The notes under the pieces: model-generated
Databases searched by the model: none
The model's input: the letters and a program-made list of their open reading frames with translations, nothing else
Told to the model about the DNA's origin: nothing
In this document: positions 1-42,105 of the stretch, in pieces
Layout: each line of letters starts with the position of its first letter
Numbering within the stretch: the stretch's first letter is position 1
NCBI GenBank assembly: GCA_030834095.1
Contig: JAURGA010000010.1
Location: 1 to 42,105 of the forward strand
Source: Candidatus Nanopelagicales bacterium
GTDB taxonomy: Bacteria; Actinomycetota; Actinomycetes; Nanopelagicales; Nanopelagicaceae
Reading direction: 5' to 3'
DNA length: 42,105 nt
Program-made: the position numbers and the translations under genes

Positions 1-990
1 ACGAATTGCACTTGACCCTAAATCTCCAGATGCAACATCTATAACTCTAAATGGAACTTCCATTGCCTTTAGAAAATCTTTCTCCCATTCGAGAAGTCGC
101 AAATGTTCCGCCTTCGCATCTTCAGGTTTAACAAATGAAAACATTTCAACTTTATCGAATTGATGGACACGGATAATTCCGCGGGTATCTTTGCCGTAAG
201 TCCCAGCCTCGCGACGGAAGCATGATGAATAACCGGCATACCTAATAGGCAAATTCTCAACAATTTCATCCATGTGATACGCAGCAAGTGGGACTTCACT
301 TGTTCCAACCAAATAAACATCATCTTCTTCTAAGTGATAAACATTCTCCGCGGCTTGGCCAAGAAATCCGGTGCCCTCCATCGCAGCTGGATTTACCAGA
401 ACTGGTGGAATTACCGGAATGAATCCAGCTTTAACTGCTGATGAGATTGCAAAATTAACGAGTGCAAATTCCAGCATCGCACCAGGACCTGTTAAGTAAT
501 AAGAACGCGACCCTGCAACTTTTGCCCCGCGTTCGGTATCAATCGCCTTAAGCAATTTTCCTAATTCCACATGATCTTTTGGTTCAAAACCCTCGCCCTT
601 AAAATCGCGTGGCATACCAATTTCTTCAATTACCTTGAAATCTTCTTCGCCACCAACTGGCGCATCTAAATCAATTAAATTTGAAATCTTTAATAAGTAT
701 TCACGTGTTTTAGCTTCAAGCTCGCCGCGCTTGGCATCTGCTGCCTTGACCTTATTTGCTAGCTCTTTTGCATTCTCTAAAAGCGCCGTTTTCTCATCAC
801 CTTTAGCTGCACCAACTGATTTAGATAGGGCATTTTGTTCAGCACGAATAGTTTCGAATTCACTTAGCGCCGCCTTACTTAGGGCATCGGCTTCGATTAG
901 TTGGTCTACAACTGCAACATCTTCGCCACGAACTTTCTGAGAATGGCGAATTGCATCGGGATTTTCCCGTAAAGTTTTCAGATCAATCAC
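1..990 (-). CDS. serS: Seryl-tRNA synthetase, C-terminal end beyond the window
   Basis: Charges tRNA-Ser with serine in the cytoplasm. The frame is open from a GTG at 990 to the window edge and gives 330 residues of a protein that is normally about 420, so motif 3 and the C terminus lie outside. Residues about 30-105 form the charged, alanine-rich antiparallel coiled-coil arm that grips tRNA-Ser. The TSE serine-binding motif is at 230-232 and class II motif 2 (FRREAG) at 258-263. No ATG is available in a suitable place; GTG puts the typical IDLKTLREN start at the N terminus. It follows pheA by 14 bases and is probably the last gene of the tadA-associated/tadA/pheA/serS run on this strand. Nothing unusual seen. 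Confidence 0.97.
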
Positions 991-1004
991 GTGTGCAAGC
1001 CTAT

Positions 1005-1850
1005 CTAGTTACTTTTACCAACACGTGGATATGAGCCAAGGAAACGAATGTCCTCACAAATTTTGCGCACACCTTCAATGGCTGCAGCTACTTTAGGGTC
1101 TGCAATATGTCCTTCTGCATCAATAATGAAATGGTAGTGGCCGAGTTCGCGGCCAGTCGGACGTGATTGAATAAAAGTTAAATTGACATCTTGTTTTGCA
1201 AACTCTGTAAGAATTTCCAGTAGTGCTCCAGCATGATCAATTCCAATAAAGGCAACAAGTGAAGTTCGATCATTTCCGGTTGGTTTTGGAGTTTCACCAG
1301 GTTTTTGGGCCACTACAAATCGAGTTACTGCGCCGGTGTTATCGCCGATATCGGTAGCTATAACTTTGAGACCATAATTTTTTGCAGCAATTTCAGATGC
1401 AATGGCGGCATCATAATTTCCATCTTTCAATCCCTTCGCAGCGCCAGCGGTTGATGACATCTCAACTACTTCGGCTTGGGGATAGTTCTTGGCAATATAA
1501 GAGCGGCATTGCGCTTCCGCGTGGGGATGGGTAGCAATTTTTGTAATTGGCTTACCAGCGCTTTCAGGGAGGACCATTAGCGCAAAGGAAACTGGAAGAG
1601 TTGTTTCAGCTGTTACAACAAGTGGAGTTCCGACCGCTAATTCATCCAGTGTTCTAGAAACAACACCCTCTACGGAATTTTCAATTGGAACTAAAACTTT
1701 TTCAGCTTTGCCATCGCGAACTGCGTCAAGAGCTGCAGTTACATTTGAATAAGGAACCAGAACATCTGATTCACCTGCGATTTGGCGAAGCGCTGCCTCG
1801 GTGAAAGTCCCAGTTGGACCAAGATAGGCATATGTTGTTATTGGACTCAC
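1005..1850 (-). CDS. pheA: Prephenate dehydratase
   Basis: Converts prephenate to phenylpyruvate in phenylalanine synthesis. The 281-residue protein has the monofunctional layout, with no chorismate mutase domain. The N-terminal half begins with GPxGTF-type sequence (residues 11-16), has IENSVEG at 57-63 and the catalytic Thr-Arg-Phe triplet at 176-178. An ACT domain follows from about 197, with the GALLEIL stretch at 208-214 and SRP at 229-231, the region that binds phenylalanine for feedback inhibition in this family. The usual ESRP is QSRP here. The start is GTG at 1850; no clear Shine-Dalgarno is seen. tadA ends 33 bases upstream and serS starts 14 bases downstream. Confidence 0.95.
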
Positions 1851-1883
1851 TGGTTAAGAGTAACCGAGCCAGTGCAGTGCTCG

Positions 1884-2348
1884 TTAACGATTATTCTTGA
1901 AGAACTCGCTTAATAGCAAAGCGCATTCGCTTTCATTCACTCCTGAAATAACTTCAACCTGATGCAGCGTTCTTGGATCACGCAGAACATCCCAAACTGA
2001 GCCAACCGCACCAGCTTTTGCATCCCAAGCACCAAATACCAATGTCTTTATTCTTGCCTGCGAAATTGCACCTGCGCACATTGGGCAAGGTTCAAGTGTC
2101 ACGACAATTGTGTGACCATCCAAACGCCAAGAACTATTTGCGATTGCAGCTTCACGAAGAGCAATAATTTCAGCGTGTGCACTTGGATCGTTATCAATTT
2201 CTCTACGATTAAAACCAGTTGAAATCACTTCGCCCGCTGGATTTATTACCAGTGCACCCACTGGGACATCACCGGAAGCGAGCGCTGATTTAGCAATTTC
2301 TAACGCCTGCTGCATTTCATCTTGATAAGAATTTGAAATTAAAGACAA
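1884..2348 (-). CDS. tadA: tRNA-specific adenosine deaminase TadA
   Basis: Deaminates A34 to inosine in the tRNA-Arg(ACG) anticodon, a zinc-dependent cytidine-deaminase-fold enzyme. The zinc and proton-shuttle motif HAE is at residues 58-60, and PCPMC, with two zinc-binding cysteines, at 87-91. The 154-residue length is normal. The first start in frame is TTG at 2348, 3 bases after the upstream gene's stop; an ATG at 2315 would remove 11 residues and lacks a ribosome site. I keep the longer form. It is adjacent to the actinobacterial tadA-associated gene. Confidence 0.93.
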   Translation of the reverse strand: MSLISNSYQDEMQQALEIAKSALASGDVPVGALVINPAGEVISTGFNRREIDNDPSAHAEIIALREAAIANSSWRLDGHTIVVTLEPCPMCAGAISQARIKTLVFGAWDAKAGAVGSVWDVLRDPRTLHQVEVISGVNESECALLLSEFFKNNR

Positions 2349-2351
2349 TGT

Positions 2352-2837
2352 TTATTGGCTCTCGTAAAGTTCGGCGAATTGATTTCCAAATCCAAGTTTT
2401 GACGCTATTGCATCTAACTGTTCGTCAGGGAAAAGTTCTGGATCATCACAGAGCGCTTCAAGTTCCATTGCGCTCATGCCGAGATCTGATAGTAAATCAA
2501 TGTCACCACCAGGTTGCGAAACATCATCTTCTTCCGGGAATGGCAGATCCAGCATTTCAAGTAAGTCAGCAGCTAAATCAGACTCGAGTGCATATGTAAC
2601 ATCGCTAATCATCATTTGCATTTGAGAACCAAGCGCTCTAGCAACAACAAAATAATCTTCTTCGATTGCAATCAGCGCAATCGCCCCGCCATTGGTTGCT
2701 TGCGAATTCAATTGATCCATGATTGAACCGAGATCCCTGGCATGAGTTAGTTCCGACACATTCCAGCGACCATCTTCGTGCCACGCAATAATCCCAAAGT
2801 CTTCCACATTGCTCGACTCGTTTATCAATGCGCTCAC
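2352..2837 (-). CDS. tRNA adenosine deaminase-associated protein
   Basis: Matches the small actinobacterial family found immediately upstream of tadA; its biochemical role is not established. The C-terminal half is highly acidic, with repeated Asp/Glu/Leu-rich segments and a run of leucines. The reading frame is open upstream through the start of upp on the other strand, so the real start must be later. GTG at 2837 (162 residues) follows a G-rich stretch and leaves about 84 bases for divergent promoters; GTG at 2807 (152 residues) would start just before the conserved DFGIIAWHEDGRW segment. The gap to tadA is 3 bases, suggesting translational coupling. Confidence 0.8.
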   Translation of the reverse strand: MSALINESSNVEDFGIIAWHEDGRWNVSELTHARDLGSIMDQLNSQATNGGAIALIAIEEDYFVVARALGSQMQMMISDVTYALESDLAADLLEMLDLPFPEEDDVSQPGGDIDLLSDLGMSAMELEALCDDPELFPDEQLDAIASKLGFGNQFAELYESQ

Positions 2838-2921
2838 CCCCGGTCCTATTAATGCAGGCTTCAATACTGACACTAAAGCGGGCGTGCGACAAGCCCCACT
2901 AGCGCGAGTAAGGTATGCGTC

Positions 2922-3560
2922 GTGAAGATTCATGTAGCGAACCATCCATTGCTTGCACATAAATTGACAGTGCTTCGGGATGAAAAAACTAATTCTCCAA
3001 CTTTTCGCCAATTAACTGAAGAAATCGTCACTTTATTGGCTTACGAAGCAACGCGAGAAGTTCGCACAACTCCAGTAAAAGTTAAGACCCCAGTTGCGAT
3101 GGCCGATGGTGTCGAACTTACAAAACCAAGACCTGTAGTTGTCCCAATTTTGCGCGCTGGTCTTGGAATGCTCGAGGGAATGACTCGATTAATGCCGACA
3201 GCTGAAGTTGGTTTTCTCGGAATGATTCGCGATCACGACACTTTAAAGCCATCTACATATGCAAATCGCTTGCCCGATGATTTAACTGGACGGCAGTGCT
3301 ACATCCTTGATCCAATGCTTGCAACTGGTGGAACTCTGATTGCCGCAATCAATTACCTTCTTGAGCGCGGTGCCACCGATATCACTGCGATAACAATCTT
3401 GGCTGCACCTGAAGGAATTGCACTGCTTGAAAAAGAATTTGCTGGAAAGAACTTGCCAATAACAATTGTTACCGGTGCTCTTGATGAAAAATTAAATGAA
3501 AAGGGTTACATCGTTCCTGGTTTGGGCGATGCCGGCGATCGTTTATATGGAGTTGTGTAA
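2922..3560 (+). CDS. upp: Uracil phosphoribosyltransferase
   Basis: Salvages uracil with PRPP to make UMP. The 212-residue protein has the PRPP-binding loop DPMLATGGT at 130-138 and the C-terminal uracil-binding segment [11 protein letters not shown]. The PILRAG segment near 75-80 and the long variable hood region are typical. The start is GTG at 2922, preceded by AAGG about 10 bases upstream. It is divergent from the tadA group and only 3 bases from the following malic enzyme gene, so the two are probably cotranscribed. Confidence 0.96.
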
Positions 3561-3563
3561 AAC

Positions 3564-4946
3564 ATGGCATCTACAAGTCCTGGCTACGGAATAACTATTC
3601 GCGTTGAAGGTCCGCCTTCTGCGCAACCAGTAGCAGAAGTTACAACTGCGATTACCGCTGCAGGTGCTGCAATAACTGCTCTTGACGTTGTTGAATCTTT
3701 CTTAGATCACGTAGTCATCGACGTGACTTGCGATGCAATCGATGCTGAACACGCTGAGGCAATTACTGCATCAATTGCAAGCCATCCAGAACTTACTGTT
3801 CGTAAAGTCAGTGATCGCACTTTCTTATTACACCTTGGTGGCAAGATTGAAATTCAATCTAAGGTTCCACTAAAAACCCGTGATGATCTTTCTCGTGCAT
3901 ACACCCCTGGTGTTGCTCGTATTTCACAAGCTATTGCCGCAGATAAATCAGATGCTCGGCGCCTAACAATCAAACGAAATACTGTTGCAGTTGTTACAGA
4001 TGGATCGGCTGTCTTGGGACTCGGAAATATTGGGCCAGAAGCTGCGCTTCCTGTCATGGAGGGTAAGGCTGCGCTATTCAAGAGATTTGCTGATGTTGAT
4101 GCTTGGCCAGTCTGTTTGGATACTCAAGATGTAGATGAGATTGTAAGAACTGTTCAAATCATTGCTCCAGTTTACGGTGGAATTAACCTAGAAGATATCT
4201 CTGCACCTCGTTGTTTTGAAGTTGAGCGCCGACTTCGCGATCTTCTAGATATCCCAGTTTTTCACGATGATCAACACGGAACTGCAATTGTTGTTCTTGC
4301 TGCTCTTACCAATGCGCTGAAGTTCGTTAAAAAAGATTTAGCAAAAGCAAAAATAGTAATGAGTGGAGCCGGAGCTGCCGGAACTGCAATTGCTCGGTTG
4401 TTAGTAGCAAGTGGTGCCAAAAATATTATTGGTTACGATAAAGATGGTCTGGTCTCCGAACACAAAGCCGGCGATCAAGAGATGCGCACCTGGTTTGTTG
4501 ATCACTGCTCTCCTGGAAATTTCAATGGAACAATCACAGAAGCCATGATTGGTGCCGATATCTTTATTGGTGTCAGTGCTCCGGATGTCTTAAAGGAATC
4601 TGATGTCGCCGCAATGGCTGCAGATTCTATAGTTTTTGCGCTAGCAAATCCAGATCCAGAGATTGATCCTGCGGTTGCCCGTAAATATGCAGCGGTTGTT
4701 GCTACTGGCAGAAGTGATCAACCAAACCAAATCAATAACGTTCTTGCATTCCCAGGAATCTTCCGCGGTTTACTTGATGGTCGAATCACAAAAATTACAG
4801 ACGCGATGTTGGTTGCAGCAGCTGATGCTATTTCTTCTTGTGTTACATCAGATCAGCTAAATGCAAACTTCATCGTTCCAAGTGTTTTTGATACTCAGGT
4901 TGTAACTAAAGTTGCGGACGCTGTAAAACTTGCTGGTCGCACTTAG
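3564..4946 (+). CDS. NAD(P)-dependent malic enzyme with N-terminal ACT domain
   Basis: Oxidatively decarboxylates malate to pyruvate. Residues about 5-80 form an ACT-like ligand-binding domain, suggesting allosteric control by a small molecule. The catalytic body follows: YTPGVA at 113-118 with the catalytic tyrosine, the MEGKAALFK lysine near 168, FHDDQHGT at 233-240 for metal binding, and the dinucleotide loop SGAGAAGTA at 267-275. The 460-residue length fits the ACT plus short bacterial malic enzyme form, without a C-terminal phosphotransacetylase domain. The ATG at 3564 is 3 bases after upp. It overlaps the convergent membrane-protein gene by 4 bases. Cofactor preference cannot be told from sequence alone. 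It could return C4 acids from the island's breakdown products to pyruvate, but that is inference. Confidence 0.93.
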   Translation: MASTSPGYGITIRVEGPPSAQPVAEVTTAITAAGAAITALDVVESFLDHVVIDVTCDAIDAEHAEAITASIASHPELTVRKVSDRTFLLHLGGKIEIQSKVPLKTRDDLSRAYTPGVARISQAIAADKSDARRLTIKRNTVAVVTDGSAVLGLGNIGPEAALPVMEGKAALFKRFADVDAWPVCLDTQDVDEIVRTVQIIAPVYGGINLEDISAPRCFEVERRLRDLLDIPVFHDDQHGTAIVVLAALTNALKFVKKDLAKAKIVMSGAGAAGTAIARLLVASGAKNIIGYDKDGLVSEHKAGDQEMRTWFVDHCSPGNFNGTITEAMIGADIFIGVSAPDVLKESDVAAMAADSIVFALANPDPEIDPAVARKYAAVVATGRSDQPNQINNVLAFPGIFRGLLDGRITKITDAMLVAAADAISSCVTSDQLNANFIVPSVFDTQVVTKVADAVKLAGRT

Positions 4947-5857
4947 CGCTTAAAAAGCCTTGATTGCCCACCTATAACAACACCAAGATAAGTCATCAGG
5001 ATTCCTGAGACTAAAAACCAAGAAACTGTGTTTCCGTTTGTTGGTGCAATCAGATCAATCAAGAGTGATCCGATTAATGTGCCTCCAACGCTAAAGAGTG
5101 TGAAAGTCAAAACACCAAGATGTTGGACAATTGTTGAAGTAAATGCAATATAGATAACACCAATTGTTCCTCCGGTGTAAATCCACCATGGACCAGTTGG
5201 AAGTGGAACTATTTCATCTCCGTTAAAGATTAAGAGCGCAAATAACATAAGTGCTAAAACAGAGGTTCCCATAAAGAAATTCAATAGCGAAGTTGTGAAA
5301 CTTGCCTTCGAATATTCATTGATCTGGCCATTGAGCGCACGTTGAACACCAACTAAGGCACCGGCTAACGTTGCAAGGGCAACCGCAAAAACCGAGAATG
5401 AGGCTAAGGAAATTCGATCCAGCGCTGAGATAAAAACAGCAAATACGGTTATCAAAGCTGCCATGACTCGACGTTTTGAAATCAATTTTTTGCCACCACC
5501 GGTTAAGCCAATTCGATCTACTATCAATGACATAGCGGTTTGGCCCGCAATTGATGCTACAGAATAGAGAGCCACGCCAATTATCGGCACAACTTGAGTT
5601 TGTAGTGCAACAAAACTTCCACCAAGAACTCCAGCAAAAAGTCGCCACCTTGGAATTTCTTTTGCAGCAACTGCAACACGAAGGTTTCGAATTCCAGTTT
5701 TAATTGATTTATTAAAAGGTGCAATAAGAGATATAACAATCAAACCTGAACCAAATGAGACGAGCGCCGCTTCAGTGCTATTGCCTAATAAATGCGAGAG
5801 TTCGCCATTCGCGCGCGATTGCAGCGCGATTAATACACCAGAAATCGCAGCGAGCAC
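4943..5857 (-). CDS. DMT-superfamily membrane protein, duplicated YdcZ type
   Basis: A 304-residue hydrophobic protein with about ten predicted membrane segments. The two halves resemble each other: each opens with a glycine- and alanine-rich helix followed by a VGxQxxxNGxx-like or LQSRANGE-like motif (near residues 11-20 and 165-180), the pattern of the YdcZ (DUF606) branch of the drug/metabolite transporter superfamily. The substrate is unknown. The start is GTG at 5857. It lies 31 bases after the ABC-F gene on the same strand and converges on the malic enzyme gene. Because it borders the tryptophan island an aromatic substrate is possible, but nothing in the sequence shows this. Confidence 0.8.
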   Translation of the reverse strand: MLAAISGVLIALQSRANGELSHLLGNSTEAALVSFGSGLIVISLIAPFNKSIKTGIRNLRVAVAAKEIPRWRLFAGVLGGSFVALQTQVVPIIGVALYSVASIAGQTAMSLIVDRIGLTGGGKKLISKRRVMAALITVFAVFISALDRISLASFSVFAVALATLAGALVGVQRALNGQINEYSKASFTTSLLNFFMGTSVLALMLFALLIFNGDEIVPLPTGPWWIYTGGTIGVIYIAFTSTIVQHLGVLTFTLFSVGGTLIGSLLIDLIAPTNGNTVSWFLVSGILMTYLGVVIGGQSRLFKR

Positions 5858-5888
5858 TTCAAGTCTGGCAGTTTGTGAATGTGTAATC

Positions 5889-7670
5889 TTAATTTTCGAG
5901 ACCTTCTAAAATTGTATTAGCCTGCAACCAACTCTCTTCGATTGCAGACTTCTCTTGGGATAATTTCGCTAATTCTTCCATGTTCTGGGCCAATTTTTCA
6001 TGATCGAAAGCTAGTTCACTCTGCTGACTCTCTAACTCAATAATTTGTGCTTCTAGTTTTGCGATTTGGCGCTCATACTTCGCAATCTCCTTCCGCACTT
6101 CTTTGATCTCTGCAATATTTGATGTCTTGACTTTTGGAATTACAGATCCACTAGATTCAATTGAGCTAGTTCGAAGCTTTAAATATTCATCAATGCCCCT
6201 AGGTAAATCGCGTAACTTTGAATCACCTAGTAGGCCAACAAAGCGATCACATACTCGTTCTAGGAAATATCTATCGTGCGAAATCACTAAAAGCGTGCCG
6301 CCAAAGGAGTCGAGTAAATCTTCAAGAGCAGTAAGAGTCTCGACATCAAAATCATTTGTTGGCTCATCGAGCATTAAGACATTTGGGCTATCCATTAGTA
6401 GCCGAGTCAATTGCAACCTACGTCGCTCGCCGCCCGATAAATCTCCGACCGGAGTCCACTGCGAATCTGTATTGAAACCTAACTTTTCACAGAGCTGGCT
6501 GGCTGATAACTCTTTGCCATTTCCTAATTGAACCTGGTTAGCCACTTTTTCTACTGCCTCTAGAACTCGCCAAGTTGGATCTAACTCTTCAAGATGTTGT
6601 GAGAGAAATGCAGCTTTGACTGTCACTCCCGTCGTTATCTTGCCGGCCGTAGAACTAATCTGACCAAGCAAGGCCCTAAACAAAGTTGTTTTACCAGCGC
6701 CGTTTACTCCCACAACGCCAATGCGATCACCGGGACCGATGTTCCAGTAAAGGTCTTCCAAAATTATTTTTTCACCAGCTTTAATCGTTGCTTGATGAAT
6801 TTCAAAAACTGTATTTCCCAATCTATTTGCTGCAAAATTTAGAAGCTCGGTCTCGTTTCTAGGTGGTGGCTCATTTGCAATCAAAGTGTTGGCAGCATCT
6901 ATTCTAAATTTTGGTTTTACAGTTTGTGCAGGTGCACCTCTTCGAAGCCAGGCGAGTTCTTTTCGGATCAACATATTTCGCTTGCCATCTTCAACTGTTA
7001 TCTGACGGGCTCGTTCGGCTTTAGATAAAACATATGCGGAATATCCACCGTCATAGGCCAGAACGTTTCCATCTACAACTTCCCAGATTTGATCTGAGAC
7101 TTCATCCAAGAACCAACGATCGTGAGTGATCACTACAACTGCTAATTTTGTATTGTGCTTTAAATATTGTGCAAGCCATGAAACCCCTTCAACATCTAAG
7201 TGGTTTGTTGGTTCATCCAATAAAACTAAGTCAAGATCTGCAATTAACAACTTCGCTAAATTAACCCGACGGCGTTCACCGCCAGATAAATAAGAAATCT
7301 TTCGATCAAGCAGCTCTTCGCTAATGCCGCCAAACAATCCGGTTAGGACTTCTCTGACTTTTGAATTACCGGCCCACTCATGTATTGCTAAATCTCCGAG
7401 GACGACATCGCGCACCAATGAATCCTCATCTGAGTCATCGCTCTGCCCCAATAATCCGATATTGATTGAGCCGGCTTTTGAGACCCGTCCAGAGTCTGGT
7501 GCTTCAATCCCAGCCATCACTTTAATTAGCGTGCTTTTGCCGCCACCGTTTCTGCCAACAATTCCAATTCGATCACCAGTGTTTACGCCAAGTGAGACGC
7601 CTTCCAATAACGCTCTAATATCAAAAGATTTTGAGACCGACTCTAGATTCAACAAATTAGTGACGGCCAT
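5889..7670 (-). CDS. ABC-F family ATPase, Uup-like
   Basis: A soluble tandem ATPase of the ABC-F family, which acts on the ribosome rather than in a membrane transporter. Two ABC cassettes are visible: Walker A GRNGGGKST and GVNGAGKTT, signatures LSGGERRR in both, Walker B LLDEPTNHLD and MLDEPTNDFD. A linker rich in Arg/Ala/Lys separates them. The last 75 residues or so form a strongly heptad-patterned Glu/Lys/Leu coiled coil, as in Uup. The ATG at 7670 (593 residues) gives the standard MAVTNLLNLESVSK start; an upstream in-frame start at 7727 would overlap kynU. It is divergent from kynU with 36 bases between. Exact subfamily role (translation rescue or resistance) is not decided. Confidence 0.92.
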   Translation of the reverse strand: MAVTNLLNLESVSKSFDIRALLEGVSLGVNTGDRIGIVGRNGGGKSTLIKVMAGIEAPDSGRVSKAGSINIGLLGQSDDSDEDSLVRDVVLGDLAIHEWAGNSKVREVLTGLFGGISEELLDRKISYLSGGERRRVNLAKLLIADLDLVLLDEPTNHLDVEGVSWLAQYLKHNTKLAVVVITHDRWFLDEVSDQIWEVVDGNVLAYDGGYSAYVLSKAERARQITVEDGKRNMLIRKELAWLRRGAPAQTVKPKFRIDAANTLIANEPPPRNETELLNFAANRLGNTVFEIHQATIKAGEKIILEDLYWNIGPGDRIGVVGVNGAGKTTLFRALLGQISSTAGKITTGVTVKAAFLSQHLEELDPTWRVLEAVEKVANQVQLGNGKELSASQLCEKLGFNTDSQWTPVGDLSGGERRRLQLTRLLMDSPNVLMLDEPTNDFDVETLTALEDLLDSFGGTLLVISHDRYFLERVCDRFVGLLGDSKLRDLPRGIDEYLKLRTSSIESSGSVIPKVKTSNIAEIKEVRKEIAKYERQIAKLEAQIIELESQQSELAFDHEKLAQNMEELAKLSQEKSAIEESWLQANTILEGLEN

Positions 7671-7706
7671 AGTGCAAGGGTATTTGACTATTGCTACAGT
7701 TGGAAA

Positions 7707-8981
7707 ATGGATGTAACAAATAGGCAATATGCGCTCGATCTAGATGCCAAGGACCCATTGGCGAAATTCCGGGATGAATTCATAATAAATGACCCGGCAA
7801 TTTGTTACTTGGATGGAAATTCATTAGGCCGGTTGCCAAAACGAACAATCAAGGTGATCAATGATTATTTGCTTAATGATTGGGGCGCGAAAGTTGTCGA
7901 GGGCTGGAGTGATTGGATTGAAGAGCCGTTTGCAACCGGAGATCTATTGGGGCGCACAACTCTTGGCGCGGCGGCAGGACAAGTTTTAGTCACTGATACG
8001 ACATCAGTTAATTTCTACCAACTTGCTGGCGCAGCACTTGCCGCACGACCTGACCGCAAAACCATAATTATTGATGCCGCGAATTTCCCAACCGACCGCT
8101 ATATCTTGCAAGGATATGCAAAAGAACGTGGATTAAATCTAGTCATCATCAACAATGAAGATACTGCGATTTCGCAGCACGAGCGAATCACTCCAGAAAT
8201 TCTAGAAAAATACCTGAGTGAAGATGTTGCCTTCGTAACTTTTGAAGTTATTCAATATCGGGCAGGTGCTCGCAATGATGTAAAGGCGCTAACTGATGTT
8301 GCCCGAAAATATGGCGCATTTACTATTTGGGATTGCAGTCATGCAATTGGTGCTATTGATCTGCAATTTGATAAAGATGGTGTTGATCTGGCAGTTGGTT
8401 GCACATATAAATTTGGGTTCTCTGGTCCAGGTTCTCCTGGTTGGTTATATGTTTCCAAGCGAGTGCAGAACGAATTGCAAGTTCCAATTCAAGGCTGGCA
8501 TGCCCAAGAAAATATGTTTGATATGGGACCAATATTTAAGAAAGCTGAAGGTTTAGCTGGTTTTCAAATCGCAACGCCTTCCATAATTGCGCTTCGTTCT
8601 GTGCAATCTTCATTTGGAATTATTGAAGAAGCTGGAATTAAAAATATAGAGGCAAAATGCGCAGCAGGAACTCAGATGATGATTGATCTTTATGATGCCT
8701 GGCTTGCCGATCTTGGATTTACTTTAAATACTCCAAGAGAAGCAAAATGGCGGGGTGGCCACGTTTCATTGGTTCATCCTGATGGTAAGCAAATTGCATT
8801 TGCGCTTCGCCAATTAGCGAATGTGATTCCAGATTATCGTGCGCCGAACTCAGTTAGATTAGCGATTTCACCACTTCAGAACTCTTATGCTGAAATCTGG
8901 GATGGTTTTTCAAGGCTAAAAGATTTAGTTGCCTCGGGAGATTACAAAAAGATTTCGAATACCAATTCAAAAGTAACGTAA
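7707..8981 (+). CDS. kynU: Kynureninase
   Basis: PLP-dependent hydrolysis of kynurenine to anthranilate and alanine, the step that delivers anthranilate to the ring-degrading enzymes encoded downstream. The 424-residue length fits. DGNSLG is at 36-41, ANFPTDRY at 125-132, the PLP-binding Asp and His in WDCSHAIGA (Asp209, His212), and the Schiff-base lysine is Lys235 in CTYKFGFSGPGSPG, close to the family's CSYKYLNGGPG. The ATG at 7707 has no Shine-Dalgarno, and only 36 bases separate it from the divergent ABC-F gene, so a leaderless transcript is likely. The gene converges on the mutase small subunit, with abutting stops. Could act on 3-hydroxykynurenine too, but no 3-monooxygenase gene is seen here. 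Confidence 0.93.
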   Translation: MDVTNRQYALDLDAKDPLAKFRDEFIINDPAICYLDGNSLGRLPKRTIKVINDYLLNDWGAKVVEGWSDWIEEPFATGDLLGRTTLGAAAGQVLVTDTTSVNFYQLAGAALAARPDRKTIIIDAANFPTDRYILQGYAKERGLNLVIINNEDTAISQHERITPEILEKYLSEDVAFVTFEVIQYRAGARNDVKALTDVARKYGAFTIWDCSHAIGAIDLQFDKDGVDLAVGCTYKFGFSGPGSPGWLYVSKRVQNELQVPIQGWHAQENMFDMGPIFKKAEGLAGFQIATPSIIALRSVQSSFGIIEEAGIKNIEAKCAAGTQMMIDLYDAWLADLGFTLNTPREAKWRGGHVSLVHPDGKQIAFALRQLANVIPDYRAPNSVRLAISPLQNSYAEIWDGFSRLKDLVASGDYKKISNTNSKVT

Positions 8982-9398
8982 TTAAGCGCGGGCTGTTACC
9001 GCGTTTTGCAGCCAAGAAATTATGTCTGCGGTTGGTGTTCCAGGTGTAAAGATTTCACCAACGCCCATTTCCTTGAGTGCTAACTTGTCAGCTTCAGGAA
9101 TAATTCCGCCGCCAAAAACAACAATATTTTCTGCCTTGTTATCCTTCAAGAGTTTCATAATGCGATCAAAAATTGTCATATGTGCGCCAGAAAGAATCGA
9201 AAGTCCGATAGCTTGAACATCTTCTTGAATTGCTGTTGCAATTATCTGTTCTGGACTCTGATGAAGGCCGGTGTAAATAACTTCAAATCCAGCATCGCGC
9301 AACGCACGGGCAACAACCTTTGCTCCCCGGTCATGTCCATCTAGACCAGGTTTTGCGACTACTACGCGAATCGGAACTGATTGGGATATTTCAGCCAT
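8982..9398 (-). CDS. Cobalamin-binding small subunit of acyl-CoA mutase
   Basis: Carries adenosylcobalamin for the split mutase whose large subunit is encoded at 11776-13269. The 138 residues are one B12-binding Rossmann domain: the base-off ligand motif DGHDRG with cobalt-binding His22, SILSGAH near 67-73, and FGGGIIP at 95-101. The SGAH form is that of IcmB/HcmB-type small subunits rather than the AAGH of fused methylmalonyl-CoA mutases (from memory). ATG at 9398 is preferred; GTG at 9404 would add two residues. It is divergent from meaB, with 42 bases between. Large and small subunit genes are separated and on different transcripts, which is unusual but not unknown. Confidence 0.92.
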
Positions 9399-9440
9399 GG
9401 GCACAACTTATCACGAGAAATATGTCATAAGGTTTGGCAT

Positions 9441-10187
9441 ATGAGCCAGAGCGATCACACCGAACTCCTTAGCCAAGTTCGCAACAGAGACCGACAGGCG
9501 TTAGCGAAGGCAATTACGATTATTGAGAACTCGGGCCAGCCATTCGAAATTGAAGATAAAGCTGGGGCGCAAGTAATCGGAATAACCGGTGCGCCCGGAG
9601 TTGGAAAATCAACCACAGTTGATGCGCTAGTTAACTTATTAAGAGAGCGAAACTTTTCAGTTGCAGTTCTTGCAGTAGATCCATCTTCACCGATATCAGG
9701 CGGCGCACTTCTTGGTGATCGAATTAGATTGACCGATCACTTCACTGATCCAGGTGTGTTTATCCGTTCACTTGCAACGCGTGGCCACCTTGGTGGACTT
9801 TCAGTTAGCACAAAAGCCGTATTGAAATTGGTGCAGAGCGCAAAATTTGATTTCATAATTGTTGAAACTGTTGGTGTAGGACAGAGCGAAGTTGAAGTTA
9901 TGCGAGTTGTTGACACCGTAGTAGTAGTTCTCGCTCCTGGAATGGGAGATGGGATACAGGCATCTAAGGCCGGCCTACTTGAAATCGGTGACATCTATTT
10001 AATTAATAAATCAGATCGCGAGGGGGCAAAGGAGACTGCAGCAGATATCGAGCGTTCGATTTCAATGTCGATGCCTAAAACAGTTGCAGGAAAGCCTTGG
10101 ATGCCACCAGTATTGCTTGGTGCAATGCAGAACGGAACTGGGGTAAGTGAACTCATGGCTGAAATCGAGAAACATAGAAATGGCTAG
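9441..10187 (+). CDS. meaB: MeaB-family GTPase chaperone of the B12 mutase, short form
   Basis: G3E GTPase that loads and protects the adenosylcobalamin cofactor of acyl-CoA mutases. Walker A GITGAPGVGKST is at 47-58, the VDPSSP and DRIRL segments near 79-96, the switch motif ETVGVGQSE at 142-150 and NKSD at 189-192. The protein is 248 residues, while MeaB proteins are usually about 310-330; it stops just after the SELMAEIEKHR helix, so the C-terminal dimerisation arm appears absent. The ATG at 9441 gives the best N terminus; upstream codons lie in the promoter region shared with the mutase small subunit. The anthranilate ligase gene follows after 2 bases, tying B12 chaperone and aromatic activation into one transcript. 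Confidence 0.93.
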   Translation: MSQSDHTELLSQVRNRDRQALAKAITIIENSGQPFEIEDKAGAQVIGITGAPGVGKSTTVDALVNLLRERNFSVAVLAVDPSSPISGGALLGDRIRLTDHFTDPGVFIRSLATRGHLGGLSVSTKAVLKLVQSAKFDFIIVETVGVGQSEVEVMRVVDTVVVVLAPGMGDGIQASKAGLLEIGDIYLINKSDREGAKETAADIERSISMSMPKTVAGKPWMPPVLLGAMQNGTGVSELMAEIEKHRNG

Positions 10188-10189
10188 TA

Positions 10190-11779
10190 ATGGTTAAAAG
10201 CGCTCACATAGATTCCTTTGCCACAGATAATCTTCCAGATAAATCTCTCTGGCCAGAATTAATCTTGAGCCATCCAGCGGCAACTTATCCAGAGCAATTA
10301 AATGCAAGTTACGAATTATTGGAGAGAACAATTGAATTAGTTGGCCGAGATAAATCAGCCATAATTGCTGCTGACGGTAACTTTACTTACGGCGAACTTC
10401 TTGATTTAGTAAATAGAATTTCAAATTATCTACTCGTACAAGGTGTAGTTCCAGGAAACCGGGTTGCGATTCGTAGCCCAAATAATGCGATTGCGGTTGC
10501 AATCTGGCTGGCAATTCTAAGAGTTGGTGCCATTGCGGTTACTACCATTCCACTGCAACGTGCAGTCGAATTAGCGAAGATTGTTGAAATTGGCCAGATT
10601 CAATATGCACTAGTCGATCACAGATTTGTTGAAGAGTGGCAGGCAATTCCTAACTATTCCGGAAAAACTTTTATTGTTGGTGGCGGAAGTGATTTTGATG
10701 TTGATATAGCGAAGCAAAGTGCTGAATTCAAAGTCTGTGAAACTGCAGCGGATGATGTCAGTCTCTTTGCATTTACATCTGGCTCAACCGGAGTGCCAAA
10801 AGCTACAATGCATTTTCACCGAGATATCTTGACCATTGCTGATACCTTCTCAAAGAACGTTGTTAAGCCAACAAAAGATGATGTCTTTGCTGGCAGCCCA
10901 CCGATTGCATTTACATTTGGTTTAGGTGGTTTAGTTGTATTCCCACTTCGAGTCGGAGCAACAACTGTTCTATTAGAGAACGCAGCGCCACCAGTTCTGT
11001 TAGAGAAGATTTCTGAATATAAAATCTCAATTCTTTTCACTGCTCCAACTGCATACCGAGCAATGCTTCCCCAGCTTGAGGGTAAAGACGTTTCATCTCT
11101 GCGTCGATGTGTTTCTGCTGGCGAACACCTACCACTTGCAACTTGGCGCGCTTGGTTTGATGCAACTGGAAATAAATTAATTGATGGCATCGGTGCAACA
11201 GAATTACTGCATATCTTTATATCGGCAAGTGATCACGAAATTATTCCGGGACTTACTGGAAAGCCGGTTCCTGGGTATCAAGCAATGGTCGTTGATGAAA
11301 ATTTTGTAGAAGTAAAAGATGGCGAACAAGGATTTCTCGCAGTTAAGGGCCCGACTGGCTGCCGCTATCTAAATGATGCCAGGCAGAAGGATTATGTCGT
11401 TAAGGGCTGGAATTTAACTGGTGATATTTATACCCGGACCCCAGAGGGCTATTTTAAATATGAATCCCGCGCTGATGACATGATTATTTCAAGTGGTTAC
11501 AACATTGCGGCACCTGAGGTAGAGAATGCCCTGCTTATGCATAATGCAGTAGCCGAAGTTGCAGTAGTTGGTCTGCCAGATGAAGAGCGTGGAATGGTTG
11601 TTACTGCGTATGTTGTTCTTCGAGCAGAATTTATTACATCTGATGCTATGGCCAAAGAATTACAAGATCATGTTAAGAATCAAATTGCACCGTATAAATA
11701 CCCAAGATCAATACATTTTGTTGATTCCCTACCAAAAACAACTACCGGAAAGTTGCAGCGCTTCAGATTAAAGAGCTAA
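10190..11779 (+). CDS. abmG: 2-aminobenzoate (anthranilate)-CoA ligase
   Basis: ATP-dependent (AMP-forming) activation of anthranilate to 2-aminobenzoyl-CoA. The 529-residue protein starts with the HIDSFATDNLPDKSLWPEL type of opening, followed by YPEQLNA, seen in 2-aminobenzoate/benzoate-CoA ligases. The phosphate-binding core TSGSTGVPKA is at 196-205, the GATELLHIF A5 motif near 336, the ESRADDMIISSGYNI A8 hinge near 438, and the catalytic lysine is in KTTTGKLQRF near the C terminus. The start is ATG at 10190, 2 bases after meaB. It converges on the mutase large subunit with 4 bases shared. Symbol by analogy to the Aromatoleum evansii anthranilate cluster. A related benzoate or salicylate ligase is the alternative; the neighbouring kynureninase favours anthranilate. 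Confidence 0.87.
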   Translation: MVKSAHIDSFATDNLPDKSLWPELILSHPAATYPEQLNASYELLERTIELVGRDKSAIIAADGNFTYGELLDLVNRISNYLLVQGVVPGNRVAIRSPNNAIAVAIWLAILRVGAIAVTTIPLQRAVELAKIVEIGQIQYALVDHRFVEEWQAIPNYSGKTFIVGGGSDFDVDIAKQSAEFKVCETAADDVSLFAFTSGSTGVPKATMHFHRDILTIADTFSKNVVKPTKDDVFAGSPPIAFTFGLGGLVVFPLRVGATTVLLENAAPPVLLEKISEYKISILFTAPTAYRAMLPQLEGKDVSSLRRCVSAGEHLPLATWRAWFDATGNKLIDGIGATELLHIFISASDHEIIPGLTGKPVPGYQAMVVDENFVEVKDGEQGFLAVKGPTGCRYLNDARQKDYVVKGWNLTGDIYTRTPEGYFKYESRADDMIISSGYNIAAPEVENALLMHNAVAEVAVVGLPDEERGMVVTAYVVLRAEFITSDAMAKELQDHVKNQIAPYKYPRSIHFVDSLPKTTTGKLQRFRLKS

Positions 11780-13269
11780 AAAATCTTTGTCGGCTGCCAT
11801 TTTCCATAGACTTTACGCAACTCATTCACAATTTCACCAACAGTTGCATAAGCCTTAATTGCTTCAACCGTTGCTGGAACCACGTTATCGCCAGCCTTTG
11901 CAACTACGAGTAAATTCTCAAGCGCAGCTTTGACTACGTTGTTATCTCGATTTGCACGAACTGCTTGAACAGCAGCTACCTGTTCGGATTCGCTCTTTGG
12001 ATTAATCTCAAATGGTTTGATTGGGGCTGATTCAGATTGGAAGGCGTTTACACCAACAACTTTTCTGGCTCCGGATTCAATTGCCATCGTTAACTTATAT
12101 GAATTCTCGGAAATTTCATTTACGAAGTAACCGTTATTGATGCATTCAAGTGCACCACCACGCTTTTCAATACCCGCCAACAAATCCCAAATTTCACGCT
12201 CTAATTCATCAGTTATTCGTTCTAATTCATAACTTCCAGCAAGTGGGTCTGGGCTATCTAGAACACCAGTTTCAAAAGCAATCACTTGCTGGGTGCGAAG
12301 TGCCAGTGTCGCTGCTTCTTCGGATGGAACACCAAGTGCTTCATCAAATGCTGATACGTGCATGGTTTGAATTCCACCAAGTGCAGCAGACATCATTTCG
12401 ATTGAGGTTCTGACCACATTGTTCATTGCTTGTTGCGCAGTAAGCGATGAGCCAGCAGTAAATGCAAAGATGCGTAATTTCTCGGATGCTGGATCCTTGG
12501 TTCCATATTTTTCACGCATCAACTTTGCCCAGACTCTGCGGGCAGCGCGGAATTTTGCAATTTCGGGTAGGAAGTCAATATTTGAAGATAGAAATGTAAA
12601 TAGGGTTGGGGCAACGAAATCTACGGAAACCCCGCGAGCGATTGCTTTATCTAAATACTCACGAGCATTTGCAAAGGTAAATGCAACTTCTTGCACCGCA
12701 TTAGAGCCAGCTTCGCGGATGTGATATCCAGACATTGCAAGAGAAACCCACTTAGGAATCTTGGTTGCAATATGTTCGATTACATCAACAGAGAGCTTTA
12801 GGCCAGCTTCAGCCGGAAAGATTTGAGTTCCGCGGGCAACATACTCTTTAAGAACATCGTTCTGAATAAACATTCCAAACTTATTTGGATTAACGTTTCG
12901 TTGTTCAGCTAGAGCAATGAACATTGCAGCCCAGATGTATCCAATTGAATTAGCAGTTGTGCGAACTTGGCTAATTTTTTCTAGTGGAATTCCATCCATC
13001 AAGATTTCAATATCTGCAAGTGAATCAATAGCAACACCAACACGACCAACTTCACCAAGTGAAAGTGGATCATCGGAATCGAGCCCCAGCTGCGTTGGAA
13101 GATCGAGTGCGACGCTAAATCCTGTTAAGCCCTGATCAAGCAACATTTTAAAGCGAGCATTTGTTTCTGCAGGAGTTCCGAAGCCACCGTATTGCCCCAT
13201 CGTCCAAACGCCAGCATCAGCATTAATGCCTCTGGTGTATGGATACTCTCCTGGTTTCTCTAAAGTCAT
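11776..13269 (-). CDS. B12-dependent acyl-CoA mutase large subunit, divergent substrate loop
   Basis: TIM-barrel catalytic subunit of a carbon-skeleton mutase of the methylmalonyl/isobutyryl/2-hydroxyisobutyryl-CoA family. Tyr27 (in GQYGGFG), Arg146 (in EYVARGT) and His183 (in SGYHIREAG) align with Tyr89, Arg207 and His244 of the Propionibacterium enzyme, residues that contact the succinyl group. The family's loop between TRG and WT, normally YPTMYRxRP-like and supplying CoA and substrate contacts, is replaced by INADAGV, three residues shorter and without its Tyr, Met and Arg; RQY has become GQY. The N terminus is also short: it begins just before PYTRG, with the previous gene's stop abutting the ATG. 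At 497 residues it lacks a B12 domain. The polar Tyr/Arg pair argues against isobutyryl-CoA; the altered loop argues against simple methylmalonyl-CoA. I propose a 4-oxoacyl-CoA substrate (see findings). Confidence 0.88.
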   Translation of the reverse strand: MTLEKPGEYPYTRGINADAGVWTMGQYGGFGTPAETNARFKMLLDQGLTGFSVALDLPTQLGLDSDDPLSLGEVGRVGVAIDSLADIEILMDGIPLEKISQVRTTANSIGYIWAAMFIALAEQRNVNPNKFGMFIQNDVLKEYVARGTQIFPAEAGLKLSVDVIEHIATKIPKWVSLAMSGYHIREAGSNAVQEVAFTFANAREYLDKAIARGVSVDFVAPTLFTFLSSNIDFLPEIAKFRAARRVWAKLMREKYGTKDPASEKLRIFAFTAGSSLTAQQAMNNVVRTSIEMMSAALGGIQTMHVSAFDEALGVPSEEAATLALRTQQVIAFETGVLDSPDPLAGSYELERITDELEREIWDLLAGIEKRGGALECINNGYFVNEISENSYKLTMAIESGARKVVGVNAFQSESAPIKPFEINPKSESEQVAAVQAVRANRDNNVVKAALENLLVVAKAGDNVVPATVEAIKAYATVGEIVNELRKVYGKWQPTKIF

Positions 13270-14829
13270 TTACTTTCCTTCAGCTTCGAGTTGTTGCTTC
13301 AAAACCTTCTTTGCAATCTTGCCTGTTGAATTCAGTGGGAATTCAGCAACAATGCGAAGATCTTTTGGCTTCTTGTATGAGGCCATTCTAGATTTGCAGT
13401 GATCAAGAATGCGAGTTGTAAGTTCAGCATGATCAACGGTCGTATTTGGAACCAAGGTCACCATTGCAGTTACGCGTTGGCCCCATTCGACATCATGAAT
13501 TCCCATAACCGCGACTTCTAAGACTTCTGGAATTTCAGCAATAACATCTTCGATTTCGCGTGGATAGATGTTGTAACCACCACTGATAATCATGTCGCCC
13601 TTGCGATCAACCAAATACAAGCGATTATCTTCATCAATTCGACCTAGGTCACCGGTGTGCAACCAGCCATCACGAACGGCCTTGGTAACTGTTGCATCTT
13701 GGCCAGCGGCTCCGTAATAACCGCGCATTACGTGATCGCCACGAGTTATAACTTCACCAATTTCACCAACCGGAACTTCTTTACCATTTTCATCAACAAT
13801 AAGAATTTCAACACCAACACATGGATTACCCGCACTAGTAAGTAGTTCTGGATTTTGTGACAAGCCAAGTGCGTGATCAGCTTCGCTTAGAACAGTAACT
13901 GGCGGAATCGCTTCAACCAGGCCGTAATACTGAACCATCTTTGTTGTTATTTTTTCATGGCATTGCTTGATTTGATCTGGTGGCATTGGGGCACCGGCAT
14001 AGCCAAGCATCCGCAAATTAGCCATTTTCTCTTTAGTAATTCCATCTACGGCAAGAAGTCGGGCAACCATGGTTGGGACAAGTGCTGTTGCATTGCCGCC
14101 GCGGTTTTGGATTACATCGATGAATTCTTCTGGATCGTATTTAGCAAGAACAATCTGCTTTGCACCAAAAGTAAAGTATGGAAGAACAAAGAGACCGCTG
14201 GTATGTGTTACTGGACCAGCGTGAACCCAACAATCAGTTTCATTTGGGATACGACCAAAAATATCAGTGATGATGTTGTTCAAACTTGCAGTGCGGTTGC
14301 GATGAGTTCTGATTGCACCTTTTGGGTTTCCTGTTGTTCCTGAAGAATAGTTGAGAGACACAAAACTATCTGGATCAACTGCGGTAGAAAATGCGTGGGA
14401 TTCTTGTTTAGCTAAGAAGGCTTCGTAAGGCGTTGTTCCATCGTGTTCGCCGTGAATCAAAATAATGTGATCAACTAATTCACGAACGGGAGCTGATTCA
14501 TCCCAAAACTTTGCATCCATAATCAAAACTTTGGCACCACAGTCATTTGTAATTCTTACCCAGTCATTTGGGTGCAGGCGATAATTCAGAGCAACACGAC
14601 ACAATCCTGCTGTGCTGATTCCTAAATCTGTTTCGATATAAGTGCGCTGATTTGATTGAAGATCTAGAACGCGATCTCCAGGTGCTAAGCCAAGTGCTTT
14701 TAATCCACGTGCGAGTTGAAAAATACGAGAGCCGATTTCACCATATGTCATCGCGCCTTCTGAACTCTCAACCGCAATTCGATCCCGATACTTTCGAGTT
14801 GATCTAGCTACAAGGGTTCCGACGTCCAT
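13270..14829 (-). CDS. AMP-forming acyl-CoA ligase, substrate unknown
   Basis: Class I adenylate-forming enzyme of 519 residues that activates a carboxylic acid to its CoA thioester. The phosphate loop YSSGTTGNPKG is at 161-171, the A5 motif YYGLVEAIPP near 335, the A8 hinge DRKGDMIISGGYNIYPREIE near 410, and the C-terminal catalytic lysine in LNSTGKIAKK. ATG at 14829 overlaps the preceding gene's stop by one base (TAATG), so I choose it over an in-frame start 60 bases upstream inside that gene. The mutase large subunit follows with no gap. It is clearly different from the anthranilate ligase. In this operon it may re-activate a ring-cleavage acid lost by thioester hydrolysis. Confidence 0.88.
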   Translation of the reverse strand: MDVGTLVARSTRKYRDRIAVESSEGAMTYGEIGSRIFQLARGLKALGLAPGDRVLDLQSNQRTYIETDLGISTAGLCRVALNYRLHPNDWVRITNDCGAKVLIMDAKFWDESAPVRELVDHIILIHGEHDGTTPYEAFLAKQESHAFSTAVDPDSFVSLNYSSGTTGNPKGAIRTHRNRTASLNNIITDIFGRIPNETDCWVHAGPVTHTSGLFVLPYFTFGAKQIVLAKYDPEEFIDVIQNRGGNATALVPTMVARLLAVDGITKEKMANLRMLGYAGAPMPPDQIKQCHEKITTKMVQYYGLVEAIPPVTVLSEADHALGLSQNPELLTSAGNPCVGVEILIVDENGKEVPVGEIGEVITRGDHVMRGYYGAAGQDATVTKAVRDGWLHTGDLGRIDEDNRLYLVDRKGDMIISGGYNIYPREIEDVIAEIPEVLEVAVMGIHDVEWGQRVTAMVTLVPNTTVDHAELTTRILDHCKSRMASYKKPKDLRIVAEFPLNSTGKIAKKVLKQQLEAEGK

Positions 14830-16919
14830 TAGTGCATGCTCCGTTCCGAAGTTTTTGCTGGTGGTGAATAAGCGCTGTCGAGCACCCAAGCACCTTCTGG
14901 CAAAACTGTTAAGGGGTTCATGTCTAACTCACAACCATTGGGCCAATCAATAACTGCATCGGTGATTCTAAGCACAGTGTCAACAAATGCCTCTCGGTTG
15001 CTGGCAGCAGCACCACGAACTCCCAAGAAGAGAATCGCGAGTCTGGTCTCATCGATCATTTCATTCACAATTTTTGAATCGACCGGAAGTAGGCGAACTG
15101 CAACATCAGAAATCACTTCAGTTAAAATTCCACCGACACCAATTGTCAGAACTTTTCCAAGAGAACTAGATGTAATTCCAACAAGAGTTTCTACGCCCTT
15201 TGGCACAAAAGTTTCAACTAAAACTTTATTACTTACGTTCTTATCTGATCCAAGTTGTGAGAGTCTCTTATAGGTTTCGCCGGCAGTATCAGCGCTGATA
15301 TCTAGCGCTACTCCACCTGCTTCACTTTTGTGCAATAAACCAGGAATGACCGCTTTCATTACTGACCGGCCACCAACTTTTGCAACAGCTGCGATAGCTT
15401 CATCAAGATTATCTACAACTACTGAAAGCGGAACCGGAACTCCGACCGATGCAAGCGCGCTCTTTAATTGATCTTCGGTCGCTTGATCTGCTGGCGTTGG
15501 AAGTGGATTGCAAATTGGTTTGCGTGTAACGCTATGGGCTGGTTTTGTCGCAATTCGCAGAGTTTGTAGTGCCCGAACTGCACGTTCTGGAGTTGGGAAT
15601 ACTGCAAGCTTTGCGGCTCTAAATAATTTATCTGCCTCTGGTGCCAAACTTTGTGAACCGGTTCGCGCAACAACAACTGGAATTTCACGAACCCCACGAA
15701 CTGCACTTAATGCATTGGCGATTCGTTCAACATCATTTCCAACTAGAACACAGAACGTCGCGACAATTGCATCAACTTCGGGATCTTTAGCAAGAACTTC
15801 AACACACTTCTCAAATAGATCTGGTGCCGACATAACAGCAGCGGTTACATCCACTGGGTTAGCAGTATTTCCATAGCTTGGAACGATCTGGTCTAAAGCT
15901 TCAGTGGTTTTCGCAGAGAGCTTGGCCAGAGTTAAGCCAAATTTTTCAAGCGCATCCGTGCCAAGAATTCCACTTCCACCTGATGTTGTAATAATTGCAA
16001 CGCGATTACCGGTCATCGAAACTTTACTTGCAAAGATACTTCCAGCATCAAGTAGATGTTCGACATCATCGACTCGAACTGCGCCGGATGAATTAATAGC
16101 GGCATCGATTACACGATCTTCGGTGGCCAGCGCGCCAGTATGTGAAGCTGCAGCTTCTGCACCTGCTGCCGACCTGCCCGATTTCAAAATAGCTGTTGGT
16201 TTTTTCTTTGCGATTTCGCGGAGTGCTTTGACATCAGCGAGGGATTCGGCATACATCAAGATTGCATCGACGTTTTTATCATCGGCCAACTCTGCGGCAA
16301 CTTCTAAAGCGGTTACATCTGCTTCATTTCCAGTCGTAACAACAAATCCAATTGGCAAACTTCTATCAACTGCAAGCGAGTAAATTCCGTAGCCCAGTGC
16401 ACCAGATTGGCTTACTAAAGCAATATTTCCACCTTCGAGTGGAGTTGTTGGTCCAGAGAAAACTGGTGAGAATGTTGCAGCTAATTTACTTGCACCACCA
16501 GCAGAACCAATGCAGTTTGGTCCTACCAAACGCATTCCAGATTTCTTTGCTATCGCCAATAGTTCATCTTGCGCGATTGCTCCAGCTTCATCAGCCTCTG
16601 CAAAACCTGATGACATAACAATTGCAACGCCAACTTTTGCATCAGCACAATCTTGAACTGCTTCCTTAACAAAATTAGCAGGAACCATAATCAAAGCTAG
16701 TTCGATATTTTTATTAATATCTTTAACGTTTTCAAATGCTTTTAGCCCAAGAATATTTCCGCCTTTAGGATTTACCGGAAATATTTCACCGGCATACCCA
16801 TATCTTTGTAGATACTCCAATGGCAATCTGCCCATTGCGCCAACCCGTTCAGTCGCGCCAATAATCGCTACTGACTTTGCTGACCAGAGTGCGGAAATCG
16901 AATTACTCAAGCTTTTCAA
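14829..16919 (-). CDS. ADP-forming acyl-CoA synthetase, fused alpha-beta
   Basis: NDP-forming acyl-CoA synthetase that reversibly links thioester and ATP via a phosphohistidine. Domain order over 696 residues: CoA-binding domain (about 8-130, with IIGATERVGAMG), the two ligase domains (about 150-450) containing the SHTGALA motif with the candidate phosphorylated His260, then an ATP-grasp domain (about 475-690, with KAVIPGLLHKSEAGGV). The start appears to be TTG at 16919, sharing four bases (TTGA) with the Rid gene's stop; no ATG or GTG lies before the conserved SAKSVAIIGA segment. Such enzymes act on acetyl-, propionyl- or aryl-type CoA esters; the substrate here is unknown. It could conserve energy from, or re-activate, an acid intermediate of the island. 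Confidence 0.88.
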   Translation of the reverse strand: MKSLSNSISALWSAKSVAIIGATERVGAMGRLPLEYLQRYGYAGEIFPVNPKGGNILGLKAFENVKDINKNIELALIMVPANFVKEAVQDCADAKVGVAIVMSSGFAEADEAGAIAQDELLAIAKKSGMRLVGPNCIGSAGGASKLAATFSPVFSGPTTPLEGGNIALVSQSGALGYGIYSLAVDRSLPIGFVVTTGNEADVTALEVAAELADDKNVDAILMYAESLADVKALREIAKKKPTAILKSGRSAAGAEAAASHTGALATEDRVIDAAINSSGAVRVDDVEHLLDAGSIFASKVSMTGNRVAIITTSGGSGILGTDALEKFGLTLAKLSAKTTEALDQIVPSYGNTANPVDVTAAVMSAPDLFEKCVEVLAKDPEVDAIVATFCVLVGNDVERIANALSAVRGVREIPVVVARTGSQSLAPEADKLFRAAKLAVFPTPERAVRALQTLRIATKPAHSVTRKPICNPLPTPADQATEDQLKSALASVGVPVPLSVVVDNLDEAIAAVAKVGGRSVMKAVIPGLLHKSEAGGVALDISADTAGETYKRLSQLGSDKNVSNKVLVETFVPKGVETLVGITSSSLGKVLTIGVGGILTEVISDVAVRLLPVDSKIVNEMIDETRLAILFLGVRGAAASNREAFVDTVLRITDAVIDWPNGCELDMNPLTVLPEGAWVLDSAYSPPAKTSERSMH

Positions 16920-17311
16920 AGGTTCGCAAACCCTTCAATCTCTAGAAGTGCTTCAGCGTCCCAGAGTCGAGTCACTCCAACAAGTGTCATTGCTGGAAAA
17001 TTCTTACCTATTAATCGTTGCCAAATTTTCCCAATTTCGCGGGAATTTGCCCGGTAATCAGCAGGATCAACAGAATAAATATTTAACTTAACTAAGTTGT
17101 CTGGTGTTCCGCCTGCTGCGCTAAGGGCGGTAAGAAGATTTGTAATAACTTTCTCGAATTGTTCAACGATTCCGTTTCCTTCAATCACGCCCTCTTTATT
17201 AAGTGCGGTCTGGCCAGCGAGGAACACTAAAGTTCCGCCTTCGACAACAACAGCGTGTGAAAAACCAATTGCTGGAGCCAGGCTCTCTGGATTTATCTTC
17301 TTTGCTGCCAT
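16916..17311 (-). CDS. Rid (YjgF/YER057c) family protein lacking the deaminase arginine
   Basis: Small trimer-forming protein of the Rid family, 131 residues. RidA proteins hydrolyse enamines and imines; the essential arginine in their PAR(S/T) motif is Met108 here (FPAMTLVGVTRLWD), so the canonical RidA mechanism is not assured. The C-terminal EIEGFA matches the family's EIEAIA. An AAGGAG ribosome site lies 8 bases before the ATG, inside the end of the upstream SDR gene. The product of the aminobenzoyl-CoA oxygenase/reductase is an enamine, so a Rid protein in the same operon is chemically apt, but its activity must be shown. PAM-type members are common in actinobacteria (from memory) and may act on other substrates. 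Confidence 0.85.
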   Translation of the reverse strand: MAAKKINPESLAPAIGFSHAVVVEGGTLVFLAGQTALNKEGVIEGNGIVEQFEKVITNLLTALSAAGGTPDNLVKLNIYSVDPADYRANSREIGKIWQRLIGKNFPAMTLVGVTRLWDAEALLEIEGFANL

Positions 17312-17313
17312 TT

Positions 17314-18063
17314 TTATTCTCCTTTAAGAATTTCTGCTTGGCCGGTTATGTTGGGTAAATCGATAAAAGCAATTGCAGCCTTAGCCACTTCTTTTGGAGT
17401 TAAGAATCTTCCACTGGGCTGCTTAGCTTCTAGGGCGGCTTTAACTTCATTGAAATCTTTTCCGGTTCGTTCAGCAGCTGCTTCTAATGATCGCTTTGTC
17501 ATTGGAGTATCTACATAGCTTGGACAAACCGCATTTACGGTAATTCCATGCTTTGCTAATTCCGCTGCCGCAGCTCTCACTAATCCAATTACGCCATGCT
17601 TTGCGGCGGTATACGCTGAAACATTTGGTTCACCGATTAATCCTGCAGAACTTGCTATAACAATTATGCGCCCGAATTTTGCCTCTTTCATCGCTGGCAC
17701 AGCAGCACGCAAATATTGAAATGGCGCAGTCAAGTTAATTGCAATCGAGTGCTCCCAAACTTCATTAGAGGTTTTATCAATTGGAGCAGCACTACCGTCT
17801 CCGGCATTTAAAATTAGAACATCAATTCCGCCCCAGGCCGAAATAATCTTTTCGAGTGCGATATTCGCACTCTTTGAATCCGTGACATCTGCGGGAATGA
17901 TCAAATTTTTATTTGTTCGCCCAGCGACTATCGCCTCTAAATCCTGTGCTGTTCTGGCGGTTAACGCGACGCTGTGACCAGCATCTAACAATTGAGTTGC
18001 AATAGCTTCACCGATTCCACGACTTGCACCGGTAACCAGAACTCGGAGCGGGGTGTTGCTCAT
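17314..18063 (-). CDS. Short-chain dehydrogenase/reductase
   Basis: NAD(P)-dependent oxidoreductase of 249 residues. TGASRGIG, the cofactor loop, is at 11-18, NAG near 91-93, the catalytic serine in IASSAG, and YTAAK with the catalytic Tyr and Lys near 151-155. The C terminus (TGQAEILKGE) departs from the usual GQxLxVDGG. The ATG at 18063 has GGAGA 6 bases upstream; longer in-frame starts run into the divergent thiolase promoter. It leads a five-gene run: SDR, Rid, ADP-forming synthetase, AMP ligase, mutase large subunit. A likely job is oxidation or reduction at the ring C5 oxygen of the de-aromatised CoA ester, or of a ring-opened product; not proven. Confidence 0.88.
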   Translation of the reverse strand: MSNTPLRVLVTGASRGIGEAIATQLLDAGHSVALTARTAQDLEAIVAGRTNKNLIIPADVTDSKSANIALEKIISAWGGIDVLILNAGDGSAAPIDKTSNEVWEHSIAINLTAPFQYLRAAVPAMKEAKFGRIIVIASSAGLIGEPNVSAYTAAKHGVIGLVRAAAAELAKHGITVNAVCPSYVDTPMTKRSLEAAAERTGKDFNEVKAALEAKQPSGRFLTPKEVAKAAIAFIDLPNITGQAEILKGE

Positions 18064-18125
18064 GAATTCTCCGATCATCTGAAAATCACAGTGAAAAAGG
18101 TAGTTACGTATTTCTTCCGATAGGC

Positions 18126-18131
18126 AATAAT
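18126..18131 (+). promoter_or_regulatory. Possible -10 box for a leaderless thiolase transcript
   Basis: AATAAT, five of six bases matching TATAAT, ends 7 bases before the thiolase ATG at 18139, and no Shine-Dalgarno is visible. This spacing would place transcription start at or next to the ATG, as in leaderless actinobacterial mRNAs. No convincing -35 box; the 75-base divergent region has no copy of the TTGAC-N4-GTCAA repeat. Confidence 0.35.
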
Positions 18132-18138
18132 ACGACAT

Positions 18139-19320
18139 ATGAACCAGAGAGAAGTAATCATCGCAGAAGCAGTTCGAAGCCCCTTTGGCCGATATTTTGG
18201 TGGATTATCCAAAGTTCGCCCTGATGATTTGCTTGGCTTCACACTAGCCTCACTTGCAAAGAAAATTCCTAGCCTTGATTTAAGCCGCGTCGATGATGTG
18301 ATGATCGGTGATTCAAATGGTGCTGGCGAAGACAATAGAAACGTTGCTCGTATGGGTTCTTTACTTGCTGGATTTCCAGTAACAATTCCAGGCGTGACAA
18401 TAAACAGATTGTGCGGTTCTGGTGCAGAAGCGATTATTCAAGCTTCGCGCGCAATTAGAAGTGGCGACAGTGATTACATAATTGCTGGTGGTGTTGAAGC
18501 AATGAGTAGAGCTCCGTGGATTGTCGAGCGCACAAGTAAGGAGGAGCCAACTAGCCCAGTTTTTAATCAATCGACAGTTGGTTGGCGACTTACAAATCCG
18601 TTATTCCCTGCACACTGGACTGCAAGTTTAGGAAGATGCTCTGAAGAAGTAGCAGAAAGATTTAATATTTCTAGACAGGCACAAGATGAGTGGGCACATC
18701 GTTCACATCAATTGGCTGCAGCTGCATGGGACAAGAACTTGCATGAAGATTTCGTGGTTCCTTTCGGTGATGTAACTAAAGATGAATCAATTCGTGCAGA
18801 TGGAACGTTAGAAAAATTAGCTTCTCTGCCATCTGTTTTCTCTGAAAATGGTGCCGGCACTGCCGGAAATTCATCTCCATTAAATGATGGCAGCGTGACC
18901 ATGTTGATTACGGATCGAGCCGGCACAGATAATTTAGGTCTAACTGGAATTGGTCGAATTCTTGGTGCGCAAGTAACCGCAACAAATCCAAATGAATTTA
19001 CCCTGGCCCCAGTATCTGCAATTCATAAAGTCTTGACTCGAACCAATAAGAAATTTAGCGATATTAAAGTGTGGGAAATCAATGAAGCTTTTGCATCAAT
19101 GGTCTTAACTGTTCTGCACGAAGTGCCAGAAATAGATCTTGCCAAAGTAAATATCAATGGTGGATCGATTGCGATTGGACATCCAGTTGGTGCATCTGCA
19201 GCTCGAGTTGTTGTTGATTGCGCTCGAGAATTAAAGCGCCAAGGTGGTGGCATAGGTATTGCTGCTGCATGTATTGGTGTTGGTTTAGGCGTTGCGATAG
19301 TTGTAGAAGTGAAAGGGTAA
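18139..19320 (+). CDS. Acetyl-CoA acyltransferase-like thiolase
   Basis: Thiolase of 393 residues that cleaves a 3-oxoacyl-CoA with CoA. The acyl-accepting Cys92 lies in NRLCGSG, the histidine in AIGHPVGASA near residue 350, and the second cysteine in AAACIGVGLG near 378 (the usual form is CIGGGxG). The N terminus EAVRSPFGRYFGGL is typical of the degradative 3-oxoadipyl-CoA/acetyl-CoA thiolase branch. It is followed after 9 bases by the BadI-like hydrolase on the same strand, so ring opening and chain cleavage are probably cotranscribed. In the proposed pathway its substrate is 2-methyl-3-oxoadipyl-CoA, giving propionyl- and succinyl-CoA. Confidence 0.93.
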   Translation: MNQREVIIAEAVRSPFGRYFGGLSKVRPDDLLGFTLASLAKKIPSLDLSRVDDVMIGDSNGAGEDNRNVARMGSLLAGFPVTIPGVTINRLCGSGAEAIIQASRAIRSGDSDYIIAGGVEAMSRAPWIVERTSKEEPTSPVFNQSTVGWRLTNPLFPAHWTASLGRCSEEVAERFNISRQAQDEWAHRSHQLAAAAWDKNLHEDFVVPFGDVTKDESIRADGTLEKLASLPSVFSENGAGTAGNSSPLNDGSVTMLITDRAGTDNLGLTGIGRILGAQVTATNPNEFTLAPVSAIHKVLTRTNKKFSDIKVWEINEAFASMVLTVLHEVPEIDLAKVNINGGSIAIGHPVGASAARVVVDCARELKRQGGGIGIAAACIGVGLGVAIVVEVKG

Positions 19321-19329
19321 AGTGCTCAT

Positions 19330-20133
19330 ATGATTGCAATAAAGGATTTCACTGACGTTACCTACAAAACCGATAGGGGCGTAGGAATAATTACTATTAA
19401 CCGTCCAGATCGTTACAACGCACTTCGCGGTCGCACAGTTGATGAACTCCTTGCGGCTTTTAAATATGCCTGGGTTGATCAAGAAGTTGGTGCCGTTATT
19501 TTGACTGGCGCTGGTGAAAAAGCTTTCTGCACTGGCGGCGATCAGAAAGAACGCGCTGCAACTGGTGGATATGGCGAAACTGAAACTGGAATGTTTGAAA
19601 TTGAGTCACTTCATAAATTAATTCGAGCAATTCCAAAACCAGTTATCGCGGCGGTAAATGGTTTCGCAATTGGTGGCGGACATGTTCTACACGTCCTCTG
19701 CGATCTTTCAATTGCATCAACAAATGCAAAGTTTGGCCAAGTTGGTCCACGAGTTGGTTCTTTTGATGCGGGATTTGGTTCTGCATATTTGGCACGTGTC
19801 GTCGGCGAAAAGCGGGCACGAGAAATTTGGTTTCTCTGCGAACAATATGATCCAGAAACTGCAGAACGCTGGGGCTTAGTAAATAAAGTCGTTGCACCAG
19901 ATCAATTAATGGCTGCTTCAATGGAATGGGCAAAGAAAGTTGCAGCCTTATCTCCTACTGCACTAAAAACTCTTAAGCATTCATTCAACGCTGATTCAGA
20001 TCACATTATGGGAATTCAGTCTTTGGCATTCGATGTTCTTGATCTTTACACAAAGACAGATGAAGCAAAAGAAGGTGGTGCAGCCTTTACCGAGAAGCGC
20101 TTACCTGATTACTCAAAATTCCGAAAGAATTAG
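19330..20133 (+). CDS. BadI/MenB-like oxocyclohexanecarboxyl-CoA hydrolase (crotonase fold)
   Basis: Crotonase-fold protein of 267 residues. CTGGDQ at 67-72, AIGGGH at 113-118 (oxyanion hole) and FGQVGPRVGSFDAGFG at 135-150 are the hallmarks of the MenB/BadI branch, not of ordinary enoyl-CoA hydratases, which have two catalytic glutamates. Much of the chain, including RVVGEKRAREIW (156-167), resembles BadI, the 2-ketocyclohexanecarboxyl-CoA hydrolase that opens the ring in anaerobic benzoate degradation. Next to a de-aromatising aminobenzoyl-CoA enzyme, ring hydrolysis of a 2-oxocyclohexane-carboxyl-CoA is the likely role. MenB itself is unlikely because no other menaquinone gene is nearby. 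It overlaps kynA by 4 bases at the 3' end. Confidence 0.85.
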   Translation: MIAIKDFTDVTYKTDRGVGIITINRPDRYNALRGRTVDELLAAFKYAWVDQEVGAVILTGAGEKAFCTGGDQKERAATGGYGETETGMFEIESLHKLIRAIPKPVIAAVNGFAIGGGHVLHVLCDLSIASTNAKFGQVGPRVGSFDAGFGSAYLARVVGEKRAREIWFLCEQYDPETAERWGLVNKVVAPDQLMAASMEWAKKVAALSPTALKTLKHSFNADSDHIMGIQSLAFDVLDLYTKTDEAKEGGAAFTEKRLPDYSKFRKN

Positions 20134-20840
20134 TTTTCACCCTCTTCAGCAATTGCGTAATTTGTAAGATCAGTTCTGGCATCCCAAAGTTCTGGAAAGA
20201 ATGTAAAGGTATTTAACCGGGCCAGAATTTCAACAGGAGTGCCCTGGGTTCCTGAAACTTTCAAGCCAATACTTCTTTCAACAACTTTGAAGTGGCGATG
20301 ACGCCATAAATACATACGTTCATCTAGTTCGACAAGAGCTTCAGCCAGTAAGTAGAGATCTTCAAACTCGGTATGGCGAACAAATAGCTGCACAAGATCC
20401 AAATTGGCTGCAGCAAGTAACCGCTTAAATTCAACTCCCAGCCCTGGAATAGCCTTGCGAATTGAATTCATTCCTGGTGAATCAAAACCAGAACCATGCC
20501 CGAGTGCGCGACGCACCTGCTGGTAATCCCAAGGTGACATCTGCTCCAACATATCTAGAGCATCATGGCAAAATTTGATATCCAACATCATGCGCGGAAA
20601 TAGGCGAAGTGCTGGGCGAATTTCATCTTTCTTTAAATATTCAAGAGCCTGGATAGCTTCTGCGGTGCAGTGCTTCAACCAAATTTCAGAGGTTTGATGA
20701 ACAACTGTAAAAAGTAATTCGTCGCGATGCTTCCAAGTTTCAGGAACTGGTTGCAGACTCAATAATTCAACTGTGCGGATATAACGCTCGTAATCTGAGT
20801 TACCTGCACCTTCTAAAATCTGATCTGGACCGTAAGCCAT
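20130..20840 (-). CDS. kynA: Tryptophan 2,3-dioxygenase
   Basis: Heme enzyme that opens the indole ring of L-tryptophan with O2 to N-formylkynurenine, the first step of the pathway. The 236 residues carry HQTSEIWLK with the active-site His48, the RRALGHGSGFDS segment (111-121), the heme-ligating His183 in WRHRHF, and GTQG at 197-200 where the family has GTGG. LLSLQ near 26-30 and the TFFPELWDARTDL C terminus also fit. A GGAGAG site precedes the ATG at 20840. It follows the SDR gene by 18 bases; their shared promoter region faces the monooxygenase/reductase gene and contains the palindromic operator. Confidence 0.95.
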   Translation of the reverse strand: MAYGPDQILEGAGNSDYERYIRTVELLSLQPVPETWKHRDELLFTVVHQTSEIWLKHCTAEAIQALEYLKKDEIRPALRLFPRMMLDIKFCHDALDMLEQMSPWDYQQVRRALGHGSGFDSPGMNSIRKAIPGLGVEFKRLLAAANLDLVQLFVRHTEFEDLYLLAEALVELDERMYLWRHRHFKVVERSIGLKVSGTQGTPVEILARLNTFTFFPELWDARTDLTNYAIAEEGEN

Positions 20841-20858
20841 TTATCTCTCCGTTCGCTA

Positions 20859-21635
20859 TTAATTTGGCATCATCCGGCCACCGTTTACATCTAATACGGT
20901 TCCGGTTATAAATGAGGACTCTTCACTTGCTAAAAACAGAACTGGGTCAACACACTCTTGCAACTTAGGCATTCTTCTAAGTGGAATTGCATCAATCACT
21001 TCATCTTGATCAGCTTTACTCATGTCGTTGAACATGCCTTCAAGTCGATCGGTTAAAAACAATCCGGGAGCAATTGCATTTACTCGAATTCCAAATTCGC
21101 CAACCTCTTTGGCGAGTCGACGGGTTAATCCAAGAATTGCAGCCTTTGCGGTTGCATATGGAACTCCGGTAACCGGACTTGCACTTCTGCCACCGATAGA
21201 TGAGAAAGTAACGATTGAACCTTTGCCAGCTTTTTTCATATGTGGAATAACTGCACGAGCGCAATTAAATGTGCCCTTTACATTTACATCTAGAACTAAA
21301 TCAAAATCATCATCTGAAATATCATCGAGATCTCGTGGGGTTCCAAGTGATCCACCGGCTGCGGCGATTAGAACATCAACACTTCCGAGCACTTTAGCCA
21401 ACTGATTAACCGCGGCAGTCACCGATTTTGAATCGCGAACATCAACTTTTTCTCCTGCTGCGTTTCCGCCACTTGCCTTTAACTCTGAAACTAAGGTTTG
21501 AATCGCGGCCTCATTTGTATCAAGAATTCCAACGCTGGCCCCTTGAGCAATTGCAGTTCTGGCGATCTGACTGCCAAGCCCACCGGCACCACCAGTGATT
21601 AATATGCATTTGCCGCTGAAGCGATCGGTGCTCAT
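20859..21635 (-). CDS. Short-chain dehydrogenase/reductase
   Basis: NAD(P)-dependent oxidoreductase of 258 residues with TGGAGGLG at 14-21, the AAAGG loop, SFSSIGG with the catalytic serine, and YATAK with the catalytic Tyr/Lys near 158-162; the end GTVLDVNGG is standard. ATG at 21635 is chosen because AGGG lies just before it and upstream in-frame codons fall in the promoter region. First gene of a two-gene unit with kynA. It may reoxidise the 5-hydroxy form of the de-aromatised aminocyclohexene-carboxyl-CoA to the 5-oxo form; this is inferred from position only. Confidence 0.88.
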   Translation of the reverse strand: MSTDRFSGKCILITGGAGGLGSQIARTAIAQGASVGILDTNEAAIQTLVSELKASGGNAAGEKVDVRDSKSVTAAVNQLAKVLGSVDVLIAAAGGSLGTPRDLDDISDDDFDLVLDVNVKGTFNCARAVIPHMKKAGKGSIVTFSSIGGRSASPVTGVPYATAKAAILGLTRRLAKEVGEFGIRVNAIAPGLFLTDRLEGMFNDMSKADQDEVIDAIPLRRMPKLQECVDPVLFLASEESSFITGTVLDVNGGRMMPN

Positions 21636-21692
21636 GTCCCTAACCTTAACTTGCCTGCCCACCAAATCCAACGCTTTCCTCTGGGTAGCGGA

Positions 21693-21754
21693 AATAGGTC
21701 GCCTAACCTATTATTGACGATAGTCAAATAACTGTCATGCCTGTTTAGACAGTT
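21693..21754. promoter_or_regulatory. Divergent regulatory region with three nested inverted repeats
   Basis: Within the 144-base space between the SDR-kynA unit and the monooxygenase/reductase gene lie three inverted repeats in a row: AATAGGT-N6-ACCTATT (21693-21712), TTGAC-N4-GTCAA (21714-21727) and AACTGTC-N11-GACAGTT (21730-21754). On the minus strand an AATAAT hexamer (21710-21715) abuts the middle repeat and might be the -10 box for SDR-kynA. Dense symmetry suggests binding by one or more regulators on both promoters. Confidence 0.6.
21714..21727. promoter_or_regulatory. Operator-like palindrome TTGAC-N4-GTCAA, copy A
   Basis: TTGACGATAGTCAA, with perfect 5-base arms, 53 bases before the monooxygenase/reductase ATG and 79 bases before the SDR ATG on the other strand. 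The same arms occur upstream of kynB/iorA and, with one mismatch, upstream of prpB. The binding protein is unknown; PaaX is the regulator encoded in the window. Confidence 0.65.
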
Positions 21755-21779
21755 TTATCGAGGGGCAATGGTTTAGAAG

Positions 21780-24176
21780 ATGAAGATTGTTTGCATTGGT
21801 GGCGGCGCCGCTGGACTTTATTTCTCTATTTTGATGAAGAAGCAGGATCCATCACATGAAATAACAGTCATTGAACGTAACCGTCCCTACGACACATTTG
21901 GTTGGGGCGTAGTTTTCTCTGATGCGACTCTCTCAAACTTTGTTCGTGCAGATGAACCTACTGCCAAAACGATCCTTCAATCCTTCAATCACTGGGATGA
22001 TATTGATGTTCGCATAAAGGGTAAGAGCATGATTTCTGGTGGCCATGGATTCTGTGGAATCGGCCGTAAGCGCTTGCTAAATATTTTGCAAGAAAGATGT
22101 GAAGAGCTCGGTGTTAAGTTAGTTTTTGAAACTGAAGTCAAAGATGACCAACAAATTGCTGCTGAATATGGTGCGGATTTAATCATTGCATCTGATGGTT
22201 TGAATTCAGCAATCAGAACTCGCTACGCAGATACCTACAAACCAGATATTGATACTCGCGTTTGTAAATTCGTCTGGCTTGGAACTAAGAAAATTTTCAA
22301 AGACTTTACATTCATCTTCGAAGAGACTGAATTTGGTTGGTTCCAAGCACACGTTTACCAATTCGATGGCGACACCTCAACATTTATTATTGAAACTCCA
22401 GAAGATGTTTGGCGCAGAGCTGGCTTAGAAGACATGAGCCAGGAAGAAGCAATTGCCTTCTGTGAGAAGTTGTTTGCTAAAGATTTAGAGGGTGCGAAGT
22501 TGATGAGTAACGCAACCCACCTTCGCGGCTCTACTAATTGGATTCAATTTCCTCGGGTAATCTGCGAAAACTGGACTCAGTGGAACACGATTAATAGCAA
22601 AGAGGTTCCAGTTGTTTTGATGGGCGACTCTGCTCATACCGCACACTTCTCGATTGGTTCAGGAACAAAGCTTGCGATGGAAGATGCAATCGATCTTGCT
22701 AAGTTCATGAGCGAAGCCGGAACTCGCACGATGCCAGAAATCCTTGCGGATTATCAAGCTATTCGTGGAGTTGAGGTAATTAAGATTCAGAGCGCGGCAA
22801 AGAATGCCATGGAGTGGTTTGAAAATGCTGCTCAATACACTCACATGGAACCAGAGCAATTCAATTATTCATTGCTAACCCGGAGCCAGAGAATTTCGCA
22901 TGACAACCTGAAGTTGCGCGATGCCAAGTATGTTGAGGATTATGAGAAATGGTTTGCAACTAAAGCTTTTGCTGATGCTGGAGTTCCACTTCCAAAGTCA
23001 GGCGCGCATATTCCGCCAATGTTCACACCGTTTAAGGTTCGTGACGTTGTTCTTCAAAATCGCATAGTCGTATCACCAATGGCGCAATATTCATGCGAAG
23101 ACGGTTTACCTTCCGATTATCACTTGGTTCACTTGGGTGCACGTGCCATGGGTGGCGCAGCTCTTGTTATGACTGAGATGACCTGCACAAGTCCTGATGG
23201 TCGAATCACACCTGGTTGTCCTGGAATGTATAAGCCAGAACATTTAGCAGGCTGGACTCGTATTGTTGATTTCGTTCATGCAAATTCTCAAGCAAAAATT
23301 GGAATGCAGATTGGTCATGCTGGCGCCAAGGCATCAACACGGCTTGCATGGGAAGGAATTGATCAACCGCTTAAAGATGGTAACTGGGAGATTATTTCTG
23401 CTTCACCACAACAATATGTTGAGGGTGTTTCGCAAACTGCTCGCGAAATGAATCGTGCAGATATGGATCGCGTTAAGGCAGATTTCATTAGAGCAGTTAA
23501 AGATGCGGACCAAGCTGGCTTCGATTGGCTTGAACTTCACGCAGCTCACGGTTATTTGCTCTCGTCATTTATCTCACCACTAACAAATCAACGCACAGAT
23601 GAATATGGTGGATCATTCGAAAATAGAATGCGCTTCCCTATCGAAATCTTTAAAGCGATTCGTGAAGTTTGGCCACAAGGAAAACCAATAAGTGTTCGTA
23701 TCTCTGCACACGACTGGACACCTGGTGGAATCACTCCTGCCGATGCCGTTGATATCGCAAGAGCATTTAAAGACGCTGGCGCTGACATTATTGACTGTTC
23801 CTCTGGTCAGGTAAGCAAGAAAGAGAAGCCAATTTACGGTCGTATGTTCCAGACCCCATTTGCTGATCGAATTCGCAACCAGGCAAATATTCCAACAATC
23901 GCTGTCGGTGCAATCTTTGAAGCGGACAATGCAAACACAATCATCGCTGCAGGTCGCGCTGATTTGTGTGCTGTTGCTAGACCACATCTTGCAAACCCAG
24001 CTTGGATTCTTACTGAAGGTGCGAAGAGTGGATATGCCGATGTTCCTTGGCCAAAGCAATATGTTGCAGCAAAGATTCAGTTAGAAAGAAACTTAGAGCG
24101 CGAGAAGCAACAAGCTGCTGCAGCGAAGAATGCGATGTCCTTTGAGCAGATCACTCAAATCTTTGGCGAAGTTTAA
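21780..24176 (+). CDS. abmA: 2-aminobenzoyl-CoA monooxygenase/reductase
   Basis: Two-domain flavoenzyme of 798 residues that hydroxylates 2-aminobenzoyl-CoA with O2 and then reduces the ring, giving 2-amino-5-oxocyclohex-1-enecarboxyl-CoA. Residues 1-395: class A FAD monooxygenase, with GGGAAGLY at 7-14 and GDSAHTAHFSIGSG near 281-294. Residues about 412-770: Old Yellow Enzyme barrel, with PFKVRDVVLQNR, SPMAQYS, HAAHGYLLSSFISP near 584-597 and RTDEYGGSFENR. A Lys/Ala/Gln-rich tail follows. This fusion is shared by the Aromatoleum enzyme and the salicylyl-CoA 5-hydroxylases of Streptomyces, the main alternative. kynA, kynU and the anthranilate ligase nearby favour aminobenzoyl-CoA. The ATG at 21780 has a GAGGGG 19 bases upstream, further than usual. 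Symbol by analogy. Confidence 0.88.
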   Translation: MKIVCIGGGAAGLYFSILMKKQDPSHEITVIERNRPYDTFGWGVVFSDATLSNFVRADEPTAKTILQSFNHWDDIDVRIKGKSMISGGHGFCGIGRKRLLNILQERCEELGVKLVFETEVKDDQQIAAEYGADLIIASDGLNSAIRTRYADTYKPDIDTRVCKFVWLGTKKIFKDFTFIFEETEFGWFQAHVYQFDGDTSTFIIETPEDVWRRAGLEDMSQEEAIAFCEKLFAKDLEGAKLMSNATHLRGSTNWIQFPRVICENWTQWNTINSKEVPVVLMGDSAHTAHFSIGSGTKLAMEDAIDLAKFMSEAGTRTMPEILADYQAIRGVEVIKIQSAAKNAMEWFENAAQYTHMEPEQFNYSLLTRSQRISHDNLKLRDAKYVEDYEKWFATKAFADAGVPLPKSGAHIPPMFTPFKVRDVVLQNRIVVSPMAQYSCEDGLPSDYHLVHLGARAMGGAALVMTEMTCTSPDGRITPGCPGMYKPEHLAGWTRIVDFVHANSQAKIGMQIGHAGAKASTRLAWEGIDQPLKDGNWEIISASPQQYVEGVSQTAREMNRADMDRVKADFIRAVKDADQAGFDWLELHAAHGYLLSSFISPLTNQRTDEYGGSFENRMRFPIEIFKAIREVWPQGKPISVRISAHDWTPGGITPADAVDIARAFKDAGADIIDCSSGQVSKKEKPIYGRMFQTPFADRIRNQANIPTIAVGAIFEADNANTIIAAGRADLCAVARPHLANPAWILTEGAKSGYADVPWPKQYVAAKIQLERNLEREKQQAAAAKNAMSFEQITQIFGEV

Positions 24177-25765
24177 GCGTTTAGATAGTTACGTAATTTA
24201 GTTCCGTCTTCGTCAGCAAGTGCGGCGAGGCGGAGCTCTTTGATGCGGGATGCAGCATCTGAATTATCTGAAACTTTATCGACCTCGGCCATAATCGCGG
24301 TGAAGTTGCGCCATCCATTGCGATGAGTATCACCATAACCTTTAATTACATTGGCACATTCAGCTATTTCGCAAGCTAGTTGATAACTCTTTGGCGCTAC
24401 TTCTGAAATCTTGGCAAGCCAATTTTCAATGCGCTCTTGTTCAAGGTTATAGCGCAGCGACCTTGGGCGAATTGGTTTTAATCGTGCAACAAAATAGAGA
24501 AGTATGTAACCACTGACTGAAGCAGTATTTAAAATAATGCCATTCTCACTAATCTTCTCAATCGTCTTTGTTACTGGCTTGGTGCGCAGAATCCACTTAC
24601 CAATCGGTGTAGGAAGTGTGTCAGCAATCTCTTCAGACATTGGGTGCAAATATTCGCTAACTTCCATAATCTGTTCTGCACCGATTTTTGCTTCAGTACT
24701 GACTCTTTGAAAGCGAGAGCGTCGAGTCTTTAAATCTGCAACACGGATCGTGTCTTCATATGTCATCCAGAGCGCGCAATAGCGTGCGGTCTCATTTAAC
24801 AATTGGGCTGTGCCATGACCAAATTTCGCTTCAATTTCTCTAATCTTCGAGAGTCTTGCCAGATATAGATCTGCATATGTAACGCTCTGATAATCCGCTG
24901 TGCGCTTTACGCCATTGATTGCCATGACCCGAGCCGGTTCTGGAAAATCTGCTTTAACTTGGGCGGCTTGGGCTTTTAACTTTGACCCAACAACTGATGC
25001 CGGATCTTTAATGATTGCTAACTCTTGTTCTGCACTGATTTCACCGGGTTCTACCGGACGCTTACCGATTGTGATTGGAACGCCAGCACTTACGGGCTTA
25101 TCTAAATCAGTAACAATCTGCTTTGCAATCTCATAACTTTTATCAAATGCTGCCATCGATGTTTTTACGCCGACTCCGCCGTGTTCAATCGCTGCTGCGA
25201 ATTGTTCTTTAGTAAATGGAAGTGCACCACTGCCTGCAATTGCACCAAAGAGTGCGGCTGAAATAACGCTGCTGGATTCCTCAGCAACCTTTGCAAAATC
25301 TGCAGCAATAAACTTCTTGGCGGCGGCCTTGGCAGATTTTAAAATTTCTTCAGAGTCGACGCGGCCATCGCCACTTGCTGTTCGCTCAGTCATTGAGTAA
25401 ACGCGATGGGTAGATGTAATGAAAGTTGTTACATCAGAAGTTACGAAACCTCTAAAGATTGCGCGACCAGCTTCCATTAATTCAGAAGCGACAACGATAT
25501 CTACTTCACCTGGTGTTGCCATCGTGCTTAGAACTGGTTCATGCACTCCTGGTTTTCCGGCGCCATCATCTGGGAAAAACTCTAAGTAATAAACAGTTGT
25601 TCCGGTGCGCTGTGCAACACCTGGAACTGAAGTTGTCTGAGCGAAGAAACCATTATGCTCGGCCATATCGATGGCCCAGTCAGCTAAAACTCCACCACCT
25701 TCACCACCCATTGCAAGTAACGCAAGTGTGATTGGGCGATTGTGTGGCGTATTTAGATTAGGCAT
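24173..25765 (-). CDS. iorB: Indolepyruvate ferredoxin oxidoreductase beta subunit with C-terminal extension
   Basis: Gamma-type domain subunit of a 2-oxoacid:acceptor oxidoreductase that oxidatively decarboxylates aryl pyruvates to aryl-acetyl-CoA. The N-terminal 200 residues or so contain the MGGEGGGVLADWA opening. At 530 residues it is far longer than the roughly 200-residue archaeal IorB; the C-terminal 300 residues are the helical DUF6537-type extension known from aerobic fused IorAB proteins. The ATG at 25765 overlaps the end of iorA by 8 bases; a TTG one codon earlier is possible. Its stop overlaps the monooxygenase/reductase stop. Works with IorA encoded just upstream. Confidence 0.88.
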   Translation of the reverse strand: MPNLNTPHNRPITLALLAMGGEGGGVLADWAIDMAEHNGFFAQTTSVPGVAQRTGTTVYYLEFFPDDGAGKPGVHEPVLSTMATPGEVDIVVASELMEAGRAIFRGFVTSDVTTFITSTHRVYSMTERTASGDGRVDSEEILKSAKAAAKKFIAADFAKVAEESSSVISAALFGAIAGSGALPFTKEQFAAAIEHGGVGVKTSMAAFDKSYEIAKQIVTDLDKPVSAGVPITIGKRPVEPGEISAEQELAIIKDPASVVGSKLKAQAAQVKADFPEPARVMAINGVKRTADYQSVTYADLYLARLSKIREIEAKFGHGTAQLLNETARYCALWMTYEDTIRVADLKTRRSRFQRVSTEAKIGAEQIMEVSEYLHPMSEEIADTLPTPIGKWILRTKPVTKTIEKISENGIILNTASVSGYILLYFVARLKPIRPRSLRYNLEQERIENWLAKISEVAPKSYQLACEIAECANVIKGYGDTHRNGWRNFTAIMAEVDKVSDNSDAASRIKELRLAALADEDGTKLRNYLNA

Positions 25766-27923
25766 CAATTCCTACTAGGCGTCGTTCAATACCATTCTGC
25801 AAGAATCCAATTACGGAGTTACGTATCCGCAATTTTGTGCGATCCCAAATTGATGGATTGCTGATAATTGAAGTTTTGTAGAAAGAAGGACATAGAACAG
25901 CGGCATGTGCTGCCTCGCCACAAAGTCCACATCCCACACAGGTATTTAGGACTGTTGCAACAGGATCCTTTCGCATTGGATCTGGGTTAGCGGTAATTGT
26001 TAAAGATGGGCAGCCATTTAAGCGGATACAAGAGTGGTCTCCGGTGCAGGTATCTGGATCTACGCCGAAACGTTCACGAACTACGCGCTTGCCCTCTTTG
26101 ATTCGCTTTGCTGCTAGCGGGCGTTCACGTCGAGTTTTGTTAAGCGTGCATTCGCTCTGAGCAACAATTACTTTAGGACCTTGTTCCTTAGTTGTTAACG
26201 CATCTATAAATATATTCTTCATTTCATGCACTTTAAATGTATTTGAAACTGTCTTTGCCCACTCGACACCGATGCCACGAACAGCGCGTTCGATTGGATG
26301 TTTTGTTGACCTAATTTCGCTGGATGCTGAAGATGAGAGAACATCTTGGCCGCCAGTTGCCGCGCTATATGCGTTATCGACAACTACAACAAGACCATCG
26401 CTCTTATTAAAAACTGCATTTCCAATTCCGCTGGTCAAGCCATTGTGCCAAAAACCACCATCGCCCATAAAACTGATTGTTCTTTTATCACTATCTAAAT
26501 CGTGAAGCGCTGACGCACCAGCGGCGCCAAGTCCATAACCCATAGTCGTTGCACCGATATTAAATGGTGGCAAAATCGAAAATAGATGGCAGCCGATGTC
26601 TGCTGAAATATGGTGGTTACCAGTTTCTTTCTCTGCCAATTTCAAAGCAGTAAAGATTGGTCGCTCTGGACATCCGGTACAAAATGATGGTGGTCGGCCA
26701 TGAATTTGCTCTGTCGGAGCAACTGATTTAATAGAATTCGGCTTGTCACCATCTGGGCGAACAATTGCTGGAAGATTATTCTGATCTAAAAGTTCTGGAC
26801 CAAACTTCTTAACAAATTCCAGTATCCCCTTTGTGACTGAAGCTGGTGTGTATTCACCAGCGATAGGTAACAAATCTTTTCCGTGGAGCGCAGTTTGAAC
26901 GCCAGCACGTCGCAGAATCGCATTTATATTCTGTTCGATGTAATCAGGTTGGCCTTCTTCAACTAGAAGAATGCCCTTCTTGCTCTTAGCGAATTCAACG
27001 ACTTCATCATCAACAATTGGATATGTGACATTGAGAATATAAAGCGGAATCTTGCTATTGCCATAAATATCAGAGAGTCCAAGCAGTTGAAGTGAGCGAA
27101 TTACTGTGTTGTAGAGCCCGCCCTGCATGACAATTCCGAAGTCTTGGGTTCCATCAGCAAAGAACTCATTAATTTTGTTATCTTTAATGAACTTAACTGC
27201 TGCTGGCCAACGCTTTGTAACTTTCTCTTGCTCGTGCATAAAGCTGGCAGGAGGAAGAACGATTCGATTGGTATCGCGTAATGGATTTTCCATAGCGTCG
27301 CGCAATGTAAATTCTGGCTTTATATTGTCCTTTGCAATAAAGCGACCATGTAAATGGCAAGAACGTAATCTAAGTTGAAGCATTACTGGTGAATTACTTG
27401 CTTCAGAAAGTCGGAAGCCAATATCTACTGAATCTACAATTGCAGTCAGGTTTGGTCTTGGATCTAATAACCAAATCTGTGACTTCATTGCAAATGCGTG
27501 TGAGCGCTCTTGCATAATTGAAGAACCTTCGCCGTAATCTTCGCCAACAATAATTAGTGCGCCACCAGTAACTCCACCTGATGCCAGATTTGCGAGCGCA
27601 TCTGAAGCTACGTTTGTTCCGACTGTAGATTTGAAAGTAATTGCACCACGTAGCGGGTAATAAACTGAAGCGGCAAGGGATGCTGCTGCGGTTGCTTCAG
27701 ATGCACTATTTTCAAAGTGCACACCTAATTCATCAAGAATTTCTTTTGCATCGCCCAAAACATCCATTAAATGTGAGATTGGCGCGCCTTGATAACCGCC
27801 AACATAAGAAACACCCGATTGCAAAAGTGCTTTAGTGACAGCAAGGATTCCTTCACCGAAAAATTCTTCGCCGGCGCCGGCACGTAATTTTCCGACTTCA
27901 GTAGCGAACGAACGTTCTGCCAT
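25758..27923 (-). CDS. iorA: Indolepyruvate ferredoxin oxidoreductase alpha subunit
   Basis: Thiamine-diphosphate subunit of 721 residues that decarboxylates indolepyruvate, phenylpyruvate or 4-hydroxyphenylpyruvate. The N-terminal pyrimidine-binding domain begins with the GEEFFGEGILAV and YQGAPISHLMDVL segments. The TPP motif spans GDGGFWHNG through NAYSAATGGQ. Cysteines near 626, 632, 638 and then 662, 665, 668 and 678 (CxxCGxC...CP) would hold iron-sulfur clusters. A GGGAGAG site precedes the ATG. It diverges from kynB across a 264-base region holding an operator copy. The usual electron acceptor is ferredoxin, not encoded here. Its product class, aryl-acetyl-CoA, is the typical effector of PaaX proteins, a possible regulatory link. 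Confidence 0.93.
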   Translation of the reverse strand: MAERSFATEVGKLRAGAGEEFFGEGILAVTKALLQSGVSYVGGYQGAPISHLMDVLGDAKEILDELGVHFENSASEATAAASLAASVYYPLRGAITFKSTVGTNVASDALANLASGGVTGGALIIVGEDYGEGSSIMQERSHAFAMKSQIWLLDPRPNLTAIVDSVDIGFRLSEASNSPVMLQLRLRSCHLHGRFIAKDNIKPEFTLRDAMENPLRDTNRIVLPPASFMHEQEKVTKRWPAAVKFIKDNKINEFFADGTQDFGIVMQGGLYNTVIRSLQLLGLSDIYGNSKIPLYILNVTYPIVDDEVVEFAKSKKGILLVEEGQPDYIEQNINAILRRAGVQTALHGKDLLPIAGEYTPASVTKGILEFVKKFGPELLDQNNLPAIVRPDGDKPNSIKSVAPTEQIHGRPPSFCTGCPERPIFTALKLAEKETGNHHISADIGCHLFSILPPFNIGATTMGYGLGAAGASALHDLDSDKRTISFMGDGGFWHNGLTSGIGNAVFNKSDGLVVVVDNAYSAATGGQDVLSSSASSEIRSTKHPIERAVRGIGVEWAKTVSNTFKVHEMKNIFIDALTTKEQGPKVIVAQSECTLNKTRRERPLAAKRIKEGKRVVRERFGVDPDTCTGDHSCIRLNGCPSLTITANPDPMRKDPVATVLNTCVGCGLCGEAAHAAVLCPSFYKTSIISNPSIWDRTKLRIRNSVIGFLQNGIERRLVGIDA

Positions 27924-28187
27924 GTGTCTCTCCCTTGAAAAGAACTGTGGTCTCTAAGGTCTAGCCCCAGAGGGAAAAAATACTCGGTAATCGTCGCACG
28001 CGCACTCTGAACTGTCTAGGAGATAATCCCCAGAATGGGTGTGTGCTATATGACAAATCCCCGAACGCTCTAAGGGGAAATTGACGGTCGTCAAACCTAG
28101 AAATAATGCCCACACACGGCTAATCTCAATCCCCTGCGATGACCAATCCGCGGAAGGCTTAAACCGATAATAAGAAGGAGCAGATAA
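27924..28187. promoter_or_regulatory. Divergent iorA/kynB intergenic region
   Basis: The longest gene-free stretch of the window (264 bases). It contains the palindrome at 28081-28094, an AACTGTC box at 28010-28016 that also occurs twice in the copy A region, and a strong AAGGAG ribosome site at 28175-28180 before kynB. The rest shows no reading frame or stable hairpin that I can support; a regulatory RNA leader is possible but not shown. Confidence 0.6.
28081..28094. promoter_or_regulatory. Operator-like palindrome TTGAC-N4-GTCAA, copy B
   Basis: TTGACGGTCGTCAA, with 6-base perfect arms TTGACG/CGTCAA around a GT centre, 93 bases before the kynB ATG and 157 bases before the iorA ATG on the other strand. 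The TTGACG could double as a -35 box for kynB: AATAAT lies 15 bases downstream, a short but possible spacing. If so, binding would block transcription. Confidence 0.65.
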
Positions 28188-28961
28188 ATGGCAAATCTAA
28201 ATGCCTTAGCAAATGATCTTGTATCAGGAGCAGTTCAGGTTCTTGACCTAACAGCACCACTACATTCGAAGACACCTATTTTGGTTCTTCCAGAACCATT
28301 CGGCCAGACCGCATCATTTCAATTAGAAGAAATTTCTAAGTATGACGATCGTGGTCCAGCTTGGTATTGGAATAACTTCCATACAGGTGAACACACCGGA
28401 ACTCACTTAGATGCTCCTAACCACTGGATTACCGGAAAAGATGGCGACGATGTTGCTTCGATTCCACCACAACGTTTAGTTGGTCCTGCGGTTGTTCTAG
28501 ATTTTGTTAAAGAAGCAGAAGCAAATCCTGATTTCCTCCTTGAAGTTTCACATATCGAAGCTTGGGAAAAAGTAAATGGTCAAATTCCAAAGGGTGCTTG
28601 GGTTCTATTCCGCACTGGTTGGTCAAAGTTTGGTGATGATCCAAAGGCATTTGCTAACGCAGATGAGAATGGACCACACACACCAGGACTTCCACCAGCA
28701 TGTGCTGAGTTCCTTGCAACAAAGCGCGACATCCTTGGATTAGGTGTTGAAACAGTTGGTATCGATGCTGGTGGCGCATTTGGAATGGAAGTTCCATTCC
28801 CTTGCCACAACTACCTACTTGGAAATAACAAGTACGGCCTAACTCAACTTCGCAACCTAGATAAGTTGCCAACAACTGGTGCAATTGTTATTGCTGCGCC
28901 ACTAAAGATTGTTGGTGGTTCAGGTTCACCTACAAGAGTCTTTGCTCTAGTTTCAAAGTAA
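28188..28961 (+). CDS. kynB: Cyclase-family metal hydrolase, probable kynurenine formamidase
   Basis: Member of the cyclase family (PF04199 fold), 257 residues. The metal-binding motif HTGTHLDAPNH is at 69-79, with the two histidines and aspartate in order, and VGIDAGGAFG follows near 190. The family includes bacterial kynurenine formamidase (KynB), isatin hydrolase and others. Hydrolysis of N-formylkynurenine to kynurenine and formate is the missing step between the kynA and kynU products in this island, so KynB is the best assignment, though typical KynB is about 210 residues with HxGAHxDAPxH. Isatin hydrolase is the main alternative and would also give an anthranilate precursor. AAGGAG ends 7 bases before the ATG. 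A strong terminator follows. Confidence 0.75.
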   Translation: MANLNALANDLVSGAVQVLDLTAPLHSKTPILVLPEPFGQTASFQLEEISKYDDRGPAWYWNNFHTGEHTGTHLDAPNHWITGKDGDDVASIPPQRLVGPAVVLDFVKEAEANPDFLLEVSHIEAWEKVNGQIPKGAWVLFRTGWSKFGDDPKAFANADENGPHTPGLPPACAEFLATKRDILGLGVETVGIDAGGAFGMEVPFPCHNYLLGNNKYGLTQLRNLDKLPTTGAIVIAAPLKIVGGSGSPTRVFALVSK

Positions 28962-28972
28962 TAGCTAAAAGT

Positions 28973-29007
28973 AAAAAAGCCCGCCAAGTGATTGGCGGGC
29001 TTTTTTT
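28973..29007. terminator. Bidirectional intrinsic terminator
   Basis: A perfect 9-base stem, GCCCGCCAA/TTGGCGGGC, with a 4-base loop (28979-29000), flanked by A6 on the left and T7 on the right. It ends kynB on the plus strand and, read the other way, the FAD oxidoreductase whose stop codon lies at its edge (29006-29008). Confidence 0.93.
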
Positions 29008-30601
29008 ATTTACCAAACCGTTTCTTAGTTAAACGCTTAGCGACCAAGAATCCTGAGCCACCACCAAGGCCTGGGCCCGGATGTGTTGATGCACCAATGT
29101 GCCAGAGATTCTTTACCGGAGTTCTGTGACCAGTCGCTGCAGCTAGTGGGCGCCATGGTGCATATTGATCGATGCGACAGTCACCAGCATAAGGATCTCC
29201 GCCAACAAGATTCTTATTCATTGCTTCAATCTCACGTGGTCCCAAAACTATCTTTGCAACTGTTGCAGATTTTAGGTTTGTAATCTCGGCACCAAGTTGT
29301 TCAAGAACTCGATCTGCATATGCATTTAGCCGCTCTTCATTCCAACTTCCATCACCTGGATTAATTTCATTTGCTAAGTCACCTTTAATTACTTGTGGAT
29401 TCTCTTGTAGTTGAATCCAAATAATTGATTTACCCGCAGGAGCTCTCGAAGGATCAACGGCACAAGGTTGGCCGACAACAATTGTTGGACGCGATGGTAG
29501 ATAACCACGATTTGCTGCGTTAACTGATTCTGAGAGCGAATTAATTCCATCAAGAACGTGAACTATCGCAACATCTTTCATCCGAGCATCAGACTTCCAA
29601 ATTGGTGGCTCTGAAAGCGCAAGGTGAATCTGGATTGCAGCTCGGCCGTAACGGAAATTCTCGGCAGAAGATTTAATTTCTGCTGGGACTTCCTCGCCCG
29701 CTAATAAAGTTTGATAGAGCGCTTGTGGAGTTGTTGAGGCAAGAACTGCCTTACCTGCATTGAATGTTCTCCCGTCGCTAAGTTTTATTCCGGCCGCTCT
29801 CTTGTTTTCAACGATCACTTTTGCAACATCCGCGTTAGTGATTAATTCACCACCCGCATCAGTAATAATTGAAGTTAGCGCTTCTACTAATTTGATTCCA
29901 CCACCAACTGGAACTGGCATACCGCCAAATGCAACTGCAGCAGAAATAACTTTCGTGATAAATGCGCTGCTTGCATCATCTGGACCAAGCCCATTGTGAA
30001 GGGCCCACGGAGCAAGTAACGCTTTACTTACTGGTGATTTAAATTGACGATCAAGCCATGGTGCGGCTGGTTCCAATAACTCTGCGCCCACTGCAACTAA
30101 TCCTCGGTTACCGAATCTCTTCCTTGCTAATTGGGCTAGCTTCAATGAAGACTTTCGCCAAAGATCGGCGCCAAGTAAGCCAAATGCTAAATCTAATTTT
30201 GGAGTGAACTCCGCCATCATTTGTGCCCAAGATTCGCTATCGCCAATGCGTGCAAATTCTGCTCCGGTGATTTCTGGATTGGTAGATAAAATCGCGGTTC
30301 CATCGCTACAAACAACACCGGTTGGAAGTTCGGTATTTTTATAAACCAAACCTCGTTTATCTAACTCCACTTTAAGTTCGGCATAAGCCGGACCGCCAAC
30401 AAAAAGTGGGTGCCAGCTCGAAAGTAATTCGTGGGTGTATCCCGGCAATGTTGCTTGCTCGGTTTTGATGGCGCCACCAGCACTAGTATTTCGCTCGCAG
30501 ACTAAAACTTTCCAACCAGATTTACTAAGAACGGCTCCGGCAACAAGTGAGTTGATACCGCTGCCGATAATGATTGCATCAAACTTTTGTGGTGAAGTCA
30601 T
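29006..30601 (-). CDS. Phytoene-desaturase-like FAD oxidoreductase (first of pair)
   Basis: NAD(P)/FAD-dependent amine-oxidase-fold protein of 531 residues. The N-terminal FAD motif is AIIIGSGINSLVAG (10-23) with the ribose-binding acid in VCERN; the C terminus has GASTHPGPGLGGGSG, the FAD signature of carotenoid desaturase and PYROXD2-like proteins. No membrane segment stands out. The true substrate is unknown. The divergent neighbour at 30658 is a paralogue with the same ends. No phytoene synthase or other carotenoid gene is nearby, so a carotenoid role is unlikely; the location suggests oxidation of an alicyclic or aryl intermediate. The ATG at 30601 is 56 bases from that of the paralogue. 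Confidence 0.85.
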   Translation of the reverse strand: MTSPQKFDAIIIGSGINSLVAGAVLSKSGWKVLVCERNTSAGGAIKTEQATLPGYTHELLSSWHPLFVGGPAYAELKVELDKRGLVYKNTELPTGVVCSDGTAILSTNPEITGAEFARIGDSESWAQMMAEFTPKLDLAFGLLGADLWRKSSLKLAQLARKRFGNRGLVAVGAELLEPAAPWLDRQFKSPVSKALLAPWALHNGLGPDDASSAFITKVISAAVAFGGMPVPVGGGIKLVEALTSIITDAGGELITNADVAKVIVENKRAAGIKLSDGRTFNAGKAVLASTTPQALYQTLLAGEEVPAEIKSSAENFRYGRAAIQIHLALSEPPIWKSDARMKDVAIVHVLDGINSLSESVNAANRGYLPSRPTIVVGQPCAVDPSRAPAGKSIIWIQLQENPQVIKGDLANEINPGDGSWNEERLNAYADRVLEQLGAEITNLKSATVAKIVLGPREIEAMNKNLVGGDPYAGDCRIDQYAPWRPLAAATGHRTPVKNLWHIGASTHPGPGLGGGSGFLVAKRLTKKRFGK

Positions 30602-30622
30602 GGTCGAAATCTATTGCGGGTA

Positions 30623-30637
30623 TTGTCCGACCGTCAA
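30623..30637. promoter_or_regulatory. Degenerate operator copy D between paired oxidoreductases
   Basis: TTGTCCGACCGTCAA has the CGACCGTCAA right half found at the prpB copy and a weaker left half, with one base extra between arms. It sits in the 56-base divergent region, 21 bases before the plus-strand ATG. An AATAAT hexamer (30636-30641) overlaps its right edge, as it does at copy A, and may be the -10 box of the plus-strand gene. Confidence 0.45.
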
Positions 30638-30657
30638 TAATCGTGAGAAGATCGCAC

Positions 30658-32190
30658 ATGTCAAAAATTGTGATTATTGGATCTGGAATCAATGGTTTGA
30701 GCGCTGCGGCTTTATTGGCTAAGCGGGGCGAGTCAGTAACCGTTCTCGAGAGCGCAACCGAGTTCGGTGGCGCCGTTCGAACCGAAGAAGTTACCTTGCC
30801 GGGATTCAAGCACGACCTCTTTGCAACAAACTTAAGTTTGTTTGCCGGTGGTGGCGTAATGGCTGCTCTCAAAGATGACTTGATTCGTAATGGTTTGGAA
30901 TTTGTTCCATCGGCAAAACCATTTTGTTCAGTCTTTCCTGATGGAAAATCAATTGGAATCGTTATGGATCGAGATGCAAATATTGCAACCCTGACTCGAG
31001 TCGCACCTGGCGATGTTGAATCCTGGAAATCTTTGACTACAAAGCTTGGCACGTTAGCACCACATCTATTTCCAATTTTAGGAACCGAGCTTCCATCATT
31101 TGCGGCAGCCAAATCACTTTACAAAACTTGGCGCGCAATAGGAACTGAAGGGCTATTTGATTTAATTAGATTATTACTGCAATCAAGCCGTGCATTTACT
31201 GATGAGCATTTTGTTCATCCAGAAACGAAGGCACTTGCTGCAATCTGGGGAATGCATCTTGATTATGGCCCAGATATTTCGGGTGGCGCATTATTCTCAT
31301 TCTTAGAATCAATTGGAGGACAAGAATTTGGAATGGTTCTGGGTAAGGGCGGCGCAGATAATTTAATTAAATCATTGGTTGCCGTAATAAAAGAGAACGG
31401 TGGAACTCTTGTTTCAGGCGCAAAAGTCACAGAGATTCTTACCAATAATGGAAAAGCAACTGGCGTTAGAACAGCGGAAGGCAAGGTTTACGAAGCCACA
31501 AAGGTAATCGCAAATGTAAATCCAGCGCTGATTCCAAACTTATTGCCTACAAGCGAGGCATCAAAACCAGAAGTGTCAAAGGTCAAGAATTTCCGTCCCG
31601 GACTTGGCACAATGATGATTCACCTGGCGCTAAGCGATCTCCCTGATTGGACTGCTAGCGAAGCCCGCGGTTTTAACTACGTTCATATCGCACCATATGT
31701 TGATGACTTAGCCATGACCTATACGGTTGCTGCTGCTGGACAACTTCCGACAACACCTGCGCTAGTTATTGGTCAACCGACAGTAAGTGATCCAACGCGT
31801 GCACCCGATGGCAAACATATCCTCTGGATTCAAGTTCGAGTTCTGCCACTTGAAATGGTCGGAGCTACCTGGGATCAAATTGGTGAAGAGTATGCGGATC
31901 GCATAATTGAAAACATTGAACAATATGCGCCTGGCTTAAAAGCGAAAATTCTCGCAAGAAAAGTTCTGACCCCGACAGATTTAGAGCGCTACAACGCTAA
32001 TTTAATTAAGGGCGATTCACTTGGTGGAAGCCATCATCCTGCGCAATTTTTCTTTCTGCGGCCACTACCTGGTTGGACCGGTCATAAGGCGCCAATTAAA
32101 AATCTCTTTATTTGTGGATCTGGCACTTGGCCGGGTGGCGGAGTTGGTGGCGGCAGCGGATTGATGGTTGCGAATTTACTCAGTAAATAG
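30658..32190 (+). CDS. Phytoene-desaturase-like FAD oxidoreductase (second of pair)
   Basis: Paralogue of the divergent gene, 510 residues. KIVIIGSGINGLSAAALLAK near 3-22 is the FAD loop, VLESATEFGGAVRTEE follows, and the C-terminal FICGSGTWPGGGVGGGSG closes the flavin site. The ATG at 30658 matches the FAD loop spacing; a longer in-frame start would overlap the neighbour. The two proteins differ enough to act on different substrates or as a heteromer. It overlaps the convergent thioesterase gene by 15 bases. Function unknown; PYROXD2-like is the best family label. Confidence 0.85.
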   Translation: MSKIVIIGSGINGLSAAALLAKRGESVTVLESATEFGGAVRTEEVTLPGFKHDLFATNLSLFAGGGVMAALKDDLIRNGLEFVPSAKPFCSVFPDGKSIGIVMDRDANIATLTRVAPGDVESWKSLTTKLGTLAPHLFPILGTELPSFAAAKSLYKTWRAIGTEGLFDLIRLLLQSSRAFTDEHFVHPETKALAAIWGMHLDYGPDISGGALFSFLESIGGQEFGMVLGKGGADNLIKSLVAVIKENGGTLVSGAKVTEILTNNGKATGVRTAEGKVYEATKVIANVNPALIPNLLPTSEASKPEVSKVKNFRPGLGTMMIHLALSDLPDWTASEARGFNYVHIAPYVDDLAMTYTVAAAGQLPTTPALVIGQPTVSDPTRAPDGKHILWIQVRVLPLEMVGATWDQIGEEYADRIIENIEQYAPGLKAKILARKVLTPTDLERYNANLIKGDSLGGSHHPAQFFFLRPLPGWTGHKAPIKNLFICGSGTWPGGGVGGGSGLMVANLLSK

Positions 32191-32568
32191 CTTCGCACGC
32201 CAAGCATCTGGCCATCTCTGAGCGCCAGCTTCTTTATTTGGTGAGTGCACAATCACGTAATTTCCAACAGCTGCAAGTTCACCATTTACATCTGCTGTAA
32301 ATGCTAGCTCTAAAGATGAGTTTCCAATTCTGACAACTTCAAGACGAGTTGTAATCTCTTCACCGAAAAAAATCCGACGCTTATATTCCATGTTGACTTT
32401 GACTCTTGGAATTTGACCGAAGAGTGTCGAAGGTAATCCAACGCTGCGATAGAGCGCTGCTTCGCACTCTTCCACCCAGCGGAATGCGCTCGAATAATGT
32501 TGGTGTCCAGCGGCATCGGTTTCAGCCCACTCAAGGAATCTCTTTATCTCGATAGATGCTCCGGCCAT
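32176..32568 (-). CDS. Hotdog-fold acyl-CoA thioesterase (4HBT-like)
   Basis: Hydrolyses an acyl- or aryl-CoA thioester; 130 residues, one hotdog domain. WAETDAAGHQHYSSAFRWVE (13-32 region) fits the 4-hydroxybenzoyl-CoA thioesterase pattern DxxGHxxYxxxxRWxE, with Asp18 the candidate catalytic residue. Thioesterases of this type accompany aerobic CoA-ester aromatic pathways, where they free CoA from dead-end esters. Here 2-aminobenzoyl-CoA or an acyl-CoA from ring cleavage are possible substrates. It diverges from paaX with 55 bases between; no ribosome site beyond an AGAGGT near the start. Confidence 0.85.
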   Translation of the reverse strand: MAGASIEIKRFLEWAETDAAGHQHYSSAFRWVEECEAALYRSVGLPSTLFGQIPRVKVNMEYKRRIFFGEEITTRLEVVRIGNSSLELAFTADVNGELAAVGNYVIVHSPNKEAGAQRWPDAWRAKLFTE

Positions 32569-32623
32569 TTATTACCTCTCTAAAGCGCTACATTATTCAA
32601 ATTACCCCACTAACATTACCGCC

Positions 32624-33502
32624 GTGGTGAGCATATTTGCAGGTGAAGCGAAAGATTTAATTGACCGTGCTAATCGGCCGCAATCTTTAATCATCACAAT
32701 TTATGGCGCATACAGCCGCTCTCTTGGTGGCTGGCTCTCTTCAAGTGCGATTGTTAGCCTCTGCGCCGAATTAGATGTTGATGAAGCATCCGTCCGAAGT
32801 GCGTTATCAAGATTCAAACGCCGCGGCATCTTAATTTCTAAATCGCAAAACGGAGTTCAAGGCTATGCGTTAAGCACAGAAGCTAGAAAAACATTCGAGC
32901 TTGGTGATTCACGTGTTCTAGAACGACGCGAGGCCCCACGCGATGAAGGTTGGGTGCTAGTTGCATTTTCGATTCCGGAGAAGAATCGAGCGCTTAGATA
33001 TCAATTGCGATCAAGGTTAATTCGTGTGGGATTTGCTCAGGTCACTGGTGGACTTTGGATCGCACCGCGCCAATTAACCGCTGATGTTACGGCGCTAGCC
33101 AAAGCGCTGAATATTGAAAAATACATGAGCATTTTCTCAGCACACCACTTAGCGTTTCAGCCAACACCAAATGCTGTAAGCCAGTGGTGGGATTTAGATG
33201 GAATCAGCTCTCTATATAAATCATTTAGCACAACCGCGCGACCAGTTATGAAAAAGTGGTTTACCAAGAAGATTTCAAAACCTGATCCACTCGAAGCTTT
33301 TGTTGATTACACAAAAGTTTTAACGAATTGGCGACATGTTCCTTACTTTGACCCGGGACTTCCTAAGGAATATTTACCCAAGAATTGGCCCGGCTTTGCA
33401 GCAATGGATAGCTTCTTTAAAGTTCACGACTTACTTGCCATCCCTGCCCTTAACTACTTTCATAGCATTGCGGGCAAGGCGGAAGTTAAAAAGAAGAAGT
33501 AA
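32624..33502 (+). CDS. PaaX-family transcriptional regulator
   Basis: Regulator of 292 residues of the PaaX family, which represses aromatic catabolism genes and is released by an aryl-CoA such as phenylacetyl-CoA. The N-terminal winged helix (about 18-90) opens with PQSLIITIYGAYSRSLGGWLSS and includes the VRSALSRFKRRGIL recognition region; the central Cas2-like domain begins near DEGWVLVAFSIPEKNR (107-122); the C-terminal PaaX domain covers the rest. Start is GTG at 32624, followed by a second GTG; no ribosome site. It is the only transcription factor I recognise in the window, so it is the candidate reader of the TTGAC-N4-GTCAA repeats. Its own promoter has none. Confidence 0.9.
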   Translation: MVSIFAGEAKDLIDRANRPQSLIITIYGAYSRSLGGWLSSSAIVSLCAELDVDEASVRSALSRFKRRGILISKSQNGVQGYALSTEARKTFELGDSRVLERREAPRDEGWVLVAFSIPEKNRALRYQLRSRLIRVGFAQVTGGLWIAPRQLTADVTALAKALNIEKYMSIFSAHHLAFQPTPNAVSQWWDLDGISSLYKSFSTTARPVMKKWFTKKISKPDPLEAFVDYTKVLTNWRHVPYFDPGLPKEYLPKNWPGFAAMDSFFKVHDLLAIPALNYFHSIAGKAEVKKKK

Positions 33503-34972
33503 TTACTTAGCTTTGTAATCTTTATTTACGTATAGATCAACGTATTCATTCACGGCCATTTGAGATAACTTCTTATAGTCCATAGAGACATCAAGAATTT
33601 TCTTCTGTTGGTCAGCGCTGAAAATACGAGCCAAGTTAATCTTGAATTTTTCGATAAGTAGCGGAATTCCATCAGTTCTGCGGCGAGCATGTCCGATTGG
33701 ATATTCGACAACTACTTCATCGAACTTACTACCGTCTTTGAATTCAACAGTTAGAGCATTGGCGATAGAGCGCTTACTTGGATCATGATAATCAACAGTA
33801 AATGCCGGATCTTCAACGCAAACGATTTTTTCACGGAGCGCATCAATTGCTGGATCTGCAGCGATGTCATCTTCGTAATCACGTGCAGTTAGACGACCAA
33901 AGATAAGTGGAACTGCGACCATGTATTGAATACAGTGATCGCGATCTGCTGGGTTTCCGAGCGGACCTTTCTTATCGATAATCCGAATACAAGCTTCGTG
34001 AGTTCTTATTTTTACACTCGCAATGTCGGCAGCAGTTTTTCCTGCAGCTTTCATAAGGCCATTAATTGTCATTGCTGCTTCAACTGCAGTTTGTGAATGG
34101 AACTCAGCAGGGAATGAAATCTTGAAGAGAATGTTCTCCATTACATATGAACCGTATGTGCGTTGGAACTTAAAAGAATTTCCGCGGAAGAGTGAGTCGT
34201 AGAAGCCCCAAACTTTTGCGGTTAGAACTGATGGATAACCCATTTCGCCAGTCTGTGCAATCAGAGCAAGTCGAACTGCGCGTGATGTTGCATCACCGGC
34301 GGCCCAGGATTTACGAGATCCAGCGTTAGGAAAATGACGGTATGTGCGAAGTGCTTGACCATCAACCCAAGCAAGTGAGACCGCATTTAAAGTCTGCTCG
34401 CGCGTTAAACCAAGCATCTTTGCAACAACAGCTGTTGACGCCACCTTTACAAGAATTACGTGATCGAGTCCAACTTTATTAAATGAGTTTTCGAGTGCAA
34501 TACAACCTTGAATTTCGTGGGCCTTAATCATCGCAGTTAAAACATCATGGACCTTTAGAGGTGGTCGGCCAGATGCAACCGCAGCACGTGAAAGCCAATC
34601 AGCAGTCGCAAGAATTCCGCCCAAGTTATCTGAAGGGTGGCCCCATTCAGCTGCTAGCCAAGTGTCATTGAAATCTAGCCAGCGAATCATGGCGCCAATG
34701 TTGAATGCGCCCTGAACTGGATCTAATTCATAGTTGGTTCCTGGAACTCGAACACCGTTTGTAACAGTTGTTCCTGGAACTAGTGGTCCAAGTAATTTCT
34801 TACATTCATCATATTCAAGTGCTTCAAGTCCACAGCCCAGAGTGTCTAGTAAGCAATTCCATGCGGTTTCATAAGCAACTTCAGATTTAATCTCGTAATT
34901 GTCGACGTAATCAACAATATCAATTATTTCTTTATCGAATTCTTGTTTTACCTTTGTGATATTTGATGACAC
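33503..34972 (-). CDS. prpD: 2-methylcitrate dehydratase (MmgE/PrpD family)
   Basis: Dehydrates 2-methylcitrate to 2-methyl-cis-aconitate in the methylcitrate cycle. The 489-residue length and the segments LLDTLGCGLEAL (28-39), GAMIRWLDFNDTW, WGHPSDNLGGILATADWLSR and LALIAQTGEMGYPSVLTAKVWG follow the MmgE/PrpD family. GTG at 34972 has an AGGG site upstream and lies 8 bases after prpC. Last gene of prpB-prpC-prpD; its stop abuts that of paaX. No acnD/prpF pair is seen, consistent with PrpD carrying out the step. Confidence 0.92.
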   Translation of the reverse strand: MSSNITKVKQEFDKEIIDIVDYVDNYEIKSEVAYETAWNCLLDTLGCGLEALEYDECKKLLGPLVPGTTVTNGVRVPGTNYELDPVQGAFNIGAMIRWLDFNDTWLAAEWGHPSDNLGGILATADWLSRAAVASGRPPLKVHDVLTAMIKAHEIQGCIALENSFNKVGLDHVILVKVASTAVVAKMLGLTREQTLNAVSLAWVDGQALRTYRHFPNAGSRKSWAAGDATSRAVRLALIAQTGEMGYPSVLTAKVWGFYDSLFRGNSFKFQRTYGSYVMENILFKISFPAEFHSQTAVEAAMTINGLMKAAGKTAADIASVKIRTHEACIRIIDKKGPLGNPADRDHCIQYMVAVPLIFGRLTARDYEDDIAADPAIDALREKIVCVEDPAFTVDYHDPSKRSIANALTVEFKDGSKFDEVVVEYPIGHARRRTDGIPLLIEKFKINLARIFSADQQKKILDVSMDYKKLSQMAVNEYVDLYVNKDYKAK

Positions 34973-34980
34973 GTATGACC

Positions 34981-36132
34981 CTATCTTTTCTCTATTGGCA
35001 CGAATTCCAGATCTTCTGGGCCCGTGTAATCCGCACTTGGGCGAATAATTTTATTGTCGATTCGTTGTTCGATCACATGTGCTGACCAACCAGTTGTGCG
35101 AGCAATCACGAATATTGGAGTAAAGAAAGCTGTTGGGATTCCCATGGTTTGATACGCAACTGCCGAGAACCAATCTAGATTTGGAAACATCTTTTTAGCA
35201 TCCCACATAACAGATTCGATTCGTTCTGCAATGTCATAAAGTTTTAAATCTCCCGCGGTCGTGCTTAGTCCATGTGCGACAGATTTAATGACAACATTTC
35301 GTGGATCTGAAATTGTATAAACCGGGTGACCGAAACCAATTACAACTTCTTTACGTTCAACTCGGGCCCGAATATCTTTCTCAGCTTCATCTGGGTTTGA
35401 ATATCGCTCTTGAATTTCAAGTGCTACTTCATTAGCGCCACCATGCTTTGGTCCACGAAGTGCACCAATTGCGCCGGTGATTGCAGCAAAGATATCGGAG
35501 CCAGTTCCAGCAATTACGCGTCCGGTAAAGGTTGAAGCATTGAATTCGTGCTCGGCATAAAGAATAAGTGAGACATGCATTGCCTTGACCCATTCATCAC
35601 TTGGCGCTTTGCCGTGCAACATATGCAAGAAATGTCCACCAACAGAATCATCATCGGTCTCTACTTCGATTTGCTTGCCACTATTCGCAAAGTGATACCA
35701 GTAAAGAAGCATTGAACCAAAGGATGCGACGAGACGATCTGCGATTTCTTTCGCTTCCTCTGGAGTATGAACTAGAGATTCTGGGGCATCGCAGCCGAGT
35801 GCCGAAACACCAGTGCGCATAACATCCATTGGGTGCGCAGTTTTAGGTAGTGCTTCTAAAACTTTCTTCACGGTATTTGGTAATCCACGAAGTGACTTCA
35901 ACTTTGTTTTGTAAGCAGCAAGTTCGCTCTTGTTTGGCAACTTTCCATGAATTAAGAGAAAGGCGACCTCTTCAAATTCGCACTTTGCAGCTAAATCAAG
36001 AATGTCATAACCACGGTAATGAAGATCGTTTCCGCTCTTACCAACAGAGCAGAGAGCGGTGGATCCTGCAGTCACACCTGAAAGTGCGACGGACTTCTTT
36101 GGCTTAAATTCAATCTTTGGTGAATCGCTCAT
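34981..36132 (-). CDS. prpC: 2-methylcitrate synthase
   Basis: Condenses propionyl-CoA with oxaloacetate. The 383 residues begin with the family's [28 protein letters not shown]-like segment and [16 protein letters not shown], which distinguish methylcitrate synthases from ordinary type I citrate synthases. Catalytic residues are visible: His in GPKHGGANE, His in GFGHPVY, and Asp in LDWFSAV. Some activity with acetyl-CoA is usual. The ATG overlaps the prpB stop by one base (TAATG), so translation is coupled. Confidence 0.94.
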
Positions 36133-37025
36133 TATTTCTTTTCGTCTCCATTACCTAGTAACTTATCTAGTGCACCTTCGTATTCATAATAATTAATTCT
36201 TTGATAAAGCTCTTCGCGAGTCTGCATAGTGTCTAAAACTGCTTTTTGTGAACCATCTTTGCGAACAGTTGCGTAAACGTTCTCTGCTGCTTTATTCATG
36301 GCACGGAAAGCTGAAAGTGGATAAAGAACAATCCCAACACCGACACTGGCAAGTTCTGTGGTTGTGAAAAGAGGTGTCATTCCAAATTCTGTGATGTTGG
36401 CAAGAACCGGAACTTTAATTACATCAGTGAATTTTTTGTAGGTTGGAAGATCGGTAATTGCTTCAGGGAAAAGCGCATCCGCACCAGCTTCGATGTATGC
36501 ATTGGCTCTATCGAGTGCTGCGTCAATTCCTTCAACTGCGAGCGCATCGGTACGGGCCATAATTACGAATGAATCATCTACTCGAGCATCAACCGCTGCT
36601 TTAATGCGATCTACCATTTCCGCTTTACTTACTAATTCTTTATTTGGTCGGTGTCCGCAACGCTTTGCTCCAACTTGATCTTCGATATGAATTGCCGCGG
36701 CGCCTGCTTTATTTATAGAACGCACAGAGCGCGCAATATTGAAAGCTGATGCGCCAAAGCCGGTATCAATATCTACAAGAAGTGGGGTATCGCAAACATC
36801 TGTTATTCGGCGAACATCAACCAAGACATCTTCTAAACCAGTAATTCCTAAATCTGGAATACCGAGTGAACCTGCTGCAACACCGCCACCAGAAAGATAG
36901 ATTGCTTTAAAGCCTGCTCGTTTCGCTAGCAGTGCGTGATTAGCATTTATTGTTCCAATTACCTGGAGCGGAGATTCTTCAGTAAGGGCTTTACGAAAAC
37001 TGGCGCCTGCACTGGTCTGGCTCAT
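36132..37025 (-). CDS. prpB: 2-methylisocitrate lyase
   Basis: Splits 2-methylisocitrate into pyruvate and succinate, the last step of the methylcitrate cycle. The 297 residues show the isocitrate-lyase superfamily features: YLSGGG near 43-48, VDIDTGFG at 84-91 for metal binding, and KRCGHRP at 121-127 with the catalytic Cys123. First gene of prpBCD, with 104 bases upstream that hold an operator copy. The second half of the cycle, hydration of methylaconitate by aconitase, is presumably encoded elsewhere. Confidence 0.95.
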
Positions 37026-37087
37026 TGGTTCACCTTATCATCGGCTATTTACAGCACTACAAGGGCTATGCCTGAATTGCATTGAGA

Positions 37088-37120
37088 GGTAGGCAACATT
37101 TTTGACGACCGTCACCTACC
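37088..37120. promoter_or_regulatory. Operator copy C upstream of prpBCD, within a larger inverted repeat
   Basis: TTGACGACCGTCAC at 37102-37115 is, apart from its last base, the reverse complement of copy B. It is enclosed by GGTAGG (37088-37093) and CCTACC (37115-37120). The palindrome is 77 bases upstream of the prpB ATG and 15 bases from the osmC stop, so it can only serve prpBCD. Confidence 0.6.
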
Positions 37121-37129
37121 CGCAAGTAA

Positions 37130-37558
37130 TTAGGCCAGTGCCGCATCCAGGGTGATGGTCGCAGATGAGTAAAGCTTTGAAACCGGACAGGTTGTCTTCG
37201 CCTTTTCGGCAAGTGCAACAAATTCATCATTTGTCATTGCCTGGTTAGAACCTCTGGTTATTAAATTAATTTCACTAATCCAAAAACCGTCATCACGTTG
37301 TTCCAAAGTTACCTTTGCAGATGTTTCAACAGTTCCAGGAACTTTGCCCTCTTCTTCAATCAGGCTTGAAAGCGCCATTGAAAAACAGCCGGCATGGGCT
37401 GCTCCGATTAACTCTTCCGGATTGGTCATTGGAACATCTTCAACTCGTGACTTAAGTGAAAACGGCAGAACTTCTCCTGCTCGTCCAAGCTTCATTGATC
37501 CAGTTCCCGCAGGAACGGTGCCATTCCAAATTGCACTTGCATGTTTAAAAACTTTCAT
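37130..37558 (-). CDS. osmC: OsmC/Ohr family peroxiredoxin
   Basis: Thiol-dependent reduction of organic hydroperoxides in the cytoplasm; 142 residues. The two reactive cysteines are in GAAHAGCFSMALS (near 54) and TTCPVSKLYS (near 124), as in OsmC. ATG at 37558 has AAAGG 9 bases upstream; a TTG 18 bases earlier is less likely because it would nearly meet the divergent cupin start. It reads toward the prpB promoter but lies outside that unit. Confidence 0.92.
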   Translation of the reverse strand: MKVFKHASAIWNGTVPAGTGSMKLGRAGEVLPFSLKSRVEDVPMTNPEELIGAAHAGCFSMALSSLIEEEGKVPGTVETSAKVTLEQRDDGFWISEINLITRGSNQAMTNDEFVALAEKAKTTCPVSKLYSSATITLDAALA

Positions 37559-37579
37559 TTTTACGCTACCTTTCAAGTT

Positions 37580-38353
37580 ATGAAGCCAGGCAAAGTATTT
37601 AACGCAGCAACTCTAGCGTCAGAAGATATAACTATGCGAGGCCAAGGGCAATGCTTCAATCTAATTAAATCTGGTTCATTCGCAGAACCAATGACTGCAA
37701 CTGAAATCCACCTGACTGGCAATGCGTCACCAAAGGGTTCCAAGGACTCTGACACTCTCATTTATGTCAGATCCGGAAGTGCAAGTTTGGAAATCATTGG
37801 AAGCGATGATGAAAACAGCGTTAAGGTCGAAGCTGGTTCTGCAGTACACATCCGAAGTGGCGAGAATTTCTTCTGGGCTAATGGAAATGATTTAAAGGCT
37901 TTGGAAGTAAGTATTCCCGTAACTGGTCCGTTTGCTCGAAAGCAAAATAGTCCGACAGAAGTTTTTCAACGTCATGTAAAGCAGGGTGCAAGTAATAAAG
38001 GCGCTGCAACTGGAAGTCGAGAATTTGAAGTTCTCTTTGATGCAAGCAAGGGCTCAGCTGCCGCCACAATGTTTATCGGTTTTATTCCACCTTCAGGAGC
38101 GCCCGATCATTATCATCTTTATGATGAGATCTGCCAGATAGTAAGTGGCACTGGAAGCGTTGCAGTTGATGGCGAGATCCAAGATATTTCAGCAGGATCA
38201 ACATTTAGCATCACTCCAAGATTGCTCCACTCAATTGTGAACAGCGGCACCGAGGATCTCTGGCTGCTCGGAATATTTCGGCCTCAAGGTTCGCCTGCTG
38301 CTGCGTATTACCCAGATGGCCGGCCGGCCCCTGGTTACAGTGAGACTGAATAA
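37580..38353 (+). CDS. Double-cupin protein of unknown function
   Basis: A 257-residue protein with two cupin barrels. The C-terminal one holds the metal motif: PDHYHLYDEICQIVSGTG (near 180-197), with His-x-His and Glu, then SITPRLLHSIVNSG with the last histidine. The N-terminal barrel (about 40-115) lacks a clear set of histidines. ATG at 37580 lies 21 bases from the divergent osmC start. Cupins of this form include dioxygenases, isomerases and regulators; I do not assign one. A gap of 110 bases without visible features separates it from the next gene. Confidence 0.8.
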   Translation: MKPGKVFNAATLASEDITMRGQGQCFNLIKSGSFAEPMTATEIHLTGNASPKGSKDSDTLIYVRSGSASLEIIGSDDENSVKVEAGSAVHIRSGENFFWANGNDLKALEVSIPVTGPFARKQNSPTEVFQRHVKQGASNKGAATGSREFEVLFDASKGSAAATMFIGFIPPSGAPDHYHLYDEICQIVSGTGSVAVDGEIQDISAGSTFSITPRLLHSIVNSGTEDLWLLGIFRPQGSPAAAYYPDGRPAPGYSETE

Positions 38354-38463
38354 ACTCGATTTAGTTCTGGTCTTTATTAGCGATGTGTTGGAGACTGTGC
38401 GCATAGCTTCAAAGAAAATATCTGGCAAATTTGCTGGGCATCACGAATTTCGGAGGGCAGACC

Positions 38464-39627
38464 ATGGCCGTAGACACTTCAATTGATTTAGCTGCGAAGT
38501 ATCGATCAGATTTTAAAGTATTTGATTACGTCACTTATATGAACTCCTGCTCTCAGGGTGCCATCTCAGATAGCGTCAAAGCGAGTTTTGATACTTATTT
38601 AAAGACGCTAGAACTTAAAGGCTCTGCTTGGGGCGACTGGGCTGGCCACCAAGAAAACGTGAGAGATTTACTTGGAAAATTCTTCAATGTGCCAGCAAAT
38701 CAAATTGCGGTAACCACTTCTGCATCAGCTGGTGTTGCATCTTTGGCTTCGGCTTTAGATTTCACCGGAAAACGGAACAAGGTGGTAACAACCGACAATG
38801 AATTTCCAACTATTGGACAAATTTGGCACGCCCAAGAAAGGCGTGGCGCAAAAGTAATTCACGTTCCGAGTAAAGAAGATCTAACTGTTGACTTCTCTGC
38901 AATATTAAATGCAATCGATGACGAGACTTTGATTGTTTCAGTAACTCATGTTTGTTTCCGTAACGGAACAATGACTGAATTAGAGCCAATCATTGAAGCT
39001 GCGCACAAAGTTGGTGCACTTGTTTTAGTTGATGCATATCAATCTGTCGGGGCAATCCCTATTGACTTATCAAAACTTAAAACAGATTTCTTGGTTGGTG
39101 GGGTTTTGAAATACATGCTTGGTGCACCTGGAGTTGGATTTATGTTTGCTAGACCAGAAACAACTAGCCACTTAATCCCAACTGCAACAGGATGGTTTGC
39201 CGCTAACAATATTTTTGCAATGGAAATTCATGGCTATGACCCAGCAAAGGATGCACGGAGATTCGAATCAGGAACGCCTGCGATTCCATCTCTTTATCCT
39301 GCAGCGGCTGGAATGGAATATGTTCTCAAGATTGGGCTAGAAAATATCGCCGCATATGTTGCACCTCTGCATGATGAATTACGTGAAGGCATTGCAGGAC
39401 TTGGCTACCGAGTTGTTACACCAAAGGCGCCACAGAACCATGCGGCAATGCTTGCCATCGCAACAATGGATGAAAACGCACATGTTGCAGCGCTTGAGAA
39501 TGAAAAAGTTGTAGTTTCTTCAAGAGATGGAAATATAAGAATTTCACCTCATTTCTATAATGACCGAGAGGATGTAGCAAAAGTTATTGCAGCATTCGCT
39601 AAAACTAAACAATTTCTTCGGGGGTAA
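38464..39627 (+). CDS. Class V PLP enzyme, kynureninase/cysteine-desulfurase-like
   Basis: Fold-type I PLP enzyme of 387 residues. The cofactor acid is Asp190 in VDAYQSVGA and the Schiff-base lysine Lys216 in VGGVLKYMLGAPG, a pattern closer to kynureninase than to IscS (whose lysine follows SxHK). TTSASAGVASLASAL near 84-98 binds the phosphate, and RFESGTPAIPSLYP is typical. Start ATG at 38464 with GGAGGG 8 bases before it. Followed after 5 bases by the aldo/keto reductase-Rid fusion. A second carbon-carbon or carbon-sulfur lyase acting on an amino acid is possible; the exact reaction is unknown. Confidence 0.82.
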   Translation: MAVDTSIDLAAKYRSDFKVFDYVTYMNSCSQGAISDSVKASFDTYLKTLELKGSAWGDWAGHQENVRDLLGKFFNVPANQIAVTTSASAGVASLASALDFTGKRNKVVTTDNEFPTIGQIWHAQERRGAKVIHVPSKEDLTVDFSAILNAIDDETLIVSVTHVCFRNGTMTELEPIIEAAHKVGALVLVDAYQSVGAIPIDLSKLKTDFLVGGVLKYMLGAPGVGFMFARPETTSHLIPTATGWFAANNIFAMEIHGYDPAKDARRFESGTPAIPSLYPAAAGMEYVLKIGLENIAAYVAPLHDELREGIAGLGYRVVTPKAPQNHAAMLAIATMDENAHVAALENEKVVVSSRDGNIRISPHFYNDREDVAKVIAAFAKTKQFLRG

Positions 39628-39632
39628 ATCTC

Positions 39633-41090
39633 GTGCCGGCTAATAAAGTACAAACCTACAAGCTTGCAAAAAACCTTGAGATTTCTCGGGCGGTTACGGG
39701 TCTCTGGCAGATTGCCGATATGGAGAAAGATGGAAACACCTTAGATCCAGTTCACACTGCACAATTTATGGCGCCATATGCCGAAGCTGGTTTGAATACT
39801 TTCGATATGGCCGACCATTACGGTTCTGCCGAGATTATTGCTGGCACATTTAAGAAGAATCTTGGTGAGGGAACTAAAACTAAGTTGCTTACTAAATGGG
39901 TTCCAAAGCCCGGGCCGGTAAGCCGCGAGCAAGTGCGAGAAGCGGTGCAAGCTCGATTAGATCGCTTGCAAACAAAGAAAGTTGATTTACTGCAATATCA
40001 CGCTTGGAAATTCTCTAATCCATATTGGCTAGATGCCCTAATTTATTTGCAGGAGTTAAAGGAAGAGGGTTTAATTCGAGCAATCGGAACAACCAACTTT
40101 GATACCGCGCATCTTCGCATTGCGAAATCAAGTGGTGTGGATTTAGTTTCTAATCAAATCTCCTATTCCCTAGTTGATCGTCGTGGCGGTGGTCAGATGG
40201 CTGATTATTGTGATGCAAATGGAATAGCGATTTTGGCTTATGGAACTCTTTGTGGTGGATTTATTTCAAAGAAGTGGCTTGGAAAATCTGAACCTACTGG
40301 CGATGGTTTATCTAACTGGTCTCTTATGAAATATAAGAGATTTATAGATAGCGCTGGTGGTTGGGATAAATTCCAGAACGTTCTGGAAGTTTTGAACAAA
40401 GTTAGTGAAGAGACTGACCGTTCAATCTCGACGATTGCAAGCAAGTATCAGCTAGCTCAAAAGGCTGTTGGCGCAGTAATCATTGGAGCCAGACTTGGCG
40501 AAAATGCACACATTGCAGATGCAACCTCGTTATTTACCTTTGAGTTAAACAAAGATCAGCGCAAGCGAATAAAGAGCGCATTGGATTTACTTGATCCGAT
40601 TCCGGGTGACTGTGGTGATGAATATCGGAAGCCACCGTATCTAACGGCTTCTGGCGACCTTAGCCATCACCTTGAAGAATTTCCACCTGTTTATAAATCA
40701 ATAAAGACAGCGACCAAAGAGCGAATTGATTCCGGAACAACTTGGGAAACTCTTGCTGGTTATTCCAGAGCAGTCCGAATTGGTGATCGCGTTCTGGTTT
40801 CAGGAACAACTGCAACTCATGGTGAACTTGCTGTCAGTAAGAATGATCCGGCTGCGCAAGCGCACTTCATAATCGATAAAATTGAAGCTTCACTTGAATC
40901 TCTTGGAGCAAAACTTTCAGATGTTGTGCGCACTCGAGTCTTTGTAAATAATATGTCGGATTGGGAAGCGATTTCACGGGCACATGGCGAACGTTTTGCA
41001 GATATCCGACCTGCAAATACTATGTTCATTGCAAAATTGATTGGCGATGAATATTTAGCTGAAATCGAAGCGGAAGCGGTTATTCAATAA
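39633..41090 (+). CDS. Aldo/keto reductase fused to a Rid domain
   Basis: A 485-residue fusion. Residues 1 to about 320 are an aldo/keto reductase with the tetrad Asp58, Tyr63, Lys88 and His123, and the GTTNF segment. After a linker, residues about 352-485 form a Rid (YjgF) domain: VRIGDRVLVSGTTATHGE, then RPANTMFIAKLIG and EIEAEAVIQ. The arginine required in RidA is Asn462. The start is GTG at 39633 with a G-rich ribosome site; the next gene starts on its stop (TAATG). A reductase tied to an imine-handling domain suggests processing of an amino- or imino-substrate, possibly from the PLP enzyme encoded 5 bases upstream. No known function for this fusion is known to me. Confidence 0.9.
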   Translation: MPANKVQTYKLAKNLEISRAVTGLWQIADMEKDGNTLDPVHTAQFMAPYAEAGLNTFDMADHYGSAEIIAGTFKKNLGEGTKTKLLTKWVPKPGPVSREQVREAVQARLDRLQTKKVDLLQYHAWKFSNPYWLDALIYLQELKEEGLIRAIGTTNFDTAHLRIAKSSGVDLVSNQISYSLVDRRGGGQMADYCDANGIAILAYGTLCGGFISKKWLGKSEPTGDGLSNWSLMKYKRFIDSAGGWDKFQNVLEVLNKVSEETDRSISTIASKYQLAQKAVGAVIIGARLGENAHIADATSLFTFELNKDQRKRIKSALDLLDPIPGDCGDEYRKPPYLTASGDLSHHLEEFPPVYKSIKTATKERIDSGTTWETLAGYSRAVRIGDRVLVSGTTATHGELAVSKNDPAAQAHFIIDKIEASLESLGAKLSDVVRTRVFVNNMSDWEAISRAHGERFADIRPANTMFIAKLIGDEYLAEIEAEAVIQ

Positions 41091-42105
41091 TGCAGAAACG
41101 TGAATTAGTTCCTGGATACAAAATCTGTCCAGTAATAAAGGGTGGGTGGCAGTTAAGTTCTGGCCACTCACTAAATCAGAAAATCGAAGATCAGCGCGCT
41201 ATTGATGACACCACTGCTTTTATTGAAGCAGGAATCGAAACTCTAGATTTTGGCGATATCTATACCGGTGTTGAGGAACTAATCGGGAAGTCGATTGCAA
41301 AGCTACAAGAAACCCATGGCGATTCGGCTCGGGACTTAGTTCAATTGCATACCAAGTATGTTCCCAATGAAAAATTCTTGGATAACTTTGATCGCTCTGA
41401 TGTTGAGACAATCGTAAATCGCTCACTTTCGCGCCTTGGTGTAGACCAAGTTGATTTAGTCCAATTTCACTGGTGGAAGTATGAAGCTAAGAATTATCTG
41501 GCAGCGATGGAAGAGCTCTTTAAGTTAAAGAGTGCAGGAAAGATTCGCCATATCGGAGTTACCAACTTTGATGTTGAGCGGTTGAGTGAAATGGTTGATG
41601 CTGGATTAAAACCGGCAAGTATCCAGGTGCAGTATTCGATGATCGATACCCGCGCTGAAGATGAAATGGCGCAATACTGCTTAGAGAACGGCATCGGCAT
41701 TCTTTGTTACGGCACGGTAGCCGGCGGATTCTTCTCAGAACGATTTCTTGGAACTAGCGAACCAACCCAGGTTGATACGAGATCAAATGTTAAATATCAA
41801 TTAATTATTAAGGAATTTGGTGGTTGGAACTTATTCCAAGAGCTACTAAAGGTTTTGGATGTAATAGCCAAATCGCACAACACTGATATCGGAACAATTG
41901 CATCGGCTTATATTGTGAATCGTCCAGGTGTCGCTGCGGTAATTGTTGGCGCACGAAATCTTTCACATTTAGAATCTAACTTAAAGATTCCAACAATAAA
42001 GTTTAGTGAAAATGAACTAGCTGCTATTGCTGAAGTTTTAAGTAGAAGCAAAGGGCCAAAGGGTCCGGTTTACTATTTAGAGCGTTACAACGATGAACAT
42101 CGCAA
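41090..42105 (+). CDS. Aldo/keto reductase, C-terminal end beyond the window
   Basis: Open frame of 338 codons to the window edge, no stop seen; nearly full length for this family. It is a paralogue of the reductase half of the preceding fusion: Asp53 and Tyr58 in TLDFGDIYTG, Lys89 in LHTKYVP, the histidine in VQFHWWKYEAKNY, then IRHIGVTNF, VQYSMIDTR and VIVGARNLSHLESNL near the end. NADPH is the usual cofactor. Coupled to the preceding gene by TAATG. Whether it also has a Rid domain is not visible. Substrate unknown. Confidence 0.88.
   Translation, partial: MQKRELVPGYKICPVIKGGWQLSSGHSLNQKIEDQRAIDDTTAFIEAGIETLDFGDIYTGVEELIGKSIAKLQETHGDSARDLVQLHTKYVPNEKFLDNFDRSDVETIVNRSLSRLGVDQVDLVQFHWWKYEAKNYLAAMEELFKLKSAGKIRHIGVTNFDVERLSEMVDAGLKPASIQVQYSMIDTRAEDEMAQYCLENGIGILCYGTVAGGFFSERFLGTSEPTQVDTRSNVKYQLIIKEFGGWNLFQELLKVLDVIAKSHNTDIGTIASAYIVNRPGVAAVIVGARNLSHLESNLKIPTIKFSENELAAIAEVLSRSKGPKGPVYYLERYNDEHR

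Follow-up and report, generated by a model that had tools for sequence, protein, structure and literature searches.

The DNA stretch analyzed in this study, referred to as the window, comprises 42,105 nucleotides (contig JAURGA010000010.1, positions 1 to 42,105) and comes from a freshwater actinobacterium of the acI type (Nanopelagicales), whose streamlined genome measures 1.36 Mb. The genes considered here are as follows:

7707..8981, + strand: kynureninase (family profile match)
8982..9404, - strand: mutS, B12-binding small subunit (PF02310, DGHDRG motif)
9381..10187, + strand: MeaB-type GTPase, mutase chaperone (family match)
10190..11779, + strand: benzoate-CoA-ligase-family enzyme, candidate anthranilate-CoA ligase (family match)
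11776..13269, - strand: mutL, divergent B12 mutase large subunit (MM_CoA_mutase, PF01642, E 7e-171)
13270..14889, - strand: acs, AMP-forming acyl-CoA ligase, proposed for 2-methyl-3-oxoadipate or another free acid
14829..16919, - strand: acd, NDP-forming acyl-CoA ligase, proposed either to liberate CoA from 4-oxopimeloyl-CoA, gaining ATP, or to serve in acid activation
16916..17311, - strand: ridA, RidA-family protein
17314..18138, - strand: SDR1, a relative (37-40%) of the classical ABM-cluster SDR
18139..19320, + strand: thl, PcaF-like thiolase, proposed to cleave 2-methyl-3-oxoadipyl-CoA (nearest relatives, 3-oxoadipyl-CoA thiolases)
19330..20133, + strand: badI, BadI/MenB-like hydrolase, proposed ring opener
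20130..20840, - strand: short TDO-like protein, candidate tryptophan 2,3-dioxygenase (weak score)
20859..21671, - strand: SDR2, divergent, adjoining ABM
21780..24176, + strand: ABM, fused monooxygenase/old-yellow-enzyme reductase of the aminobenzoyl-CoA/salicylyl-CoA type (NF006101)
24173..27923, - strand: iorB-iorA-like 2-oxoacid oxidoreductase, ABM-linked in relatives
28188..28961, + strand: PF04199 KynB-type cyclase, candidate kynurenine formamidase
32624..33502, + strand: PaaX-type regulator that recurs next to the block
33503..37025, - strand: prpD, prpC, and prpB of the methylcitrate cycle, proposed propionyl-CoA sink

All of the genes named in the original prediction, which had read this region as a route from tryptophan to propionyl-CoA and succinyl-CoA, were found between 7707 and 37025 with family support. 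Neither an acyl-CoA dehydrogenase nor an ordinary enoyl-CoA hydratase nor a propionyl-CoA carboxylase was found within the window. Since two acyl-CoA dehydrogenases and one carboxyltransferase are encoded elsewhere in the same genome, the route can be called beta-oxidation-free with respect to the cluster but not to the cell. The genome encodes a single mutase large subunit.

The kynureninase matched its profile over the full length with 236.4 bits (curated cut-off, 246.4). The match of the TDO-like protein was weak, with 133 bits falling under the curated TDO cut-off of 390.7; both TDO segments align to a solved TDO. The ABM fusion scored 1351 bits against NF006101 (cut-off, 1078), a family model named for salicylyl-CoA, and its two halves corresponded to VioD-like and OYE structures in a PDB search. 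Salicylyl-CoA could also serve as the substrate of ABM, but the kyn genes argue for one that derives from anthranilate. The BadI-like hydrolase reached 310 bits, under the curated badI cut-off of 467.6. Scores against MenB models were slightly higher (327-353 bits) and also under cut-off. The MenB of this genome is a separate gene on another contig, 49% identical to the BadI-like hydrolase.

The RidA-family protein is the obvious candidate for a deaminase, a role missed in the original prediction. In the members compared, it contains PAM at the position where canonical RidA has its catalytic arginine (PAR motif), and PxM is likewise present in the RidA proteins of Limnohabitans and Arthrobacter ABM clusters. 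The missing arginine counts against the proposed deamination. The predicted loss of ammonia is in agreement with C7H8O4-CoA, which occurs in Arthrobacter only in anthranilate-grown cells (PMC3534580).

The gene order badI-thl-(sdr1)-ridA-acd-acs-mutL is kept in almost all of the approximately 45 loci of sufficient length, and the AMP-forming ligase gene immediately precedes mutL in nearly all loci. Among 151 genomes of the family, mutL is present in 28 and ABM in 27, with both occurring in 23 (Fisher P = 1.7e-18); mutL and the BadI ortholog occur together in 24 (Fisher P = 1.2e-20). Where ABM or BadI was found without mutL, the contigs examined stop before or inside the block. A full ABM was present in 30 of 34 further mutL genomes, BadI orthologs (67-100%) track the block, and prpBCD was linked in four relatives checked. 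In actinobacterial genomes of 6.5 Mb, a span of about 50 kb holds the three segments mutL-acs-acd, abl-sdr2-abm-cyc, and badI-thl-sdr1-ridA. The association of mutase, ABM, and BadI is far above chance, and the co-occurrence of this mutase subtype with ABM genes, as originally predicted, is strong and extends to these larger genomes.

Both mutase subunits were recognized by their family profiles (mutS, PF02310, E 7e-28), and the B12 motif DxHxxG of mutS corresponds to D22-x-H24-x-x-G27. The fold of mutL superimposes on 4r3u and 1req with a TM-score of about 0.84; the AlphaFold model of the mutase is mediocre (pLDDT, 71). In methylmalonyl-CoA mutase (MCM) numbering, given in parentheses, mutL keeps Y27 (Y89), Q136 (Q197), R146 (R207), and H183 (H244), together with E186 and E310. 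In MMUT, CoA threads a channel, and Arg228, equivalent to Arg207, forms a salt bridge with a substrate analogue (PMC10356863). Comparison of 46 subtype members with 34 ordinary mutases revealed that Arg207 and His244 are kept in 46 of 46 and Tyr89 in all 45 that have this region of the alignment. The CoA side is altered: loop 75-82 is deleted, and mutL carries G25, R103, F134, V175, T222, F224, F268, and F270. The corresponding changes R87G, S164R (a new arginine), T195F, R283T, S285F, H328F, and Q330F, as well as the altered 75-82 loop, are found in all or nearly all of the 46 members, whereas the original residues are conserved in the 34 ordinary mutases, with single exceptions at positions 283 and 285. 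We provisionally take the replaced positions to be CoA-tunnel contacts on the basis of alignment, strand position, and the contacts known for MCM. The subtype forms its own clade (support, 100/100) apart from ordinary MCM and seems to represent a branch of B12 mutases without earlier description, in which the CoA tunnel appears to be lost.

No methylmalonyl-CoA epimerase was found in this genome. Among 15 mutase/ABM genomes tested, an epimerase scored above cut-off in 5, only those that also hold an ordinary MCM, and the latter is a second gene in genomes having both mutase types. This pattern, together with the linkage of prpBCD, is consistent with propionyl-CoA as a product. Taken together, the separate clade, the co-occurrence with ABM and BadI, and the epimerase pattern lend strong circumstantial support to the predicted skeleton, in which 2,5-dioxocyclohexanecarboxyl-CoA would be converted via a 4-oxopimeloyl unit and a 2-methyl-3-oxoadipyl unit to propionyl-CoA and succinyl-CoA. 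The original interpretation is partly supported; we differ from it on the mutase substrate.

With the CoA tunnel apparently lost, a small free acid, 4-oxopimelate, rather than a CoA ester is probably rearranged. We therefore favor, tentatively, a lower pathway of anthranilate that would proceed via free 4-oxopimelate and the B12 mutase to propionyl-CoA and succinyl-CoA. The gene identities, their linkage, the co-occurrence, and the residue changes are observed, whereas each reaction, the sequence in which CoA is released and the acid re-activated, and the position given to Arg103 are deduced. In this scheme, tryptophan would be converted to anthranilate by the TDO-like, KynB-type, and KynU enzymes, and anthranilate would be activated to 2-aminobenzoyl-CoA. 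From the product that ABM would form, the RidA-family protein would subsequently take off ammonia to give 2,5-dioxocyclohexanecarboxyl-CoA, which the BadI ortholog would open to 4-oxopimeloyl-CoA. CoA could be released either by the NDP-forming ligase operating in reverse or by a thioesterase. In free 4-oxopimelate, the mutase would then transfer the ketone acyl group on C3 to C2, forming 2-methyl-3-oxoadipate. This acid would be converted to its CoA ester by the AMP ligase and cleaved by the PcaF-like thiolase into succinyl-CoA and propionyl-CoA, the latter entering prpBCD. Within the mutase site, Arg146 and Tyr27 are predicted to hold one carboxylate and His183 and Gln136 the ketone, while the new Arg103 may bind the far carboxylate in the plugged CoA tunnel. 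The route as drawn gives no step to SDR1, SDR2, IorAB, or the CrtO-like pair. Free 2-methyl-3-oxoadipate is a beta-keto acid and prone to decarboxylation, which counts against a free-acid route. A literature search for pathways involving 4-oxopimelate or 2-methyl-3-oxoadipyl-CoA found none.

In the original prediction, the mutase acts on 4-oxopimeloyl-CoA, the thioester group migrates, and the thiolase follows directly. Evidence from linkage and co-occurrence fits this version equally. Its CoA ester would come straight from BadI, so that release and re-activation are unneeded, and to our knowledge the characterized MCM/ICM/HCM relatives, the B12 acyl mutases of this fold, all use CoA esters. 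However, the residues replaced in mutL are those on the CoA side and not those on the acyl side, the reverse of what a longer-acyl CoA ester would predict, and the two ligases beside mutL would be left without a clear task. Thioester migration consequently fits the mutase poorly, and we consider it unlikely. Free 4-oxopimelate, activated after rearrangement, appears to fit better, because the carboxylate- and carbonyl-side residues are kept and those of the CoA tunnel are replaced.

The substrate of the mutase might also be a different acid of the pathway, free or bound to CoA, such as a reduced C7 acid, with an SDR subsequently oxidizing 2-methyl-3-hydroxyadipyl-CoA. SDR1 would suit this role, as it lies within the block, resembles 3-hydroxyacyl/3-hydroxybutyrate dehydrogenase-like SDRs, and counts the SDR of classical ABM clusters among its relatives. 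It is missing, however, from several relatives in which the block is otherwise complete, and the kept Tyr89 and Arg207 indicate that a carboxylate adjoins the site of migration, making this variant distinctly unlikely. Alternatively, the ring-opened acid could be degraded by ordinary beta-oxidation with enzymes encoded elsewhere in the genome, the mutase being unrelated. Proteobacterial ABM clusters do contain an SDR, an enoyl-CoA hydratase, and an acyl-CoA dehydrogenase, and the two acyl-CoA dehydrogenases of this genome would be available. The absence of beta-oxidation enzymes from the block and the fixed position that mutL holds there, in different genera as well as in large, distant genomes, render this classical route improbable. 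That mutL is an ordinary methylmalonyl-CoA (or isobutyryl- or 2-hydroxyisobutyryl-CoA) mutase, linked to aromatic genes by chance, would agree with its PF01642 match, the kept Tyr89/Arg207 pair, and the presence of MeaB but is highly improbable given its own clade, the lost CoA contacts, the lack of an above-cut-off epimerase in subtype-only relatives as well as here, and the second, ordinary MCM gene where both types occur.

The favored free-acid rearrangement may extend beyond anthranilate. Three mutases (54-55%; genomes G368, G562, and G787) carry part of the residue signature. G368 yielded no BadI ortholog, and neither an ABM nor a BadI ortholog was present in the loci examined around the G562 and G787 mutases; on these grounds, the three were treated as a sister group. 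Their neighbors are a thiolase with a class III CoA-transferase, an AMP ligase, or an SCP2-type thiolase. A CoA-free substrate would account for the two CoA ligases beside the mutase and for the CoA-transferase or thiolase beside the sister genes. Somewhat more speculatively, an adenosylcobalamin-dependent clade with the MCM fold may have given up CoA, catalyzing ketone-acyl migration in a free diacid, so that 4-oxopimelate becomes 2-methyl-3-oxoadipate within a new lower pathway of anthranilate leading to propionyl-CoA and succinyl-CoA, with the sister genes beside thiolases carrying out this chemistry with other 4-oxo acids. Two Mucilaginibacter loci (47%) were dropped as relatives of interest, having ordinary MCM residues and no block. 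The idea of a plasmid-borne mobile mutase was also abandoned, as no plasmid relative above about 45% occurred among the best matches listed.

If true, the CoA-free branch would represent a new reaction class. It would also explain the fate of the carbon skeleton after ring opening in aerobic anthranilate-CoA degradation, a step that has long been vague, and would assign a defined B12-dependent use of tryptophan to the very abundant freshwater acI actinobacteria.

The mutase shares its fold, MeaB chaperone, B12 motif, and Tyr89, Arg207, His244, Gln197, and Glu370 with methylmalonyl-CoA and 2-hydroxyisobutyryl-CoA mutases (MCM and HCM), and the split into large and small subunits is that of HCM. 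Unlike members of this family, mutL has a shortened N terminus, a shortened or deleted 75-82 loop, an arginine at position 164, and lost CoA contacts; it is linked to anthranilate genes and lacks an epimerase partner. The aerobic 2-aminobenzoyl-CoA pathway was described for Azoarcus evansii (Schuhle et al. 2001, as cited in PMC4539516). This pathway and proteobacterial ABM clusters have the CoA ligase, ABM fusion, SDR, and RidA-family protein in common with the block. Downstream, Azoarcus-type and proteobacterial clusters contain an enoyl-CoA hydratase and an acyl-CoA dehydrogenase, whereas a BadI ortholog, a thiolase, two ligases, and the mutase are found here. The anthranilate genes on pAL1 of Arthrobacter sp. 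Rue61a resemble the block in ABM, an AMP ligase, a RidA without the usual arginine, and PaaX regulators, and C7H8O4-CoA has been detected there in vivo, but a thioesterase and a fumarylacetoacetate-hydrolase-type enzyme replace BadI and the mutase. BadI of Rhodopseudomonas palustris, a 2-ketocyclohexanecarboxyl-CoA hydrolase, belongs to the same sequence family and matches the proposed retro-Dieckmann ring opening, although the substrate proposed here is a 2,5-dioxo ring ester. Finally, the thiolase is of the type used in the beta-ketoadipate pathway (PcaF), where a 3-oxoadipyl unit likewise yields succinyl-CoA; the 2-methyl substrate proposed here would release propionyl-CoA instead of acetyl-CoA.

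Family scans of the window upheld the gene list and coordinates of the original prediction. The TDO-like protein scored weakly, at 133 bits where 391 are required, with both TDO segments aligning; kynureninase fell slightly below its cut-off, and the thioesterase was a weak match (E 2e-6). The genome carrying the window (contig C17) comprises 1.36 Mb and is 98% complete. Its only MM_CoA_mutase is the large subunit of the divergent B12 mutase, mutL (11776-13269, minus strand). It encodes one carboxyltransferase and two acyl-CoA dehydrogenases, both outside the window, and a search of the genome for methylmalonyl-CoA epimerase found none. At 38431-39627, a cysteine-desulfurase/kynureninase-like PLP enzyme adjoins an aldo/keto reductase with a C-terminal RidA domain fusion (39633-41090). 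The nearest matches were freshwater MAGs of Nanopelagicales (acI); several of the public MAGs (L003, L010, L020, L022, and L036) bear the record title Bifidobacterium breve but are clearly acI-type actinobacteria.

Relatives of the mutase were found at 47 loci, those with at least 69% identity all being from Nanopelagicales-type actinobacteria. Around them, the order BadI-like hydrolase (badI), PcaF-like thiolase (thl), an SDR (sdr1) that several relatives lack, ridA, NDP-forming ligase (acd), AMP ligase (acs), and mutL is near-invariant. The small subunit gene mutS and meaB lie near this block at many loci, and prpBCD adjoins it in four genomes (G138, G050, G053, and G055). Among 151 family genomes, the mutase subtype occurred in 28, the full fused monooxygenase/old-yellow-enzyme reductase (ABM) in 27, and the BadI ortholog in 27, with pairwise overlaps of 23, 24, and 24 genomes (Fisher test, 1e-18 or better, uncorrected for phylogeny, though occurrence is patchy inside genera). 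The subtype tracks the ABM genes as originally predicted. In the cases lacking mutL that we examined (G008, G132, G035, G023, and G020), contigs stop before or within the block. Full ABM was present in 30 of the 34 genomes reached via other loci. Class-level sampling yielded mutase relatives of 62 to 67% identity in actinobacteria of 1.9 to 6.6 Mb, five of which carry a BadI ortholog (67 to 70%) separate from MenB-like genes. In G354, the candidate anthranilate-CoA ligase, a second SDR, ABM, and the KynB-type cyclase are followed by acd-acs-mutL and then by badI-thl-sdr1-ridA and the regulator paaX, all within about 50 kb.

Two other gene pairs recur in these neighborhoods. IorB/IorA-like 2-oxoacid oxidoreductase genes (24173-27923 in the window) lie next to ABM in several relatives (L051, L065, L068, L138, L140, and L143). 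Next to badI or the cyclase gene, two divergent flavoproteins resembling CrtO/phytoene desaturase occur repeatedly as a pair (window 29006-32190; L020 2-3152; L137).

The mutase subtype is distinct from ordinary methylmalonyl-CoA mutase. Among the 15 genomes tested that carry the subtype or ABM, epimerase exceeded the cut-off only in G005, G010, G025, G032, and G008, exactly those that also have an ordinary mutase (45 to 48%); the ten subtype-only genomes had no epimerase above the cut-off, with weak matches in some. In a tree, the subtype and three sisters share a branch of length 0.84 that has 100/100 support, and Foldseek placed the mutL model next to HCM and MCM. We compared 46 subtype members with 34 ordinary mutases, ten of which carry the Phe/Gln pair of the ICM type (P. 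freudenreichii numbering). Tyr89, Gln197, Arg207, His244, Glu247, and Glu370 are kept in the subtype (one row lacks the first columns). It has exchanged Arg87 for Gly, Ser164 for Arg, Thr195 for Phe, Asn236 for Val, Arg283 for Thr, and Ser285, His328, and Gln330 for Phe, with single members deviating (Thr at 236, Ser at 283, and Tyr at 285), and loop 75-82 is missing. In the 34 ordinary mutases these sites are conserved, apart from one deviation each at 236, 283, and 285. In human MMUT, the CoA runs through a channel of this domain, and a salt bridge links Arg228 (equivalent to Arg207) to the substrate analogue (PMC10356863); Tyr110, His265, and Arg228 touch the substrate (PMC11988910). Since acyl-pole residues are kept and CoA-side residues replaced, the subtype, as read from its sequence, has retained the acyl pole and rebuilt the CoA side. 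In the predicted mutL model (mean pLDDT 71), residues 103, 134, 224, 268, and 270 lie on barrel strands and may face the barrel interior.

The sister mutases keep different company. That of G562 adjoins a thiolase and a class III CoA-transferase, that of G787 an AMP ligase, and that of G368 (L086 190-4054) a small subunit and an SCP2-type thiolase; the last has loop 75-82 and Lys at 283. The G562 sister may belong to a further pathway that combines a mutase with a thiolase, as its gene run (L135 2063-15558) encodes the CoA-transferase, thiolase, enoyl-CoA hydratase, biotin carboxylase, an MmdA-like carboxyltransferase, an AtuA-like protein, and subunits of hydantoinase/caprolactamase type.

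In the proposed pathway, deamination would precede ring opening. This fits a finding in Arthrobacter Rue61a, in which a CoA ester whose acid has the formula C7H8O4, as does cyclohexanedione-carboxylic acid, was seen solely during growth on anthranilate (PMC3534580). ABM could instead act on salicylyl-CoA, giving the identical dione without deamination, but RidA and the kyn genes favor anthranilate. The catalytic Arg typical of RidA is absent from the RidA protein of the block and from those of other ABM clusters, which suggests a dedicated RidA subfamily.

From carboxylate to carbonyl, succinyl-CoA (-OOC-CH2-CH2-CO-S-CoA) and 4-oxopimelate (-OOC-CH2-CH2-CO-CH2-CH2-COO-) are alike. With the carboxylate/carbonyl pocket kept, the tunnel apparently closed, and an Arg added there, free 4-oxopimelate fits as the putative mutase substrate. 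The mutase would shift its ketone acyl group to give 2-methyl-3-oxoadipate, which would be activated and split by the PcaF-like thiolase to propionyl-CoA and succinyl-CoA. This would be the skeleton originally predicted, which was there reached by migration of the thioester group. A free-acid step would also give both ligases a task: one may free CoA with a gain of ATP and the other re-activate the product. The literature searched, of partial coverage, made no mention of 4-oxopimelate as a catabolite or of 2-methyl-3-oxoadipyl-CoA.

Known ABM systems differ in their downstream genes. Proteobacterial clusters hold an SDR, enoyl-CoA hydratase, acyl-CoA dehydrogenase, ligase, and RidA. The anthranilate genes of Arthrobacter pAL1 (L149 17137-24050) encode RidA, an FAH-type hydrolase, thioesterase, ligase, and ABM; with the thioesterase and FAH-type hydrolase, they represent a third version of the steps downstream of ABM. 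Judged by gene content, the mutase-type cluster would be a third solution beside the proteobacterial and pAL1 clusters.
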